From assembly GCA_017415715.1 (NCBI GenBank), contig JAFQFD010000005.1:33691-97690 (forward strand): a stretch of 64,000 bases of DNA, written 5' to 3'. Both the position numbers and the translations under genes were made by a program. Below are positions 1 to 64,000 of the stretch, piece by piece; the first letter of the stretch is position 1, and each line of letters begins with the position of its first letter. This stretch comes from Bacteroidales bacterium. Its GTDB lineage: Bacteria > Bacteroidota > Bacteroidia > Bacteroidales > UBA932. The notes beneath the pieces were generated by a model. The model worked only from the letters and a program-made list of their open reading frames with translations, ran no database searches and was not told the DNA's origin.

Positions 1-1
1 G

Positions 2-1294
2 AAGAATTCGGTTCCGGACCTAAGCGAGACACCGGAAGTGCTTTCATTCATCCAGGGATGGCAGGGCCACGGATTCGGTTCGGTGCTCCTTTTCCTTGCA
101 TTGGGCACGATCCTGACACTCGTGCTTCAATCTTCCAGCGCGACAATGGCCCTCACAATCATGATGCTGAATTTCGGATGGATCAGGTTTGACATGGCAT
201 GCGCAATGGTGCTCGGAGAAAACATCGGAACAACAATCACCGCCAACATCGCCGCAGCTGTCGGAAACCCTTCAGCAAAACGCGCTGCACTCGCCCACAC
301 CGTGTTCAATGTATTCGGAGTGATATGGGCACTTATACTCTTCCCATACTTCCTGAAGCTTGTCGGCTTCATAACAGCCGGCATATTCGGACTTCCGAAT
401 CCTTCGGGTGAAACATTCAGCGTCGTTGCAGGAGCTGAAGGAGCGCAGAGCGACACGCAGACAGCAGCATTGTACGGACTGTCTATGCTCCATACCCTCT
501 TCAACACCATCAACACATTGATTCTCATATGGTTCATACCTCTTATCGAGAAGATTGTGTGCATGGTCATAAAGGATTCCAAGAACAAAGAGGACGACGC
601 ATACAGGCTTAAATATATCAATGCTGGACCTCTGGCGACACCGGAACTCGCCATTGAACAGGCATTCAAGGAGATCGGTCATTTTGCGAGGATCTCAAGA
701 AACGGACTCGGATACATCAAGGAAGCCGTCAATGAGACAGATCCGGACAAGTTCGAGGAATATCGTGCGAAACTCGTCAAATATGAGGAGATCTCAGACA
801 GGATCGAATATGAAATCGCAACCTTCCTCAATGATGTACCTGCCGGCGAGATCAGCGAGAGCACATCCATAAAGATCAAGGCCATGTACAAGATCATCGG
901 AGAACTCGAGTCCCTCGGAGACTCAGGAGAGTCGATCAGCCGCATCCTTTCGCGCAGGAACATTCACAAGAAGACATTTGATGCAGAGACAGTCAGAAGG
1001 CTGAACTCTCTTATCAAACTGGTCGACAGCGCATATGAGGTGATGATAACTAACCTGACTCTTGCAGATGAGGCAAGGCTCGAGGAGATTTCTAACGCAT
1101 ACGACGCCGAGGACCGCATCAACAACATGCGCAACAACCTCCGCGACGAGGAGATCGAAAGCATCGAGAACGAGCGCAAGAACTATCAGACCAGTGTCTA
1201 CTACCTGGATATAGTAAATGAGCTGGAAAAGATGGGAGACTTCATGATCAATGTCTCGCAGGATCTATACAAATGCAAGATTAAAGTTTCTTAA
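2..1294 (+). CDS. Na/Pi cotransporter family protein, 5' truncated by the window
   Basis: The frame is open to the first base, so the N-terminus lies outside the window; the GTG at 38 is not a real start. The visible 430 residues begin in the membrane domain with a QSSSAT motif followed by GENIGTTITA, both hallmarks of the NptA/PNaS sodium-phosphate cotransporters. Hydrophobic segments run to about residue 190, and a PhoU-like helical domain fills the last ~220 residues. Family members are usually 550-600 residues, so about 130-170 are missing. The likely role is sodium-coupled phosphate uptake at the inner membrane. A hairpin terminator follows 25 bases after the stop. Confidence 0.9.
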   Translation, partial: KNSVPDLSETPEVLSFIQGWQGHGFGSVLLFLALGTILTLVLQSSSATMALTIMMLNFGWIRFDMACAMVLGENIGTTITANIAAAVGNPSAKRAALAHTVFNVFGVIWALILFPYFLKLVGFITAGIFGLPNPSGETFSVVAGAEGAQSDTQTAALYGLSMLHTLFNTINTLILIWFIPLIEKIVCMVIKDSKNKEDDAYRLKYINAGPLATPELAIEQAFKEIGHFARISRNGLGYIKEAVNETDPDKFEEYRAKLVKYEEISDRIEYEIATFLNDVPAGEISESTSIKIKAMYKIIGELESLGDSGESISRILSRRNIHKKTFDAETVRRLNSLIKLVDSAYEVMITNLTLADEARLEEISNAYDAEDRINNMRNNLRDEEIESIENERKNYQTSVYYLDIVNELEKMGDFMINVSQDLYKCKIKVS

Positions 1295-1310
1295 TCTCGT
1301 GATTATTTGA

Positions 1311-1318
1311 TAATTTTG
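1311..1318 (+). promoter_or_regulatory. -7 box TAATTTTG upstream of rlmD
   Basis: An exact match to the Bacteroidetes -7 consensus TAnnTTTG, immediately before the terminator hairpin at 1320. No clear TTG box lies 19-21 bases upstream. Transcripts from it would start inside or just after that hairpin. Confidence 0.4.
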
Positions 1319-1319
1319 C

Positions 1320-1346
1320 AGCCCCGATATTCGGGGCTTTTGTTTT
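1320..1346 (+). terminator. Rho-independent terminator of the cotransporter gene
   Basis: An 8-bp perfect stem (AGCCCCGA / TCGGGGCT) with a 3-base loop, followed by TTTGTTTT. Confidence 0.8.
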
Positions 1347-1406
1347 GTCATCCCGAACACTTCGCTCTGTTGTCATCCCGAGCGAGCAAAGCAAGTCTAG
1401 GGATCT
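1346..1406. repeat. Short intergenic repeat with two TGTCATCCCGA units
   Basis: The undecamer TGTCATCCCGA occurs at 1346 and again at 1371, followed by GCGAGCAAAGC and GGGATCT. This pattern resembles a dispersed intergenic repeat seen in many bacterial genomes. It lies in the leader of rlmD. Only the internal duplication is directly visible here. Confidence 0.5.
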
Positions 1407-1421
1407 ATAAACCAAAATATT

Positions 1422-2834
1422 ATGGCAAGAAAGAAACAAGACATCATTTTAGAGAACATCACAATAGAGGCCGTTGCAGCCGAAGGCAAGGCGCTGGCAA
1501 GAGTTGACGGCACAGTACTTTTCGTGCAGTTCGCAGTGCCTGGCGACGTCGTGGACGTGAAGGTGACCAAGAAGAAGAAAAACTATATGGAAGGATTCAT
1601 CCTCCGCATGGTCAAGCCTTCAGAGCATCGTCTGGAGCCGTTCTGCAAGCATTTCGGCGTATGCGGAGGCTGCAAGTGGCAGCCGCTGCCGTACGAGATG
1701 CAGCTGCAGGCAAAGCAGCAGCAGGTGTATGACCAGCTCGTGCGCATAGGGCATCTCGATGTTCCTGAAATCTCCCCTATCGTCCCTTCAGACGACACCA
1801 CATATTATCGTAACAAGCTGGAATTCACCTTCTCGCAGAGAAGATGGATATTCGACAGCGAGGACGCCGAGGCGCTGACAGAGCAAGAGAAATATGGTCT
1901 CGGATTCCATGTCGGAAGGTTCTTCGACAAGGTACTCGACATTGACCACTGCTATCTCCAGCCGGAGCCGTCAAACGAGATACGCCTGTTCATTAAGAAC
2001 TATGCCCTGGAGCATGGACTGTCATTCTTCAACATCCGTGAACATGTCGGTTTCCTTCGCAACATGTTCATCAGGACAACAGAGGCTGGAAATGTGATGC
2101 TCATCATCTGCTTCTATCATGAAGATGCTGAGGCACGCACCGCCCTTCTCGATGCCTTAGCGGCAAAGTTCCCACAGATCACTTCGCTGTACTATGTCAT
2201 CAACGGCAAGGCCAATGATTCGATTTCTGACCAGGAATGCGTACTCTATAAGGGAGAAGATGCAATTTATGAATATATGGAGGGTCTGAAGTTCAAGATC
2301 GGACCGAAATCCTTCTACCAGACCAATACAAAGCAGGCATACAAACTCTATAGTGTAGCACGCGAATATGCCGCTCTGACAGGCTCAGAGGTCGTCTATG
2401 ACCTCTATACCGGTACAGGAACCATCGCCCAGTTCGTATCACGCCAGGCATCAAAAGTGATCGGCATCGAATATGTGCCTGAGGCTATCGAAGACGCTAA
2501 GATCAATGCAGCCAATAACGGGATAACAAACTGCGAGTTCTTCGCAGGCGACATGAAGGACATCCTCACAGACGCGTTCGTAGAGGAGCACGGCCGTCCG
2601 GATGTCATAATCCTCGACCCGCCTCGCGCAGGCATCCATCCGGATGTCGCCCAGGTGATACTGAACGCAGCTCCGGACAGGATGGTCTATGTCAGCTGCA
2701 ATCCTGCGTCACAGGCTCGCGACCTCGAGATCCTCTGCAGAGACTATGAGATAACAGCCGTAAGGCCGGTGGACATGTTCCCGCACACTCACCACGTAGA
2801 AAACGTAGTCGCCCTAAACAGAAAAAGAGACTGA
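1422..2834 (+). CDS. rlmD: 23S rRNA (uracil-C5)-methyltransferase, RlmD/TrmA family
   Basis: 470 residues, the usual length for the RumA/RlmD group of SAM-dependent m5U methyltransferases. A basic TRAM-like domain occupies residues 1-70. The [4Fe-4S] ligand pattern CKHFGVCGGCKW follows at about 72, with its fourth cysteine further on (DHCY). A SAM-binding segment (YDLYTGTGTIAQF) lies near 327 and the catalytic nucleophile motif VSCNP near 427. Bacteroidetes often carry more than one TrmA paralogue, so the exact target uridine is inferred. The ATG at 1422 gives the MARKKQD start just before the TRAM domain. The stop lies within a palindrome shared with the convergent nfeD gene. Confidence 0.88.
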   Translation: MARKKQDIILENITIEAVAAEGKALARVDGTVLFVQFAVPGDVVDVKVTKKKKNYMEGFILRMVKPSEHRLEPFCKHFGVCGGCKWQPLPYEMQLQAKQQQVYDQLVRIGHLDVPEISPIVPSDDTTYYRNKLEFTFSQRRWIFDSEDAEALTEQEKYGLGFHVGRFFDKVLDIDHCYLQPEPSNEIRLFIKNYALEHGLSFFNIREHVGFLRNMFIRTTEAGNVMLIICFYHEDAEARTALLDALAAKFPQITSLYYVINGKANDSISDQECVLYKGEDAIYEYMEGLKFKIGPKSFYQTNTKQAYKLYSVAREYAALTGSEVVYDLYTGTGTIAQFVSRQASKVIGIEYVPEAIEDAKINAANNGITNCEFFAGDMKDILTDAFVEEHGRPDVIILDPPRAGIHPDVAQVILNAAPDRMVYVSCNPASQARDLEILCRDYEITAVRPVDMFPHTHHVENVVALNRKRD

Positions 2835-2854
2835 TCAGTCTCTTTTTCTGTTTA
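2815..2854. terminator. Bidirectional terminator between rlmD and nfeD
   Basis: A near-perfect 40-bp palindrome centred on GACTGATCAGTC, with A-rich and T-rich outer arms, so it can terminate on both strands. It contains the stop codons of both convergent genes. Confidence 0.85.
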
Positions 2855-4177
2855 ATTATAATCACAATATAATCTGCCTTGTTCAGCGGAGAGGACTTTC
2901 AGGGTCTGGCCTTTGGAAGCAAATCCGCCGAATTTCAATGTCGCTTCCAGAATTCTGCCATCAGAGGTCATTACTTTTCCGCTCGGACGCATATCTGTGA
3001 AGACTTCAACCGTCTCACCGACAAGCGTTTCCAATCCCGACACGACACCGGTAAACCCTTCTGAAGCTTTCATTTCCTGACGGAGAGCTATATGGTCGAA
3101 TGTCCTTGTCGGATACAGTTTGCGCACAAGCCATACTGAACCAAAGACGGCCGCAGCTGAGGATATTATGACTATCCCAAGAGGCATCAGCACCGGCTCC
3201 AGGCTGAATGTTCCGTCCCAACGATGGAACTCCACATTGTCCACCATCGCCAATGCAAGCGAGAGAACCACAATGACGATACCCGATATTCCACAAACAC
3301 CGAATCCGGGAATTACGAATATCTCCAATCCTATAAGAATCAATCCCACCACGAACATCAGTATCTCCCAATGCTCGGCGAGATGACCGACATATCCTGG
3401 TGCAAAATAAAGCAAGGCTCCGACTATGGCGGTCACCAATGGAAGTCCTATGCCCGGAGTCCTGATCTCAACGAAGATTCCTCCGATGATCATCATCATG
3501 AAGATTGACTGAAGCAGAGGATTCAGCAAGAACTGGATAAGACGGTCAATCCAAGTCATGTCATCATCCATATTCCTGATTGTAAAGTCATTATCTCCGC
3601 TCATCGCTTCTGCAACTTCAACTTCACTTTCATAGATTCCTTCACAGTATCCGACCTTTACAGCCTCTTCCGGTGTCAGGCTCAGTACGCCTGCCGTATC
3701 TACCATTGCCTCGGCAATTTCAGGGTTCCTCCCTTTTGCCTGCGCAGTCGAACGCATCATTCCGCGCATGAATGACTGATACTTGTCCGGCATGACCTTT
3801 CCGCTTTGATCCACAACCGTCGCCGCTCCGATGGAGCTTCCGGTCTTCATGTAAATCGAATCACAGGCGATACTTATCAACGCACCCGCCGAGGCCGCCT
3901 GCATGTTGACATAGGCCACGACAGGCTTCTCGTATCTGAGAATCGCCGATCTGATGCTGTCTGCAGCATCAACGGCACCTCCATATGTATCCAGGTCCAG
4001 CAGGACGACATCTGCATCTGCCTCCACAGCCTTCTGCAGGCCGGTCACGACCTTGCGCTGCGCTGCCTTATCAATGTCCATATCAAGCCTGATCCTGTAA
4101 AAAACCGTCAGGGAATCACTTGCGAATGCACTTATCGCAAGTGACAACATTGCAATGAATGTCAATATTCGTTTCAT
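2852..4177 (-). CDS. NfeD-family membrane-bound serine protease (ClpP class), long form
   Basis: 441 residues with a signal peptide (about 1-19). A ClpP/crotonase-fold protease domain follows, with the nucleophile serine in QAASAGALIS and the lysine of the Ser-Lys dyad in TAQAKGRNPE. Four or five membrane helices span about 215-340, and a C-terminal OB-fold NfeD domain follows (VGETVEVFTDMRPSGKV). This is the NfeD1b architecture, which normally partners with SPFH/stomatin proteins in membrane quality control. No stomatin gene is adjacent. The -7 box on the minus strand at 4206-4213 probably drives it. Confidence 0.88.
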   Translation of the reverse strand: MKRILTFIAMLSLAISAFASDSLTVFYRIRLDMDIDKAAQRKVVTGLQKAVEADADVVLLDLDTYGGAVDAADSIRSAILRYEKPVVAYVNMQAASAGALISIACDSIYMKTGSSIGAATVVDQSGKVMPDKYQSFMRGMMRSTAQAKGRNPEIAEAMVDTAGVLSLTPEEAVKVGYCEGIYESEVEVAEAMSGDNDFTIRNMDDDMTWIDRLIQFLLNPLLQSIFMMMIIGGIFVEIRTPGIGLPLVTAIVGALLYFAPGYVGHLAEHWEILMFVVGLILIGLEIFVIPGFGVCGISGIVIVVLSLALAMVDNVEFHRWDGTFSLEPVLMPLGIVIISSAAAVFGSVWLVRKLYPTRTFDHIALRQEMKASEGFTGVVSGLETLVGETVEVFTDMRPSGKVMTSDGRILEATLKFGGFASKGQTLKVLSAEQGRLYCDYN

Positions 4178-4205
4178 ATTATCCTATATGGGTCAGTTAA
4201 TGGAA

Positions 4206-4213
4206 CAAATATA
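4206..4213 (-). promoter_or_regulatory. -7 box TATATTTG for nfeD
   Basis: Read on the minus strand, this is an exact TAnnTTTG match about 30 bases upstream of the nfeD start. A -33 TTG box is not evident. Confidence 0.5.
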
Positions 4214-4234
4214 ACTATTTCAGCAGATTTTTTG

Positions 4235-4242
4235 TAACTTTG
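4235..4242 (+). promoter_or_regulatory. -7 box TAACTTTG for the antiporter-Hdr operon
   Basis: An exact TAnnTTTG match 20 bases upstream of the antiporter start. It is divergent from the nfeD promoter. It is the only recognisable promoter before the eight-gene operon that ends at 12457. Confidence 0.55.
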
Positions 4243-4262
4243 CTAGGTTAGAATTTACTATA

Positions 4263-5228
4263 ATGGAGTTATTTGTTCAATTGATATGTCTTGCTGCCGG
4301 ACTTGGCCTTATCCTGTTCGGCGCCAACTGGCTTGTTGAAGGCGCGACAAGCATTGCAAGAAAGACCGGTCTCAGCGAATTCGTGATAGGCCTCACAATA
4401 GTAGGTATCGGAACTTCAGCCCCGGAAATGGTGGTAAGCTTCATATCCGCATTCCAGGGCAAATCAGAAATGGCTATAGGCAACATAATGGGTTCCAACA
4501 TATTCAACGTACTGATGATTCTCGGAATCACGGCACTTGTCAGCCCCCTGGTCATCACCAGGCAGAACCGCAAGAGAGATATCCCGTTGAATATAGGCGT
4601 AACCCTACTTCTTCTGATATTGGGAATGAAGCACACACTGTTCGGCATCGGTTTCGACGAAATATCAAGATGGGACGGAGCACTGATGCTTGCAATCTTT
4701 GCATTCTACATGTGGAAGTCATTCACCAGAGGAGCCGACAAAAACCCCGCTGAAGAAGGCGAAGTCAAGACTTTGAGCACCGGACTTGCCATCACATTCA
4801 TAGCTGTCGGTCTGCTTGCGCTTGTGGGCGGAGGAAGACTGTTCGTCAACTCCGCTACTGCAGTCGCTCAATATTTCAATCTGTCAGAGAAATTCATAGC
4901 AATCACTATCATGTCTGCAGGCACTTCCCTTCCGGAACTCGCCACATGCATCGTTGCCGCACAGAAAGGACGCGGCCAGATGGCGCTGGGAAACATTCTC
5001 GGCTCGAACATCTCCAACGTACTCATGATTCTCGGAGGCTCGGCTCTTATCCACCCGCTTTCATTCGCCGGAATCACTTTAGTGGACATGGGAGTCGTGC
5101 TGGCATCTGCACTTCTTCTCATGCTCACAGCTTATACTTTCAAGAAAGACAAGCTTGACAGGACCGAAGGAGTCATTTTCATTATCATCGAAATCGGCTA
5201 CATGGTGTGGCTGATGATCAACGCGTAA
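4263..5228 (+). CDS. Calcium/sodium antiporter, CaCA family (YrbG/CaxA type)
   Basis: 321 residues made of two homologous hydrophobic halves. The alpha-repeats read GIGTSAPEMVVS plus GNIMGSNIFNVLMILG in the first half, and SAGTSLPELATC plus GNILGSNISNVLMILG in the second. These are the cation-binding repeats of K+-dependent Na+/Ca2+ exchangers, and about 10 membrane helices are expected. It opens an operon: the next gene starts five bases after its stop. Why an ion antiporter is coupled to Hdr-like genes is unknown; a link between ion gradient and redox chemistry is inference. Confidence 0.9.
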   Translation: MELFVQLICLAAGLGLILFGANWLVEGATSIARKTGLSEFVIGLTIVGIGTSAPEMVVSFISAFQGKSEMAIGNIMGSNIFNVLMILGITALVSPLVITRQNRKRDIPLNIGVTLLLLILGMKHTLFGIGFDEISRWDGALMLAIFAFYMWKSFTRGADKNPAEEGEVKTLSTGLAITFIAVGLLALVGGGRLFVNSATAVAQYFNLSEKFIAITIMSAGTSLPELATCIVAAQKGRGQMALGNILGSNISNVLMILGGSALIHPLSFAGITLVDMGVVLASALLLMLTAYTFKKDKLDRTEGVIFIIIEIGYMVWLMINA

Positions 5229-5232
5229 GGAT

Positions 5233-5931
5233 ATGGGAAAGCTTTTTGAAATGCTCAGGGAGGACTACAGGGTCAAGGAAGGCCTGAAGACCTGCATCAA
5301 CTGCGGCACCTGCACAGCCATATGCCCTGCAGCCGAATTCTACCGCTACGATCCACGAAAGATCGTGGACACGGTACAGCGTGGAGACGACGAGGAGATA
5401 GAAAAGCTCCTCAAGAGCGATGTCATATGGTATTGCGGAGAATGTCTGTCGTGCCTGACACGATGCCCTCGCAAGAACGGACCAGGCCTGGTGATAATGG
5501 CATTGCGCAACCTGTCCGCAAAGCTGGGATATTTTGCGGAATCGGAAAAAGGAAGACAGCTCTACCCTCTCACCAAGATAATGACCGGCAACATATTGAA
5601 CTACGGATACTGCATATATCCGGATACATTCAGCTGGGAAGACCACATAGAGGCAGGGCCTGTGTGGAAATGGCATACGGAGCACTTCGAAGACAGCTTT
5701 GCAAGAAACGGAGGCAATTACAAGGGCAAGGGTCCGGGAGCATTGAGGGCCATCCCGCAGGAAGACCTTGACGAGCTGAAGAGCATCTTTGATGTCACCG
5801 GAGCCACCGAAAGGATCGAGACCATAGAGAAATATTCAAAGGAAAAGGCTGAGGAGATGGGAATGACTATGGAAGAATATTACCGACACACTTTCGAGTA
5901 CTGCTCGGAAGGTCATTTTAACAACGACTGA
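5233..5931 (+). CDS. HdrC-like iron-sulfur protein (C1 position)
   Basis: 232 residues. Two cysteine clusters match a ferredoxin pair: CINCGTCTAICP at about 18-29, and CGECLSCLTRCP at about 66-77. The second half (GYCIYPDTFSWEDHIEAG) has no obvious domain. It is related to HdrC of methanogen heterodisulfide reductase and to the HdrC1 protein of sulfur-oxidising sHdr complexes, where it relays electrons between HdrA and HdrB. It is followed after 2 bases by the HdrB-like gene. No coenzyme M or B system is expected in a Bacteroidales, so the substrate is unknown. Confidence 0.82.
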   Translation: MGKLFEMLREDYRVKEGLKTCINCGTCTAICPAAEFYRYDPRKIVDTVQRGDDEEIEKLLKSDVIWYCGECLSCLTRCPRKNGPGLVIMALRNLSAKLGYFAESEKGRQLYPLTKIMTGNILNYGYCIYPDTFSWEDHIEAGPVWKWHTEHFEDSFARNGGNYKGKGPGALRAIPQEDLDELKSIFDVTGATERIETIEKYSKEKAEEMGMTMEEYYRHTFEYCSEGHFNND

Positions 5932-5933
5932 TC

Positions 5934-7004
5934 ATGATCTACCAAGGAAAGCAGAAAATATGGAGCGACTACCAGAAAGAGATTCCCGATGATCACTGGT
6001 ATTATGTAAGAAGCTGCATCAGGCAGAACTTCTTCCCCGCTTCAGAGAAGATGTTTCTTGAGATATGCCGCAATGTGCTCGGCAAGGATTTCCATGAAAA
6101 CGAGCACCACACGACATGCGGAGGCATTGCATACCACTGCGACACGATACCGCAGGAAACTGCGATGACAATCGTGGCAAGACAGTTTGCACTTATGACC
6201 GAAGCCGGATATGAGAATTATGTAGCCTCATGCATCACCTCGTTCGGAAACTACACCGAAATCCTTGAGACATGGCACGAGTTCCCCGAACTTGAGGCCA
6301 AGATCAGGGAAATGCTGTGGAAATCATGTCGCAAGGAGTTCAACAAGCCGAAATATCTTGCCCATTCCAGCGACCTTATATACAAGTATCGCAATGAGAT
6401 TGCAGAAAAAGCAAAGTTCCACCTTATAAACAAAGAGACCGGCGAGCCGCTTCGCGTCGTGGAACACATCGGCTGCCACTATTCGAAGATGTTCCCGTCC
6501 AAAGGCGTAGGCGGAGCCGAATACCCATATGTGCTGACAGGCATGGTGGAGGCATGGGGAGGCAATGTGATTGACTACCCTGAACGTCGCCACTGCTGCG
6601 GATATGGATTCAGACAGTATCATGTCAAGGCAAACAGAGGATATTCACTCTCAAACACCCACAAGAAGTTTGAGTCCATGGCACCTTACAAGCCAGATAT
6701 GATCATAACCAACTGCCCCGGATGCCCATACTTCCTTGACAGATGGCAGTATGTCATTGCGGAAATGGAAGGTAAGACATACGGAGAGAACGGATGTGGA
6801 ATTCCAGTACTGACATACGAGGAAGTGGCGGGCCTTGTACTCGGATATGACCCTTGGGATCTCGGACTGCAGCTACATCAGGTGGCGGTAGAGCCGCTTC
6901 TGGACAAGATCGGCATCGAATACGATCTCGAAGACAAATATAAGGGTATTGACAAGAAAGACCTGCTGAAGCCAGAGCTTCCGACAAGCATCAAATGCTT
7001 CTAA
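5934..7004 (+). CDS. HdrB-like protein with one complete and one degenerate CCG site
   Basis: 356 residues of the CCG-domain (DUF224) family, whose paired cysteines bind non-cubane [4Fe-4S] clusters. The second site is complete: IGCHYS at about 179, HCCGYG at about 220 and NCPGCP at about 260. The first site is degenerate: TTCGG replaces CCG at about 61, and SCITS replaces the CxxC near 99. In HdrB this protein carries the disulfide-reducing site. It lies between HdrC- and HdrA-like genes and is 21 bases upstream of the latter. Confidence 0.8.
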   Translation: MIYQGKQKIWSDYQKEIPDDHWYYVRSCIRQNFFPASEKMFLEICRNVLGKDFHENEHHTTCGGIAYHCDTIPQETAMTIVARQFALMTEAGYENYVASCITSFGNYTEILETWHEFPELEAKIREMLWKSCRKEFNKPKYLAHSSDLIYKYRNEIAEKAKFHLINKETGEPLRVVEHIGCHYSKMFPSKGVGGAEYPYVLTGMVEAWGGNVIDYPERRHCCGYGFRQYHVKANRGYSLSNTHKKFESMAPYKPDMIITNCPGCPYFLDRWQYVIAEMEGKTYGENGCGIPVLTYEEVAGLVLGYDPWDLGLQLHQVAVEPLLDKIGIEYDLEDKYKGIDKKDLLKPELPTSIKCF

Positions 7005-7024
7005 ACCAATCAACCTGAACCGAA

Positions 7025-8047
7025 ATGAAAGAGATAATAGTCATAATAGGAGGCGGAATCGCCGGACTTGAGGCGGCATCAAATCTGCTCAAGCTCGGCT
7101 ACTCACCGATAATCATCGAAAAGAGTGACCATCTGGGTGGCCATGTGGCCAACTGGCATAAGCTCTTTCCTGACCTGACACCGGCAAAAGATCTTGTTGA
7201 CGAACTCATAGCATCAAGCAAGGATGCAAACATATTCCTCAATACCGAGGTTTCCTTCATAAATCGTCTGAAGGACAGTTACAACATCATGCTGTCAAAC
7301 GGAATATCCATCATCACGAAGTATATCCTGATGACAACAGGCTTCAGACTTTTCGAAGCATCAAAGAAGGAAGAGTATGGATACGGAATTTACAACCAAG
7401 TGATTACCAATTCAGACTTGGAGCATTGGTTTAATACCGGACAGGACAAACGCATAGACGAATCCCCAATGAATGCAATTGGATTCGTCCACTGCGTGGG
7501 TTCGAGAGACGAGAAGGCAAGAAACTCCCAGTGCTCTAAAGTATGCTGCATCACGGCAATCAAGCAGGCCATAGAACTGAAGGAGAAATTCCCTGACGCA
7601 CAGATATACTGCTTCTATATGGACCTCAGACTCTTCGGAAAGAAATTCGAGGACTTCTATACCAAGGCCCAGCGCGATCATGGCATACACTTCATCAGAG
7701 GACGTGTGTCAGAAGTCGGGGAAAACATCGAAGGCAAAGTCATAGTGAAGGCAGAAGACACACTTGCAGGAAAACCGATAAAGGTCACACTCGACCTGCT
7801 GGTGCTCATGTCTGGAATGGTATGCAATCCTGACAGCAGCAAGACTGCGTCAATGATGGCCCTGCCGATCGATTCGGACGGCTTCCTCAAGAGCAGCGAC
7901 AATGTATTCCGCATAACAGCATCTCCGAAAAAGGGAATCTTCTATGCGGGAGCATGCACAGGTCCTAAAACAGTGCCCGAAACACTTGCAGAGGCAAGGT
8001 CTGCGGTCCTGGACATACATTCACACATAACATCGCAGGAGAAATGA
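7025..8047 (+). CDS. HdrA-like FAD protein, short form
   Basis: 340 residues. A Rossmann FAD motif opens the protein (GGGIAGLEAASNL), followed by GGHVANW and the HdrA-specific segment HCVGSRDE, then CSKVCC and the YMDLRLFGKKFE stretch. It lacks the thioredoxin-reductase-like and ferredoxin extensions of methanogen HdrA (~650 residues). It is close in length to sHdrA and QmoA. It is probably the flavin hub of the complex encoded at 5233-10229. Its end overlaps the next gene by 4 bases (ATGA), implying translational coupling. Confidence 0.85.
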   Translation: MKEIIVIIGGGIAGLEAASNLLKLGYSPIIIEKSDHLGGHVANWHKLFPDLTPAKDLVDELIASSKDANIFLNTEVSFINRLKDSYNIMLSNGISIITKYILMTTGFRLFEASKKEEYGYGIYNQVITNSDLEHWFNTGQDKRIDESPMNAIGFVHCVGSRDEKARNSQCSKVCCITAIKQAIELKEKFPDAQIYCFYMDLRLFGKKFEDFYTKAQRDHGIHFIRGRVSEVGENIEGKVIVKAEDTLAGKPIKVTLDLLVLMSGMVCNPDSSKTASMMALPIDSDGFLKSSDNVFRITASPKKGIFYAGACTGPKTVPETLAEARSAVLDIHSHITSQEK

Positions 8048-8382
8048 ACGGGTTCGGATTCAGACTTTCACCAAGTTCTGCAATAAACCTGGACAAGGTA
8101 GACAGAAGCAGGTTCGAGGAGCTGTGCTCGATCGAACCGGATGCGCTGCGATGCATGTCCTGCGGATCCTGCAGCGCAACCTGCCCTGCAGCTCAATTCT
8201 CAGGCATGAGCATACGCAAGGTATTGCTGAATCTGCAGAGAGGCAAGGAAGAGGAAGCATTCAGGCTTATGTCCAACTGCATGCTTTGCGGCAAATGCAC
8301 AATGGTATGCCCCCGAGGCATAAACACAAGACGCATAGTGCTGACCATCAGCAGGATATATGAGAAGGAGGAAAAGCGATGA
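8044..8382 (+). CDS. Small HdrC-like 4Fe-4S protein (C2 position)
   Basis: 112 residues with two ferredoxin-type motifs, CMSCGSCSATCP (about 37-48) and CMLCGKCTMVCP (about 80-91). It is a second, shorter HdrC-like electron relay that overlaps its neighbours by 4 bases on both sides. Its position between the flavoprotein and the membrane/HdrD-like fusion suggests it passes electrons between them. Confidence 0.82.
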   Translation: MNGFGFRLSPSSAINLDKVDRSRFEELCSIEPDALRCMSCGSCSATCPAAQFSGMSIRKVLLNLQRGKEEEAFRLMSNCMLCGKCTMVCPRGINTRRIVLTISRIYEKEEKR

Positions 8383-10229
8383 GAGAGATTTACCTTTCCG
8401 GATTCAACACTTTCGTCCTTCCGTTCATGTTCGGAATGCTCTTCGTTCTGGGCTGGTGCCTGATCGGAGCGGTCAGGATCATATTCCAGCTGACTCCGGA
8501 TGACAGGAAAAAGTTCTTCCTGTCATTCCTCAATCCGAAGATCATGCTCAAGAACATCAGGGACTGGTTCTGCGACTGCCTCTTCCACGTAAAGTTATGG
8601 AAAAGAAACAAGCTGCTGGGATACATGCACTCGAGCATAGCGTTCGGATGGTTCATGATAATTGTGTTGGGACACATAGAGGTTTTCCTTTACACACCGC
8701 AGCGCATGCACCAGATGTGGTATCCGATATTTTTCAGATACTTCGTGGCCGTAACAGACAGCACCATGAAGGGATCGTTCTTCTTCTTCCTGATGGACTT
8801 CTTCCTTCTGGTAGTGCTCAGCGGCATCGTTCTGGCTATAATAAAGAGGGCCCGTTCAAGAATATTCGGAATGAGGCGCACCACCAGAGCCAGCATTACA
8901 GACCTGATAGGACTATACTCTCTTTGGGCTATTTTCCCGCTCAGGCTCCTTGCTGAAGGCTTTACAGCCGACATCAGCGGAGGATCATTCCTCACCAAAT
9001 CACTCAATCTGGTGCTCCACTCCTTCCTGAGTGACCAGATGAACATGCTGCCTACCTGGTGGGCATATTCAATAGCCCTGTGCATATTCATGTGCATCCT
9101 GCCGTTCAGCAGATACATGCACATCCCAGCTGAGATCCTGCTCATACCTATGAGGAATGCGGGGATTCCGGTACGGCATGCGCGCAAAGGAATCGCCAGA
9201 CTGCAGGTATATTCATGTCCGGGCTGCGGAGTCTGCATCGACGCCTGCCCTATGGGCGTGGTGAAGGCCAACAGCAAGGACGCCACAGTATACCTTAACC
9301 GTCAGATCAAGCGAAATAATGAAAGACGCATTGAAGAAATCAGCGATAAATGTCTGCTTTGTGGCAAGTGTACAGCTGTATGTCCGGTCGGTGTTGAAGG
9401 TGACAGGATCAGGATTGCCCAGAGGTCTATCAGACCTTATAACTTAGCTCCTGACTACTCGAATATAGACGAAAATTCAGCGATTTTGGCAGTTAACAAT
9501 TTTGTTAGCACTAATAACAATATTGTTTCAACCGCTAATAATGAAAGGGTTCTATATTTTGCCGGATGTATGACCGCATTGACTCCGGGAATACGGAAAT
9601 CAATGGAGTCAGTCCTCCGGAAAGCAGGCGTAAACTACAGAATGATGGACAAGGACGGCGGAATATGCTGCGGTAGGCCTATGCTTATGGCCGGAAGAAA
9701 GGACCCTGCGAAGGAAATGATCCGCAAGAACACCAACATCATAAAGTCATCCGGAGCGACTACCCTACTTCTCAGCTGCCCTATATGTCTGAAGGTGTTC
9801 AAGGAAGAATATGAGCTTGATGGAATAGAAATAATTCACCACACAGAATTTATGGACAGGCTGATAGCTGAAGGCAGACTTCATGTAGAAAGTTCGGAAG
9901 TCCGCTATGCCTACCATGATCCATGTGAGCTTGGAAGAGGATGCGGAGTCTACGATCAGCCTCGCAGAGTCGTTGCCGCTGCCGGACAGCTTGTCGAAGG
10001 TGCGAAATCCGGAAAGGAAAGCATCTGCTGCGGAGGCAGCCTCGGCAGTCTTAGCCTGGGATTCGAACAGAGAAAGCTGATGACAGAAAATGCGATCAAC
10101 AATCTGACCGCGGACAATCCGGACGCAATAGTCACGGCCTGCCCTCTTTGCAAGACGACATTCGGCAGATACGCAGACAGGCCGGTAGTTGACATCGTTG
10201 AAGTAATAGACTCAAAGACAGGAAATTAA
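8379..10229 (+). CDS. Membrane-bound HdrE/HdrD-like fusion with two complete CCG sites
   Basis: 616 residues. The N-terminal ~265 contain about six hydrophobic helices resembling the NarI/HdrE cytochrome-type membrane subunit. A dicluster ferredoxin follows (CPGCGVCIDACP near 286; CLLCGKCTAVCP near 327). Two complete CCG sites end the protein: GCMTAL, CCGRPM and CPIC, then HDPCELG, CCGGSL and CPLC. This fuses what are separate membrane and catalytic subunits in HdrED. It could link quinone to the soluble HdrABC-like proteins. A short segment near residues 355-390 is Asn-rich and probably a linker. Confidence 0.83.
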   Translation: MREIYLSGFNTFVLPFMFGMLFVLGWCLIGAVRIIFQLTPDDRKKFFLSFLNPKIMLKNIRDWFCDCLFHVKLWKRNKLLGYMHSSIAFGWFMIIVLGHIEVFLYTPQRMHQMWYPIFFRYFVAVTDSTMKGSFFFFLMDFFLLVVLSGIVLAIIKRARSRIFGMRRTTRASITDLIGLYSLWAIFPLRLLAEGFTADISGGSFLTKSLNLVLHSFLSDQMNMLPTWWAYSIALCIFMCILPFSRYMHIPAEILLIPMRNAGIPVRHARKGIARLQVYSCPGCGVCIDACPMGVVKANSKDATVYLNRQIKRNNERRIEEISDKCLLCGKCTAVCPVGVEGDRIRIAQRSIRPYNLAPDYSNIDENSAILAVNNFVSTNNNIVSTANNERVLYFAGCMTALTPGIRKSMESVLRKAGVNYRMMDKDGGICCGRPMLMAGRKDPAKEMIRKNTNIIKSSGATTLLLSCPICLKVFKEEYELDGIEIIHHTEFMDRLIAEGRLHVESSEVRYAYHDPCELGRGCGVYDQPRRVVAAAGQLVEGAKSGKESICCGGSLGSLSLGFEQRKLMTENAINNLTADNPDAIVTACPLCKTTFGRYADRPVVDIVEVIDSKTGN

Positions 10230-10246
10230 CGACTAAAACCATACAT

Positions 10247-11533
10247 ATGACATTCAAACCTACAAAGTATGCGCTCAGATGCTGCGCAACAGGCAACATC
10301 TTCGAAGATGCAGGCTGGAGCCTTGCAGATCCGCATTGCGACTGCCCAAGCCTTGTAAGGGCTGAGTACGAACAGAAGAAATTCAACCCACGCGAAGATC
10401 TCGACGGATTCTACAGATATGCTGACTGGCTTCCGATCAGAAGGACACTGAGGGGATCTTGCGCTCCTATTACATATAAGAGTGAAGCCCTTGCGGAAGA
10501 ATTGGGACTTGCCAATCTATATATCACCTTCTCCGGATACTGGCCGGAAAAGGGAGCAAAGATGGAAACATGCTCGTTCAAGGAGACAGAAGCATACTCG
10601 GTATGCGCAAGACTCCCGGAGAACACAGGCAAAGTGCTGGTGGTAGCATCTGCAGGCAATACTGCCAGGGCTTTTGCCAAGGTATGCTCAGACAACAACA
10701 TCCCTCTCCTCATCTCCATACCGGAGGACAATATCAGCGCCTTGTGGTTCACAAAGCCGCTGAATGACTGCGTCAAGATCATTGTTTCGCCGAAAGGTTC
10801 AGACTATTTTGACGCTATAGCCCTGTCTGACAAAGTCTGCACTGACAGCAGATTCATGGCTGAAGGAGGTGCAAAAAATGTCGCAAGACGCGACGGAATG
10901 GGAACAACCTTACTATCTGCCGTTGAAGCAATAGGAAGGATTCCGGATGCATATTTCCAGGCAATCGGCAGCGGCACGGGCACCATCGCAGCATGGGAGA
11001 ACAACCTCAGGCTTATCGAGGACGGCAGATTCGGCACTCACAAGATGCGCCTCTACCCTTCTCAGAACGATCCGTTCACCATCATGTATGATTCATGGAA
11101 ACTGCACTCAAGAGGCCTTGTCGACATGACTCCTGATCAGGCGCGTGAGGCTGCCGCAATCATAGACGCAAAGGTTCTTTCAAACAGAAAACCGCCTTAC
11201 GGACTCGCAGGAGGCCTGTTTGACTCGATGGAAGATGCCGGTGGCGATATGTTCAAGGTAACAAACGACGAGCTTCATACCTGGAAAAAGAGGTTCCTCG
11301 AACTCGAAGGCATCGACATCCACAACGCTGCTGCAGTGGCAGTTGCATCACTCGCCCAGGCTGTTTCATGCGGCGCAGTTGTCAAAGACGAGACAATAAT
11401 GCTTAACATCACAGGCGGCGGAGAAGACAGAGCGAAATCCGAGCAGGAGATCGTTTACGCCAGACCGCACCTCGTGCTTGATCCTGCACTTTCTGCGGAA
11501 GACATCATATCAGAAATAAACAAACTGTACTAA
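10247..11533 (+). CDS. Cysteate synthase-like PLP enzyme (threonine synthase paralogue)
   Basis: 428 residues of the fold-type II PLP family. The N-terminus has a zinc-ribbon-like set of cysteines (RCCATG, HCDC). The probable PLP lysine lies in TCSFKETEA (about 109), the phosphate/substrate loop in ASAGNTARAFA and the glycine loop in GSGTGTIAAWE. Canonical Bacteroidetes ThrC begins differently and carries SFKDR. As I recall them, the segments YWPEKGAKMETCSFK and GGAKNVARRDGMG resemble archaeal cysteate synthase, which makes L-cysteate from O-phosphoserine and sulfite. In Bacteroidetes cysteate feeds sulfonolipid synthesis. Threonine synthase remains the alternative. Confidence 0.7.
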   Translation: MTFKPTKYALRCCATGNIFEDAGWSLADPHCDCPSLVRAEYEQKKFNPREDLDGFYRYADWLPIRRTLRGSCAPITYKSEALAEELGLANLYITFSGYWPEKGAKMETCSFKETEAYSVCARLPENTGKVLVVASAGNTARAFAKVCSDNNIPLLISIPEDNISALWFTKPLNDCVKIIVSPKGSDYFDAIALSDKVCTDSRFMAEGGAKNVARRDGMGTTLLSAVEAIGRIPDAYFQAIGSGTGTIAAWENNLRLIEDGRFGTHKMRLYPSQNDPFTIMYDSWKLHSRGLVDMTPDQAREAAAIIDAKVLSNRKPPYGLAGGLFDSMEDAGGDMFKVTNDELHTWKKRFLELEGIDIHNAAAVAVASLAQAVSCGAVVKDETIMLNITGGGEDRAKSEQEIVYARPHLVLDPALSAEDIISEINKLY

Positions 11534-11536
11534 AAC

Positions 11537-12457
11537 ATGAAGATTTCAACATTACTGCAAGCCGTTCCGGCTGACACCCTTAATGCCGTCCAGGCTGAAA
11601 TTGCAGCCGTAGCCGAAAAACTGACAACAACACCACCATCAGAACTTCTCAAAGATCTCATCGACAGCGCCGTTGCTTTTGGTCTGAAAGTCATCGCCGC
11701 ATTTGTGATTTACTTCATAGGTGCATGGCTTATCAAGAAAATCAAGAAGATCCTTACAAGAATTTTCGAGAAGAGACAGACCGACGAAGCAATCGCTTCG
11801 TTCATTCAAAGCATCGTGAGCATTGCAATGACGATAATGCTCATCATCATAACTATCGGAGCATTAGGAATTGACACCACTTCAATTGCAGCATTGCTTG
11901 CAGGTGGTGGAATGGCCATAGGAATGGCACTCAATGGTACCGTACAGAACTTTGCCGGCGGCATCATGATCATACTGTTCAAGCCGTTCAAGGCAGATGA
12001 CTTCGTTGAAGTGGGAGGATATTCCGGAACTGTAGAGGAAGTATCCATCACAAGCACCAAACTGAGAACTACTGACAACAGAATCATCATCATTCCAAAC
12101 GGGGTGATCTCAAACGGAACGATAAACAATTATTCGCAAATGCCACTCCGCAGGCTTGACCTGACCGTAGATGTGGAGTATGGGACATCTGCAGAAAAGA
12201 CATGCGAAGCAGTCAGTGAGCTCATAAAGGCAGACACAAGAATCCTGACCTCATCTGTTGAGGGCGCCGCTGATCCTTTTGTGGCTTTGAGTGCCCTGAA
12301 AGACTCCAGCATACAGTTCGTCATCAGAGTATGGGTGAAATCAGAAGACTACTGGAATGTAAACTTCGACCTTATAGCCAAGATCTATGAAGAACTTCCA
12401 AAGAAGGGAATCAACTTCCCATATCCGAAACTGGATGTCAATATTTTGAATAAATAG
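11537..12457 (+). CDS. mscS: Small-conductance mechanosensitive channel, MscS family
   Basis: 306 residues with three hydrophobic helices. The pore-lining helix reads GIDTTSIAALLAGGGMAIGM followed by LNGTVQNFAGG, the classic Gly/Ala-rich TM3. A beta domain (PFKADDFVEVGGYSGTVEEV) and the C-terminal mixed domain follow. The length and motifs fit E. coli-type MscS, which releases solutes on hypo-osmotic shock. It starts three bases after the previous stop and ends the eight-gene operon before a strong terminator. Confidence 0.9.
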   Translation: MKISTLLQAVPADTLNAVQAEIAAVAEKLTTTPPSELLKDLIDSAVAFGLKVIAAFVIYFIGAWLIKKIKKILTRIFEKRQTDEAIASFIQSIVSIAMTIMLIIITIGALGIDTTSIAALLAGGGMAIGMALNGTVQNFAGGIMIILFKPFKADDFVEVGGYSGTVEEVSITSTKLRTTDNRIIIIPNGVISNGTINNYSQMPLRRLDLTVDVEYGTSAEKTCEAVSELIKADTRILTSSVEGAADPFVALSALKDSSIQFVIRVWVKSEDYWNVNFDLIAKIYEELPKKGINFPYPKLDVNILNK

Positions 12458-12490
12458 AAAAATGGACTTCAAGATTGAAGTCCATTTTTC
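12457..12490. terminator. Bidirectional terminator between mscS and the acyltransferase gene
   Basis: A 15-bp stem (AAAAATGGACTTCA paired with TGAAGTCCATTTTT) with a 3-4 base loop and A/T tracts on both sides. It serves both convergent genes. Confidence 0.88.
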
Positions 12491-13663
12491 TTATAATAAA
12501 ATTCCTCCGGTAACTTTCTCTTTCTTCAGAAGTTCCTTGGCCGATACCGGATTGGCGTATATCTCAAGGAAATGCTTTCTTAGATCGGCCCTGTTAAGCT
12601 CCGGTTCAACTGTGTCAAGCTGGTGCTCCATATAAGCGACAAACTCCTGGGCTTCCTCTAGCGAGTACCTGTCAGAGTACTTGAACGAATGGTTGAGGAT
12701 ATCGTAGGCTATGTAATTGTTTTTCCACAACTTATACCCATCAATAACTCTAATGTCTACAGCGTGACGGATAAGCTGATATCTGTCATTCTTATCGCAT
12801 TTGGCAGCAGCTGCAATCTCTTCAGAGGTCAAAGGAGTTCCTATGTTGAGATGAATGTTTCCCTTCTGCTGCATGATGCCCACCATGATGCTGTTGAAGT
12901 CCTCTCCTTCAGCCTTGACATATTTATGCTTTCGTGAAATCACAAGCTCACGCGCCTTCAAGACATCACAAGGTTCGTATTCGTACGAGATGCTCATAGG
13001 AATGATGTTGAGCTCCTCGAAATTGCTCTGGAAATCAGCCTGGCCGCTCATGTCAAGCATCTTGAGAAGGCCTTGCTCGGTTACATCGTAACCGTTCTTT
13101 GTCCTTCCCTGACGCTGTGCAAGCCATATCGAGCTCCTCTGCTCTGTAATGTTGAGTCTGATATACTTGGAAAGCATCTGAGATGACAGATAAAGCTCGC
13201 GGGCAGAGATGCCACGAACAACCTTGATCATTCTGTTGGAACGTATCAGGTATTCTATCGCCTTGTTTGTTATGAGGTTGTCACCTACTGCTATCTCAGT
13301 AAAAGGAATGCCGTTAGTATACAATACCAGCTGAGTGATGGCAGGATCCAGAATAATGTCCCTGTGATTTGACAGGGCAAGGAACTTTTTCTGCGGATCT
13401 ATATTGGAAACTCCGTCATATGAGAAGTTATGAGCTGTCCTCTGAAGCACCCAGCGGACGAACTTCTGCATGACAAGAATCTGAAAATCGTCAATAGTCT
13501 TGACGCTCTTAAGAAGGTTCTTAAGAAAATCAGGGGCCTCCTCCGGAAAGAAATACTGAGATGCCTGGTTTACAACAGGATACTCAGCCAATGCGCTAAG
13601 CGCCTGGGCCGCTTCTGCATCATTATACGGGCTGATGCTCTCGAATTCGGTCAGATCTACCAT
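12491..13663 (-). CDS. PlsB/LPLAT-type acyltransferase
   Basis: 390 residues. The acyltransferase signature appears as LSNHRDIILDP (NHxxxD type), followed by an acyl-acceptor segment around SSIWLAQRQGRTKNG, which resembles the FPEGGRS block of glycerolipid acyltransferases. The likely role is transfer of an acyl chain in phospholipid or other lipid synthesis at the membrane. It has its own promoter with both boxes (13688-13718, minus strand) and lies 58 bases downstream of queA. Confidence 0.75.
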   Translation of the reverse strand: MVDLTEFESISPYNDAEAAQALSALAEYPVVNQASQYFFPEEAPDFLKNLLKSVKTIDDFQILVMQKFVRWVLQRTAHNFSYDGVSNIDPQKKFLALSNHRDIILDPAITQLVLYTNGIPFTEIAVGDNLITNKAIEYLIRSNRMIKVVRGISARELYLSSQMLSKYIRLNITEQRSSIWLAQRQGRTKNGYDVTEQGLLKMLDMSGQADFQSNFEELNIIPMSISYEYEPCDVLKARELVISRKHKYVKAEGEDFNSIMVGIMQQKGNIHLNIGTPLTSEEIAAAAKCDKNDRYQLIRHAVDIRVIDGYKLWKNNYIAYDILNHSFKYSDRYSLEEAQEFVAYMEHQLDTVEPELNRADLRKHFLEIYANPVSAKELLKKEKVTGGILL

Positions 13664-13687
13664 AGGTCAAAAATTTAGTACATTATG

Positions 13688-13718
13688 CAAATGTAAGAAA
13701 AACAGCGCAATAAACCAA
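13688..13718 (-). promoter_or_regulatory. Promoter of the acyltransferase gene (TTG-N20-TACATTTG)
   Basis: On the minus strand a TTG (13716-13718) is followed after exactly 20 bases by TACATTTG (13688-13695). This is an almost ideal Bacteroidetes housekeeping promoter, about 25 bases upstream of the start codon. Confidence 0.75.
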
Positions 13719-13721
13719 CAG

Positions 13722-14930
13722 CTACCTGCGGAACAGAAGCGAACTGTCGCCATAGCTGAGGAACCTGAAATCATTAGCAAGAGCATAGTCATATATACGG
13801 TTCCAATCGCCTTTGACGAAGGCAGAGATAAGCAGCAGAAGAGTGCTCTGAGGCTGATGGAAATTGGTAACCAGCACATCAACAATCCTGAACTTGAACC
13901 CAGGAACTATTATTATCCTCGTTCCTGTCTGAAGAGACGTCAGGCCGTTTTCTTCCATATACGAGGCAAGCGCCTCTAAAGCGCTGGACGTAGAGTACTC
14001 ATAGTCACGCGAATATGGCGCCCACTGTTCCACCGTTTCGGGATGTCCGTTTTCAATGCAGCTGACGCCTAGATAATATAGCGACTCAAGAGTCCTTACA
14101 GACGTCGTCCCGACAGCTATCACCTTGCCGAGCCTGTCGATCAGCGTCTTGAGGAAGTCCAATGTTATGACAAAAGGCTCCCTATGCATTGTATGTTCGG
14201 ACACTTTCTCACTCTTTACGGGAAGGAAAGTTCCGGCCCCCACATGCAGGCAGACTGTCTGAATCGATATATCTTTTGACTTTAGAGAGTCCAGCACCGA
14301 TTCGGTAAAATGCAGGCCGGCCGTCGGCGCGGCTACCGAACCGCGATATCTGGCATAGAGGGTCTGGTATCTCTCCAGGTCAATGTCCTCGGTGTCTCTG
14401 TTAAGATACGGCGGTATAGGCACCTGCCCGCAGGCCTCAAGAACAGCAGAGAATGGAACTCCTCCTGTCCACGAGAATTCAACAACAGAGGTCTCGCCTT
14501 TTCGTTCTACGAGATCGGCCTTAAGGTCAATCTCGGAAAGACGAGGTTGATTCTCAGGATTATACACTTTCAGGGTATCACCTTTCCACCTTTTGACATT
14601 GCCGACAATACATTTCCATGAACATCTGCCCGTACAGGCAAACATTGAGACATATTCCTCAGGAGAAACCGGTTCCAGGCAGAATATCTCAATGTGGGCT
14701 CCGGAGTCTCTCTGGAAATGGAGTCTTGCAGGTACGACCTTGGTATCATTGAATACCATAATATGTCCTTGCGGCAGGTATTCGGATATATTGTTGAATA
14801 TAGAAGCATTGATTAAACCATCCTTGTAAATGAGAAGTTTTGAGTGGTCTCTCTGTTCAAGGGGATACTTGGCAATCCTCTCATCAGGAAGTGGATAATT
14901 ATAATCTGATATATTTATCTGTGGAATCAT
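13722..14930 (-). CDS. queA: tRNA preQ1(34) S-adenosylmethionine ribosyltransferase-isomerase (QueA family)
   Basis: 402 residues from the ATG at 14930. A longer frame exists upstream, but the family N-terminus (ISDYNYPLPDERIAKYPLEQRD) begins just after this ATG. Other family blocks are HIMVFNDTKVVPARL, YQTLYARYRGSVAAPTAGLHF, VGAGTFLPV and VTNFHQPQSTLLLL. QueA transfers and isomerises the ribosyl group of SAM to make epoxyqueuosine in tRNA. At ~400 residues this is the longer QueA type common in Bacteroidetes, so a specialised paralogue is possible. Confidence 0.88.
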   Translation of the reverse strand: MIPQINISDYNYPLPDERIAKYPLEQRDHSKLLIYKDGLINASIFNNISEYLPQGHIMVFNDTKVVPARLHFQRDSGAHIEIFCLEPVSPEEYVSMFACTGRCSWKCIVGNVKRWKGDTLKVYNPENQPRLSEIDLKADLVERKGETSVVEFSWTGGVPFSAVLEACGQVPIPPYLNRDTEDIDLERYQTLYARYRGSVAAPTAGLHFTESVLDSLKSKDISIQTVCLHVGAGTFLPVKSEKVSEHTMHREPFVITLDFLKTLIDRLGKVIAVGTTSVRTLESLYYLGVSCIENGHPETVEQWAPYSRDYEYSTSSALEALASYMEENGLTSLQTGTRIIIVPGFKFRIVDVLVTNFHQPQSTLLLLISAFVKGDWNRIYDYALANDFRFLSYGDSSLLFRR

Positions 14931-14956
14931 TATTTGTGTCCAGTTGTAAATTTTTA

Positions 14957-14964
14957 CAAAAATA
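14957..14964 (-). promoter_or_regulatory. -7 box TATTTTTG for queA
   Basis: A TAnnTTTG match on the minus strand 26 bases upstream of the chosen queA start. It lies inside the rejected longer reading frame and so supports the internal ATG. Confidence 0.5.
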
Positions 14965-15230
14965 CGCAATTCTCGCGAAATGTAAAAATTCCGACCGTTC
15001 ACATTTGTAATTCACAAAAGTAAATCAACATCTCCTTGTCCTATGATTAATTTTTGTAACATCTTTATCCGAATTCAACAATATTCCCATCCTATTTGTA
15101 ACGTGCAATTTTTGTAATATAAAATTATCTTATATGTCATTTTACCTCTAAGTAAGTAACTGATACTCTGCTATTTATAATATTCTACTTACATTATTAT
15201 TTAATTATGGAGATGTAATTTGACGTAATT
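14965..15230. other. AT-rich intergenic stretch
   Basis: Very AT-rich, with several TTTGTAA-like strings (for example near 15051 and 15110). I see no open reading frame, stable hairpin or complete promoter here. Confidence 0.4.
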
Positions 15231-15332
15231 ATGGCCAATAAGTCGGCAAAACGCAACAAAATGCAGATTTTAACAATACTTATATACGGGATACTCAGCA
15301 CTTTATATTATTTTATTGTAAGCATTGATTAA
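15231..15332 (+). CDS. Candidate 33-residue single-span membrane peptide
   Basis: An ATG-initiated frame of 33 codons ending in TAA at 15330. The product has a basic start (MANKSAKRNK) followed by ~20 hydrophobic or aromatic residues (ILTILIYGILSTLYYFIVS), so it would be a small inner-membrane protein following the positive-inside rule. A GGAG lies about 20 bases upstream. I recognise no family. The basic-then-hydrophobic composition is unlikely by chance in such AT-rich DNA but is not proof of expression. Confidence 0.4.
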   Translation: MANKSAKRNKMQILTILIYGILSTLYYFIVSID

Positions 15333-15387
15333 TCTTAAAATATACCTACACTTCCCTCCCTGTTACAAGATTACACAGCAATGACTA

Positions 15388-15418
15388 TTGTTTTTTACAA
15401 TCCACTTTGTTAATTTTG
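15388..15418 (+). promoter_or_regulatory. Promoter of the XRE regulator gene (TTG-N20-TAATTTTG)
   Basis: TTG at 15388-15390, then 20 bases, then TAATTTTG at 15411-15418. An ideal Bacteroidetes promoter 20 bases upstream of the start at 15439. Confidence 0.8.
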
Positions 15419-15438
15419 TAACATCAAACGTAACAATT

Positions 15439-15894
15439 ATGAATACACGCCTCAAGCAGTTTCTGGCAGCAGAAAACATCTCTCAGTCACAATTCGCCGA
15501 CACCATCAAGGTGGTTCGCGCCAGCGTTTCGCACGTTCTCGCCGGCCGCAACAACCCAAGCTATGATTTCATCAAGGCGATCATGGACAACTACCCCGGC
15601 CTGAACATCGAGTGGCTGATCCTCGGTAAAGGAAAGATGTACAAGGAGACAACACCAGTCCAGACGCAGACTCAGTCGCCAACCTATGACCTGATCGACG
15701 AACCAGGCCTTTTTGCCTACGAAGAAGAAGACTCTCTTGTCGAAATTCCCTCACCCGTGACAAGCACTCCGGAAAATACAGAATCCTCGATTGACATCAA
15801 TGCTCAAAGTAAGATTACACAACAAAATATAAAACAAAGAGTTGTGTCTAAAATAATCATCTTGTATGACGACGGATCGTTCCAGGAAATGTAA
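15439..15894 (+). CDS. XRE-family helix-turn-helix regulator
   Basis: 151 residues from the ATG at 15439. The frame extends upstream to 15388, but that would cover the promoter. Residues 1-65 form an HTH domain (MNTRLKQFLAAENISQSQFA, then SVSHVLAGRNNPSYDFIKA) of the lambda-repressor type. The middle is a Gln/Thr/Pro-rich linker. The last ~18 residues (QRVVSKIIILYDDGSFQEM) resemble a short conserved tail seen in Bacteroidetes XRE regulators. Targets are unknown. It is monocistronic, with its own promoter and terminator. Confidence 0.82.
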   Translation: MNTRLKQFLAAENISQSQFADTIKVVRASVSHVLAGRNNPSYDFIKAIMDNYPGLNIEWLILGKGKMYKETTPVQTQTQSPTYDLIDEPGLFAYEEEDSLVEIPSPVTSTPENTESSIDINAQSKITQQNIKQRVVSKIIILYDDGSFQEM

Positions 15895-15897
15895 GTG

Positions 15898-15931
15898 AAA
15901 GTGGTGCCCCGGCTCCACTTTATTTATTTTT
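15898..15931 (+). terminator. Terminator of the XRE regulator gene
   Basis: AAAGTGG and GCC pair with GGC and CCACTTT around a short loop with one T-T mismatch, followed by ATTTATTTTT. Confidence 0.7.
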
Positions 15932-15957
15932 CCCATCCAGTATTTAGCAGTATTTAG

Positions 15958-15965
15958 TATCTTTG
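15958..15965 (+). promoter_or_regulatory. -7 box TATCTTTG for pyrD-cinA
   Basis: An exact TAnnTTTG match 21 bases before the ATG at 15987. It overlaps the alternative upstream start at 15963 and so argues for the downstream one. No clear -33 TTG. Confidence 0.5.
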
Positions 15966-15986
15966 TTATATAATATAACGAAAGAT

Positions 15987-17024
15987 ATGTATAAGCACAT
16001 CCTCAAACCCATCCTGTTCCAATTCAATCCGGAAACTGCCCATAATCTGTTATTCTCTCTTCTTACCTTCCTGCGGCATATCCCAGGGGCAAGAGCGATA
16101 ATGAGAGCCATTTATAAAAAGGACTCTCCAAAGCTTGCACGCGAAGTGTTCGGGCTGAATTTCCCCAATCCTGTCGGTCTGGCAGGCGGCTTGGACAAGA
16201 ATGGAGAATTCTACAACGACATGGCCGACTATGGATTCGGATTTGTTGAAATCGGTTCCCTGACACCTAAGCCTCAGGACGGAAATCCCAAGCCAAGATG
16301 CTTCAGAGTGCCTCAGGACAAGGCCATAATCAACAGATTCGGCATCAATAACAAGGGAGTGAAGAATGCCGTAGAGCATCTCAAGAAGGAACGTCCGGAG
16401 GTTATCGTGGCGGCCAACATATCTAAGAACACCACAAGCATAAACGAAGACGCGGCCAAGGACTATGAGACCTCATTTGCCCTCCTCTATGATTTCGTGG
16501 ACATGTTTGTTGTAAACGTCTCCTGCCCTAACGTGGTGGGACTCACTGCATTACAAGACATCTCATTCCTTTCGGACATTGTTGACAGACTGCTTGATCT
16601 GCGAAGATACTACGACACTTATCGTCCTATACTGCTAAAGGTTTCTCCAGATCTGTCAAGGGAGCAGATGGATGACATAATCGACTACTGTCTTCGTTCC
16701 GGTATAGACGGAATCGTTGCCGGCAATACGACAAGAAGCCGTGACGGCCTGACTATTCCTCAGAGCAAGATCGACGAAATCGGCAATGGAGGCATGTCAG
16801 GAGCCCCTGTTCACAAGAAAAACCTTGAACTTGTACGCTATATACATACCAAGTCGCAGGGAAGGTTGCCGATCATCGGAGTCGGCGGCATCATGTCCGG
16901 TAAGGACGCACAGGCCATGATAGAGGCCGGCGCATCACTTGTTGAGATATATTCCGGCTTTATCTATGAAGGCCCAGGTCTGGTAAAGAACATCATCACT
17001 CACCTTGAAAACACTGTAAAATAA
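15987..17024 (+). CDS. pyrD: Dihydroorotate dehydrogenase (quinone), class 2
   Basis: 345 residues from MYKHILKP. The class 2 N-terminal membrane-associating helices (FQFNPETAHNLLFSLLTFL) are present. They are followed by FPNPVGLAGGLDKNGE, EIGSLTPKPQDGNPKPR and NRFGINNKG. The catalytic-base serine lies in NVSCPN and the FMN-binding blocks in VAGNTTRSRDGL and GVGGIMSGKDA. The enzyme oxidises dihydroorotate to orotate in pyrimidine synthesis, passing electrons to quinone. cinA follows after 10 bases, so they are probably co-transcribed. Confidence 0.93.
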   Translation: MYKHILKPILFQFNPETAHNLLFSLLTFLRHIPGARAIMRAIYKKDSPKLAREVFGLNFPNPVGLAGGLDKNGEFYNDMADYGFGFVEIGSLTPKPQDGNPKPRCFRVPQDKAIINRFGINNKGVKNAVEHLKKERPEVIVAANISKNTTSINEDAAKDYETSFALLYDFVDMFVVNVSCPNVVGLTALQDISFLSDIVDRLLDLRRYYDTYRPILLKVSPDLSREQMDDIIDYCLRSGIDGIVAGNTTRSRDGLTIPQSKIDEIGNGGMSGAPVHKKNLELVRYIHTKSQGRLPIIGVGGIMSGKDAQAMIEAGASLVEIYSGFIYEGPGLVKNIITHLENTVK

Positions 17025-17034
17025 GGAATTACTG

Positions 17035-18309
17035 ATGACAACTGCGTCAATTTGCACTATAGGAGATGAGATCCTGATCGGTCAGATAGTAGATACCAAC
17101 TCATCTCATATTTCACAGGCCCTTAATTCACTTGGAATCCGGGTGACCAGGATGCTGTCCATCGGTGACGAATCCAACGCCATCATATCTTCTTTAGAGG
17201 CAGAACTGGCTGAAAATAATATAGTTATCGTAACCGGCGGTCTCGGTCCCACTAAAGACGACATAACGAAAGAAGCATTAGGGAAACTCTCGGGTGCGTC
17301 CGGTACCAAGACTGATGAAAGGCAGCTTGAGATCATACATAGGATACTGAGTGCCAGAGGACTTGATGTCCTGGACATCAACCTGGCGCAGGCAGCAGTT
17401 CCGGATACGTGCTCAGTTATTCCTAACCGTCTGGGTACGGCTCCAATCATGGTGTTCGACTTCCCTGAAGACAGATTCGGACATAAAGCAACGCTGTATT
17501 CACTGCCGGGAGTGCCATTCGAAGCTCTTGGAGCCATTGATGATGTATTGCAGGACATACGTTCAAAACATTCTACATCAGACATTTATCACAGGACAAT
17601 CATGACATTCGGCCTTGCGGAGTCTGCATTGTCAAAGATGATAGAGGACTGGGAAGACAATCTCCCGGAAGACATACATCTTGCATACCTTCCCAATCAG
17701 CTCACAGGCGTCCGTTTAAGGCTATCCATATACGGAGGCATACGGGAAGTGGAAGAAGCAAGAATAGAGACGGAATTGGCCGTTTTAAGGTCTGTTTTAG
17801 GCGATTATATATACTCAGAACAGGATGACACCTTGGAGGAGTGCGTCGGCAGGCTTCTGAAGGCCCACGGAAAGACGATGAGTACAGCCGAGTCATGCAC
17901 TGGAGGCTCGATTGCCTCTCTCATTACTTCCGTATCAGGATCCTCAGAGTATTATTTTGGATCTGTTGTCTCTTATGCAAACAGCGTAAAGACAGACGTA
18001 CTCGGCGTACCGTCTGAAATCATAGAAAGGAATGGCGCAGTGAGCAGCGAATGCGTTGCCGCCATGGCCGAAGGAGTGAGAAAGCTCACCGGCACCGACT
18101 ATTCTGTCGCAACTTCAGGCATCGCCGGTCCTGGTGGAGGAAGCGACGGGAAACCTGTCGGCACAGTGTGGATCGGAGTCAGTTCACAGAAGGGCACAGA
18201 GACCTTCAAACTGCACTTCAAAGGAGACAGAAAACGCAATATAGAGCGTTTTGCAGCCAATGCATTGAACATTTTACGAGTAAAACTTGTAAACGAGCTA
18301 AACAACTAG
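17035..18309 (+). CDS. cinA: CinA-like protein: MoCF domain plus PncC nicotinamide-nucleotide amidase
   Basis: 424 residues. The N-terminal MoCF domain (SICTIGDEILIGQIVDTNS, GGLGPTKDDITKEAL, SLPGVPFE) belongs to the COG1058 ADP-ribose pyrophosphatase-like group. The C-terminal ~160 residues are the PncC amidase (TAESCTGGSIASLIT, ATSGIAGPGGGSDGKPVGTV), which deamidates NMN to NaMN in pyridine-nucleotide salvage. Full-length two-domain CinA proteins are usually 410-420 residues, so this is intact. Confidence 0.92.
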   Translation: MTTASICTIGDEILIGQIVDTNSSHISQALNSLGIRVTRMLSIGDESNAIISSLEAELAENNIVIVTGGLGPTKDDITKEALGKLSGASGTKTDERQLEIIHRILSARGLDVLDINLAQAAVPDTCSVIPNRLGTAPIMVFDFPEDRFGHKATLYSLPGVPFEALGAIDDVLQDIRSKHSTSDIYHRTIMTFGLAESALSKMIEDWEDNLPEDIHLAYLPNQLTGVRLRLSIYGGIREVEEARIETELAVLRSVLGDYIYSEQDDTLEECVGRLLKAHGKTMSTAESCTGGSIASLITSVSGSSEYYFGSVVSYANSVKTDVLGVPSEIIERNGAVSSECVAAMAEGVRKLTGTDYSVATSGIAGPGGGSDGKPVGTVWIGVSSQKGTETFKLHFKGDRKRNIERFAANALNILRVKLVNELNN

Positions 18310-18440
18310 AGCAGAGCAAGTAAAACACTTTTGTTTACCGATAAAACATAATTGTTACATATAATATAGTTTACAATAAGTTTCGTTTATAGAGGACTCA
18401 AGTAACATATAATCAATAACTTAAGCACAAAGCATAGTAA

Positions 18441-19376
18441 ATGAGCGAAATTCATCATAATTACGAGAAAAAGAAGCGAAGAATCAGGATAAATGGCATA
18501 TTTTACGCTGTCATTTCTTCCGCTTCATTCGGCTTTTCTCCCTTGTTCAGCATCGGTCTTCTTGCTGCCGGACTCTCCAATTTTGATGTTCTTTCATACA
18601 GGTGGGGCATCGCTGGATTAGTGTTGATGATCTATGCCTTCTGCAAGAAGAAGACGCTCCGCCCGAACTCATTTGACGAGACATGGAAGATCGTCCTCTT
18701 AAGTGCACTTAGAGCGCTGACCTCTGTAACACTGCTTATCGGATATGCGAACATCTCAAGCGGAATCGCTTCTACAATAAACTTCATGTATCCGGTCATA
18801 GTCGCCATCTGCATGATGTTCTTCTTCGGCGAACATAAGTCTTGGGTGGACATGGTGGCCATTGCAGCGTCAATTTTCGGCGTATATCTGCTTGCGTCAG
18901 GAGACAGTCTTATTGTAGAAAACGGAAATACGCAGCTGGGACTCACCTGCTCACTCATCTCTGCATTCTCTTTCGCTGCATATTACATACTGATGAAGAG
19001 GCTCAAGGCCGACAAGATAGAGGTTGTCAAGTTCACCACATGGATCATGATCCTCAGCGCAGTATACTTCATCATCTGCGCATTTATCTTTGAAGGCAAG
19101 CTGACAATGATTACCGGCGGAAAGAACTGGCTCTACATACTTGGACTGGGATTATGGTCTACCATGATATCCAATTTCACAGGCGTAAAGGCTGTCCGAA
19201 GGATCGGACCTACGCTTACATCCATTCTTGGCGCTCTCCAGCCGGTCACAGCTGTAGTCCTGGGCGTGGCATTCCTTGGTGAGCACCTCTATTTGAAGTC
19301 AATGATAGGCATTCTGCTGATCCTGGCAGCTGTAACTGTGGTTGTCATGCACCAGAACACACGCAAGACGCATTAA
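18441..19376 (+). CDS. EamA/DMT-family transporter
   Basis: 311 residues with ten predicted hydrophobic helices in two EamA repeats (GIFYAVISSASFGFSPLFSI; then SAFSFAAYYILMKR and a closing LGALQPVTAVVLGVAFLGE). The drug/metabolite transporter superfamily usually exports metabolites, but the substrate cannot be read from sequence. It is convergent with the M19 peptidase gene, and the two 3' ends overlap by 4 bases. The 131 bases upstream show no complete promoter. Confidence 0.85.
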   Translation: MSEIHHNYEKKKRRIRINGIFYAVISSASFGFSPLFSIGLLAAGLSNFDVLSYRWGIAGLVLMIYAFCKKKTLRPNSFDETWKIVLLSALRALTSVTLLIGYANISSGIASTINFMYPVIVAICMMFFFGEHKSWVDMVAIAASIFGVYLLASGDSLIVENGNTQLGLTCSLISAFSFAAYYILMKRLKADKIEVVKFTTWIMILSAVYFIICAFIFEGKLTMITGGKNWLYILGLGLWSTMISNFTGVKAVRRIGPTLTSILGALQPVTAVVLGVAFLGEHLYLKSMIGILLILAAVTVVVMHQNTRKTH

Positions 19377-20434
19377 AGAATACGGAAGAAATTCTCTGAA
19401 GCTATTTTTGACAGGTCAGATTCAGAATATCCCCTGCTGCGAAGCTCGTCAAAGATCCTTGGCATCATGGATATATCCTCCATGCCGTCGGGAGTAACCT
19501 CGATGCCGTCATAATCTGACCCAAGTCCGACATGATCAATGCCAACCAATGACACCACGTGGTCTATGTGGTCTGCAATTAACTTAAATGACGGCCTTTG
19601 AAGTTCAGTCAAAGCCTGTTGCACTTCATTCCATGCAGCCCGTTTACTCGGATCCGCTGGATCCTTGATGAACGCTTCTTCCACAGCCTCTCCATAATCC
19701 ATTATGCCAGAGGCAGATAACGTATTTCTAAAATTGACATCAAGGAAAAGAGGATAGAAGTTGATCTGAATGACTCCACCTTCTGATGCAAGGGCGCGTA
19801 TCATGTCATCAGTCATATTTCTCGGATGGTCAGACAGGGCACGGCAGCATGAGTGGGTCGCCACAACAGGCCTCTGAGAGCATCTGATGACATCGTAGAA
19901 TGCCGCATCAGAGATGTGTGAGACATCCACCAGCATACCAATTCGATTCATCTCTGCAATCACCTCCTTGCCGAAAGGACTAAGACCTCCCCATTTTCCA
20001 GAAGCGGAAGCGCAGGAATCACAGATCTGGTTATCCCTGGAATGACATAGGGTCATGTATCTTACACCTGCATCATAGAACTCATGCAGACGATCCATGC
20101 TTTTACCGACAGGAGAGCCGTTCTCCAGTCCAAGGAACATAGAGAAGACTCCCTCAGCCTGATTATTCTTGGCTTCCTGTTCGTTCACAGTCAGCCTGAC
20201 GGCTGAAGGATTGTGCTTTATTGTAGAACGAACAGCATCAAGCAGACGTTGAGAATATGCATATGCCTCCTCCGTAGCAAGGGAAGCAGGCAAGTATAGT
20301 GCGAAAAAAGCACCGTCGACTCCCCCTCGCTTAAGCTTCGGGAAGTCGATGTGCGAATATTCATTATCGATTGACAGATCCCTCAGACGAAGGATCTGTG
20401 ACGGTGTATCACAATGACTGTCAAGTACGAACAT
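19373..20434 (-). CDS. Membrane dipeptidase, peptidase family M19
   Basis: 353 residues. The zinc-ligand motif HCD appears at residues 7-9 (DSHCDTPSQ). It is followed by LGLENGSPVG, the MTLCHSRDN block, VDVSHISDAAF, ATHSCCRALSDHPRN (ligand histidines) and a closing GLGSDYDGIE. These are the conserved blocks of renal-dipeptidase-like enzymes, which cleave dipeptides including those with a D-residue. There is no signal peptide. Its start codon shares one base (TAATG) with the stop of the DUF2807 gene, so translation is coupled. It is the last gene of an eight-gene operon. Confidence 0.9.
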   Translation of the reverse strand: MFVLDSHCDTPSQILRLRDLSIDNEYSHIDFPKLKRGGVDGAFFALYLPASLATEEAYAYSQRLLDAVRSTIKHNPSAVRLTVNEQEAKNNQAEGVFSMFLGLENGSPVGKSMDRLHEFYDAGVRYMTLCHSRDNQICDSCASASGKWGGLSPFGKEVIAEMNRIGMLVDVSHISDAAFYDVIRCSQRPVVATHSCCRALSDHPRNMTDDMIRALASEGGVIQINFYPLFLDVNFRNTLSASGIMDYGEAVEEAFIKDPADPSKRAAWNEVQQALTELQRPSFKLIADHIDHVVSLVGIDHVGLGSDYDGIEVTPDGMEDISMMPRIFDELRSRGYSESDLSKIASENFFRIL

Positions 20435-21351
20435 TACTTTCTCTTGACGTCATCCGCCTTTATAAGACTCGAGTTGACGATCCTATCTATTTCAAACGCA
20501 GGCTTTCTCTTGAAAGTAAGCATTGAACCGCCAGTAAGATTGACCTTCAGGGTTTCAGACACATTTACATGGCATTTCGCTGATCCTGACAGTGTAACGT
20601 CTCCATCTTCTGCCTCAAGAAGCTCAGTGTCAACCCTTGAGAGACCTGCCGAAGTGACTTTCTGCATTGATGCTGTTCCCGAGAAGTGAGACTCGGAACT
20701 TCCTGCAGCCTCGATCTCGAGAGTATTGACAGTAAGCTTCATATCAATGTATGCAGAGTTGTTCTGATTCACGAACGTGTTGCCACCATTCTGAGTCAAT
20801 GACACCTGTGTAGAGTTCGATGCATTGAGATACAGCTTGCTTGCTGCATTGACCACGCCTGTCACCTGTGCGTTCTTTGACAGGTTGAGCTCAGCTGTCG
20901 AGCAGTCAACATTGAGCTGAGAAACAAGAACGTTGTCAGATGCTGTCAATGTAAATGTCTCTGTGTAGAAGTTGTCGAAATGTGTCACAGCCACCTTATT
21001 CTTGAATACCAATGAAGTAACACTCGGCATATAAACATCTGCTTCAAGTACGGGGGTTGCTGCTCCCTTCTGTCTGAGCGCCTTCTTGAGCTCTGGAGAA
21101 TATCCCTTCTCATCAAGAATCAGGTATAATGTTCCGTTCTTTACATATGCCTGTACGTGAGCGGCGATCCTCTCGTCAGTCTTCAATTTTACAGCATATG
21201 AGTCTGACTTATAGAACTTAAGGACGAAATAGTCTTCTGCGCTTACCGTCGAGAACTTCTCATATGACTTGTCCTGGACCAACAGTGGCTGTGCAAATGC
21301 ATTTGCTCCCATGAGAAGCATTGCAGCAATCATGAAAATCAACTTTTTCAT
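20434..21351 (-). CDS. Secreted DUF2807 (GIN domain) protein
   Basis: 305 residues with a signal peptide (MKKLIFMIAAMLLMGANAFA). The rest is a beta-helix-like array rich in Asn, Ser, Thr and Val (VYMPSVTSLVFKNKVAV, SKLYLNASNSTQVSL, TVNTLEIEAAGSSESHF). This matches the DUF2807 'putative auto-transporter adhesin, head GIN' domain common in Bacteroidetes. It is probably periplasmic or surface exposed, with unknown function. It lies 19 bases after rlmB. Confidence 0.82.
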   Translation of the reverse strand: MKKLIFMIAAMLLMGANAFAQPLLVQDKSYEKFSTVSAEDYFVLKFYKSDSYAVKLKTDERIAAHVQAYVKNGTLYLILDEKGYSPELKKALRQKGAATPVLEADVYMPSVTSLVFKNKVAVTHFDNFYTETFTLTASDNVLVSQLNVDCSTAELNLSKNAQVTGVVNAASKLYLNASNSTQVSLTQNGGNTFVNQNNSAYIDMKLTVNTLEIEAAGSSESHFSGTASMQKVTSAGLSRVDTELLEAEDGDVTLSGSAKCHVNVSETLKVNLTGGSMLTFKRKPAFEIDRIVNSSLIKADDVKRK

Positions 21352-21370
21352 ATCTTTAAAATTTAAGGTT

Positions 21371-22117
21371 TTACTTTTTAATGCGCTGTCTTACAGCCTC
21401 GTACATAAGAACGGCAGATGCCACGGACACGTTGAGTGATGTGATCTCACCTGCCATAGGGATAGCCGCCTTCTCATCGGCAAGATCAAGCATGGCCTGC
21501 GATATTCCCTTGCCTTCCGACCCCATGATTATTGCGCACGGGCCGGTCATGTCTACGTCATAGATAAGGTTATCTGTCTTTTCTGTAGCCGCAACCAGTT
21601 TGAATCCGCTCTGCTGAAGATAATATGCTGCAACACGGAGGTTCGGCACTTTGCATGTATCCATCCTCATAAGCGCACCGGCTGATGCCTTGACTGCATC
21701 GGCATTGATTGCCGCTCCTCCCTTTGCAGGAACTATGATGCCCTGTCCGCCGGCACACTCCAGACTTCTTGCAATCGCGCCAAGGTTGCGCACATCGCTT
21801 ACTCCGTCGAGAATCACAAGCAAAGGATTCTCGCTGCAGCCGAGAGCATTGTTCACAAGCTGCTCTATATCAACATAATCTATCTGCGAAATATATGCAA
21901 GGACACCCTGATGGGATCCTCTCACTGCCCTGTTGAGTCTCTCTCCTGGCACAAACTGGAACGGAATATCGTTCACCTTCAGGAGCTCCATCAACTCTCT
22001 GAACTGAGCACCTTCAAGTCCCTGCTTCAAGAGCACCTTATCGAATTTCTTACCTGCCTTCACAGCCTCCAGCACCGGATGCATTCCGAACAGGTACTGC
22101 ATTTTCTTTTCTTCCAT
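21371..22117 (-). CDS. rlmB: 23S rRNA (guanosine-2'-O)-methyltransferase, SpoU/TrmH family
   Basis: 248 residues. A substrate-binding N-terminal domain (QYLFGMHPVLEAVKAGKKFD) is followed by the three SPOUT motifs: NLGAIARSLECAG, IIMGSEGKGIS and IPMAGEITSLNVSVASAVLMYE. These form the trefoil-knot SAM site. RlmB methylates G2251 in the peptidyl-transferase loop, but other TrmH-group targets are possible. It starts six bases after the ABC-F stop. Confidence 0.88.
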   Translation of the reverse strand: MEEKKMQYLFGMHPVLEAVKAGKKFDKVLLKQGLEGAQFRELMELLKVNDIPFQFVPGERLNRAVRGSHQGVLAYISQIDYVDIEQLVNNALGCSENPLLVILDGVSDVRNLGAIARSLECAGGQGIIVPAKGGAAINADAVKASAGALMRMDTCKVPNLRVAAYYLQQSGFKLVAATEKTDNLIYDVDMTGPCAIIMGSEGKGISQAMLDLADEKAAIPMAGEITSLNVSVASAVLMYEAVRQRIKK

Positions 22118-22123
22118 ATGATG

Positions 22124-24058
22124 TTATTCCAATGATTCGTTCAACTTCTCCCATTCCTCCATCTTGTAATCAAGCTCGCGCTTGGTCTCAAGATAGGACC
22201 TGGTCAACTCCATCACATCATCTTCAGGACCAGGATTCATGAGCACGGACTCTATCTCAGCAAGCCTTCCTTCCAACTCTTCTATTTTCTTCTCTACAAA
22301 TGAGATACGATTCCTTATCTTCTTTTCTTCTTTAGATACATATTTCTTCGCCTGATACTCCTGCTTCGCCTCTTCCTTCCTCTGGACGACCTCCACAGGC
22401 TTTTCCTCTGCAACAGGCTTGTAATGTCTTTCCAGCTCGCTCAAGCTCTCAAGCTTCCTTCTCTCCAGGAAGTCCTGCACTCCTCCAAGATGCTCCTTCA
22501 CACGACCGTCCCTGAATTCATAAAGCTTGTCAACGAGTCCGTCCAGGAAGTCTCGGTCATGCGAAACTATGATTAACGTACCGTCATAAGCCTTGAGCGC
22601 CTGCTTCAATATATCCTTCGAGCGTATGTCCATATGGTTTGTAGGCTCGTCAAGCGCCAGAAGGTTGTATGGCTTCAGCATGAGCTTCGCCATAGCCAGG
22701 CGCGCTCGCTCGCCACCGCTCAACACTGCAACTTTCTTGTCGATATCCTCTCCCTTGAATAGAAATGCTCCGAGAATATCACGTAGCTTAAGGCGTATGT
22801 CACCGACTGCAATGCGGTCAAGTGTACCGAATACCGTATCTTCCTTGTCAAGTATATCTTCCTGATTCTGAGCGTAATATCCTATATTTACGTTATATCC
22901 GACACGAGACTCGCCTGCCATCGGATCAAGCTCTCGCATGATCACCCTCATCAGGGTTGTCTTTCCTTCACCATTTCTTCCCACAAGAGCGACCTTCTCA
23001 CCACGGCGAACCTCTATCTGCGCATCCGAGAACACTACTTTCTCTCCATAACCTACCTTCATATCCACTGCCTTGTATGCAATGTCTCCCGAACGCGGAG
23101 CCGGAGGGAACTTCACGCAGAGTGCAGAACGGTCTTCTATGTCGACCTCAATCCTCTCAAGTTTCTCCAGCTGCTTGACACGTGACTGGACCTGGTTGGA
23201 CTTTGTCGGCTTGTATCTGAATTTCTCGATGAACTCCTCGGTCTTCTCGATCATCCTCTGCTGATTCTCAAAGGCAGCACGCTGCTGCTCGAGGCGTTCC
23301 TTCCTGAGTTCCAGGTATTTGCTATAAGGAACCTTATAGTCATGAATCCTGCCGACCATGATCTCGACAGTCCTGTTGGTGACGTTATCCAGGAACTTCC
23401 TGTCATGGGAGATCAGCACAAGAGAGCCTCTATAATCCTTCAGATAACCCTCGAGCCATTCGATGGACTCTATATCAAGGTGGTTTGTCGGCTCGTCAAG
23501 CAACAGTACGTCAGGCTTGGAAAGAAGTATCTTCGCAAGCTCGATACGCATATTCCAGCCTTGACTGAAAGTCTCCGTCGGTCTTGACAGTTCGTCAAAA
23601 CGGAAGCCCAGGCCAAGGAGCGTACGCTCTGCAAGAACCTGCGGATTGTCAGAACGAGTATATGAAATCCTGTCATTCACCTCATTCATCCTGATTATAA
23701 GGTCCTGATACTCTTTGGATTCGTAATCAGTCCTTTCAGCAAGCTCAAGCGTTATGCTCTCCAGTTCCGCCTCCATTGCAAACATATCGGCGAAAGCCGT
23801 CATAGCCTCGTCAATGACGCTGCGGCCGCGATGATGCTCCATGATCTGCGGGAGATAGCCTATCTTCAGCCCGCCAGGAACGGCAACCTTACCGCTCGTC
23901 GGACTCTGAAGTCCGCAGATCAGCTTCAATATCGTAGATTTTCCCGCACCATTCTTTCCCACAAGGCCTATCTTGTCACTCTCGCTGATATGAAAATTGA
24001 TCTCATTCAGCAAGGTGAAGCCTCCATAAGCTACGGTAAGATTGTTAATAGATATCAT
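22124..24058 (-). CDS. ABC-F family ATPase (Uup/EttA type)
   Basis: 644 residues with two ABC domains in one chain and no membrane segments. Walker A motifs are GKNGAGKS (about 35) and GRNGEGKT (about 358). Walker B motifs are LLLDEPTNHLD and LALDEPTNHMD. Between the domains lies the charged interdomain linker (EQQRAAFENQQRMIEKTEEF). A C-terminal coiled coil (~560-640, rich in Glu and Lys) resembles Uup. ABC-F proteins act on ribosomes or nucleic acid and do not transport. Confidence 0.9.
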   Translation of the reverse strand: MISINNLTVAYGGFTLLNEINFHISESDKIGLVGKNGAGKSTILKLICGLQSPTSGKVAVPGGLKIGYLPQIMEHHRGRSVIDEAMTAFADMFAMEAELESITLELAERTDYESKEYQDLIIRMNEVNDRISYTRSDNPQVLAERTLLGLGFRFDELSRPTETFSQGWNMRIELAKILLSKPDVLLLDEPTNHLDIESIEWLEGYLKDYRGSLVLISHDRKFLDNVTNRTVEIMVGRIHDYKVPYSKYLELRKERLEQQRAAFENQQRMIEKTEEFIEKFRYKPTKSNQVQSRVKQLEKLERIEVDIEDRSALCVKFPPAPRSGDIAYKAVDMKVGYGEKVVFSDAQIEVRRGEKVALVGRNGEGKTTLMRVIMRELDPMAGESRVGYNVNIGYYAQNQEDILDKEDTVFGTLDRIAVGDIRLKLRDILGAFLFKGEDIDKKVAVLSGGERARLAMAKLMLKPYNLLALDEPTNHMDIRSKDILKQALKAYDGTLIIVSHDRDFLDGLVDKLYEFRDGRVKEHLGGVQDFLERRKLESLSELERHYKPVAEEKPVEVVQRKEEAKQEYQAKKYVSKEEKKIRNRISFVEKKIEELEGRLAEIESVLMNPGPEDDVMELTRSYLETKRELDYKMEEWEKLNESLE

Positions 24059-24061
24059 ATA

Positions 24062-24802
24062 TTATTTTCTGCACAGCAAAATGCTGAATTCATATAACAG
24101 GTATAACGGCACCGACACTACCAGCATTGAAAAAGGGTCACCTGACGGTGTTATCACTGCCGCCAACACGACAACCACCAAAATTGCATGCTTTCTGAAT
24201 GACGCCAATGTATCTTTGGTCAGCACCCCCAGAGCTGACAAAGCCACAACCACTGTAGGAAATTCGAACACGATTCCGAATGTAAGCACCGTTGATGTAA
24301 ACAACGATATATATGAAGTCAACGAAAAAGTATTCGGCACATCCGGACTGACCTGATATCCTGCAAAAAAGTTCAGCATCAGAGGAAACAGCAAAGCATA
24401 TGCGACAACCACTCCAAGATAGAACAGGAAAGATGCGAATGCAAATGCCTTTCTGACTGCCGTCTTTTCATTTTCATACAGAGCGGGCGCTACAAATCGC
24501 CACACCTCATATATATGATAAGGAAAGGTCAATATCAAGGCAGAAACGAATGTCACCTTCATATGGATCATAAACTGGGCCGCAACTTCAAGGTTGACCA
24601 AAGACATAGAGAATTCAGTCCCCAAAAGTCTGTATAGGAAGAAGTCAGACTTTGAGGGCGCCAGAATGACATCATCAAAGAGGAAATCCTTGAAAAAGAA
24701 CAATGCAACTGCTGTCACAGCAAAGACAGCAATCATTCTGAAGAGACTTTTTCTCAGATCCTCGAGATGATCCCAGAAGGTCATTTCTGCAGATTGAGAC
24801 AT
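24062..24802 (-). CDS. tatC: Twin-arginine translocase subunit TatC
   Basis: 246 residues with six hydrophobic helices. Family signatures include the N-terminal MTFWDHLEDLRKSLFRM, FPYHIYEVWRFVAPALYENEK, the FGIVFEFPTVVVAL segment and AVITPSGDPFSML. TatC is the receptor for folded proteins carrying RR signal peptides. The start shares a base with the tatA stop (TAATG), so the two are translationally coupled. Confidence 0.94.
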   Translation of the reverse strand: MSQSAEMTFWDHLEDLRKSLFRMIAVFAVTAVALFFFKDFLFDDVILAPSKSDFFLYRLLGTEFSMSLVNLEVAAQFMIHMKVTFVSALILTFPYHIYEVWRFVAPALYENEKTAVRKAFAFASFLFYLGVVVAYALLFPLMLNFFAGYQVSPDVPNTFSLTSYISLFTSTVLTFGIVFEFPTVVVALSALGVLTKDTLASFRKHAILVVVVLAAVITPSGDPFSMLVVSVPLYLLYEFSILLCRK

Positions 24803-25008
24803 TATTGCTCCGACTCTATATCCTTCTTTATCTCATTCACATCATTCTCGACTTCCTTCATCCCCTCCTTGAAGTTCTTGACTCCCTTGCCAAGCCCCTT
24901 CATCAGTTCTGGAATCTTCTTGCCGCCGAAAAGAAGAAGAACCACAAGTGCGATAATGACCCACTCCCATACTCCGATGGTCAATGGCATCAGCATAAAT
25001 GTTGTCAT
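24802..25008 (-). CDS. tatA: Twin-arginine translocase subunit TatA/E
   Basis: 68 residues. A single membrane helix ([16 protein letters not shown]) is followed by the Tat hinge [15 protein letters not shown], an amphipathic helix and an acidic tail. This is the pore-forming TatA type. Three in-frame Met codons (residues 1, 5, 7) could each be the start; the longest is shown. It is directly upstream of tatC, the minimal Tat pair. Confidence 0.92.
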
Positions 25009-25019
25009 ATATATCTAAA

Positions 25020-25427
25020 TTAATTTATGTGTTCATCAAATATAGCCATCAGAGACTCCGGACACCTTATCGGACGCCTTGTCTCTGAATTTATGAATCC
25101 AAGTGTCACAGAACCCTCGCATACAAGGTATCCTTCCTGGTTGTAGATCTCGTTTCTGATGACAAGCTTCGCCCTCGGAATCTCATCGATGATGCTGACC
25201 ACCCTCAATGTATCACCGAGCTTTGCCGGCACCTTGTAACGGCACTCTACCGACACGACCGGAAGCATCACGCCTGACTCCTCGATCTTCTCGAGAGGCA
25301 GGCCGAGCTCCTTCAGCATGGCTGTTCGTCCGCACTCAAAATATCTGACGTAATTTGAGTGATGGACGATGCCCATCTGGTCGGTTTCGTAGTATCTGAC
25401 ATCCAAAAACAGCTCAGATTTCAGCAT
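25020..25427 (-). CDS. Acyl-CoA thioesterase, YbgC/4HBT hotdog fold
   Basis: 135 residues. The active-site signature YYETDQMGIVHHSNYVRYFE has the Asp and the following HxxYxxYFE of the 4-hydroxybenzoyl-CoA thioesterase/YbgC family. It is cytosolic and probably hydrolyses acyl-CoA or acyl-ACP thioesters. It lies 36 bases downstream of valS and 11 upstream of tatA. Confidence 0.88.
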   Translation of the reverse strand: MLKSELFLDVRYYETDQMGIVHHSNYVRYFECGRTAMLKELGLPLEKIEESGVMLPVVSVECRYKVPAKLGDTLRVVSIIDEIPRAKLVIRNEIYNQEGYLVCEGSVTLGFINSETRRPIRCPESLMAIFDEHIN

Positions 25428-25463
25428 AACAAAAATGTTAACTAAATAAACTTTATTGTTTCA

Positions 25464-28109
<2,646 letters not shown>

Positions 28110-28179
28110 ATATTGATTTACAATTAATTATTAATCATATCATTAGATCACACACTCATATAATGAGCGCATAATCACG

Positions 28180-28208
28180 CAAAGATACTAAAAAAATCAC
28201 TAACTTTG
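28180..28208. promoter_or_regulatory. Divergent -7 boxes for valS (-) and DUF3467 (+)
   Basis: TATCTTTG lies on the minus strand at 28180-28187, and TAACTTTG on the plus strand at 28201-28208. Only 13 bases separate them, so the two transcription units may compete. Neither has a clear TTG box. Confidence 0.5.
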
Positions 28209-28249
28209 CACTATTCCGATACTAGTCAATAACAGAAAAAGATAGATTT

Positions 28250-28558
28250 ATGGCAAACGAAAAGGATTTCAGCATCGAGCTGAAGCAGGATGTGGCAAAG
28301 GGCTCATACTCAAACCTTGCAATCATCACACACTCACGCAGCGAATTCATCCTCGACTTCGCATCAATGCTTCCAGGCCTTCCAAAGCCTGAGGTCCACA
28401 ACAGGATCATCATGAACCCTGAGCACGCAAAGAGGCTCTACCTCGCGCTCCAGGACAACATCAACAAATACGAAAGCCAGCACGGTCCGATCGCTCTCGG
28501 AGCCGAGCCTAAACCGACTTTCCCTATGGGAGGCATCGGTGGAGGTGCCAAGTCATAA
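28250..28558 (+). CDS. DUF3467 domain protein
   Basis: 102 residues. The conserved block YSNLAIITHSRSEFILDFA plus MNPEHAKRLYLALQDNINKYE matches the DUF3467 family of small cytosolic proteins typical of Bacteroidetes. The C-terminus is Pro/Gly-rich. Function unknown. It precedes kdsC by 6 bases and is probably co-transcribed with it. Confidence 0.85.
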   Translation: MANEKDFSIELKQDVAKGSYSNLAIITHSRSEFILDFASMLPGLPKPEVHNRIIMNPEHAKRLYLALQDNINKYESQHGPIALGAEPKPTFPMGGIGGGAKS

Positions 28559-28564
28559 GACACT

Positions 28565-29092
28565 ATGGAAGAGAGACTTAAGAAAATCAAAGCATTCGTC
28601 TTTGACGTAGACGGAGTATTCACCGACGGCGGCATTCTTGCGACCGCCGACGGCGACCTTTTCCGCGTCTTCGACTCCAAGGATTCATTCGGATTGCGAA
28701 TGGCCTATATGAAGGGCTACCCTGTCGGAGTAATCACGGGAGGCGTATCAGAAAGCATCAGAAAGAGATTCCGCACCTGTGCCGTGCCCGAGGAGAACAT
28801 CTACCTTGGAAGCAGGGCCAAAATCGAGGATTTTGAGCATTTCTGCAACAAATACTCCCTTAAAGCTGATGAAGTGATGTACTTTGGCGACGACCTCCCG
28901 GACATTCCGGTAATGGTTGCATGCGGCTGCGGCGCATGCCCATGCGATGCCGTTGACGAAGTCAAGGCGGTCGCCGACTACATCAGCCCGCGCCCTGGCG
29001 GAAAGGGATTTGTCAGAGAAGCGCTCGAGATGGTCATGAAACTTCAGGGCAAATGGGAGCTTGATGTAGAGGACTACAAGAGCAAATTTTAG
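28565..29092 (+). CDS. kdsC: 3-deoxy-D-manno-octulosonate 8-phosphate phosphatase (KdsC-like HAD)
   Basis: 175 residues. HAD motifs: FDVDGVFTDG (nucleophile Asp, about 13), VITGG (about 57) and FGDDLPDIPVM (about 115). The C0-type HAD without a cap domain and the RPGGKGFVREALEM tail are characteristic of KdsC, which removes phosphate from Kdo-8-P in lipid A core synthesis. A strong terminator lies downstream. Confidence 0.87.
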   Translation: MEERLKKIKAFVFDVDGVFTDGGILATADGDLFRVFDSKDSFGLRMAYMKGYPVGVITGGVSESIRKRFRTCAVPEENIYLGSRAKIEDFEHFCNKYSLKADEVMYFGDDLPDIPVMVACGCGACPCDAVDEVKAVADYISPRPGGKGFVREALEMVMKLQGKWELDVEDYKSKF

Positions 29093-29168
29093 GAAATTTC
29101 ACCACACCTCCGAAGAGATTCGCCACAGATTCACGTTGTTTACAACGAATCGGAGCATTTTACGGCAT

Positions 29169-29199
29169 TGCCGTCTGCAGACTGCAGACGGCATTTTTA
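29169..29199 (+). terminator. Terminator of the DUF3467-kdsC unit
   Basis: A 12-bp perfect stem (TGCCGTCTGCAG / CTGCAGACGGCA) followed by TTTTTATT. Confidence 0.88.
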
Positions 29200-29205
29200 T
29201 TGAAA

Positions 29206-29213
29206 TATCTTTG
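29206..29213 (+). promoter_or_regulatory. -7 box TATCTTTG for the SDR gene
   Basis: An exact TAnnTTTG match 26 bases upstream of the ATG at 29239, right after the kdsC terminator. Confidence 0.5.
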
Positions 29214-29238
29214 TTGCCGCAAAAATTGAAAAGTGGTT

Positions 29239-30075
29239 ATGAAATTTGAGAACGCAAACGTGCTGATTACCGGAGGAGTGTCCGGAATCGGCAAGATCAT
29301 GGGCCGAATGGCTCTGGAAAAAGGAGCGAAATGCTTCATCATATGGGATATCAATCTTGTCGGTATCGAAGCTACCCGCAAGGAACTCAGCAAATATGGC
29401 AATGTCAAAGGTTATGTGGTGGACGTATCAAACAATGAGATTGTCAACATCGCGTACAGGAAGACTGTCGAAGACTGCGGAGACATAGATATCCTCATAA
29501 ACTGCGCAGGCATCATCACAAGCAACAAGACATTCGACCAGCAGACCCCCGATGAGATTGTCAAGACGATGAACATCAACACCATAGCTCCTATGTTCGT
29601 TGCTCGTGCGATGCTTCCGGACATGCTTGAACGCAACAGAGGACATGTGTGCACCATAGCCTCCGCAGGTGGAATGATTTCAAATCCCAAGATGTCAGTA
29701 TACGCTGCCAGCAAATGGGGCGTTATCGGATGGTCAGACTCCGTAAGGATCGAACTCCAGGAGATGAAAAGCGATGTACATTTCACGACAGTGGCTCCTT
29801 ATTATATAAACACCGGCATGTTCGACGGAGTGAAATCACGAATCATTCCTATACTCAAGCCTGAGTACGTCGCAAAAAGAGTCATCAGAGCCATCGAAAG
29901 GAACAAGGCATTCAGAGGCATTCCGTTCGGATTCCACTTCATAAGATTCTGGCAGGCCATCCTCCCTACCCGTGTCTTTGACTTCTTCTTCGGTCAGGTT
30001 TTCGGGATCTATCACACAATGGACCAGTTTACCGGAAGAAAAAGTGCAAAAGAATCCGCAGGAAAGGCATCTTAA
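29239..30075 (+). CDS. Short-chain dehydrogenase/reductase, long-chain alcohol type (SDR16C-like)
   Basis: 278 residues from the ATG at 29239; a GTG two codons earlier is possible. Motifs: TGGVSGIG (nucleotide binding), NCAG, the serine in IASAGGM and the catalytic YAASK. The C-terminal third (RFWQAILPTRVFDFFFGQVF, then MDQFTGRK) resembles the HSD17B11/RDH10 group, which acts on long-chain or retinoid alcohols at membranes. It is followed by an aldehyde dehydrogenase gene, so an alcohol-to-aldehyde-to-acid route is plausible. The substrate is inferred. Confidence 0.82.
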   Translation: MKFENANVLITGGVSGIGKIMGRMALEKGAKCFIIWDINLVGIEATRKELSKYGNVKGYVVDVSNNEIVNIAYRKTVEDCGDIDILINCAGIITSNKTFDQQTPDEIVKTMNINTIAPMFVARAMLPDMLERNRGHVCTIASAGGMISNPKMSVYAASKWGVIGWSDSVRIELQEMKSDVHFTTVAPYYINTGMFDGVKSRIIPILKPEYVAKRVIRAIERNKAFRGIPFGFHFIRFWQAILPTRVFDFFFGQVFGIYHTMDQFTGRKSAKESAGKAS

Positions 30076-30087
30076 GAATAATTGTTG

Positions 30088-30095
30088 TAATTTTG
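30088..30095 (+). promoter_or_regulatory. -7 box TAATTTTG for the aldehyde dehydrogenase gene
   Basis: An exact TAnnTTTG match 22 bases upstream of the start, so the dehydrogenase can be expressed separately from the SDR gene. Confidence 0.5.
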
Positions 30096-30117
30096 GAGTT
30101 CTTAAACACACGACAAG

Positions 30118-31509
30118 ATGGAAAACACTTCTACAGAAAGGATTGTCAGCATAGCCGCCGCACAGAAGGAATATTTCGACACAGGGGCGACCTTGAACAT
30201 AGCGTTCCGCAAGCAGATGCTCAAGAAACTGCTTGACGCGCTTGAGAAATGGGACGACAAGCTCGCCGATGCGCTCTGGGCAGACCTGCACAAGTCATAC
30301 GAAGAGGCATACCTGACTGAAATAAGCATAGTCAAGGCAGAGATCAGGGGCCATCTCAAGAAGGTAGCCAAGTGGGCTCGCAAGAAAAGCGTATGCACAC
30401 CGATAAAAATCTTTCCATCACGAACTTACATTGTGAAAGAGCCTCTGGGATGCTCACTGATCATTTCACCATGGAACTATCCCGTGCAACTGCTGCTCAA
30501 CCCTCTCGTCGGAGCGATTTCGTCCGGCTGCACGGCCATGCTGAAGCCTTCACCTTATGTTCCGACCGTTTCAAAGGTCATTGAAGAGATGATCAACGAA
30601 ACATTTGAGGAGAGATATGTCGCTGTCGTACAGGGAAACAGGCAGGTTAACGCAACCTTGCTTGAACAGCGCTGGGACCTCATTTTCTTCACCGGAAGCC
30701 CGGCCCTGGCAAAAACTGTAATGGCGGCTGCGGCCAAGCACCTGACTCCAGTTGTTCTGGAACTTGGAGGAAAGAGCCCATGCATAATAGACAAGACGGC
30801 GAATATCGAGGTTACAGCGAAGCGTCTTGCATGGGGAAAGACGCTGAACAGCGGACAGACATGCATAGCACCGGATTACATCCTTATCCACAAGGATATC
30901 AAGGAAGCATTCGTCAAGGCATTCGGTGAGGAGGTCAGGAATCTGCATGGAGAGGACATCAAGGCAGACAGGCATTATGTCAGAATGGTCAACGACAAGG
31001 CATTCGAGAGAGTGACCGGATACCTCAAAGATGGCGACATAATATATGGTGGAAGGCACGACGCCGACACCAGATTCATTGAGCCGACACTCATTGAGAA
31101 TGTACCGCTTGACTCCCCTCTCATGACTGAAGAAATCTTCGGCCCCATATTCCCAATCATCACTTTAGATGACAGCGACAAGTCATTCAAGGACAAAGTT
31201 ATAGAATTTGTAAAAAGTAGGGAAAAACCCCTCGCATTCTACTACTTCGGCAAGGAATCCGACGGGTGGGAGATCATTCGCAATACCAGCTCAGGAGGAG
31301 GCTGCGTCAACGACGTGATCATGCACATCGCCAACGAAAATGCCCCGTTCGGAGGAGTCGGAAACTCAGGCATGGGCCGCTATCATGACAAGGACAGTTT
31401 CGAGGCATTCAGCCACACCAGGACAATAGTCTCGACCGGTACATGGATCGACCTCCCGTTCCGGTACATGCCATACAAGATGTTCTCACTGGTCAAGAAA
31501 ATCTTATAA
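30118..31509 (+). CDS. Aldehyde dehydrogenase, ALDH3/fatty-aldehyde type
   Basis: 463 residues. Catalytic blocks: ISPWNYPVQLLLNPL, the general-base glutamate in VLELGGKSPCI and the nucleophile cysteine in NSGQTCIAPDY. Near the end lie EEIFGPIFPI and APFGGVGNSGMGRYH. The length and the hydrophobic, basic C-terminus (PFRYMPYKMFSLVKKIL) fit the ALDH3 class, which oxidises medium- and long-chain aldehydes and is often membrane-anchored. A hairpin with an embedded promoter follows. Confidence 0.88.
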   Translation: MENTSTERIVSIAAAQKEYFDTGATLNIAFRKQMLKKLLDALEKWDDKLADALWADLHKSYEEAYLTEISIVKAEIRGHLKKVAKWARKKSVCTPIKIFPSRTYIVKEPLGCSLIISPWNYPVQLLLNPLVGAISSGCTAMLKPSPYVPTVSKVIEEMINETFEERYVAVVQGNRQVNATLLEQRWDLIFFTGSPALAKTVMAAAAKHLTPVVLELGGKSPCIIDKTANIEVTAKRLAWGKTLNSGQTCIAPDYILIHKDIKEAFVKAFGEEVRNLHGEDIKADRHYVRMVNDKAFERVTGYLKDGDIIYGGRHDADTRFIEPTLIENVPLDSPLMTEEIFGPIFPIITLDDSDKSFKDKVIEFVKSREKPLAFYYFGKESDGWEIIRNTSSGGGCVNDVIMHIANENAPFGGVGNSGMGRYHDKDSFEAFSHTRTIVSTGTWIDLPFRYMPYKMFSLVKKIL

Positions 31510-31527
31510 TTACCCGAACATACCTTT

Positions 31528-31560
31528 CAGGCTGCAAATTTTTAGTAATTTTGCAGCCTG
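31528..31560 (+). promoter_or_regulatory. Inverted repeat carrying the maf -7 box
   Basis: The 11-base arms CAGGCTGCAAA (31528-31538) and TTTGCAGCCTG (31550-31560) are perfect complements. A TAATTTTG -7 box sits at 31546-31553, overlapping the right arm. The hairpin could terminate the dehydrogenase transcript while the same bases start the maf transcript. Confidence 0.55.
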
Positions 31561-31569
31561 ATTTCTATT

Positions 31570-32154
31570 ATGATGGACACTAAAGGAAAGAAGATCATAC
31601 TTGGAAGCAATTCGCCAAGGAGGAAAGAACTCCTGGGCGGATTGGACATTGAGTTTACAGTAGACACAGGCAACACATTCGAAGAGGTTTATGACCCGGC
31701 CACACCACATGAGCGTATACCTGAGGTGTTGTCTGAGGGCAAGTCATACGGATTCCATAGAGCGCTGGAGACCAATGAGATACTGATCACGTCTGACACG
31801 CTCGTCCTTTGCGGAGAGCGCGTCATGGGCAAGCCGCATTCGCGCGAGGAGGCCATCGACATGCTTCGCTGCCTGTCAGGGCGTGAGCATAAGGTTATTA
31901 CTGCAATAACTCTCAGAGACTGTGACCGCTGCTCCACAACAAGCGACACCGCTGTCGTATATTTCAAGGAATTGACTGACAACGAAATAGAGTACTATGT
32001 AGATCAGTATAAGCCTTTTGACAAAGCTGGAGCATATGGAATTCAGGAATGGATCGGCTATATGGGTATAGACAAGATCGAGGGATCATATTTTACGATC
32101 ATGGGACTCCCGGTACACCTTGTCTATCAGGAACTCGTTAAATTCATCGGATAA
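31570..32154 (+). CDS. maf: Maf-family nucleoside triphosphate pyrophosphatase
   Basis: 194 residues. The signature SNSPRRKELLGG opens the protein, SDTLVLCGERVMGKPHSREEA lies in the middle and DKAGAYGIQEW near the end. Maf proteins hydrolyse dTTP, UTP or modified nucleotides; the subgroup cannot be fixed here. Two adjacent ATGs (31570, 31573) are equally possible starts. Its stop shares one base with the next start (TAATG). Confidence 0.9.
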   Translation: MMDTKGKKIILGSNSPRRKELLGGLDIEFTVDTGNTFEEVYDPATPHERIPEVLSEGKSYGFHRALETNEILITSDTLVLCGERVMGKPHSREEAIDMLRCLSGREHKVITAITLRDCDRCSTTSDTAVVYFKELTDNEIEYYVDQYKPFDKAGAYGIQEWIGYMGIDKIEGSYFTIMGLPVHLVYQELVKFIG

Positions 32155-32813
32155 TGAAGATAGACTTCCACAGCCATATACTTCCAGGGCTGGACGACGG
32201 AGCGACAGATCTTGCCAATGCTGTCGAGATATCCGCAGCTATGAAGAGCCGGGGATTTGAGAAGGTTACCTGCACGCCCCATATAAACGCCTTGTACAGG
32301 AACACGCCTGAGACAATCAGACCGGCCTTTGACACACTCCAGGAGGCATTATATAAGAATGACATTGGTATGGAGATATCGATGTCTGCAGAATACAGAC
32401 TCGTCCCCGAAACATGGCCGGAAGTCCTTCAGAAGAATTGGATAATGCCGATAGAAGACAAGTATATCCTCACTGAGCTTCCAATATCCAAACCGACAGA
32501 GATGGGCGACATAAAACCGGTTGAAGAATTCAAGAAAGTGAGATCAATGGGACTGGTGCCGATCCTCCCCCATCCCGAAAGATATTTCTACCTTTCACAT
32601 GACGAGCTCATGAGATATCTTGATGCCGGAGCTGTCATACAATGCAACTACGGATCTCTCGCCGGACTATATGGACTGGAGGCACAGCACAGGGCGCAAA
32701 AGCTTGTGGACGAAGGATTGGTGACATTCTATGGAACGGACATGCACAACCTTAAGTATGTGGAAATCATAGGCAAATGGTTTGCAGACGGGCATGACAT
32801 CGCTGATTTCTAA
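32154..32813 (+). CDS. CpsB/YwqE-like PHP-domain phosphatase
   Basis: 219 residues. Metal-binding blocks: DFHSHILPGLDDGA at the start, TCTPHINA, the glutamate in SAEYRL, LPHPERYFY and GTDMHN. These are the PHP-fold ligands of the CpsB/CapC family of manganese-dependent tyrosine phosphatases, which control capsule and exopolysaccharide kinases. No capsule genes lie nearby, so the substrate is unassigned. It is translationally coupled to maf. Confidence 0.83.
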   Translation: MKIDFHSHILPGLDDGATDLANAVEISAAMKSRGFEKVTCTPHINALYRNTPETIRPAFDTLQEALYKNDIGMEISMSAEYRLVPETWPEVLQKNWIMPIEDKYILTELPISKPTEMGDIKPVEEFKKVRSMGLVPILPHPERYFYLSHDELMRYLDAGAVIQCNYGSLAGLYGLEAQHRAQKLVDEGLVTFYGTDMHNLKYVEIIGKWFADGHDIADF

Positions 32814-33017
32814 AAAATCTGTTTCAATTCGTCGCAAAACATCCAAAGTTAAGATTTGTAAAATTTCAACCTAGCAATAACACAAAGTGTTAGAATCGAA
32901 GTAGCCAAATTTAAGGTTTATAAAAATCAGACTACTGAAACTTACGTTTTATCACTTCAACTCAAAATTGTTCATAAAGCAAATTTTACCGTTCGTCGGA
33001 TTGCTCTGGAACAGATA
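32814..33017. other. AT-rich intergenic stretch
   Basis: No open frame or stable hairpin is apparent. It separates the PHP gene from the candidate small-RNA promoter. Confidence 0.4.
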
Positions 33018-33047
33018 TTGCAGATGCAGAAAAAAGCAGTACCTTTG
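33018..33047 (+). promoter_or_regulatory. Promoter of a candidate small RNA (TTG-N19-TACCTTTG)
   Basis: TTG at 33018-33020 and TACCTTTG at 33040-33047 with a 19-base spacer. A full promoter match with no protein gene within the next 120 bases. Confidence 0.75.
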
Positions 33048-33052
33048 CATTC

Positions 33053-33171
33053 GAGTTGATCAGAGAGTTGTTCTGAAACTCTCACAACTTATTGGTTATT
33101 AGTTTTAGTGTTATTAATTATGTGGTTAGTATGAGGCGTCCCCGCGAGAGCGGCGAAGTCTCATTTTTTTT
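33053..33171 (+). ncRNA. Candidate ~120-nt small RNA
   Basis: A complete promoter ends at 33047. A GC-rich terminator hairpin (33133-33162: GAGGC..CCGC, loop GAGA, GCGG..GUCUC, with two internal mismatches) is followed by eight T residues (33164-33171). The interval holds no credible reading frame. A small hairpin (AGAGTT / AACTCT near 33070-33090) lies near the 5' end. 6S-like or other Bacteroidales small RNAs are possible identities, but I cannot assign one. Confidence 0.6.
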
Positions 33172-33172
33172 G

Positions 33173-33465
33173 CACCTGTCGGTGCCAAAAAATGAGACTT
33201 ATGTCTTTAACCCCCGATATGCTGACGCATATCACCCCGAGGGGTATTTCGGCCCTGCCCGGGCCGGTCGGTGAACCGACTTTGCATGCACCCGTCGATG
33301 AAAAAACGAGACTTACGTCTTTTTAACCCCCGATATGCTGACGCATATCACCCCGAGGGGTATCTCGGCCCTGCCCGGGCCGGTCGGTGAACCGACTTTG
33401 CTTGCACCCGTCGATGAAAAAAAACGAGACTTACGTCTTTAACCCCCGATATGCTGACGCATATT
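33173..33465. repeat. 116-bp tandem repeat, 2.5 copies, rich in hairpins
   Basis: Copies start at 33173, 33289 and 33405, each with CACC(C/T)GTCG at its head, giving a period of exactly 116. The third copy stops at the glsA stop codon after about 60 bases. Each full unit contains GATATGC-TGAC-GCATATC, ACCCCGAGGGGT, a GGCCCGGG-type palindrome and GTCGGT-GA-ACCGAC. It abuts the 3' end of glsA, so it may act as a stacked terminator. Confidence 0.85.
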
Positions 33466-34375
33466 AAAAGATTGATTCTTCTGTGTAGGTTGTGAGGAGT
33501 TCGAGGGCTTTCATGCCCATTACTGAGTTGCCTTTTGAATTGAGTCTCGGGCTCCATACGGCCACAGAGTATCTGAGCGGGCATACCGCTATGATTCCTC
33601 CTCCCACTCCACTCTTTCCAGGAAGGCCTACGAGGTATGAGAACTCACCTGCTTCATCATAGAAGCCACAAGTCTGCATGACTGCGTTGAGTCTCTTGAT
33701 CCTTGAACGGCTCAGCTTATAGCCGGCATATTCAAACGGGCTGTAATTCGTGAATGCCAGAAAGGCCTTTGCCAGTTCACGGCAGTTCATCTCGACAGAA
33801 CACATCTTGAAATAGAACATCAAGACACGTTCTATATCATTCTCTATGGCGCCGTGATATTTCAGAAGATTGGCTATGGCTGCATTCAGGTATCCGGTCT
33901 CACGCTCGGAAACAGCGACCTCCATATTGTAGTCGACCGTCTCATTGCCACACAAAGCCCTGACAAATGTAAGGAACTCTTCTTCCGGATCGTCCAATTC
34001 AGTCAGGAGTATGTCCGCCAGAACTATTGCACCTGCATTGATGAACGGATTACGAGGAAGACCTTTCTCTATCTCCAGCTGGACAAGAGAGTTGAAAGCC
34101 GTACCAGAAGGTTCCTTGCCGACCCTTTTCCAGAGGCTTTCGCCCTTGATAGACAGGCACATAGCAAGCGCAAACACCTTGGTTATACTCTGGATGGAAA
34201 ATCTCGTTTCCGCCTGCATATACTCATACACCTCTCCTTCAACAGTTTCAAGGCACATGCCGAACTGATCCGGATCCACTTTTGCTAGTGCAGGTATGTA
34301 ATCGGCCTGCTTTCCTTCTTTGGCATAAGGAAGAATCTCCTGATAGATGTCTTCCAGAATCTTCTGATAGTCCAT
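33464..34375 (-). CDS. glsA: Glutaminase
   Basis: 303 residues from the ATG at 34375. The frame is open ~120 codons further upstream, but only this start matches the family N-terminus and length. The serine-lysine catalytic pair is in FSIQSITKVF. Other family blocks are PRNPFINAGAIV, SERETGYLNAAIA and the C-terminal LPGKSGVGGGIIAVCP. It deamidates glutamine to glutamate in the cytosol. Its -7 box TATATTTG is at 34395-34402 on the minus strand, and its stop merges with a 116-bp tandem repeat. Confidence 0.93.
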   Translation of the reverse strand: MDYQKILEDIYQEILPYAKEGKQADYIPALAKVDPDQFGMCLETVEGEVYEYMQAETRFSIQSITKVFALAMCLSIKGESLWKRVGKEPSGTAFNSLVQLEIEKGLPRNPFINAGAIVLADILLTELDDPEEEFLTFVRALCGNETVDYNMEVAVSERETGYLNAAIANLLKYHGAIENDIERVLMFYFKMCSVEMNCRELAKAFLAFTNYSPFEYAGYKLSRSRIKRLNAVMQTCGFYDEAGEFSYLVGLPGKSGVGGGIIAVCPLRYSVAVWSPRLNSKGNSVMGMKALELLTTYTEESIF

Positions 34376-34394
34376 ATTTAAAGATTGTTCAACG

Positions 34395-34421
34395 CAAATA
34401 TAACAAAAAAACTTATCTTTG
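34395..34421. promoter_or_regulatory. Divergent -7 boxes for glsA (-) and the deoxyribosyltransferase-like gene (+)
   Basis: TATATTTG on the minus strand at 34395-34402, and TATCTTTG on the plus strand at 34414-34421. Both are exact TAnnTTTG matches 19-27 bases from the respective starts. Confidence 0.5.
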
Positions 34422-34447
34422 AATATTGAACTCAAGATGAACTGTAA

Positions 34448-34870
34448 ATGGCAAAGATATATGTAGCAAGCAGCTGGAGGAACAAATATTTCCCCGATGT
34501 TGTGGCAAGATTGCGCGAATTCGGTCACGAAGTATATGACTTCCGCAACCCGCCACACAATCATGGAGCATTCATGTGGAAAGACATCGATCCGAACTTC
34601 GAAAACTGGTCTGTAGATGAATACAAGCAGGGCCTTGAGCACCCTTCTTCGGAACGCCAGTTCAAGGCCGACCTCGACGCCCTGAACTGGGCGGACACCT
34701 GCCTGCTCGTGCTTCCATGCGGCCGCAGCGCACACACGGAAGCCGGATGGATGAAAGGAGCCGGAAAGAAGACGATAGTGTATATCCCTGAAATGCAGGA
34801 AGCCGAACTGATGTACAAGCTGTTCGACCTGGTCAGCGAAAGCCTTGAGGAGATCAACAGATATCTATGA
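34448..34870 (+). CDS. Nucleoside 2-deoxyribosyltransferase-like protein
   Basis: 140 residues. The N-terminal KIYVASSWRN, the central DTCLLVLPCGRSAHTEAGWM (with a probable catalytic glutamate in HTEAGWMKGAGK) and the closing KKTIVYIP follow the Rossmann-like fold of the nucleoside deoxyribosyltransferase/DUF4406 group. Members act in nucleoside salvage or as NAD/nucleoside hydrolases, and the substrate cannot be told here. The next gene overlaps its end by 4 bases (ATGA). Confidence 0.6.
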   Translation: MAKIYVASSWRNKYFPDVVARLREFGHEVYDFRNPPHNHGAFMWKDIDPNFENWSVDEYKQGLEHPSSERQFKADLDALNWADTCLLVLPCGRSAHTEAGWMKGAGKKTIVYIPEMQEAELMYKLFDLVSESLEEINRYL

Positions 34871-35769
34871 CAAGCAGAAGTTCCATAACCGGCCACCTGG
34901 CGGCATTCGTCGCATACGCCATATTCGGCTTTAATATAATAGTATGTAAGGATCTTACCAGCGGGAATCTTATTCCTCCGCTGGGGATTTTCACGCTCAG
35001 GTCGCTGATTGCCGGAGGGCTGTTCTGGATCGTATCTCTTTTCCTACCCAAGGAAAAAGTTGACAAAAAGGATTATATCAGGATCTTCGCAGCGTCGATG
35101 CTGGGATTTCTCACATGCCAGGTCACATTTCTTGTCGGCATTCCGCACATCACTCCGATGGACTGCTCAATACTGACGGCGATGTCTCCAATCTACACGA
35201 TGGGAATCGCCGCGCTTGTCATCAAGGAGCCGATAACATGGCAGAAGGCCGGTGGAGTGGCGATCAGTTTTGCCGGTATCATATATCTGATAGTCAACAG
35301 AGTAGCAGCTCCTGGCGGAGTGGCCGAAAGCACACCTTTCGGAATATTCATGATAGTCCTCAACAGCCTCAGCTTCTCGATGTATCTCGGCATCTTCAAG
35401 CCGTTGATCTCGAAGTATTCGGCAGTGACTTTCATGAAATGGATCTTCCTCTTTTCCGCGTGCGTGTCGACTCCCCTTTCATTGAAAGGCCTGATTGACG
35501 TAGAATGGGCGGCCATCCCTTCAACACAGTACGCAGAACTCGCATATCTGATCATATGCGCCACCTTCGTCACATACTTTCTGATCCCTGTGTCGCAGAA
35601 AAGGATCCGTCCAACCCTGGTCAGCATGTATAGCTACATCCAGCCGATCATAGCAATAGTCATAAGCATCGCCATCGGAATGGACGCCCTCACCTGGCAG
35701 AAAGTCCTTGCCGCCGCCATGGTCTTCGGCGGCGTGATCATAGTCAGCTACAGCAGGAGCGCACGATAG
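34867..35769 (+). CDS. EamA/DMT-family transporter
   Basis: 300 residues, ten hydrophobic helices and two EamA repeats (AAFVAYAIFGFNIIVCKDLT; SLSFSMYLGIFKPLI; closing SMYSYIQPIIAIVISIAIG). It is distinct from the EamA gene at 18441. Translation is coupled to the preceding gene. Substrate unknown. It is the last clearly chromosomal gene before the accessory region. Confidence 0.85.
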   Translation: MTSRSSITGHLAAFVAYAIFGFNIIVCKDLTSGNLIPPLGIFTLRSLIAGGLFWIVSLFLPKEKVDKKDYIRIFAASMLGFLTCQVTFLVGIPHITPMDCSILTAMSPIYTMGIAALVIKEPITWQKAGGVAISFAGIIYLIVNRVAAPGGVAESTPFGIFMIVLNSLSFSMYLGIFKPLISKYSAVTFMKWIFLFSACVSTPLSLKGLIDVEWAAIPSTQYAELAYLIICATFVTYFLIPVSQKRIRPTLVSMYSYIQPIIAIVISIAIGMDALTWQKVLAAAMVFGGVIIVSYSRSAR

Positions 35770-35799
35770 GCAGCGAGAGAAAGCTGGCTGGGTAAGTTG

Positions 35800-35916
35800 G
35801 CGAGGTCGGCCGGGAAGGTTAGACGGCATGGTTAGTGAGGTTGAGTCGGGGAAGGTTAAGTTGGGAAGGTTAAGCCAGGGAGGTTAAGTTGGGAAGGTTA
35901 AGCCAGGGAGGTTAAG
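35800..35916. repeat. G-rich 14-bp tandem repeat
   Basis: GGTTAAG recurs at 35854, 35868, 35882, 35896 and 35910, exactly every 14 bases. The spacers alternate between TTGGGAA and CCAGGGA, giving a 28-bp higher-order unit. More degenerate units extend upstream to about 35800. The array runs straight into the long direct repeat at 35908. Confidence 0.85.
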
Positions 35917-36064
35917 CACATCATATTTTATAACCACCTATCAATCAATCACTTACAAATCAGCATATGTTTAACCCCTGCTTTAAAGTAGGGGTTAAGT
36001 GCAGCTCAACTCACAACCAACTGAGAATCAGCGCATTACCAAACAACATGTATTTAACCTATTG
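35908..36064. repeat. Left copy of a ~157-bp direct repeat (DR-A)
   Basis: About 85% identical by eye to 40275-40432. It contains an imperfect 30-bp palindrome (TTTAACCCCTGCTTTAAAGT then AGGGGTTAAG). Together the two copies bracket the restriction-modification genes. Confidence 0.85.
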
Positions 36065-36124
36065 AATCCGGTTATAAGGGGGAATCTACACAAGTCCACT
36101 AACAGTATCATTGATATCATTCAC

Positions 36125-36252
36125 TGCACCACGAGCGACGACAGTCGCCAGGGGCGTCCGCGAGGTGGCGAAGCCACCGAGTGGCACCAAAGGGAGCCGC
36201 AAGCTCCCGAAGGGAAAGGATCAGCGACGTTGAATATCTGCACTGCCGCTCG
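36125..36252 (+). other. Hairpin-rich segment upstream of structured element copy 1
   Basis: It contains GGTGGC-GAA-GCCACC and GGGAGC-CGCAA-GCTCCC hairpins and no reading frame. It may be the 5' part of a longer RNA that ends with the structured element at 36253-36500. Confidence 0.5.
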
Positions 36253-36500
36253 ATTGAAATACTGGGGTCACTAGTAGCACTGTGCGACTACCGGCCTACA
36301 CTAAGCACACCATACGTTCGAGGGTGGCGACTTGCACTGGGGACTACGGCACTGAGGTCGCCGCCCATGCACCGGAGGGCCGTCTTAAGGCGAATCTCTT
36401 GACTTTCGTAGAAAGGCTAGAGCTTCGCGACGGACCGGAGTTATAGACAGTTGCCTTCTGTGGATCTCGAAGAGTCCACAGAGGGCAAGTGCCGCTTTTA
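36253..36500 (+). ncRNA. Structured element, copy 1
   Basis: A ~248-nt non-coding element shared with 41224-41446 and 63551-63800. Conserved blocks are GTCACTAGT, CGTTCGAGG, GGCGACTTGCACT, GGTCGCCGCC, AAAGGCTAGAG-like and TGCCGCTT. Helix partners co-vary among copies: here CCGTC (36380) with GACGG (36429), and TTGCC (36451) with GGCAA (36484). It ends in an AT-rich tract that could act as a terminator. Confidence 0.75.
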
Positions 36501-36583
36501 TACAAATAAAGACCCCCACCAGAAACGCTCTATTATTGAGCTTATGATGAGAGTCTATGTTACGAGTATGAGTATCAGAAACA

Positions 36584-37237
36584 CTACAGCAGACTTGCAA
36601 TCTCTTGTGCTATTGCTTTAAAATCAAGATCCTTTAACTGTTCCTGAGTAATCGCAATTTGATATGCCGGTTTATATCAGTATGGGAAGTGGCTAGGAAT
36701 ATACTTAGCATTGACATTATTTGCAAAGTCAATAATTACATATTTCTTTTCCTGTGGAGCAACGCCAAGAAATATGGAGTTTTCTCTGCCAAGTTTATTG
36801 AACTTGTCATCTCGCAGGTCTATCCTCCTATATTTTGACCAATAACCTTTATAGTCATTCATGATCTCAAGTTTGCGAGATGATCCACCTGAACTAACGC
36901 AGCAATCACTTGCAGCTGACACCTTAGCAGTTGCTAGTATTTCTCTATTTCGATCTGCTCCAGCACCAACAATCTCCAATCCACAATTATTCAGCTCGGC
37001 CATTAAAGTATCCTCATATATCCACGAAGCAACAAGATCCCGACCATATTCTATAGGAGTTCTGCTATCTCTATTGTGCCTACAACTCATCAGATTAGCA
37101 TGAGTTTGAGGAAATTTTGCAGCTAAAAGGTCAATATCACCTTCGAGAACACAAATACTAGATTCCGGATAGCCCAAGCTGGTTGCTACTGGGACCAAAT
37201 CGCCCAGTAATTCAGTCATTCCTGTAAATGCTCCCAT
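36584..37237 (-). CDS. Putative restriction endonuclease subunit, interrupted by an in-frame TGA
   Basis: The frame opens at 37237 and reads 186 residues to a TGA at 36677-36679. It then continues in the same frame for 31 more sensible codons (YKPAYQIAITQEQLKDLDF...) to a TAG at 36584. The TGA probably replaces a Trp TGG. The core has nuclease-like features (WIYEDTLMAELNNCG, SDCCVSSGG then KLEIMND). It lies 4 bases downstream of the 281-residue endonuclease gene in the C-R unit. It may be a second subunit or an accessory nuclease. No specific family recognised. Confidence 0.55.
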
Positions 37238-37241
37238 AATA

Positions 37242-38087
37242 CTATCGTTTATTCTTTACAATTTCACAAAGACTGGCCAAAGAGTGATGAAACTGCATCT
37301 GCTTTTGATGCCACTGAACAAAACCAAATGGCATTAAAATAGTGCTTCCTCCCGTCCTCTTACCAGGAACAACCATATCCAAATGCGATGAAATAGCCTC
37401 TCTGATATCTGATATAGAGAAAATAACATCGAAATCATCTTCTCCAAGATAATTCACATACCAAACATAATCTGCCCAATCATCAGAGTTCAGTGCCAAG
37501 CCTCTAGAGAAACAGTATTCCGCTATATTAGCGGCATTATCCTTAAACCACTGTAACAAACGATCTGCTTTCTCTTTATCCATTTTTACCAACGAATCCC
37601 AAACAAGGCGACCCTTTCTGTTTTGATAGCCAATCAGCTTATCATCCTGCCCTGCTGTGATTGCTGGATTTTTAAGAAGCTTTAATGTGTCTGTGTGGCC
37701 ATAGAAATATAACTTCAATGAATCCTTTATATCATCAGGAATGACAACAGAATACTGTTTTTCAAATCCCGCCACAAATCTATCAACCCCAATAAGGTAG
37801 ACCTGGCCACCTGAACTTTTCTTTATTGATATTCTTACTTTGCCACCGTCAACCAATTCAAGAACTAAATCCGTTTTGGATTTAGTATGGCCACCAAGGA
37901 CGCACTCCACATCTGTTTCACCCAAACCGCCTACATTCGCACTCTTGATTTCACCAATTCCCAATCTAGCCGAAAACTCAGAGCAAAACTCCTTATCTTC
38001 AAACATATGTTCAACTTTTGTCTCATTCTCGTGACCTGATAATTTTGCGTGCTTCCAGCCTGTAGCACGATCTCTTCCGTTATTCAT
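37242..38087 (-). CDS. Putative type II restriction endonuclease
   Basis: 281 residues. A PD-(D/E)xK-like core is visible: GLGETDVECVLGG, then SKTDLVLELVDGGKVRISIKK, which supplies the acidic and lysine residues of the nuclease fold. It lies directly downstream of a C-protein gene (3-base gap) and divergent from a cytosine-C5 methyltransferase gene, the classic layout of controller-regulated type II systems. The recognition sequence is not predictable. Base composition is more AT-rich than in the preceding core genes. Confidence 0.68.
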   Translation of the reverse strand: MNNGRDRATGWKHAKLSGHENETKVEHMFEDKEFCSEFSARLGIGEIKSANVGGLGETDVECVLGGHTKSKTDLVLELVDGGKVRISIKKSSGGQVYLIGVDRFVAGFEKQYSVVIPDDIKDSLKLYFYGHTDTLKLLKNPAITAGQDDKLIGYQNRKGRLVWDSLVKMDKEKADRLLQWFKDNAANIAEYCFSRGLALNSDDWADYVWYVNYLGEDDFDVIFSISDIREAISSHLDMVVPGKRTGGSTILMPFGFVQWHQKQMQFHHSLASLCEIVKNKR

Positions 38088-38090
38088 GAT

Positions 38091-38312
38091 TTATTCGAAA
38101 AAATAAGACATATCCTTGCCGTATCTCTTTGCCAAGTGATACAACATAATTGCAGAAACATTTATTTCTGCATTCTCTATTTTAGAAAGGTGACTTTGAG
38201 TTATAAGACCCTCTTTCTGTAAATCAGCTTGCTTTATACCTAGTTCAGTACGAACATGATACAACTTACCCGCTAATTTTAGTTTTTCCCGGCTTAATTC
38301 TGATGCTTTCAT
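38091..38312 (-). CDS. Controller (C) protein of the restriction-modification system, XRE HTH
   Basis: 73 residues, almost entirely an XRE helix-turn-helix (LYHVRTELGIKQADLQKEGL, then SHLSKIENAEINVSAIMLYHLAKRYG). The small size and its place ahead of the endonuclease gene match C proteins, which delay endonuclease expression until the host is methylated. An operator-like palindrome lies 27 bases upstream. A -7 box TACATTTG lies on the minus strand at 38317-38324, unusually close to the start. Confidence 0.8.
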   Translation of the reverse strand: MKASELSREKLKLAGKLYHVRTELGIKQADLQKEGLITQSHLSKIENAEINVSAIMLYHLAKRYGKDMSYFFE

Positions 38313-38338
38313 ATTGCAAATGTAAGAAAGTGACCTTT

Positions 38339-38357
38339 ATATTCCATATTGGAATAT
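38339..38357. promoter_or_regulatory. C-box-like operator between the C and M genes
   Basis: A perfect inverted repeat with 8-base arms, ATATTCCA-TAT-TGGAATAT. It overlaps the -33 region of the methyltransferase promoter and lies just upstream of the C-gene -7 box, so one bound C dimer could regulate both directions. Confidence 0.7.
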
Positions 38358-38378
38358 TTGTAATATTTACTATCTTTG
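38349..38378 (+). promoter_or_regulatory. Promoter of the methyltransferase gene (TTG-N19-TATCTTTG)
   Basis: TTG at 38349-38351 and TATCTTTG at 38371-38378 with a 19-base spacer. It is 25 bases upstream of the start, and the TTG lies inside the operator. Confidence 0.75.
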
Positions 38379-38403
38379 CACCGGAATTATAAATGCTATT
38401 GAA

Positions 38404-39561
38404 ATGTCTTATAAAGTAGTTGATTTATTCGCTGGTGTTGGAGGACTTAGTTACGGTTTTGCACACGATAGTGACTTTGAAATCGTAGCAGCTAACGAGA
38501 TCTTGGAGCCAATGGCAAGAGCATACAGTGCTAACCACCCAGGAGTCAAAATGTACAACAAGGATATCAAGGATTTCAGTATAGAAGACCTCAAGAAAGA
38601 CCTCGGTATTGAAAAGGGCGATATCGATATTGTAGTTGGCGGCCCTCCTTGTCAGGCTTACTCAACTGTCGGAAAGAGAATGCTTGACGATCCAAGAGGA
38701 AAACTATTCCAGGAGTACTTTAGAATATTGAGCGAAGTAAGACCTCAGATTTTCGTATATGAAAATGTCAAAGGACTTCTTTCTATGCAAGGAGGAAACC
38801 TGATTAAACAAATTCAGGAACTTTTTGAAAGCATTGGATATACAGTTCAGAAGAAGCTTCTTAATGCAGCTGATTATGGTGCAGCACAGATAAGAGAGCG
38901 TATCATTATTGTAGGAACATTAAATGGATATAAATTCAAATACCCAAAGCCTACGCATTACGATCCGCTCACAAATCCTTCAAACCCAGACGGCCTGAAG
39001 CCGTATGTAACTCTTGGAGAAGCCTTAGGCGATTTACCGTCTATTCAGTCTGGAGAAAGCGGAACAGAGTATGCTTGTGAGCCACAGAACGACTTCCAGA
39101 GATTGATGAGAGCTAATGCACCTGAAAAGATCGCTGAACACGAGACATCAAAGAATAACGACAGGATGATTGCTCTTATGAAAGCACTTCCAGATGGCGG
39201 ATCTCCTAAAGATGTACCTGAAGAATTAAGGCCGACAAGCGGATTTGCTAATACATATTGTAGACTATGGTGGAATCGTCCAAGCACTACAATTACTCGT
39301 AACTTAGGTTGTCCGTCTTCTTCGAGGTGTATTCACCCTAAAGACGCAAGACCACTGACAACTAGAGAAGGTGCACGCCTCCAAGGATTCCCAGATGATT
39401 ATATTTTTTGCGGTTCAAGAGCTGAAAAGCACTTGCAAATAGGAAACGCTGTTCCTACATTCTTGTCTAGGGCAATTAAAGACGCTGTAAAAAGGTGCTT
39501 GAAAGGAGAAAACAAGGACGACGATAATGATATAACCATCCTCGAGCCTACTCTATTCTAA
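38404..39561 (+). CDS. DNA (cytosine-5)-methyltransferase
   Basis: 385 residues with the ordered C5-methyltransferase motifs: I (DLFAGVGGLSYGF), IV (GGPPCQAYSTVGKR, catalytic Cys), VI (YENVKGLL), VIII (QIRERIIIVG), IX (TREGARLQGFPDDY) and X (QIGNAVPTFLSRAI). The target-recognition domain lies at about 200-300. It protects host DNA from the divergently encoded endonuclease. A strong terminator follows 7 bases after the stop. Confidence 0.94.
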   Translation: MSYKVVDLFAGVGGLSYGFAHDSDFEIVAANEILEPMARAYSANHPGVKMYNKDIKDFSIEDLKKDLGIEKGDIDIVVGGPPCQAYSTVGKRMLDDPRGKLFQEYFRILSEVRPQIFVYENVKGLLSMQGGNLIKQIQELFESIGYTVQKKLLNAADYGAAQIRERIIIVGTLNGYKFKYPKPTHYDPLTNPSNPDGLKPYVTLGEALGDLPSIQSGESGTEYACEPQNDFQRLMRANAPEKIAEHETSKNNDRMIALMKALPDGGSPKDVPEELRPTSGFANTYCRLWWNRPSTTITRNLGCPSSSRCIHPKDARPLTTREGARLQGFPDDYIFCGSRAEKHLQIGNAVPTFLSRAIKDAVKRCLKGENKDDDNDITILEPTLF

Positions 39562-39568
39562 AACAATA

Positions 39569-39607
39569 AGAGCCTTTGGTCAATTATACCAAAGGCTCTA
39601 TTTTTTC
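39569..39607 (+). terminator. Terminator of the methyltransferase gene
   Basis: A 12-bp perfect stem (AGAGCCTTTGGT / ACCAAAGGCTCT) with a 7-base loop, followed by ATTTTTTC. Confidence 0.9.
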
Positions 39608-39614
39608 ACTGAGG

Positions 39615-39809
39615 CTATTCACCCCAGCTGCTATTACCGCCGCACATGGTGCCTAATACATCAATACAAAGAACAAGAAAGATTATAACTCCAAACATAG
39701 CACAATAGATTTTGCCACAAATAAAAGCTTCGCTTGTGCCAAGCCAGAACACAAACAAAGAAAAAACACAAAATAGTTGAAAAAGACCTGCTATTTTCTT
39801 GACATCTAT
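39615..39809 (-). pseudogene. Hydrophobic reading frame without a start codon
   Basis: About 65 codons on the minus strand ending in TAG at 39615 encode two hydrophobic stretches (LFQLFCVFSLFVFWLG and FGVIIFLVLCIDVLG). A stop lies upstream before any ATG, so it is probably the remnant of a small membrane protein next to the amidase fragment. Confidence 0.3.
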
Positions 39810-40291
39810 GCAGAAAGATATTCAACATGAGTATCCATAAAGAAATTCTCTGTCAACACAGCAGGGCACCAGGACTTACGCAAAATATAGAACTGTTCTT
39901 CCCAGTCAGAATCCCCATCAGAAAAATCCGTTCTGATCCTTCTACCAGGAACGTTCTTTATTGCCGACTCACACAGACATTCAGCCAAACTATCAGACTC
40001 CGTCTGCCCTGAACATGTAAAGACACTCCATCCCGTCGCATTGAGCCATTTCATGCCGTTTCCTGCTGCGTTCACATGAATACTTACCACGATTACATTT
40101 TTCTTACCCAAAGCCAAACAATGGGCATTTATACGCCTAACTCGTTCAGCCAAAGGAATATCATCATCTTCCGGGACCAGTAATTCTTCGTCGAGATTTC
40201 GGTATAGCAGATCACGCCCCGTTTCCCATGCTGTACTGATATCCAAGGGCTGGCAAGAGTTCATAAACTGAACAGAGGTTAAGCGCATCAC
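39806..40291 (-). pseudogene. N-acetylmuramoyl-L-alanine amidase fragment
   Basis: 161 codons carrying the middle and end of an amidase_3 domain: VVSIHVNAAG, then SDGDSDWEEQFYILR and CPAVLTENFFMD. The N-terminal zinc-ligand block (a D/N-GHG-type motif) is absent because the 5' end runs into direct repeat DR-B. The C-terminus stops earlier than in intact relatives. Peptidoglycan amidases of this type are common in Bacteroidetes mobile elements. A second decayed amidase lies at 50540. Confidence 0.72.
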
Positions 40292-40432
40292 ATTTTATAA
40301 CCTCCTATCAATCAGCTACTTACAAATCAGTATGTGTTTAACCCCTGCTTTAAAGTAGGGGTTAAGTGCAGCTCAACTTATAACTAAATGGAAATCAAGG
40401 CATTACAAAACAACCTGTGTTTAACCCCATGA
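40275..40432. repeat. Right copy of the ~157-bp direct repeat (DR-B)
   Basis: Same orientation as DR-A (35908-36064) and about 85% identical, including the 30-bp imperfect palindrome at about 40337-40367. It replaces the 5' half of the amidase gene. Confidence 0.85.
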
Positions 40433-40636
40433 ACCAGATCGAAAATGTGGGATCAATGTGGGCAAAATTGAGGCGCCTGGCATACGATGAATGCGAGACG
40501 TACTGAAACAGGCTGAGACAAACTGTTATCAAAAAGCAGCCCCAATGTAGCCCCGTTTCTCAGAATATAGGATTGCCTATAAAAAGACTAAACCCGAATG
40601 TTTGATTGCTCAGGGACATCCGGGGATTTCGTTTTC
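40433..40636. other. Intergenic stretch right of DR-B
   Basis: No credible reading frame. A CCCGAATGT / ACATCCGGG inverted repeat near 40590-40625 could terminate the minus-strand HepT transcript. Confidence 0.35.
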
Positions 40637-40893
40637 TTATTCTATTTCAGCGAGATATTTCTCGACTTGTTCTTTAAGAGGCAGAAGGTCTTGTTCTATA
40701 ACATTCCAGACTTCTTCGGGATCCACCTGGTAATAACCGTGAACCAGAAAATGTCTCATTGCTACGATGACCTTCAAGTTTGTGTCCGGGTGGGCTTCTT
40801 TAAAATCAAGACTGAGCATATATGATGCTTCTCATATGCGATGGCTTGAAGAATATGCTCCAAGCGACCTCTGCCCCTAACTTGCTCTCTCAT
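40637..40893 (-). pseudogene. HepT-like HEPN toxin gene, internally deleted and frameshifted
   Basis: An ATG at 40893, inside the end of the mntA-like gene, begins the expected HepT N-terminus (MREQVRGRGRLEHILQAIAY). That frame is then lost. From 40819 a different frame encodes the C-terminal half (LDFKEAHPDTNLKVIVAMRH, FLVHGYYQVDPEEVW) with the RX4H RNase motif. About 35-40 residues of the middle helices are missing and the halves are out of frame by 2. The toxin is therefore probably inactive. Confidence 0.75.
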
Positions 40894-41185
40894 ATATCAG
40901 AATCTTGTCGTTGTTAGCCGTACGTTCAGCGAAAGATAATAAAGTACCTTCAGTAATCAGATCCACATCGAAACCAAGAATCTCGCTCAACTCCAGTGAA
41001 ATTTCAGCATGTCTCATCAGACTGACCTTGGCCTCTTTATCGAAGACTACCAGTATATCGATATCACTTCCGCTATGCGCCTCTCCCCTGGCATAAGAGC
41101 CAAACACCCATGCCTTCACAATCGGTTGGGTTGCGAAATAACGTACTATCTTGTCTGTAAGACTCTTATCCATAGCAACTGGCAT
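40877..41185 (-). CDS. MntA-like nucleotidyltransferase antitoxin
   Basis: 102 residues of the minimal nucleotidyltransferase fold. The active-site signature is GSYARGEAHSGSDIDILV (GS...DxD) with a third acidic residue in FDVDLI. In HepT/MntA modules this protein AMPylates and silences the HEPN RNase. The start could be Met1 or Met5. It overlaps the N-terminus of the broken hepT gene by 17 bases, as in intact pairs. Confidence 0.85.
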   Translation of the reverse strand: MPVAMDKSLTDKIVRYFATQPIVKAWVFGSYARGEAHSGSDIDILVVFDKEAKVSLMRHAEISLELSEILGFDVDLITEGTLLSFAERTANNDKILIYERAS

Positions 41186-41223
41186 TTCTGCAAATATAAA
41201 GATCTTTCGTTTTATTGCAAAAA

Positions 41224-41446
41224 ATGTGCGACTCGACCTACACGTAAGCAGGATAACGTTCGAGGGCGGCGACTTGCACTATCGACTACGGCACTGAGGT
41301 CGCCGCCCCTGCACCCGGAGGACCGCCTTCAACGAGCAAGTCTCTTGGCTTTTTGTAAAAAAGACGAGAGTCTTGCGGCGGCCCGGAGTAATAGTTAGGT
41401 CGCCTTCTTTGATCTTCTTGAAGTCAAAGAGGGCGACACCGCTTTA
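41224..41446 (+). ncRNA. Structured element, copy 2 (5'-truncated)
   Basis: A 223-nt match to copies 1 and 3 that begins at GTGCGAC, so it lacks the first ~30 bases. It retains CGTTCGAGG, GGCGACTTGCACT, GGTCGCCGCC and ACCGCTT. Helices: CCGCC (41323) with GGCGG (41377), and TCGCC (41400) with GGCGA (41432). Both differ from copy 1 by compensatory changes. Confidence 0.75.
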
Positions 41447-41550
41447 ATAAAAACACACGAAGTTCAAGATGATGACCTGTCACATGTTTGCCGATGTCTT
41501 AATTATCAATTCCTGCGGAATGATTATATTTGCAGAAATGGTAAATAACA

Positions 41551-41859
41551 ATGCGAAGAGAACATATCATAGATGCTATTAGAACCGGTCTTTCGAGCCT
41601 GAATACTGGTGTTGAAGTGCGTCTTTATGGCTCTGAAGCAAGAGGTGAGGCACACGAAAAGTCAGATATTGATCTGCTTGTGCTTGTTCCTATGGATAAG
41701 GCAACATTGCAGGACGAACTTGAAATCACAGCTCCGTTGTATGATGTCGAATTACAGACCGGAGTCTTGATCAATGCTTTGATTCTTCCGAAACGAGAAT
41801 GGGGCCGGAAAGTAACGCCATTTTATGAGAATGTAATGCAAGATTCGATAGTCTTGTGA
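41551..41859 (+). CDS. Orphan minimal nucleotidyltransferase (MNT)
   Basis: 102 residues with GSEARGEAHEKSDIDLLVLV, the GS...DxD site of MNT antitoxins, and a later acidic stretch (YDVELQTGVLINALIL). Relatives are normally followed by a HEPN gene, but here a terminator hairpin comes 33 bases after the stop. A -7 box TATATTTG lies at 41525-41532. It is a different subgroup from the MntA-like gene at 40877. Confidence 0.8.
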   Translation: MRREHIIDAIRTGLSSLNTGVEVRLYGSEARGEAHEKSDIDLLVLVPMDKATLQDELEITAPLYDVELQTGVLINALILPKREWGRKVTPFYENVMQDSIVL

Positions 41860-41891
41860 AATAGTATCTATTCCGCAGATAACTAATGCAG

Positions 41892-41911
41892 ATGCCCGGT
41901 TAAAGCCGGGC
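41892..41911 (+). terminator. Terminator of the orphan MNT gene
   Basis: GCCCGG-TTAAA-GCCGGGC stem-loop, followed by ATTATTGTG. The T-tract is weak. Confidence 0.55.
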
Positions 41912-42012
41912 ATTATTGTGATACCAAACAACACTCTCAATGACTCTGGAGAGTGAAAAGGATGCGAGGACGTTTGTCAATCGCCGTTTTTCAAAACAAA
42001 AACTTGTAAATG

Positions 42013-42358
42013 TTTGTCAATCTATGGAAAATTATTTCTACATTTGTCCTGCTTAGCTAGCCCGATATGGGTTGGGTGGGCGAAAATACATACGAAGACG
42101 TTACTTGACGTATATCTTCTCAACTCAAACTTCGCAACTTTGAAATCAGAAAGAAGATACGGCAACGGGAACGTCCATATCGGTGATGACGATTCAGTCA
42201 CTGCGCTTTTGGCGTGGAGTTTCTGCATATCATCCCTGACGTGGGCTAGCTGCGTTGCTTATCCTTTCTGATTGGCAGCGAAGGCCTGAGTTGAGGATGA
42301 GCAAAAGTAAAACTCCCACGTCTTTTTTTATGCCTGTCCGCTGGGGAGTTTCGGACGC
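42013..42358 (+). promoter_or_regulatory. Promoter and ~300-nt structured leader of the secreted-protein operon
   Basis: TACATTTG lies at 42039-42046 with a TTTG 22 bases upstream. The transcript would carry about 305 untranslated bases before the ATG at 42359. AAACTCCCA (about 42310) can pair with TGGGGAGTTT just before the start codon, around a T-rich loop. An 85-codon frame at 42014 overlaps this leader but resembles no protein. Confidence 0.5.
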
Positions 42359-43408
42359 ATGAAAAAGCTAATGATGAAACGATTCGCATTGCTGTTTGCA
42401 ACTCTCTTTACAATTGGCATCTGCATCACACATGGCCAAAATTATCCTTCCGAGTGGAAGCAGTACACAACATCAGGATACATATCGGATATCCAGCATG
42501 ATAAGAATCTGTATAATCGGACAGAAACAGATTTCAAGAATTATCTTACAAATATTGCACGAACAAATATCGCGAAGCAGGTGCAGATAAGAATTTCGGA
42601 TTATGCATCATTGAATAAGGTGTCTTTGAATGGCAGAACGAGTACGAGTTATTCATCTTCAACTCAATTCTCCACTGACCTTAACATAAAACTGGTAGAA
42701 ATCAAATCTTATTATAATTCCTTTACCAAAGAAGGATATGCAATAGCTTATATCAACAAGGCAAAAGCTGCATCAACCTATGTGAAAGAAGTCAGAATAA
42801 TCTTCAATAGAATAAGTAATGCAATAGCTGTTGCTGATACTTATGTGTCAACAGGCTTCAAAACCAAAGCCCGCACGGAATTGGAGAATGCCAGATATGA
42901 ATTTGCGAATTTGGAAGAGCCGTTCTTCTGGCTCGCAATTTTTGACTACTCTGAATATGATCTGAATGAACTTCTGTCTGAAAGAACAATGTTGGAGCAG
43001 GCGCTTACCCGTAAACTATCGGAGTTGCAGCATGGAATAAATATCTATGTACAATGTTCGGCAGATATGTTTGGTGTTCAATATCAGCAACTTTCAGGCG
43101 ATGTTAAAGAGACCCTTTCATCAATTGGATGTAATTTCTGTAATGATTCATATAGTGCCGATTGGATTGTTGTTATACGTTCTGCTGCAGAAGAGTATAA
43201 TCATGTCAATATAGGAGGTAATTCAGCTTACTTCTCTTATGTTCATGCGAATGTTTCCATCACGAAAACTGCCACCGGACAAAAAATATATGAAGGAGAA
43301 ATATCAGAGAAAGGAAGTCATACACACAATTATAATCAGGCTGCAAGAGATGGATATAAACGTATATCGAAACAGATTTCAGATATATTGCTAAAAAACA
43401 TAAAATAA
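42359..43408 (+). CDS. Secreted LPP20-like protein
   Basis: 349 residues with a signal peptide ending near ITHGQ (~residue 27). The mature start PSEWKQYTTSGYISDIQHDK and the following NYLTNIARTNIAKQVQIRIS resemble the LPP20 lipoprotein domain, though without a lipobox cysteine. The C-terminal half (YSADWIVVIRSAAEEYNHVN, TATGQKIYEGEIS) looks like a second LPP20/CsgG-type alpha/beta domain. An alternative start is Met5. It is the first of four coupled secreted-protein genes. Confidence 0.6.
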   Translation: MKKLMMKRFALLFATLFTIGICITHGQNYPSEWKQYTTSGYISDIQHDKNLYNRTETDFKNYLTNIARTNIAKQVQIRISDYASLNKVSLNGRTSTSYSSSTQFSTDLNIKLVEIKSYYNSFTKEGYAIAYINKAKAASTYVKEVRIIFNRISNAIAVADTYVSTGFKTKARTELENARYEFANLEEPFFWLAIFDYSEYDLNELLSERTMLEQALTRKLSELQHGINIYVQCSADMFGVQYQQLSGDVKETLSSIGCNFCNDSYSADWIVVIRSAAEEYNHVNIGGNSAYFSYVHANVSITKTATGQKIYEGEISEKGSHTHNYNQAARDGYKRISKQISDILLKNIK

Positions 43409-43932
43409 TGAAAAAACTATTACTACTTGCTGTACTATTGATGATTCCGACTGTTTTCTATGGTCAGAATACGGAAAAGAAGATAGCGATACTCGAAATT
43501 GTTGACCGCGACGAAAATGTTTCTCAGGGCATGAAATTGATGCTCAGAGGTCGCTTGACAGCGGCAGTGACGGCAACTCCTGGGTATGCTGGCTTGGACA
43601 GAGTTGATATGGATGCAGTCCTTGCTGAACACAATTTTCAGAGAAGCGGGATGGTTGCTGAGAAATATATCAAGCAATTAGGAGAAGCAATAGGAGCTGA
43701 TTATGTTATGATTGCAGAAGCAGCCTGGTTCAACTCATATAAGACTGAACTTGTAATCTCAGCAAAACTGATTGATGTTGAGTCCTTTCAAGTTGTCAAG
43801 ACTGCAATGGTAAACACTCCAGTAAGTTCAGCTTCAGTAGATGAAAACTGTCGTGCTTTAGCTAAAAAGTTACTGAAACCATCTAATTCTTTCCAACAGA
43901 CCCCTGGTAGTGGATATATACCGAAATATTAA
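43408..43932 (+). CDS. Secreted CsgG/LpoB-fold protein, short
   Basis: 174 residues: signal peptide (MKKLLLLAVLLMIPTVFYG), then KIAILEIVDRDENV, the FQRSGMVAEKYIKQLGEAIG segment and ADYVMIAEAAW. This order matches the CsgG/penicillin-binding-protein-activator fold (GxxxGADYVLxG-like). Its start shares one base with the previous stop (TAATG). Its homology to the N-terminal domain of the gene at 44521 shows an internal duplication of the operon. Confidence 0.65.
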   Translation: MKKLLLLAVLLMIPTVFYGQNTEKKIAILEIVDRDENVSQGMKLMLRGRLTAAVTATPGYAGLDRVDMDAVLAEHNFQRSGMVAEKYIKQLGEAIGADYVMIAEAAWFNSYKTELVISAKLIDVESFQVVKTAMVNTPVSSASVDENCRALAKKLLKPSNSFQQTPGSGYIPKY

Positions 43933-43949
43933 TTTAAAATCAGATAGAT

Positions 43950-44513
43950 ATGAAGACTTTTATTTTTGCATTAATGCTATTTGCATCTTTGAGCATTTCA
44001 GCGCAGACCTATTCCAGAAATACAGAAAACATTCAGCTCCATGGTCTGGAAATGGTGGAGACTTTGAGTGATGATGGAATGAGAATCATCAAGATGCCGT
44101 TCAAGTGGTTTGCTGGTATCGGAGAGGCAGATGACAAGCAGATTGCAATAGAAATTGCTCAGAGAGAGGCACAGTCTGCTGTTTCACGCATTATCAGAAA
44201 TGAAGTGATAGACCAGGCAGCAAAATTAAGTGTAGATGTGAATGGCAGAGTATGCCAGGCTTTGGTATCATCCTGGGAACAGTATTCTCATAGCATTCTT
44301 GTAGGCTGTGAGCCATTCGGAAATACGGAAGTTCAATACAACTCCAATACAGGAATGTATAAGGTGAAGGCGAAAATCGGTATTCAAGGAGACAGATTCA
44401 AGAAAATGATGAACGAGTACAAGGAAAGGACACCTGAAGATCTGACACCAATTGAGGTACAGCAGTTCATTCAGATAAATCAGACTGTGGTAAGTGTAAT
44501 AATTTCAGAGTAG
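43950..44513 (+). CDS. Secreted protein, LPP20-like
   Basis: 187 residues with a signal peptide (MKTFIFALMLFASLSISAQ). The mature part (FKWFAGIGEADDKQIAIEIA, QREAQSAVSRIIRNEVIDQA) has the helical stretch and the closing beta segment (GMYKVKAKIGIQGDRFKKMM) seen in LPP20-family domains. Function unknown. It alternates with CsgG-like genes in the operon. Confidence 0.5.
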   Translation: MKTFIFALMLFASLSISAQTYSRNTENIQLHGLEMVETLSDDGMRIIKMPFKWFAGIGEADDKQIAIEIAQREAQSAVSRIIRNEVIDQAAKLSVDVNGRVCQALVSSWEQYSHSILVGCEPFGNTEVQYNSNTGMYKVKAKIGIQGDRFKKMMNEYKERTPEDLTPIEVQQFIQINQTVVSVIISE

Positions 44514-44520
44514 GTAATTT

Positions 44521-45798
44521 ATGAAAAGAATAATATTCTTATTGGCTTTTTTATACGGAGCAGCATTAATGGCTCAGAATAAAGCAGTAGCAGTTACAGA
44601 GGTTGTGGACAAACAGGACAAGGTCTCGTATGTCACTGAAATTATGGTGAGAACAAGGCTTACTGCTGCAATATCCATGAAACAGGGTTATACTGCGTAT
44701 GATAGAGTGGATCTGCAGTCAATTATGAGTGAACAGAATTTCCAAAGGACAGGTCTCGTAGATGATGCGACAATCAAGAGACTTGGAGAAATGACAGGTG
44801 CGTCGTTGATTTTGATTCCGGAAGTGGCAATGTCTGATGACGGAAAAATATACGTTGCTGTCAAGATGCTCGATGTGACAACAGCTCAGACAATGATGGT
44901 GACGGGACAACTTATGGGAAGTTCATCTGACGCTGTGGAGGAAGGATGCCGATCATTAGCGATGAAAATATTGGGCGAGGGAAGTAGAACAACAAATACA
45001 ACAGTATCAACTACAGAACCGGTAACATTGTTTGGCTATCTTCATGTTTTCCCTACTGATATTGGTGAATTTCAGACATTACCTGCTCAATTGCTATCAG
45101 CAATTAATAGGCAGGCCCAATATGGGTACGATACATGGCGTCTGCCAACAACAGAGGAATTATCTATAATGCGTGCTAACAGTCACTTGATTCCTAATTT
45201 TAAGAATGTAGATTACCTTTGCTCGGACTCTTCTGTAAAAGGTCTTGCTAGGTTAGTAACTACGGGAATGTCTGTAGCAGAAAAAAAGGAGGCGAAAGTG
45301 CAAGAGAAAATGATAAGAAAAAAGGCTATATTCAATCTGTTGGACATCCACTCTGATTATGAGCATTATTATATTGGGGATGATGTTGTTTTATATGCAT
45401 ATAAGGTCAATTATTCAACTTATAATGAGGATTTTATTGATTATATCTTTAGCCCTCGCAGACCGAATTCTAACTTTACACTCTGTACAGATGTAACATA
45501 TGCAAGGGAATATGCAAACGGATGTTCAGATGTAGGTATTATTTTTCTCGATGAACTTGTACAAAGTTTATACGACCAATACGGAGCCACATCTAGATAT
45601 AAGTATAGTTTTTCTGCCCTTACTTCGGATACTAGAGCAATATTCGATCTTGATGTTATAGAGACACGGTCTAGTGGACGTTTTGTATCCAATAGTTACG
45701 CGTTCGATTCTCTATGGTATTTGTTTAAGGCTACACTTCCTTCGGAAGAATTAATACAAAAAGAAATGCAAAAAATTAGAAGCACCCTCGAAAGGTAG
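44521..45798 (+). CDS. Secreted CsgG-like protein with a C-terminal extension
   Basis: 425 residues: signal peptide (to MAQ, ~19), then a CsgG/LpoB-like domain (~20-160) paralogous to the 43408 product (VDLQSIMSEQNFQRTGLVDD; IKRLGEMTGASLILIPEVAM). After a Thr-rich linker comes a second domain with TWRLPTTEEL, a motif shared with DUF1566/sulfatase-modifying-type folds. The role may be cell-envelope sensing or assembly. It is the last gene of the four. Confidence 0.6.
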   Translation: MKRIIFLLAFLYGAALMAQNKAVAVTEVVDKQDKVSYVTEIMVRTRLTAAISMKQGYTAYDRVDLQSIMSEQNFQRTGLVDDATIKRLGEMTGASLILIPEVAMSDDGKIYVAVKMLDVTTAQTMMVTGQLMGSSSDAVEEGCRSLAMKILGEGSRTTNTTVSTTEPVTLFGYLHVFPTDIGEFQTLPAQLLSAINRQAQYGYDTWRLPTTEELSIMRANSHLIPNFKNVDYLCSDSSVKGLARLVTTGMSVAEKKEAKVQEKMIRKKAIFNLLDIHSDYEHYYIGDDVVLYAYKVNYSTYNEDFIDYIFSPRRPNSNFTLCTDVTYAREYANGCSDVGIIFLDELVQSLYDQYGATSRYKYSFSALTSDTRAIFDLDVIETRSSGRFVSNSYAFDSLWYLFKATLPSEELIQKEMQKIRSTLER

Positions 45799-45919
45799 GA
45801 TTATGAGGTCTTTATTGTCAAGTCTTTGCTTATAAACTTATTTTTAGAGTGTTGGTAAACGACAAACTTATACTTTGTCGAAATGTTGGGATAAAACATG
45901 ATTGTTTGTTAGATTTACA

Positions 45920-46540
45920 ATGAACGGAACAATTAAAGATAATTCACGCGGAAAGGTCAACAAACGCAGGATTTTTCGTATGTTATATCCTGCGTTGATC
46001 GTGTTCTTCACTTTCACTTTCTGTGAATCGGTATTTGGTATTTATAAATATTTCAGTTATCAAGATTACATCGGGCGGACGGAGATTGTCTTATTGACAC
46101 TACTGTGGTTAATACTGATCATACAGATATTTTCCTCATTTTTGAGAGTTTATGAAATGTCTAAGTATATATACCCAACATTAACCTTTATTTCAGACTG
46201 TGTTGAAGTATTGCTTATCATTGCTCTGGCCATTACTATTGATAATAATATTGCAAAATACAATGATATTATGTTTCGCTTGGAGTATATTCTGATTTAT
46301 GAAATTTTAATAGCTATCATTTGTAATCAATGGATTTGGTTTATATCTTTAAGAAGATTGGATAAGAATGCCTTTATTCGATTGGCAGTACTATTGTGCG
46401 TGATTATTGTTTTGTTGATATGGGAGTTAATTCTTCCTTGTGTATGGAATCATGTCGTGTTTATTGCTATGTTCTCCGTTGTAACTGTTTTATCGATTAT
46501 CGATGACAAGGAGGTTAATCCGGAAACTATAAGTCAATAG
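45920..46540 (+). CDS. Integral membrane protein of unknown function
   Basis: 206 residues from the ATG at 45920 (a TTG six codons earlier is less likely). A basic N-terminus is followed by about six hydrophobic segments (ALIVFFTFTFCESVFGIY, TLLWLILIIQIFSSFL, VLLIIALAITI, LVCVIIVLLIWEL-like and a last one near the end). No domain recognised. It lies 121 bases after the previous operon and is AT-rich. Confidence 0.6.
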   Translation: MNGTIKDNSRGKVNKRRIFRMLYPALIVFFTFTFCESVFGIYKYFSYQDYIGRTEIVLLTLLWLILIIQIFSSFLRVYEMSKYIYPTLTFISDCVEVLLIIALAITIDNNIAKYNDIMFRLEYILIYEILIAIICNQWIWFISLRRLDKNAFIRLAVLLCVIIVLLIWELILPCVWNHVVFIAMFSVVTVLSIIDDKEVNPETISQ

Positions 46541-46566
46541 TATTTATCGTAATTGCGTCGATGCTT

Positions 46567-47238
46567 ATGTTCTGCAACAACTGTGGCACCAAGAATCCGG
46601 ATGGTGCGAATTATTGTTCCGGATGTGGAGCGAGGCTGAATGCTCACAAACTGGCGACACTTAGAGCTACTCCTGTAAAGAATAATGTTTCGCCATCCGA
46701 AATGGAAATCTTCCGAAAGAAACTCCGTCAGTCTGTGGAGAACGACGCAAAAGGGGTCCTGGACTTTGTGACAGTCCAAGTTCCATATAATGACTTTGTG
46801 CAGTTCCTTCCGATGGAGGAAGGCGGTTTCTATGTGGAGTTTGCTGTCGGCGACTCTTTGGGTGCATTGGTAAATAATCCATGCAAATACGACAAGTATG
46901 ATGAGTTGTATCGGCAGTATGGATATAAGTATGGTACAGGAAATCCTGAAGATGATTTTTATATCAAGGAGTATCCGGCAGGAAGTGAGGAGGATCTGAT
47001 ACAGGAAATCCCAGACCTGATAGTCGCAATCAAAGGCAACTGTCTTTCTGTATGCATATATGACGAGTCTCTGAAAGGACCCGATGATGATGTCCCTGTT
47101 CCTATAAGAAAGAGGCGCTGGGTGTCTCCCGAACATGATAAGCCCCTGGTGACTATGCTTAAATTGTTATTGATAGGACTTATTGGAGGAGTAACATTTG
47201 GGGCTATAATGTTCATTCTATCAGAGTACTATTGGTGA
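46567..47238 (+). CDS. Zinc-ribbon protein with a C-terminal membrane anchor
   Basis: 223 residues from the second ATG, which gives the usual zinc-ribbon start MFCNNCGTKNPDGANYCSGC (CxxC...CxxC). A ~120-residue soluble domain follows, and one membrane helix near the end (LLLIGLIGGVTFGAIMFIL) leaves the bulk in the cytosol. No further family recognised. Confidence 0.72.
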   Translation: MFCNNCGTKNPDGANYCSGCGARLNAHKLATLRATPVKNNVSPSEMEIFRKKLRQSVENDAKGVLDFVTVQVPYNDFVQFLPMEEGGFYVEFAVGDSLGALVNNPCKYDKYDELYRQYGYKYGTGNPEDDFYIKEYPAGSEEDLIQEIPDLIVAIKGNCLSVCIYDESLKGPDDDVPVPIRKRRWVSPEHDKPLVTMLKLLLIGLIGGVTFGAIMFILSEYYW

Positions 47239-47266
47239 GATCTTAGAGGACTTGAAATAGACTTTT

Positions 47267-47295
47267 AGATTCGGCGGTCAGCGACCGCCGAATCT
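47267..47295 (+). terminator. Hairpin after the zinc-ribbon gene
   Basis: A 12-bp perfect stem (AGATTCGGCGGT / ACCGCCGAATCT) with a 5-base loop. No T-tract follows, so termination may be partial. Confidence 0.5.
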
Positions 47296-47337
47296 GCTAT
47301 AAGTGTTCTGAGGACAGTAAAAAGACCTTTGCAAGAA

Positions 47338-47368
47338 TTTTGTTGTTGATTCATAATGTTTATCTTTG
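47338..47368 (+). promoter_or_regulatory. Promoter of the ATPase pair (TTTG-N18-TATCTTTG)
   Basis: TTTG ends at 47342 and TATCTTTG occupies 47361-47368, with an 18-base spacer. It is 20 bases upstream of the start. Confidence 0.65.
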
Positions 47369-47388
47369 CATAAATTATTTATAGAGAG

Positions 47389-48552
47389 ATGGATTCTTTT
47401 AAGATAACGAACTTTGGTCCTATCAATAAGGTGGATGTCCAGTTGGGAGATTTGACGATTCTGTTGGGACCTCAGGCGAGTGGAAAAACATTGTTCTTGC
47501 AGATGTTGAAACTATTGGTTGATAAGGATCATATAGTTCAGACATTGGCTAGATATAACTATGTCACAAACAAGCAGCCGGACCAGATCCTTAATTACTA
47601 TTTTGGCGATAAGTTGTCCTCTATGTGGAAAGAGGATACTGTTGTCAAGGCAGATGGTAAAAGTTATAGGAAGTCCTTCCTTATGAGTCAGAGTGATGAA
47701 AGTGCGGTTGAAGAGGTGTTTTACGTGCCGGCACAGAGAATTCTCTCGATTTCGGATGGTCGTCCGAAGAATTTTATGGAGTATGATATTTCGTCTCCGT
47801 ATGTGTTGAGGAATTTCAGCGAGACTTTGAGATTGTTCTTCCAGAATGAAATTGGAGATGATCAGACTGTATTTCCTTTGAACAACAGACTGAAAGGCGG
47901 TCTGAAGAAGTCATTCAACGAGTCAATTTTTCACGGTGGCCAGGTGGTTATTGATGAGAGTTCCGGACAGAAGAAGATGCGTATGCAGGTGGGAGGCTCG
48001 AGTCTTCCGTTTATGACCTGGAGTGCAGGACAGAAGGAGTTTATGCCGTTGTTGATGGCGACGTATTGTCTGACAGGTCCTGTGATCAAGACTATTAATC
48101 GCAAGCAGTATAAGTATGTGATCATCGAGGAACCGGAGATGGGTCTTCATCCAAGGGCGATTCAGGCTGTAATTGTGCAGATGCTTGAGTTTATCAATGC
48201 CGGATATAAGGTGATTGTGTCAACTCATTCTTCCGTTTTACTTGAGTTTGCTTGGGCGTTTAAGATGATTCAAAGGCTTCCTGAGAATGTTCGTGTTGAG
48301 GCTCTTTGTGAGTTGTTTGATGTTTCTCCGAATACCAATGTGACAAAGATATTCCTGGGAGTGGAGAATAAGGAGTTGAAGACTTATTTTTTCAATCATA
48401 AGAAGAATGGCGTGAATAGTTTGGATATCAGTTCTCTTGATGTGATGAGCGAGAATGTGGAAGAATCTGAATGGGGTGGGTTGTCTCAATTTGCGACCAA
48501 GGCGTCGGATGTCGTTTCAAAGTATATGTCAGAGTACCTGTCCGAAGAATAA
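47389..48552 (+). CDS. OLD/RecF-type AAA ATPase
   Basis: 387 residues. Walker A is GPQASGKT (about 27) in the opening SMC/RecF-like segment FKITNFGPINKVDVQLGDL. A signature-like SAGQKEFMPLL precedes Walker B (YVIIEEPEMGLHP), and the switch segment VIVSTHSSVLLEF follows. This is the AAA_15/AAA_21 class found in many phage-defence systems (OLD, Gabija, PARIS, retron and Abi partners). It has no TOPRIM domain. A small partner gene starts 6 bases downstream. Confidence 0.8.
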   Translation: MDSFKITNFGPINKVDVQLGDLTILLGPQASGKTLFLQMLKLLVDKDHIVQTLARYNYVTNKQPDQILNYYFGDKLSSMWKEDTVVKADGKSYRKSFLMSQSDESAVEEVFYVPAQRILSISDGRPKNFMEYDISSPYVLRNFSETLRLFFQNEIGDDQTVFPLNNRLKGGLKKSFNESIFHGGQVVIDESSGQKKMRMQVGGSSLPFMTWSAGQKEFMPLLMATYCLTGPVIKTINRKQYKYVIIEEPEMGLHPRAIQAVIVQMLEFINAGYKVIVSTHSSVLLEFAWAFKMIQRLPENVRVEALCELFDVSPNTNVTKIFLGVENKELKTYFFNHKKNGVNSLDISSLDVMSENVEESEWGGLSQFATKASDVVSKYMSEYLSEE

Positions 48553-48558
48553 TTGATT

Positions 48559-49014
48559 ATGGGAAAATCTAATTTTCAGAAGGCGGTAGAGGGAACTCCT
48601 GAAATTTCGACAGCCTATAGAAGCGGATTACAGGCTTTGAAAAGGAGCGATCGAAGTTCGGTTGCAGTATCGGATCCGTGGATTCTTGATGGAAGTGTAG
48701 ATATCGATACTGCTGTGCAAGAGAAATACCATAACGATAATCGCTGGGATTATGCTATAGGATATTCCGAAAAGGTATGCTATGTTGAAGTTCATCCTGC
48801 TTATACTTCAGAGGTTTCGGTGGTTGAGAATAAACTGAAGTGGCTGAAAACCTGGCTGAAGGAGAAGGCTCCATTGCTGGATGCAATTCCTAAAGCGATT
48901 CCAGCTTTTGTTTGGGCGCAGACAGGAAAAGGTGCGATATTGCCTCAGTCCTCACAAGCCAAAAGGCTGGCTACTTTGGGAATCAAAGTTACGCGAGTCC
49001 ATAAGTTGCAGTAG
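48559..49014 (+). CDS. Small putative nuclease-like partner of the ATPase
   Basis: 151 residues from the ATG at 48559. The core reads NRWDYAIGYSEKVCYVEVHPA followed by ENKLKWLKTWLKE. The Asp...Glu-x-His/Lys spacing resembles a PD-(D/E)xK-like nuclease, though the family is not one I can name. It is tightly coupled to the ATPase gene. An effector role in a two-gene defence system is inference from layout. Confidence 0.6.
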   Translation: MGKSNFQKAVEGTPEISTAYRSGLQALKRSDRSSVAVSDPWILDGSVDIDTAVQEKYHNDNRWDYAIGYSEKVCYVEVHPAYTSEVSVVENKLKWLKTWLKEKAPLLDAIPKAIPAFVWAQTGKGAILPQSSQAKRLATLGIKVTRVHKLQ

Positions 49015-49196
49015 AAATTTACAGTCCCGGTTGTTCCTCTCCCAGATATCAGATGCTGGTGATGAAGCCGGGGTTTTCTTTATAGTGTAAAAAGCAAGTT
49101 TTCAACCAACAATTTTAAGAAAATAAGGACTCCGCAGTTTTCGGAAACGAGGTTCGGCAGTTTTGTCGGACTTTTTTCTTGTTTTTTATGTGTATA

Positions 49197-49232
49197 AGCA
49201 GTAGTCTGGCAGCGCGCTGCCAGACTACTGCT
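49197..49232. repeat. 36-bp perfect palindrome
   Basis: AGCAGTAGTCTGGCAGCG is followed directly by its exact reverse complement. No loop and no T-tract follow. It sits between the nuclease-like gene and a gene remnant, with nothing coding around it. Confidence 0.9.
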
Positions 49233-49239
49233 GGCTGCT

Positions 49240-49344
49240 TTCGAGAGGGATCACCCAGAGTTCATAGAGCATCTGAAGGAGTGCGGGCTTGATGAGGAGG
49301 AGATTCGTTATTGCTGTCTGGGGGTGCTGGGGGTTAAGGAATAG
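49240..49344 (+). pseudogene. C-terminal remnant of a Bacteroidetes HTH-type regulator
   Basis: 34 in-frame codons (FERDHPEFIEHLKECGLDEE, then EIRYCCLGVLGVKE) end at a TAG. They match the 'HPxFxxxLxxxGLTxxEIxYCCLxxLG' segment I associate with LuxR-like HTH regulators in Bacteroides. The frame has no start and is entered from the palindrome, so this is a fragment. Confidence 0.5.
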
Positions 49345-49395
49345 TATTATGAGGATATTTTTTCGTCTTATATATGAACATTAACAATTATTGAT

Positions 49396-50073
49396 ATGAA
49401 GAAGATTTTTGTAATTATTTCGATTCTTGCTGCAGTTGCAGGTTGTAACAAACCTGATACAGATGATACTCGCTTTTATGAAGAAAATCTGAAGGCTACC
49501 GTTGATCATATAAATGTGGAGGTGTCGTTGAATGCTGTATCTAACTTCTATATCGCCTGCCAACTTAATGATGTTCTGACGAGAAGAGAGACTGTTTATG
49601 CTGAAATGTTTACTGAGGTGTCTCAGGATAAATGGTATTCAAACCATTTAAACATCAGCTTTGAGACTGGAGGTAAACTTTTGGATGCAGACGGTGCTGA
49701 ATGGAATGCCGGTCATTGGATGAGATATGAGTACAGTGGCGATAAGTGCTGGGAACTTTCATATCAGAATGGAGGTATGAGTTACGATGTAAATCTTACT
49801 CTTTTAGAGGACAGCAAGGATATATTTGAAGTGGCCATATCTGGAAATGGAGAATATATAGACAATAATGTCATAACCAGGTTCGAGATCGAGGATGTTA
49901 CGATCAAGAGGCAGTTTATTGAGAATGTACTGGCCAGAACCACTTCATCGGGTGTCATAAGAGGAGATTTCTTTGATGCCGGGGATAGAGATAATGCAGT
50001 AGCATACTGTGAACTTCATTTTGGGGCTGTGCCGGAATATTTGACAGAAAATAACATAAAAGATAGCAAATAA
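49396..50073 (+). CDS. Putative lipoprotein
   Basis: 225 residues with a lipoprotein signal peptide (MKKIFVIISILAAVAGC, Cys17 as the +1 residue). The mature protein is beta-rich (INVEVSLNAVSNFYIACQLN; HLNISFETGGKLL) with no known domain. A second lipoprotein gene follows after 39 bases. Confidence 0.65.
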   Translation: MKKIFVIISILAAVAGCNKPDTDDTRFYEENLKATVDHINVEVSLNAVSNFYIACQLNDVLTRRETVYAEMFTEVSQDKWYSNHLNISFETGGKLLDADGAEWNAGHWMRYEYSGDKCWELSYQNGGMSYDVNLTLLEDSKDIFEVAISGNGEYIDNNVITRFEIEDVTIKRQFIENVLARTTSSGVIRGDFFDAGDRDNAVAYCELHFGAVPEYLTENNIKDSK

Positions 50074-50112
50074 CTATTCAAATACGCATAACAACTTAAT
50101 ATAAAAAGAATT

Positions 50113-50526
50113 ATGAAAAGATTTTTTGCATTTATTGTAGCTGCGATTGCTTTGAGCAGCTGCGTTAAGGTCGGAGATACATATCTTCGTTATGATGGTC
50201 CTAAAGAGGTCAGTGCAGAGGAGCAGGAACTGACTTATGTACCAAGCAAGCAGGCAGAGATGGCGTTTGAACTGGTCAGTTGGACATTTTTTGACGCACC
50301 GTCTGATCAGGTTCCTACAGAAGGAACTCTGGAGGCAACAAATTCGAACGAGATCACAGGAGATTGGTTCAAGGTTTACTTCAAGGATGGGAATGTGATG
50401 GTGGAACTTGATGCGAATAATGGATATAAGCGTGAACTCATTGTGTATATCTCTGATTCTGTTTCAACAAGAGGCAGTTCGCAGTTGAATGTAACACAGG
50501 ATGGAAAGGTATATGGGGAAGAATAG
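50113..50526 (+). CDS. Putative lipoprotein, small
   Basis: 137 residues with a lipobox at ALSSC (Cys17). The mature part ends in NGYKRELIVYISDSVSTRGS plus SQLNVTQDG, which recalls the end of BACON/Ig-like domains in Bacteroidetes surface lipoproteins. Probably co-transcribed with the preceding lipoprotein gene. Confidence 0.65.
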   Translation: MKRFFAFIVAAIALSSCVKVGDTYLRYDGPKEVSAEEQELTYVPSKQAEMAFELVSWTFFDAPSDQVPTEGTLEATNSNEITGDWFKVYFKDGNVMVELDANNGYKRELIVYISDSVSTRGSSQLNVTQDGKVYGEE

Positions 50527-50539
50527 ACATTAACCGGCC

Positions 50540-50773
50540 CTAGCCGGATACCAAGGTGAGCACACACCTTTCGATGCCGTCGACGATGGTTTCGATTATT
50601 TCTCGTCTGCCTTCTTATGAGAGGAGGTAGGCGAGATCCTGTTTGTTGTCCATGAAGAAGTTTTCGATGAGGACGGCGGGACAGTGGGTGTAGGCGTATT
50701 CGAGGAGGGTGCCGTCTGGGGAGTGTTTGCCGGGGGTGTTGTGGCCGTGGGCGGAGTCTAGGAGGATGAGCAT
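50540..50773 (-). pseudogene. N-acetylmuramoyl-L-alanine amidase, internally deleted, with a nonsense codon
   Basis: On the minus strand from 50773 the frame reads MLILLDSAHGHNTPGKHSPD (the zinc-ligand N-terminus). It then jumps straight to CPAVLIENFFMDNKQDLAYL, omitting the ~100-residue middle of the domain. A TAA at 50615-50617 interrupts LLS-EGRREIIETIVDGIE. Hence the gene is broken by a deletion and a stop. Confidence 0.78.
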
Positions 50774-50881
50774 GGGTGTGTAGGCGACGGCTCGGGGATT
50801 CCGGGGGCGAAGGTAGGGAAAATTTTGCTATATTTGCACCGATGTACAATCTAAATAAGATTGTGTATTAAATTCGCACTT

Positions 50882-50914
50882 GATCCAGGTACTTTGCGGT
50901 ATCTGGATCTTTTT
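50882..50914 (+). terminator. Hairpin terminator
   Basis: GATCCAG pairs with CTGGATC around a loop that itself contains GTAC/GTAT, followed by TTTTTG. Confidence 0.65.
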
Positions 50915-50945
50915 GTTGAATGTAGTACATTCGGGGATTTGGAAT

Positions 50946-51189
50946 CAGTACACTGCGAAAATTTCAGTACATTTTCAGTACACTTTTGGGGGTGAGAAAA
51001 ACAAAAACCCCTCTAGAAGTGTGTCTAGAGGGGTTGTGTGAGGTGCCTAGCGGAACTTTAGATGTTAATTTTGCTTAATACCATTTAAGTAAAATTTAAG
51101 TAACTCGTTGATTATTAGGATTATCTTAATTTTAAAATTTTAAGGAATTTAAGCCAAGAAATCAAAGTTCAGTATCAACTCAGTATCAA
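50946..51189. repeat. Short direct repeats upstream of the integrase gene
   Basis: CAGTACA occurs at 50946, 50965 and 50976, and CAGTATCAA at 51170 and 51181. Such repeated short sites next to a tyrosine integrase gene are candidate arm-type or attachment-site sequences. The core crossover site cannot be identified without the other end. Confidence 0.45.
51006..51035. terminator. Hairpin upstream of the integrase gene
   Basis: A perfect 12-bp stem (AACCCCTCTAGA / TCTAGAGGGGTT) with a 6-base loop. A similar hairpin beside the integrase is common at the ends of Bacteroidetes integrative elements. Confidence 0.6.
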
Positions 51190-51239
51190 GTTTGAAAAAG
51201 ATTGCGTATATTTGTGGTACGAATTATTAACGAAATATT

Positions 51240-52586
51240 ATGTCAGTTTCTTTCAAACTCAGGACGCGAAAGAGCGAGGGCAAGGCTCCGCTGTTCGCAA
51301 GAATTCAAGCCGCAAAGCTCGGTGTCAATCTTCTTTTATGCACGAATATCGAGGTCGATGTTGAGAAGTGGAATCTCACGCATACCGGCAAGGCATTCAA
51401 GTTTTATATAGAGTCCGAAGAAGGTCGCAGGATTACTCGCTTGACTAACGAGATTAAGAATGCGATCAATTCTCTGACTGAACAAGGCGTGCAGCTCACT
51501 TCTGAGATGGCCAATGATATTATTGACGGTATTGTCTATCGCGAGGAGCGTGAGGCTCAGCGATTGAGAGATGACGAAGCAAAGCGTCAGGCTGAGGAAG
51601 AGAGTCGAATGACCCTCAACAAATTCATCAAGGAATTTATTTCACAGATCGAGTCCGGTGCCAGACAGACGGACAGGGGCACAAACTACGCTTTCAGCAC
51701 AATCAAGTCTATTCGTGCCGCTATGAATCAGTTTGCGTATTTTCAACAAGATACCAAACGCGATATCGACTTCAAGGACATCGATATGAAGTTCTATTAT
51801 GACTACACGGCATATCTTAAAGGAAAGGATTATTCAATCAATTCTATCGGAAAGTGTATCAAGGAATTAAAGGCAATTCTTTTCACCGCGGAAAGCGAAG
51901 GATATCACTCAAATTCAAAGTTCAAGGATAAGAAGTTCAAGGGCACTAGAGTTGAGGTGGATTCGATTTATCTGACAAGAGAAGATCTTGACAAGATTAT
52001 GGCTGCCGACTTATCCGAATATGGTATTGGACACTATCAGGCAAGAGATATTTTCATGGTTGGTGTTTGGACTGCTCAAAGAGTCTCAGATTACAACTAC
52101 ATTTCAAAGGATGACATCAAGTACCATTCTATTCAGAAGATTGTTGATAATAAGATCGTGACGAAGGAGTTTATGACAGTAGAGATCAGACAGAAGAAGA
52201 CTGGTGCAAAGGTTTCTGTTCCGGTTAGTGCCGAACTCAAATCCATTCTTGAGAAATATGATTTTCAGTTGCCACATCTGGAAGACCAGGTTATAAACAG
52301 GTATCTGAAAGACATCTGCAAGGCGGCTAAACTTAATGAGCTGGTAGAAATCGAGACGACAAAAGGCGGCAAACCCATTAAGGAGAAGAAACACAAGTGG
52401 GAGTTGGTTCACACGCATACCGCACGCAGAACCGGCGCAACTCTCATGTATCTCTCCGGAATGGATATTTATGACATTATGCGTATTACCGGTCACTCCT
52501 CCCCTCTGATGCTCAAGAAGTACATCAAGGCTGATAGTCTGGAGGTGGCTGATAAGATCACTGACAAGTATGACTACTTTAATTAG
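51240..52586 (+). CDS. Tyrosine recombinase/integrase
   Basis: 448 residues. The N-terminal arm-binding region (VSFKLRTRKSEGKAPLFARI) is followed by a SAM-like core-binding domain (~120-235) and the catalytic domain. Catalytic residues are visible: Arg in TAQRVSDY, Lys in RQKKTG, His-x-x-Arg in HTARRTG, His in TGHSS and the nucleophile Tyr in LKKYIKA. This is the Bacteroidetes phage/conjugative-element integrase type. It probably marks the left end of an element that extends rightwards. Confidence 0.93.
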   Translation: MSVSFKLRTRKSEGKAPLFARIQAAKLGVNLLLCTNIEVDVEKWNLTHTGKAFKFYIESEEGRRITRLTNEIKNAINSLTEQGVQLTSEMANDIIDGIVYREEREAQRLRDDEAKRQAEEESRMTLNKFIKEFISQIESGARQTDRGTNYAFSTIKSIRAAMNQFAYFQQDTKRDIDFKDIDMKFYYDYTAYLKGKDYSINSIGKCIKELKAILFTAESEGYHSNSKFKDKKFKGTRVEVDSIYLTREDLDKIMAADLSEYGIGHYQARDIFMVGVWTAQRVSDYNYISKDDIKYHSIQKIVDNKIVTKEFMTVEIRQKKTGAKVSVPVSAELKSILEKYDFQLPHLEDQVINRYLKDICKAAKLNELVEIETTKGGKPIKEKKHKWELVHTHTARRTGATLMYLSGMDIYDIMRITGHSSPLMLKKYIKADSLEVADKITDKYDYFN

Positions 52587-52633
52587 GAGGTTTAGGGTAA
52601 TAGTGCTATATTTACATTGTAATTTTGGGAATT

Positions 52634-54142
52634 ATGAAAATTGAGGGAAACATTTTGATTGCAGAATGCACCGCATACGATTTTAAGGAGATGGTTGAGA
52701 AAGCCAAGATAAAAGATTGGCTAAAAAGTATCAGTGCATTTGCAAACACCGCAGGAGGCACATTGTATTTCGGTGTTGATAACAACGGAGGCATTGTCGG
52801 TCTTGACGATGCACAGATTGATTCTGATTTCATAAGCGAAAAGATTAAGGCTCATTTGGATCCTATTCCATCGTTCAGACTCGTTCCTCACGAGATCAAT
52901 GACAAGAAGATTTTAGAAGTCGTTGTCGATGCCGGAAATCTGACACCATACTACATATTCATGAACAAGACGCGGACGGCATATGTCAGGGTTGGTAATG
53001 AAAGTGTTCAGGCTAATTCTCATCAGCTGCTCAATCTTGTTCTCAAGGGAACCAATCACAGTTGGGATTCTCTTGTTACAACGGAGAGAGCGGAAGATCA
53101 TACATTTGCAATGCTCCGAAATGCGTTTGCGGAAAGGACTGATGTTGTTTGGGATGACAAACTCCTTATTTCGCTTGGACTCGTCACATCAGATGGTCTT
53201 CTCACCAATGCAGGACTCTTATTTGCTGATTATTGCAACCTCAGACAGTCTCAGATATACTGTACACGGTGGAATGGACTTGAAAAAGACAATGCGATAA
53301 ACGATTCTGAATATCAAGGCAACATCCTCCACTTAATGAAAATGGGACTGGAGTTTATCAAGGCTAATACAGCGAAACGCTGGTATAAACTGCCTCAGTA
53401 CCGTCTGAACTTCCCTGAATACTCAGAACGAGCATTGGAGGAAGCCTGCATCAATCATCTGATTCATAGAGACTACACGTTTCTTGGTAGCGAAGTTCAT
53501 ATAGACATATATGATGATAGATTGGAATTCTATTCACCAGGAGGAATGTTCGACGGCACATCTATTCAAGACCAGGACCCGCTATCAGTTCCATCTGTCA
53601 GAAGGAATCCTGTCATCGCAGATGTTCTTTCACAGCTCAGTTATATGGAGAAACGCGGTAGTGGCTTCAAGAAGATGAAGTTACAAACTTCCCTCCTGCC
53701 GACATATACAGAGGAAAAGAAACCGACATATCGCTCAACACCGTCGTCATTCTTCACTACTTTCCGCAATGTAAATTATGGCCTTACTGAAAGTGATTTT
53801 GAGGCTATCATTGATTCGGAACTTAAGAAAGGACAATGGAACGGTCCAAGACAGACGACTGAAAGGTTACCAGAAAACGAGGAGGGTTACCAGAAAAGGT
53901 TACCAGTAAACCACGAGGGGTTACCTGAAAAGGTTACCAGAAAATCAATCAGTCCTTCCGCTCAACGCATCATTGACATATTACAGGAAGATGCAAGCAT
54001 TTCCATTTCACTGTTGGCCAGCAAGTTGAATATCTCTGCCACATCCATAAAGAAGCATTTGGCTACACTTAAGGATATGGGAATCATCGAACGCGTCGGA
54101 CCGGATAAAGGAGGATATTGGAAGGTTCACATACGAAAATAA
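52634..54142 (+). CDS. AlbA_2/Schlafen-type putative transcriptional regulator with a C-terminal winged helix
   Basis: 502 residues from the ATG at 52634. The N-terminal AlbA_2 domain (WLKSISAFANTAGGTLYFGV) is followed by the ATPase-C-like segment (ERALEEACINHLIHRDY, YSPGGMFDG, EKRGSGF). The C-terminal winged helix is ISISLLASKLNISATSIKKH. Between them lies a Pro/Glu linker encoded by GGTTACC repeats. Such proteins are frequent next to integrases and may regulate the element. Confidence 0.82.
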   Translation: MKIEGNILIAECTAYDFKEMVEKAKIKDWLKSISAFANTAGGTLYFGVDNNGGIVGLDDAQIDSDFISEKIKAHLDPIPSFRLVPHEINDKKILEVVVDAGNLTPYYIFMNKTRTAYVRVGNESVQANSHQLLNLVLKGTNHSWDSLVTTERAEDHTFAMLRNAFAERTDVVWDDKLLISLGLVTSDGLLTNAGLLFADYCNLRQSQIYCTRWNGLEKDNAINDSEYQGNILHLMKMGLEFIKANTAKRWYKLPQYRLNFPEYSERALEEACINHLIHRDYTFLGSEVHIDIYDDRLEFYSPGGMFDGTSIQDQDPLSVPSVRRNPVIADVLSQLSYMEKRGSGFKKMKLQTSLLPTYTEEKKPTYRSTPSSFFTTFRNVNYGLTESDFEAIIDSELKKGQWNGPRQTTERLPENEEGYQKRLPVNHEGLPEKVTRKSISPSAQRIIDILQEDASISISLLASKLNISATSIKKHLATLKDMGIIERVGPDKGGYWKVHIRK

Positions 54143-54206
54143 CAACATATCTTCAGGAGCCAAAGGGTTACCAGAAAACAGCGAGGGGTTACCAGAAAAG
54201 GTTGCC
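53865..54206 (+). repeat. GGTTACCAGAAAA-type repeats spanning the regulator's 3' end
   Basis: GGTTACC occurs at 53865, 53885, 53898, 53919 and 53932 inside the gene, and again at 54166 and 54187 after the stop. A variant GGTTGCC lies at 54200. The block GAGGGGTTACC-GAAAAGGTT-CCAGAAAAT is present once in the gene and once outside it. Confidence 0.85.
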
Positions 54207-54227
54207 AGAAAATGTATTAACTTCAAG

Positions 54228-54253
54228 AAAGACGCTATCGGCGTCTTTTTTTT
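54228..54253 (+). terminator. Terminator of the AlbA_2 regulator gene
   Basis: AAAGACGC-TATCG-GCGTCTTT stem-loop followed by a run of T. Confidence 0.8.
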
Positions 54254-54269
54254 ATAACTATACATACCT

Positions 54270-55043
54270 ATGAACCATCACGAATGCCTCTATCAGACAA
54301 GATTACTGATGTCGGAGATAGAGACTTCGGTGAGCAATCTGACGGAGTATTTCGCTGACAGGGAGTCAATGCCGAGTCTTTTCTACGATGGCACTGCTGA
54401 TGCTGCTGTTATGCTTGAGAGGTTTGAAGATTTGAAATCATGTCTGAGACAGGCATATTACAGCATTGCTGACGAGTGGAACAATATTATTTCCAACGAT
54501 ATCCGACGACACGAAGTAGGTAAATTCATAAAGTCTTATCGGAGACTGCGAATGTACTGCAGAGAGTTCCGGAGAGTTGCATCTGAGCAATCCGAAAAAT
54601 ATCTATGGATATTTACAGGCGATCCAACAACTGATGTTTATGCAAATCTATTCGATGAAATGGATGACGATATGAGTATCATCCTCGGATACTACGATAG
54701 TGATTCATTTGAAAAGCAGCAGAACAGACATACTTTAGACGGCATAGCAAAGAGGATGAGAAGATATGTAGAGGGTGTCGATGACGAATTTTATGAGCGG
54801 CTCATATTCAGCAATAAGCTTCCTGTACACAGAATCAGATGGCAAGGCAAACGAAATGAAGCTTCGTTATTTGCTATCCATTTCGGATTGAATGACTATC
54901 AGATGAATGCCGCATTCTTCTTCAAATGCCACACACAAACATACAGACCATTAAAGATATCCAGCGACAAGCCGACCAATGCATACGATACTTATGACAT
55001 CTACAATATTCTTAAGGATTATTCCCCGGCTCTTAAGAAATAA
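54270..55043 (+). CDS. Mobile-element protein of unknown function, possibly RteC-like
   Basis: 257 residues, helical and charged. The segment HRIRWQGKRNEASLFAIHFG recalls the RxRWxGSxxxLxELxxAL region of RteC, a regulator of Bacteroides conjugative elements, but the similarity is limited. It lies between the regulator and the excisionase-like gene. Function not assigned with confidence. Confidence 0.45.
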   Translation: MNHHECLYQTRLLMSEIETSVSNLTEYFADRESMPSLFYDGTADAAVMLERFEDLKSCLRQAYYSIADEWNNIISNDIRRHEVGKFIKSYRRLRMYCREFRRVASEQSEKYLWIFTGDPTTDVYANLFDEMDDDMSIILGYYDSDSFEKQQNRHTLDGIAKRMRRYVEGVDDEFYERLIFSNKLPVHRIRWQGKRNEASLFAIHFGLNDYQMNAAFFFKCHTQTYRPLKISSDKPTNAYDTYDIYNILKDYSPALKK

Positions 55044-55230
55044 TCTTCAAATAACTTCAAGTAAACTCCCCATTTCATTATATCTCAATGGTATATGCTG
55101 ATAGAAAAACTGCCAAAACTGCGAACTGCCAATTTTTCAGAAAGACAATTTATAGGTTACTTCGCATCGTCGGAGAGGTTCTGACTGGGTATGGCCATGC
55201 TCATTTCATCTAACTTTAATCGTTTATAAA

Positions 55231-55536
55231 ATGGAATTAACATCAGCAATGGAACAGTTCTTTGGCGGTATATTGAAGCCGCTTGTCACAGAGGCTGTCA
55301 AGGAAGCAATTGCAGAAAAGGAAATCAAGAAAGATCCGAATTATATCACGGTAGAAGAGGCTTGTGAATTTTTGCATTGCAGTGAGCCGACCTTATACAA
55401 TAGAGTGAATAAGGGTGAGATCAAGGTCTTAAAGAATGGGCGCAGTTCTCTCATAGACAAAAGAAAACTGATCGAGGATCTTGAATCCGGAAAATTGAAG
55501 TTACGCAAAGACAAACACAGAAAGGGCAAGGCATGA
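55231..55536 (+). CDS. Excisionase-like helix-turn-helix protein
   Basis: 101 residues. The MerR-like/excisionase HTH YITVEEACEFLHCSEPTLYN then RVNKGEIKVLKNGRSSLIDK spans ~38-80, and a basic tail closes the protein. This is the DNA-binding protein usually found beside Bacteroidetes integrases, where it acts in excision or as a regulator. Its stop overlaps the next start by 4 bases. Confidence 0.82.
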   Translation: MELTSAMEQFFGGILKPLVTEAVKEAIAEKEIKKDPNYITVEEACEFLHCSEPTLYNRVNKGEIKVLKNGRSSLIDKRKLIEDLESGKLKLRKDKHRKGKA

Positions 55537-56585
55537 AAAAGGAGGTTTCAAAATATCAAGAAGAGGTGCCAATCGAGAACCCCATTGACAGATATTTTAA
55601 GGTTATGAGCGGTGCCGAATGGATGGCCGAAGCCAACAGTATGCCTCTTAGAAAGAAGCTTGCCGGTGATCTTTGGTTCGAGGGAGAGAATGCGGTTTTG
55701 TTTGCCGACACTAATGCCGGAAAAAGTATTTTGGCCGTTCAGATTGCAGACTCTATTTCACGAGGAACAGCGATTGACCCTCTTGAACTCACTGCTGATG
55801 CCCAGCCGGTCATATATTTTGACTTCGAGATGGAGGCCCCGCAGTTCAGTGCCAGGTATTCCGTCAATGGTCAGAACCCATATAAATGGCATACGAATTT
55901 TAATCGCGTAGAAATTAACGACGATGCTGATATCCCTATGGGAAATTATACTCATTTCATTTGTGATGCGATAGAGTCAGTAATGAATGCGGTTGGGGCT
56001 AAGATCGGGATTATTGACAACATTACATATCTGGGCGACGAGCTTGAAAAGAGTAAAGCTGCTGCACCTTTGATTAAAATGCTCAAGGCTATCAAAAAGA
56101 AGAATGGGTTTTCATTCCTGATTCTGGCACATACCCCAAAACGCAACAACACAAAGCCCATCACGAAAAATGATCTGAGCGGAAGCAAACAGATTATGAA
56201 CCTGATTGATTCTGCTTTTGCGATCGGAGACAGTAAGCAGGAAAACGGACTCCACTACATCAAGCAAGTCAAGAGCAGAAATGCAAGATACCAGTTTGAC
56301 AAAGACAATGTTCTGATCTGTAAGATAGTGAAGGAAGAAAATTTCTTGAAGTTCGTGATTCAAGGAACCGCTCTTGAGATGGATCATCTGGAGTCTGCAG
56401 AACCCATGAACAGAGAAAAGCTTTACGATCTTATCAAACGGGAATATCCAAAGGGCAAGAGTTCGAGAAGTATTGCCGACCAGGCCGGATACAGCCACAC
56501 CACAATCAACAAAGTCGTGGCTGAACTGATCAAGCGTGGCGAGCTTAAAGAGCGTGGAAATGGAAACTTGACAGAAATGCCATAG
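55533..56585 (+). CDS. RepA-like AAA ATPase (AAA_25)
   Basis: 350 residues. Walker A is FADTNAGKSILA (about 62) and Walker B-like IGIIDNITYLG lies near 155. LAHTPKRNN is the sensor region and DLSGSKQIMNLIDSAFAIG follows. A winged-helix-like C-terminus (SSRSIADQAGYSHTTINKVV) ends the protein. This is the RepA/hexameric helicase-loader type used for replication of plasmids and integrative elements. It is coupled to the upstream HTH gene and the downstream primase. Confidence 0.85.
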   Translation: MKKEVSKYQEEVPIENPIDRYFKVMSGAEWMAEANSMPLRKKLAGDLWFEGENAVLFADTNAGKSILAVQIADSISRGTAIDPLELTADAQPVIYFDFEMEAPQFSARYSVNGQNPYKWHTNFNRVEINDDADIPMGNYTHFICDAIESVMNAVGAKIGIIDNITYLGDELEKSKAAAPLIKMLKAIKKKNGFSFLILAHTPKRNNTKPITKNDLSGSKQIMNLIDSAFAIGDSKQENGLHYIKQVKSRNARYQFDKDNVLICKIVKEENFLKFVIQGTALEMDHLESAEPMNREKLYDLIKREYPKGKSSRSIADQAGYSHTTINKVVAELIKRGELKERGNGNLTEMP

Positions 56586-56594
56586 GTTCCGATA

Positions 56595-56660
56595 TTTCCA
56601 CAGTTTCCAGTCATAATATTGTGGAAACTATGGAAAGTATGTAAACGCTGTAAGTTTCCA
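56595..56660. other. TTTCCA/TGGAAA cluster, candidate replication origin or operator
   Basis: TTTCCACAGTTTCCA (56595-56609) and TGGAAACTATGGAAA (56622-56636) form an inverted repeat with 15-base arms and one mismatch, spacer 12. A further GTTTCCAC lies at 56654-56661. It lies between the RepA-like and primase genes. Confidence 0.5.
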
Positions 56661-56690
56661 CTTTTCGCCACACTAAAAAACGATAATTCT

Positions 56691-57647
56691 ATGAATAACA
56701 AATCATTGAAATACAGATACTCTCTGGAAACATACGACCCTAAGGTAAGAAAACATATCTGCCCGGTGTGCAAGAAGCGGACATTCGTCAGGTATGTGGA
56801 TTTGGAAACCGGAGACTATGTTTCCACCGATGTCGGCAGATGTGATCGAGAGGCGAAATGCGGCTATCACAAGAAGCCGAGAGATTATTTTGAGGAGAAT
56901 GGCGGTGGGCCGAGGAAAGATTATTTCTTCCCGAGAGCAGTACCGAAGAAGGCTTCCGAAGATTATTTCTCTGTCGTATCATCACAGTTGGCCAAAGACA
57001 CGATGACAGCATACGAGAAAAACAATCTCATTGCATTCATCAGGAAACGCTGGGGCAAAGATGCTGTTCAGAAAATCACCTCATCATATCCGATTGGTAC
57101 CTGTAAATTTTGGCCGGGAGCGACAATCTTTTGGCAGCAGGATGCAGAAGGACGATTCCGGACAGGCAAGATTATGCTATACAACAGAGAGAATGGCCAT
57201 AGGATTAAGGATCCTGTCAGTAGAATCATGTGGGTTCATAAACTGCCATTGTTCCGCGACTTCAACTTGAAACAATGTCTTTTCGGCGAAAGTCTGATCA
57301 AAGACAATGACAAACCTGTGGCCATCGTGGAAAGTGAGAAGACAGCTATCATGGCCAGTCTTTTCTTTCCGGATGCGATATGGCTGGCAACAGGTGGACT
57401 TAACAATCTGCAGAGCGAGAAAATACGATGCCTGTCCGGACGAGAAATCATCCTCTTCCCAGATTTGGGAGCAGAGACAAAATGGATTATGCAAGCCGAT
57501 TCCATCCCCCACCTCAAAAATGCCAAGGTTTCTACCTGGCTGATGAAGCACAGCACTCAAAAGGATAAAGACGACGGACTCGACATCGGCGACTGGCTCA
57601 TCAGACTACCGACAATCAAGAGTTTTCGGGTGAGGGATTTTTTGTAA
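56691..57647 (+). CDS. Zinc-finger/Toprim-like primase protein (DUF6371 type)
   Basis: 318 residues from the ATG at 56691; the upstream frame extension is not family-like. A CHC2-like zinc finger opens the protein (HICPVCKKRTFVRY, then CDREAKCGYHKKP). The C-terminal half has a Toprim-like segment: AIVESEKTAIMASLFFPDA, LATGGLNNLQ and IILFPDLGAE. Together with the RepA-like ATPase it forms a small replication module. Confidence 0.78.
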   Translation: MNNKSLKYRYSLETYDPKVRKHICPVCKKRTFVRYVDLETGDYVSTDVGRCDREAKCGYHKKPRDYFEENGGGPRKDYFFPRAVPKKASEDYFSVVSSQLAKDTMTAYEKNNLIAFIRKRWGKDAVQKITSSYPIGTCKFWPGATIFWQQDAEGRFRTGKIMLYNRENGHRIKDPVSRIMWVHKLPLFRDFNLKQCLFGESLIKDNDKPVAIVESEKTAIMASLFFPDAIWLATGGLNNLQSEKIRCLSGREIILFPDLGAETKWIMQADSIPHLKNAKVSTWLMKHSTQKDKDDGLDIGDWLIRLPTIKSFRVRDFL

Positions 57648-57688
57648 AATCATCTCAGGATAAATGTCGGAGACAAGAGAATAAAAAT

Positions 57689-57715
57689 CCCGCCACTGAG
57701 ATTCAGGGTGGCGGG
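57689..57715. terminator. Hairpin terminator between convergent genes
   Basis: An 8-bp GC-rich stem (CCCGCCAC / GTGGCGGG). On the minus strand it is followed by ATTTTTATT, so it chiefly terminates the minus-strand operon. Confidence 0.75.
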
Positions 57716-57755
57716 GTTCGTTTAAGGGGTCAGGAGTACTGACTGTTAGAGGAGA

Positions 57756-58460
57756 TTACTCTCCAGCTGCAGCATCTTCGGCAAGGGTAACCATTGTCAT
57801 CATCTCGCCGGACTTTTCGCCGGTCTTGGTATTCACGAAGAAATACTTGATGAAGACCTTTGGAGCTGCGGCGTTTGGTGCTCCGTGCTTGTTGTCGTAG
57901 TCCTGCTTGATGTCATACTCTTCGCAAGCCGCTTCGAGCGGTGCGCCGATCTGGACGGCCTTACTGTAGGCACGGGTTACACCGTTTGACTGTGGAGCGG
58001 ATGCCTGGATGATCATCTTGAGATCTGCTGCGCCCTCGGGTTCTCCCTCAAGTTCGAAAGTGAACTTTGTAGGAGTGAGAGCCACGACTGCCTCTGTCGG
58101 AGCCTCTACGCCCTGGAGTGCTGGAGGGTTGGCAAGAGCCTCACCGCCACAGAACACGATCCAGTAGTTGAGACGTGAATAGAGGTTGGCTCCGGAGATC
58201 TTTGCTGAAGTACCGAGAACTGACTTTCCAGCCTGGGTCTGAGCCAAGGCATTCCACGCCAGGATCTGGGCGTTGGTGAGGTTCTTCCAGCTCTGTGAGA
58301 GCTGCTTGAAGATTGACTTGACAGCTGCCTGTGCAGATGTTCTGACACCTCCACCGTAGCCACGGTTACGGATGTACTTGCGACCGCGGACCTTGGCTGC
58401 GGTCACTCCTTTTGCGGAGCCTGACATCTCCTCAAAGGCGATAGAAGGAATGTACTTCAT
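57756..58460 (-). CDS. Phage-type structural-like protein, paralogue 1
   Basis: 234 residues. The N-terminus IPSIAFEEMSGSAKGVTAAK, then RGRKYIRNRG, a Gln/Ala stretch, and SQSWKNLTNAQILAWNALAQ follows a pattern common in phage proteins of unknown role (SGSxxG, R-rich turn, then W..L...Q...W). It is paralogous to the products at 60053 and 61266. The C-terminus is a beta-rich domain. Last gene of a five-gene minus-strand operon. A virion or surface role is inference. Confidence 0.6.
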   Translation of the reverse strand: MKYIPSIAFEEMSGSAKGVTAAKVRGRKYIRNRGYGGGVRTSAQAAVKSIFKQLSQSWKNLTNAQILAWNALAQTQAGKSVLGTSAKISGANLYSRLNYWIVFCGGEALANPPALQGVEAPTEAVVALTPTKFTFELEGEPEGAADLKMIIQASAPQSNGVTRAYSKAVQIGAPLEAACEEYDIKQDYDNKHGAPNAAAPKVFIKYFFVNTKTGEKSGEMMTMVTLAEDAAAGE

Positions 58461-58493
58461 AGTTTGTTGGGTTTAAGTTAATGATATTGTGTT

Positions 58494-58973
58494 TTACGCG
58501 CGTTTTCTGAGGATTCGAATGATGGTCCAGCCGATGGCAGCAAGTGCCAGGAGCGAGAGGATCGTGAGGGTTATGCCGCCGGTTTTCATCTTGAAGGTCT
58601 GCCATCGGGAAAGGTCTTTTTCGACTTCTACTGTTTCATATACGACAACATCCTTGAAAATGACACTGTCGCGATAAACAATCTTCGTCTGCACTTCCAC
58701 AGGCTTCTGCACCGGCTTGGTCTCCAGCGAGTGAGCCAGCAATCCATCTGAGACGGATGCTGCACTCTTTGCAAACTCATTCTCGAGAACTGATACGGTG
58801 TCTTTGGTTACAACTTTCTCGACGATCTTCGGAACTTCAAGATAGACAGTGTCGGTCTGATAGACGGTCTCGATGCGGGTTTCTGTGATGATCTTCTCTG
58901 ATGGTGCAGCCTGGCGGGTGGTCGCACAGGCTACACACAGGGCAGAGAAAAGAACGAGGGTGAAGTTTTTCAT
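58494..58973 (-). CDS. u-spanin-like lipoprotein with a C-terminal membrane helix
   Basis: 159 residues. A lipoprotein signal (FSALCVACA, probable lipidated Cys16) is followed by a periplasmic, valine/threonine-rich coiled region (~20-130) and a C-terminal membrane helix (ITLTILSLLALAAIGWTII) ending in RKRA. An outer-membrane lipid anchor plus an inner-membrane C-terminal helix in one protein is the topology of a unimolecular spanin, which fuses the two membranes in phage lysis. A holin-like gene lies 13 bases upstream. Confidence 0.6.
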   Translation of the reverse strand: MKNFTLVLFSALCVACATTRQAAPSEKIITETRIETVYQTDTVYLEVPKIVEKVVTKDTVSVLENEFAKSAASVSDGLLAHSLETKPVQKPVEVQTKIVYRDSVIFKDVVVYETVEVEKDLSRWQTFKMKTGGITLTILSLLALAAIGWTIIRILRKRA

Positions 58974-58986
58974 AGGTTATGTTGTA

Positions 58987-59241
58987 TTAGGGACGGTCTG
59001 CTTTCTTGAGCAGTTCTGCTTCAAACTTGTGGAATTTGATGTCGTAGGATGCCTTTACACCGAGGATCGCACCGCAGAGAACCAGCAACTCACTGACGAT
59101 CGAGATTGCAGAGTATGTAATCTCTCCCAGCGGTTCAATCCAGAACAGACACACCATTGCAATGACAACCCCGCTAGCAAAACTGGCAATCGCAAGACCG
59201 CCCTGCAGACGTGTGATTTCTATGTGAGACATCTTTGGCAT
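58987..59241 (-). CDS. Holin-like two-helix membrane protein
   Basis: 84 residues with two membrane helices (LAIASFASGVVIAMVCLFWI and YSAISIVSELLVLCGAIL) and a short charged C-terminus. Small two-helix proteins directly before a spanin-type gene are candidate holins. Start at Met1 or Met4. The assignment rests on topology and position, not sequence homology. Confidence 0.5.
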   Translation of the reverse strand: MPKMSHIEITRLQGGLAIASFASGVVIAMVCLFWIEPLGEITYSAISIVSELLVLCGAILGVKASYDIKFHKFEAELLKKADRP

Positions 59242-59247
59242 AGCGTA

Positions 59248-60030
59248 TTATTCTGTTTCAGTAGTCGCCGTATCATTCTCTTGATTATCGACAACGACAT
59301 TCTCTCCATCTCTTACTGCATAGAAGAATATAAATGGATCCCATGATGTCGCACGGCTGCTTGAACAAGGTTTCGGAATAGTTATCGTTCCATTTTCAAC
59401 CTTTCCAATGAACATACCGGCTCCTTTGTAATCACTGTTGTTTAGGCATCCGGCCATAACCATGTCAACCGACACATCAGTCGGAAAATTCTCAAGATGA
59501 ATGATGATGTCATCTTCGTAGTAGTCTGCCGTATCATCTAACTGACAGTGGAAGAAGCACCAGCCTTCTTCTACTATACATGCGACCTCACTTTCGTATG
59601 CATCATTGTTCTCATACGTAACTACCAATCGGGTATTTGTAGATTTCTCAATATCAACTCGCTTTCCTCTCTGGATATACAGAGTCGCAAGGATGATTGT
59701 GATGTGGCCTAAGTCATCGTAGATGGGTAGTTTCTCTATACAGATAGTGTTACGGTCTTTTAGCCAGGTACGTAATACCGTTCCTATACTATACTCCAAA
59801 ACGCCGTATGACACTTTTTCACTATAGTAACTGTGTATGTAACATACAGCCTCCGCACTCTTATTGAGGGTCAGGTCCGGAACATAAATCTCAAGGACGT
59901 CGGCCCTCTGATATGCTTCAGAAGTAGTATCTATATCAAACTTGGCATTAAGTACGATAAGTTTCTCTGACTGATAGTCCTTTATCTCTATGGTACTACC
60001 GCCAAAATTATTTCCTGTCGATGTAATCAT
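59248..60030 (-). CDS. Unknown beta-rich protein in the phage-like operon
   Basis: 260 residues with no recognised domain. It has many alternating hydrophobic strands (KLIVLNAKFDID; TIILATLYIQRGKRVDI; EEGWCFFHCQLDDTADYYED) and an acidic C-terminus. No signal peptide or membrane helix. It lies between the phage-type paralogue and the holin-like gene, so a virion or adaptor role is possible. Confidence 0.5.
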   Translation of the reverse strand: MITSTGNNFGGSTIEIKDYQSEKLIVLNAKFDIDTTSEAYQRADVLEIYVPDLTLNKSAEAVCYIHSYYSEKVSYGVLEYSIGTVLRTWLKDRNTICIEKLPIYDDLGHITIILATLYIQRGKRVDIEKSTNTRLVVTYENNDAYESEVACIVEEGWCFFHCQLDDTADYYEDDIIIHLENFPTDVSVDMVMAGCLNNSDYKGAGMFIGKVENGTITIPKPCSSSRATSWDPFIFFYAVRDGENVVVDNQENDTATTETE

Positions 60031-60052
60031 AACTCAAAGTGACGATTAAGGG

Positions 60053-61111
60053 TTAAAAGAATACTGCATTTCCTATTGCATCCGCTGGTTTTTCATATGA
60101 ACATCCTCGATGCATAAACGATACTCTCAATTCTTTATCCCACTTGTCTTCATATATCTGAATCTCGTAAGATTGAGGGAGATAATCATTCTCTTCCGTG
60201 CAGCGTGCCAGCATATATCCTGTACCAGTAACGATCTTTTCAGGAAATCTTTTGGTAGTGAAGTTAGATGATGCGACATTAGAATGCCCGTTCAACCTGG
60301 CTTTGATAGAGCAGATTGCAGATCCAGGAGAGAACTCCATATCCAAGTCTGACACACCTTCGTTGTACTCAATATTCTCGTCTGTGAGTCTTACTCTTGG
60401 AACATATTCCTGAGAATAGGCTGTAGAACTTTCCTTGCAGACGGCACTTATGGCCATTGATTCACCGGTGAAGCCGGTCTTCTTGTCGAGCCAGTAGAAC
60501 TCGCAGAAGTATTTCTTTCCTGCCTCCGGAGCAACGCCCATGACGGATGTGTAAAGTGCAGTCAGGTCAGCATCGCCCCAATCCGGAGCGAGACCAGGAG
60601 TGATGATCACTGTCTGACCCCATCCAGAAGATACTCCAGGACTGAGGGCCGGCGACATCTTGAACACGAGGACGTGACTTTCGGAAGGCTGCTGAAGACC
60701 GGTGAAGATGATCATCTCCGGAGAGATCCAAAGGTCGTCATAAAGAACTTCAGGAACATCGCAGATGTAGTCCGGGGCATCGGCCAGCATAGGTTCTCCT
60801 ACCATCTGAAGGTTGGAGTTGATGCGGACGAAGGCGTTGTGAGCTGTCATTTCGGCAGCTTGGCCGAGGGTGGAGATGCCTTTCATATGACCAGCCAAGA
60901 TCTCCCACTGGTTAATTTGGGAATCGGAGAGCTGTCGGAATGTGCGGGAGATCCTGGATAGTCTGTTACGTGAGACCGCCTGGGCAGGCGTTACTATCTT
61001 GGAGTGTTGGGCACGGGATGAGAGGATGTTGCGGCCCTTGACGTTGCGGGCGGTGACATCCTTCGCTGTGCCAGCGAAGTCGTTGAAGGCTATTGAGGGT
61101 TTTACAATCAT
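60053..61111 (-). CDS. Phage-type structural-like protein, paralogue 2 (long)
   Basis: 352 residues from the ATG at 61111. Residues 1-90 (VKPSIAFNDFAGTAKDVTAR, NVKGRNILSSR, TFRQLSDSQINQWEILAGHM) align with the start of the 57756 product. Two beta-rich regions follow; the first ends with KKYFCEFYWLDKKTGFTGES, matching the closing strand of its paralogues. The extra C-terminal ~120 residues are unique. First gene of the minus-strand operon. Confidence 0.6.
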   Translation of the reverse strand: MIVKPSIAFNDFAGTAKDVTARNVKGRNILSSRAQHSKIVTPAQAVSRNRLSRISRTFRQLSDSQINQWEILAGHMKGISTLGQAAEMTAHNAFVRINSNLQMVGEPMLADAPDYICDVPEVLYDDLWISPEMIIFTGLQQPSESHVLVFKMSPALSPGVSSGWGQTVIITPGLAPDWGDADLTALYTSVMGVAPEAGKKYFCEFYWLDKKTGFTGESMAISAVCKESSTAYSQEYVPRVRLTDENIEYNEGVSDLDMEFSPGSAICSIKARLNGHSNVASSNFTTKRFPEKIVTGTGYMLARCTEENDYLPQSYEIQIYEDKWDKELRVSFMHRGCSYEKPADAIGNAVFF

Positions 61112-61209
61112 AAGGCTGCGGTGCAGCTCCCTCAATTCCAAAGGCAAAGATAAGTATTTATTCAATATATTGTGCAATAATGGTTTAAGATTTTGTAGTT
61201 AAAGTTTCG

Positions 61210-61229
61210 CTTTATGTAATTACATAAAG
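61210..61229. promoter_or_regulatory. 20-bp perfect palindrome in the divergent intergenic region
   Basis: CTTTATGTAATTACATAAAG lies between the divergent starts at 61111 and 61266, where a dimeric repressor could control both phage-like units. Confidence 0.65.
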
Positions 61230-61265
61230 ATTTTTGCGAACTTTGCACATCCTAAACTTACGACT

Positions 61266-61964
61266 ATGCCGAAATACAAACCAAGCCTCCTCTTTTCTGA
61301 TTGCTATGCCTCCGTCGGAAACATCACATTCTTCCACATTGACGGAGAATGTTATTTCAAGACCAAAGCGAATCCAGTATTCCCCGGTACCGCTGGCCAG
61401 CAGGTGCAGCTATCCATCCATCAAAGAGGAATCTATGAATGGAAAAACCTCGATCACAATGAGCAGCTGGAATGGAATGCCTTGGCAAAGTCCGTGAAGT
61501 CCAGAAGACTTCCGGCTGATCCTTCGTGTCACATCTGCGGATATAATCTATTCATGTCTGCCTATCACGGCCTGGCTTGTATAGGCGACGAGAGGGTTCC
61601 TGAACCTCAACCGTTACCGAATTTTCCTGTCGTGTGCCTGGAACTGTTATCTGCAGCAGTCCTCAACAGCACCGACCTGCAAATATCCTTCCGGATCTAT
61701 AGCGACAAGATCAGAGATCGATTCCGGATCATCGGCAAGATCCAGCTCACCACACCAGGCTACGGTTGCCATTGCGGAAAACTCCGCAATCACATCGGCA
61801 CAGTCACTGAAGATGGCCAGGTCACATTTACGATCCAGAACTATACAGCCACATCCGGACTCGATCTGAAGGAGTATCAAGTACACATTAGATACTTTCT
61901 CATCGATGCAGATAGCGGACACCGTTCCAAAGAGCAGTGCCTATCAGTAAGGATAAGCATATAA
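61266..61964 (+). CDS. Phage-type structural-like protein, paralogue 3
   Basis: 232 residues. It keeps the family layout in diverged form: KPSLLFSDCYASVGNITFFH, then ANPVFPGTAGQQVQLSIHQR and NEQLEWNALAKSV, with NLFMSAYH in the middle. It ends in the shared strand VHIRYFLIDADSGHRSKEQ. It is transcribed divergently from the other two. Function unknown. Confidence 0.6.
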   Translation: MPKYKPSLLFSDCYASVGNITFFHIDGECYFKTKANPVFPGTAGQQVQLSIHQRGIYEWKNLDHNEQLEWNALAKSVKSRRLPADPSCHICGYNLFMSAYHGLACIGDERVPEPQPLPNFPVVCLELLSAAVLNSTDLQISFRIYSDKIRDRFRIIGKIQLTTPGYGCHCGKLRNHIGTVTEDGQVTFTIQNYTATSGLDLKEYQVHIRYFLIDADSGHRSKEQCLSVRISI

Positions 61965-62039
61965 GGGTATATATCTATTATGTAAGTCTTATACACATAG
62001 GAAGCAGAGCAGTAAAACTACATGACTACCGTCGTACAC

Positions 62040-63545
62040 TTTCAATATAAATATATAGCGCAGCTAATGTCTTCCGGGCGGGAGATGAGGGTGCAGATGT
62101 GATGAGGCTCAAGCGGGCGAATGTGTGTTGGCCTATGGTGTTTGCCGGCGGTTTTCGCTTCCGCGAAGCGGATGCGGAAACTGACGGCAAATGCCATAGG
62201 GGGCAAGCCCGTCCGGGCGCGGCAGGTGGCGGACGGACAACCTTGATACGGGAGATGAGGGTCTTTCCGCCACTGGCACAAACAGTCACTAAGAACTACC
62301 AACGCCCCAACGATGATGCGAGCGTCAGGCGAGTCTGTGGGATTTGCGGAGTGCAGCGATAGCGGAACGGAACAAAGCACACAGTCTCGCCCTGCCCGCC
62401 CTCGGAAGATTTGGAAGACTTGGAGCGGAACCGGAGGAACGACAGTGACGTAGGTGCAGCGGAAAGGCTTTCAATTCTGGAGAGGAAAAAGCGGGCAGTA
62501 TTAAACTCATCGGCAGAGCCGATACCTTGCTTACGGAGGGCTTTCTTGAAGCTGGCGGCTCGTCCGACTGCTTGAAGAAAGGCTGGTGGAAGCCCGCAGC
62601 TGTGCTGCTAAGGAGACAGTTTGCTGAAGGACAGACATCCCAACAAGCGATTGATGTTTTTCAATATACCACTGAGGTTCGCACGGGTGCTTCTTTCAGA
62701 CCAAGGAGCAGGGCGCGTAGCGACTTGGGCTGGAAGAAACTGAGGGAGCGACGGGCGAAAGGGGTCCTTCGCCCTTGAGCGACCGAATCAACTGTCTCCG
62801 CCTCGACTGAGCGGGTAAAAGTGATGCGTAATATATTGGTACTGAGGGAGATAGTTAACATAATCCATATTGTGTAATCTGACGCTTGCAGGGCGTTCCT
62901 ACGGGCGTATAACCTTCTTAAATTGAGGTTGTTGGGGCGAGTGATGACGGTGGAAGTCTGTTACACAATAAACCCTTGGATTATGTTAATCTAGCGGGCC
63001 ACGAAGGATGACGGTCCACTCCGCACTGCGGTAGCGAAGGCGATAATGCTTCCCTGTGGGGATAAGAGGGGCATAGACCAGCTGGAGTCTTTTGGCTTTT
63101 GGGGGAGGAAATTTTGCATAAAGAACGCAGAGATTTTGTCCGTAGGCAAAATCGCGGAGTTCGCAAAATTTGCCGGAGGAAAAAGACGAAAGTCTCCAGA
63201 CCTTATTAGTTTATACGAGCGGAGCGAGTTGTTGGGGCGTGGGCCATAGAGAGTTTGAGGGCTTTGGGAGCGGAGGCGGACAAAGACATCAATCTCTCTG
63301 TGAGTGTGCGGTGGGGATTAGATGGTCGTCTTTCGTGGCTTTCGCAGAAAGACATGAAGGACGAGTGCCGCTTTTTGTTGATGTGCGGCCTTGGGCCGGA
63401 CATCGCAGGATGACGGTCGGTATCAACGAGAGTAGGTTTGCGACGAGGGCGTGGGCTTGTGGGGAGAGAGTCAGGTATCCAACGATTTTCCCAAAATCGT
63501 TGATAAGATACCTGATGACCGGGGATGGAATCGTGGCAAACCGGG
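62040..63545 (+). ncRNA. Hairpin-dense non-coding region, candidate large structured RNA
   Basis: About 1.5 kb without a convincing gene. Hairpins, many with G-U wobbles that pair only in plus-strand RNA, include a long helix at 62132-62205 (CCTATGG..TTTGCCG with CGGCAAA..CCATAGG enclosing TCCGC-GAA-GCGGA). Others are ATCGGC-AGA-GCCGAT (about 62508), GGGCGAA..TTCGCCC (about 62755), AGAC-GAAA-GTCT (about 63185) and AACGATTTT-CCC-AAAATCGTT (about 63480). Long-range arms CTGCCCGC / GCGGGCAG and a TTACACAATA / TAACATAATCC-type inverted repeat also occur. No promoter is certain. Confidence 0.5.
63304..63376 (+). ncRNA. Structured element, copy 4 (3' part only)
   Basis: A diverged match to the last third of the element: TGCGG, GATTAGATGG, then TCGTC (63326) pairing with GACGA (63360), then GTGCCGCTTTTT. 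The upstream two thirds are not recognisable. Confidence 0.55.
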
Positions 63546-63550
63546 GGTTG

Positions 63551-63800
63551 GTTGAAATGCTGGGGTCACTAGTGGCACTGGCCGACTACCGGCCTTCACT
63601 AAGAACATTGACGTTCGAGGGCGGCGACTTGCACTGGCGATTACTGCACTGAGGTCGTCGCCCATGCACCGGAGGACTGCCTTGAAGGCAAGTCTCTTGG
63701 CTTTTCCGTGAAAAGACGAGAGTCTTGCGGCAGTCCGGAGTTATAGATAGTCGTCTTCTGACGATCCGCTTGCGGTCGGAAGAGGACGAGTGCCGCTTAT
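63551..63800 (+). ncRNA. Structured element, copy 3
   Basis: 250 nt, the cleanest copy. Helices: CTGCC (63677) with GGCAG (63729), and TCGTC (63751) with GACGA (63785). Both co-vary relative to copies 1 and 2. It ends in GTGCCGCTTATATATA. Confidence 0.75.
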
Positions 63801-63810
63801 ATATACAACG

Positions 63811-63840
63811 AAGCCCGGCACTATGTGATGTGCCAGGCTT
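63811..63840 (-). terminator. Terminator of the AraC-family gene
   Basis: AAGCCTGGCA and TGCCGGGCTT pair with one mismatch around a 10-base loop on the minus strand. The T-tract is weak. Confidence 0.6.
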
Positions 63841-63863
63841 GTATTTCGCATATAAATTTGAAT

Positions 63864-64000
63864 TTAAAATTCCGAAGCCGTACGTCTGTATTGTGTCGGA
63901 GTCTGTTTTGTCTCTCGTTTGAAAAAACGGCAGAAGAAGGAATCATTCGGGAAGTTAAGAGTCTCGGCTATTTCAGAGATTGTCTTTGAAGGATCGCGCA
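63864..64000 (-). CDS. AraC-family transcriptional regulator, C-terminal end only
   Basis: The frame enters from beyond the window and gives 44 residues ending at a TAA at 63864. ISEIAETLNFPNDSFFCRFF plus KRETKQTPTQYRR is the second helix-turn-helix and closing signature of AraC/XylS regulators. The remainder, with the ligand-binding domain, lies outside the window. Confidence 0.8.
   Translation of the reverse strand, partial: RDPSKTISEIAETLNFPNDSFFCRFFKRETKQTPTQYRRTASEF

Follow-up and report, generated by a model that had tools for sequence, protein, structure and literature searches.

A candidate family of giant structured RNA genes beside a set of linked proteins in integrative elements of gut Bacteroidales

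Results and discussion

We describe a structured RNA gene of about 1.3 to 1.75 kb which probably represents a new family of giant RNAs, carried by integrative elements of gut Bacteroidales and located beside a protein set that includes three paralogs. Computation shows the RNA to be noncoding, to fold in a strand-specific manner, to covary, to be linked to the protein genes and to lie close to a tRNA gene at nine loci. Its function would be that of an RNA or RNA-protein scaffold of the mobile element.

Extent and distribution of the giant RNA

In the analysed stretch of 64,000 nucleotides (the window) the ancestral part of the RNA occupies 62,060-63,376 on the plus strand. The 5' end is an estimate, based on an AT-rich box (62,043-62,058) and a GGGCGGG block at 62,076, and the ancestral 3' end is formed by GAGTGCCGCTT at 63,363-63,373. 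This part measures about 1.3 kb; in the clade of the window a further 3' domain, R3 (63,552-63,800, plus strand), is appended, yielding about 1.75 kb. The family-wide consensus (25 loci) spans roughly 1.4-1.8 kb and is best conserved in the middle and the 3' half, the most conserved domain being R2 (62,857-62,988, plus strand), an interrupted helix of about 20 bp that closes a loop of about 90 nt. An AT-rich box is found upstream in 17 out of 22 loci, which is only suggestive of transcription. Directly 3' of the RNA lies a hairpin (63,810-63,840, plus strand) common to locus L051 and the C54 copy of the source genome; that it ends the transcript is only a guess, and the terminator-like pattern reported by the scan is on the opposite strand. 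A short motif, CACTGACG, recurs inside the RNA, with 37 occurrences across 26 loci against a mean of 0.9 after shuffling, though rarely in the window's own clade (GCACT occurs once in the window RNA).

One scan yielded 41 related loci from 35 assemblies (counted by titles), every title being Bacteroidales or Bacteroidia, together with one viral contig. Within the genus, 62 of 400 genomes have an R2 match, and in an order-wide genome sample the giant RNA was seen in one genus only. The source genome has a second locus (G000:C53). L154 and L161 miss the 5' half of the RNA, so some copies are relics.

Linked proteins

In the window the RNA adjoins six ORFs for proteins without assigned function. 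The nearest encodes the P61266 family protein (61,266-61,964, plus strand; 232 aa, no known domain). The other five are on the minus strand: a 356-aa paralog of P61266 (60,053-61,123), a 260-aa protein (59,248-60,030), a small linked ORF of about 83-85 aa (58,993-59,241), a 159-aa protein (58,494-58,973) and a second, 234-aa paralog (57,756-58,460), both paralogs having a basic N-terminal stretch of 90 aa. Further upstream on the plus strand are two replication-type ORFs (55,533-57,647), for an AAA_25 primase/helicase-like ATPase and a DUF6371 zinc-ribbon protein, and a tyrosine recombinase of the phage-integrase family on the same island (51,240-52,586), which we infer to belong with the RNA.

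Module genes accompany the RNA in 34 of the 42 relative loci (the 41 plus the viral contig, the window itself not being counted), and these 42 hold 31 ORFs homologous to P61266. No PHROG, NCBIfam or PADLOC family was found for the module proteins (weak matches only, best E 0.0045), a sequence comparison with the PDB gave no relative (one chance-level match, E 0.3), and the 232-aa protein was unmatched in the phage collection.

The mean net charge of the first 90 residues is +10.0 in the A8 family (23 proteins) and +4.4 in the A7 family (27 proteins), against -10.8 and -0.7, respectively, for the remainder of the protein. Together with the gene linkage, these basic N termini make it quite possible, if somewhat doubtful, that the RNA acts as a ribonucleoprotein with the three paralogous proteins and not as an RNA-only particle. 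Nonetheless, many loci show only P61266 in the DNA examined, and the window's own P61266 carries a charge of just +2 in its first 90 residues.

Mobile context

Nine distinct loci had a tRNA or tmRNA gene within the scanned stretch, and at all nine the giant RNA lies 3' of that gene in the same orientation; the remaining scanned stretches, and likewise the window, revealed no tRNA gene. In two of the nine tRNA cases (G360:C11 and G116:C14) a 14-bp repeat of the tRNA end was found on the far side, closing an island that measures 4.1 kb in one case and 15.5 kb in the other. A genome-wide search gave none for G116:C9, G165:C7 and G244:C9 (which lies close to the end of its contig), nor did the nearby stretch of L051, L052, L082 and L158. 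An integrase is present in the window, in L053, L152, L157, L160 and L162 and in the viral contig G790; in L154 none of the ORFs enclosed by the repeats is as long as an integrase gene. Overall, the RNA shares the setting of giant ornate RNAs, which are carried by phages or other mobile DNA close to tRNA genes, and some loci have integrases or att-like repeats; this bears out the link to mobile DNA suggested in a preliminary description of the window.

The viral contig G790 encodes a terminase, a portal and a tape measure protein, and its RNA and module sit beyond an integrase, perhaps at the edge of a prophage. Since this is a single viral contig with the RNA beyond its integrase, we do not label the family phage-borne. 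Another viral match, L067 (5,070 bp), ends in a 234-aa homolog and does not match the RNA. Viral-contig scans that used two further patterns and a different protein alignment returned nothing, and the RNA of L068 had no match in phage or plasmid collections.

Evidence for an RNA structure

Alignment of 39 of 43 sequences (those with a coverage below 900 nt were dropped) gives a fold of 226 predicted pairs in which 86.9% of the cells are paired and 135 pairs show two-sided changes. Against a tree-preserving null, 22 of the 226 pairs are significant at E<0.05, compared to 1-3 in six slid controls (37 of the 39 sequences, 98% identical ones being dropped); fold and test share one alignment. When all column pairs were tested, four were significant in a first alignment (24 of 25 sequences), two of them canonical, and two in the tree-based run, one of them within the structure. 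Within these limits of the covariation, the sequence is long, noncoding and extensively structured with covarying pairs, as in other giant ornate RNAs.

R2 was analysed in 34 of the 43 loci (excluded were seven incomplete domains, L115 with an internal deletion, and L119, identical to L094). Here 18 of the 20 pairs are invariant. The two free columns of the search pattern that form pairs covary: they read CG in 28 and GC in 6 sequences, and AU in 22, GC in 7, UA in 4 and another combination in 1. Two-sided change affects 17 cells against 3.1 in shuffles, whereas two of the five measures stay at shuffle level (further pair types, 3 against 3.1, and two-sided pairs, 2 against 1.6). Because the search pattern already set part of the A9 helix, this helix is informative only in its free columns and 3' strand.

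The plus strand folds more stably than the minus strand in all 12 sequences chosen out of the 43, and its fold holds 547 G-U against 233 A-C combinations (303 against 303 in a fold fitted to the minus strand). The alignment of 39 sequences lacks a codon signal: 148 of 1066 gaps (13.9%) are divisible by three. Given that gaps ignore threes and that substitutions have no steady phase bias, a protein-coding origin was rejected. Long antisense open frames do occur in the RNA loci (up to 322 aa from stop to stop), and ORFs of at least 60 aa number 364 in 26 loci against 302 in shuffles, some being similar between loci.

It might be argued that the element is structured DNA, serving in recombination or transfer as attC and oriT do. 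It is located towards the tRNA side of integrative islands and includes structured repeats, and the R3 copies of the window have a single orientation and a common 3' end. We consider this improbable: neither the excess of G-U over A-C on the plus strand (more than 2 to 1) nor the greater stability of that strand is needed by a DNA hairpin, and the frequent upstream AT-rich box also argues for RNA. To our knowledge, sites of the attC or oriT type are all far shorter, with none near 1.3 kb.

Comparison with known large RNAs

GOLLD and ROOL are the RNAs closest in kind to the giant RNA, but their covariance models gave no cmscan match at E<=10 to the RNA of the window or of L068. Ten relatives scanned at gathering score contained neither (two tRNAs were the only matches), and the window RNA matched no group I or II intron, tmRNA, RNase P or riboswitch in Rfam, sub-threshold hits included. 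The preliminary description had not recognised any of these classes in its repeats of about 225-250 nt, and indeed neither these copies nor the giant RNA match any Rfam family. L068 gave one cobalamin riboswitch match (E 4.7), which we read as chance. Among the papers listed in literature searches, a large screen of human-microbiome RNAs (PMC8040213) included, none describes this RNA in its title or in the first part of its abstract.

ROOL, at about 600 nt, is smaller than the giant RNA, and OLE is not known from mobile elements. GOLLD and ROOL are reported to be large and ornate and to occur in phage-like or mobile DNA close to tRNA genes (PMC12286853, PMC7567579), traits which the giant RNA shares; its conservation peak in the middle and 3' half also recalls the conserved 3' region of GOLLD. 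Still, a divergent, enlarged member of a family homologous to either seems quite improbable, as no match was found and the giant RNA is of greater size and linked to a protein module. Its length of about 1.3-1.75 kb compares with more than 800 nt for many GOLLD members, and the carriers that we observed are integrative islands. The RNA cages that characterise GOLLD and ROOL are a 14-mer and an 8-mer, respectively. The function of GOLLD is given as unknown; ROOL is described as a cage-forming large ornate RNA, rumen-named, from phages and prophages near tRNA islands, with no protein binding partner identified there (PMC12286853). OLE resembles the giant RNA in being large with dedicated protein partners (PMC12286853), but is described as about 600 nt long and mostly from Gram-positive Bacillota, and does not match it. 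The most abundant transcripts of phage ICP1 and of PLE satellites are predicted to be noncoding (PMC7567579); these are from Vibrio, about 800 nt long in ICP1, and are likened to the giant RNA by description only.

The R3 domain and its copies

The preliminary description reported three copies and a partial fourth of a structured RNA of about 225-250 nt, with helices whose two strands change together. All are present on the plus strand where described, and the helices read as quoted. The repeated structured RNA is real but was taken too small: rather than a whole unit it is R3, a 3' domain also found alone, with copy 3 forming the 3' terminus of the giant RNA (about 62,060-63,800). The sequence at 63,304-63,376, correctly placed, is not a fourth copy but the 3' end that this RNA had originally.

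Pairwise identity among the three copies is 76-82%. Compared to dinucleotide shuffles, single-sequence folds reach z -5.25 for copy 3, -5.15 for copy 2 and -3.15 for copy 1 (equalled by 1 of 200 shuffles). Over 19 copies (18 distinct) in an alignment fitted to the model, with the weaker match L064 left out, two-sided change is seen in 11 of 42 pairs (shuffles 4.8, sd 1.2) and in 30 cells (shuffles 8.8), with 94.3% of the cells paired. Past selection on a structured RNA, as proposed before, is thereby supported, even though further pair types (21) do not exceed shuffles (20.5).

Copy 1 is a stand-alone small RNA (36,109-36,500, plus strand) in which R3 (36,254-36,500) is preceded by a 5' domain of about 145 nt (36,109-36,253); the same extension occurs in L050, L053 and L055 and, at lower identity, in L057. 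Copy 2 (41,225-41,446, plus strand) is a stand-alone, 5'-truncated R3 between two nucleotidyltransferase genes. In L053 a 5' domain of the copy 1 type sits between the nucleotidyltransferase region and R3, and copy 2 therefore looks like a deletion. The same genome has a further copy at G000:C54:2210. Only 4 of 46 relative giant-RNA sources have an R3 match, some sources stopping short of the place where it is expected. As part of the explanation that we favour, R3 is probably a detachable 3' module, which one clade has joined to its giant RNA and which is elsewhere a small RNA gene or relic. Serially inserted islands with R3 copies as att sites were considered, and the core that the copies share near TTGAAATGCTGG agrees with this, although the crossover could not be placed precisely. 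Copies 1 and 2, the C54 copy and others share a 3' end and differ in their 5' ends, as would 5'-truncated debris of target-primed reverse transcription; this highly improbable origin was rejected, given that a Pfam scan of selected neighbouring genes showed no reverse transcriptase, that the 5' domain of copy 1 recurs, which makes the truncation non-random, and that copy 2 resembles a deletion.

Conclusions

In the mechanism that we propose, at least some of the elements would have inserted at the 3' ends of tRNA or tmRNA genes, with a linked protein set, the three paralogs among its members, running divergent from or co-directed with the RNA. Transcription would start near the conserved AT-rich box, and the RNA would fold into a multi-domain scaffold. 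By analogy this is probably multimeric, like GOLLD and ROOL, or else a ribonucleoprotein in which the linked proteins take part through their basic N-terminal domains, and it may serve the element on induction or in self-defence. Size, architecture and linkage point to an RNA of the scaffold type, like GOLLD or ROOL; the regulatory role first suggested for the repeats has no support of its own. It is conceivable, though unlikely, that the giant RNA and the three paralogs, each with a basic N-terminal and a variable C-terminal domain, form a large RNA-protein particle that aids replication, phage hijack or spread of the element, while the small R3 RNAs interfere or regulate.

Only a few giant ornate RNAs have been described, and what they do is an open question. 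The giant RNA adds a family without Rfam match that exceeds GOLLD and OLE in size as these are described. Unlike ROOL it is tied to a defined protein set, which gives partners to test, and its natural truncated copies serve as deletion variants. The role of giant RNAs of mobile elements thereby becomes a more testable question.

Extent of the repeated RNA

The three copies of the repeated RNA element (36,253-36,500, 41,224-41,446 and 63,551-63,800, plus strand) and a partial fourth (63,304-63,376) lie where the preliminary description placed them and contain the helices it quoted. Copies 1-3 are pairwise 76-82% identical and fold more stably than shuffled sequences (for copy 1, 1 of 200 shuffles was equally good). 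None of the three matches Rfam at the gathering score; below that threshold, copy 3 has chance-level hits to microRNA and small-RNA families only. A covariance model, R1, was built on the 135-nt core of six copies and used to gather 19. Here two-sided changes occur at 11 of 42 pairs (shuffles: 4.8, sd 1.2) and in 30 cells (shuffles: 8.8, sd 2.3), the latter falling to 1-5 when the partner is slid by 1-3 columns; further pair types (21) do not exceed those of the shuffles (20.5). On the two-sided pairs the proposed covariation stands, and because the element covaries it is functional now or was so formerly.

The unit is nonetheless larger than the ~225-250 nt first proposed, as copy 3 runs on upstream within a long noncoding stretch. 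BLAST of intergenic regions against relatives showed 62,798-63,762 to be 91.5% identical to relative locus L052, and 61,200-62,613 (the neighbouring ORF and the 5' part of the RNA) to be 72.1% identical to it. In a nine-sequence alignment the noncoding stretch reaches from just past the ORF at 61,266-61,964 (P61266) up to 63,800. We refer to this RNA (~62,060-63,800, plus strand) as the giant RNA and to its ~250-nt 3' domain, equivalent to copies 1-3, as R3. The partial fourth copy is present, but is actually the original 3' end of the giant RNA (GAGTGCCGCTT, 63,363-63,373). At the matching place AAGTACCGCTT is found in 9 of the 21 relatives compared and AAGTACC without the remainder in 3; in the others the sequence is variable or absent, or the contig stops. 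Just 5' of an AT-rich box upstream of the RNA, several relatives (L081, L088, L105 and L119 among them) have a conserved hairpin, GCAGCGGC-loop-GCCGCTGC, possibly the end of a neighbouring transcript. On the 3' side of the RNA, relatives such as L081, L105 and L119 carry repeats of the unit ATCGGCC and a stretch rich in GTGGACA.

Structure, strand and noncoding nature

RNAalifold predicts 226 pairs for the giant RNA, with 86.9% of cells paired and two-sided changes at 135 pairs (39 of 43 sequences). When the null re-enacts the substitutions along the tree, 22 of the 226 pairs are significant at E<0.05; in the six slid controls, 1-3 pairs are. Testing every column pair gave 4 significant pairs in one run (2 canonical) and 2 in another (1 in the structure), which we count against the predicted structure. 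In the most conserved domain (R2, 62,857-62,988) the two pairing columns that the search pattern did not constrain covary (28 CG/6 GC; 22 AU/7 GC/4 UA/1 other) and the remaining 18 pairs are invariant; the 3' strand, not fixed by the search, is complementary all along. Two of five covariation measures are not above shuffles for this domain. Some short motifs are more frequent along the RNA than in shuffles (26 loci: CACTGACG 37 against 0.9, TGATGCGG 30 against 1.1, GCACT 128 against 40.0), which may reflect a repeated tertiary contact; the window's own RNA has a single GCACT.

A protein-coding reading is rejected: gap lengths are divisible by three in just 148 of 1066 cases (13.9%, over 67 sequence pairs at 75-97% identity), and substitutions in nine inspected pairs lack a steady phase bias (46/29/40 at the most uneven; one of the pairs differs by a single substitution). 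Long open frames do occur antisense (up to 322 aa), with lengths varying by locus; some are alike across loci, as conservation of the RNA would lead one to expect. In 12 of 12 sequences tested, the plus strand has the more stable fold (mean -686.9 kcal/mol, against -606.4 for the minus strand). The plus-strand fold holds 547 G-U against 233 A-C; when a fold is fitted to the minus strand instead, there are 303 of each.

Distribution and the R3 module

A pattern of the most conserved stretch of the giant RNA (three free positions inside) was found at 41 loci among 84,980 species genomes, and every title reads Bacteroidales or Bacteroidia. A ruminant is named in 19 titles, and 17 have RUG names, which denote rumen genomes. 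It is also present in one viral contig. In the window's genus, probably Cryptobacteroides, the R2 model has matches at E<=0.001 in 62 of 400 genomes, of which 37 reach E<1e-15; in a sample of 374 genomes from across the order it matches 2, both from that genus. In the genome that the window comes from, a second R2 copy lies where contig C53 ends.

R3 is rarer: at E<=0.01 it has matches in 16 of 400 genomes, including two at just 0.004 and 0.008 that are likely chance. Across the order it appears in the window's own genome alone, among 393. Of 46 relative sources, four contain R3 (L079, L083, L097, L118); in L079 it is a separate unit after the giant RNA, and in the window's clade it is appended behind the original 3' end. 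Elsewhere it stands alone behind a ~145-nt 5' domain (window 36,109-36,253, leading copy 1; also L050, L053 and L055) that shows no similarity to the giant RNA in the alignments made, or is truncated beside a nucleotidyltransferase gene (copy 2, L059, L060). In L057 a 23-bp direct repeat, starting 3 bases after tRNA-Phe, flanks a lone R3 and homologs of the AAA ATPase and subtilase genes of L054; this region (L057:5372-14103) probably represents a separate small integrative island. In our reading R3 is a 3' module that can be detached, and perhaps an independent small RNA.

Mobile setting

ARAGORN found tRNA or tmRNA genes in 14 of 48 sources; leaving out three that duplicate a locus already counted and two without giant RNA, nine distinct loci remain (Arg, Cys, three Phe, two Ser, tmRNA and a Glu-Ala pair). 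The giant RNA lies 3' of the gene and co-oriented in 9 of 9. The last 14 bases of the tRNA recur 4.1 kb further on in L154 (tRNA-Phe) and 15.5 kb further on in G116:C14 (tRNA-Ser), and the reversed pattern has no match in either genome; no second copy was found in three further cases genome-wide or in four searched within the fetched stretch. The L154 island (8505-12678) holds a BRO-N gene, a 5'-truncated giant RNA and four small ORFs, and it has no ORF of integrase length. Because L154 and L161 lack the RNA's 5' half, their copies are probably relics. The part read of the Ser island encodes a DUF3987 protein and restriction-modification genes, and integrase homologs adjoin P61266 in L152, L157, L160 and L162.

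The window's island has an integrase, an AAA_25 ATPase, a DUF6371 protein and, between the RNA copies, defence-like cargo: a C5 methylase (38,404-39,561), two nucleotidyltransferases (40,877-41,185 and 41,551-41,859), an AAA protein (47,389-48,552; matching PADLOC PDC-M56A, E 5.2e-161) and a Schlafen AlbA_2 protein (52,625-54,142). Terminase, portal, head protease and tape measure identify the viral contig as a real phage; as the RNA and its linked protein genes lie past the phage's integrase, it may be a prophage beside the island.

Linked proteins and comparison with known large RNAs

At least one gene of the protein module 5' of the giant RNA (57,756-61,964) lies upstream of the RNA in 34 of 42 relatives. 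Eight loci have none: L081, L083, L084, L102, L103 and L108, with less than 1.3 kb upstream, and L095 and L110, with more. All three weaker R2 matches retrieved (L159, L164, L165) have the module. Its proteins have no convincing relative in Pfam, PHROG, NCBIfam, PADLOC or PDB. Three, P61266 included, are paralogs; their first 90 residues are basic on average, which would suit nucleic-acid binding, and the remainder is neutral to acidic.

Among known large RNAs, HEARO is in Rfam. So are GOLLD, ROOL and OLE, according to PMC12286853, which describes GOLLD and ROOL as large, ornate, of unknown function, encoded by phages or prophages, often near tRNA islands, and assembling into RNA-only cages. 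For phage ICP1 and its satellites, PMC7567579 reports noncoding RNAs as the most abundant transcripts. The giant RNA has no match in Rfam (GOLLD, ROOL and OLE included). We assign it to none of these RNAs, but by analogy it most likely works like those of the GOLLD/ROOL type.
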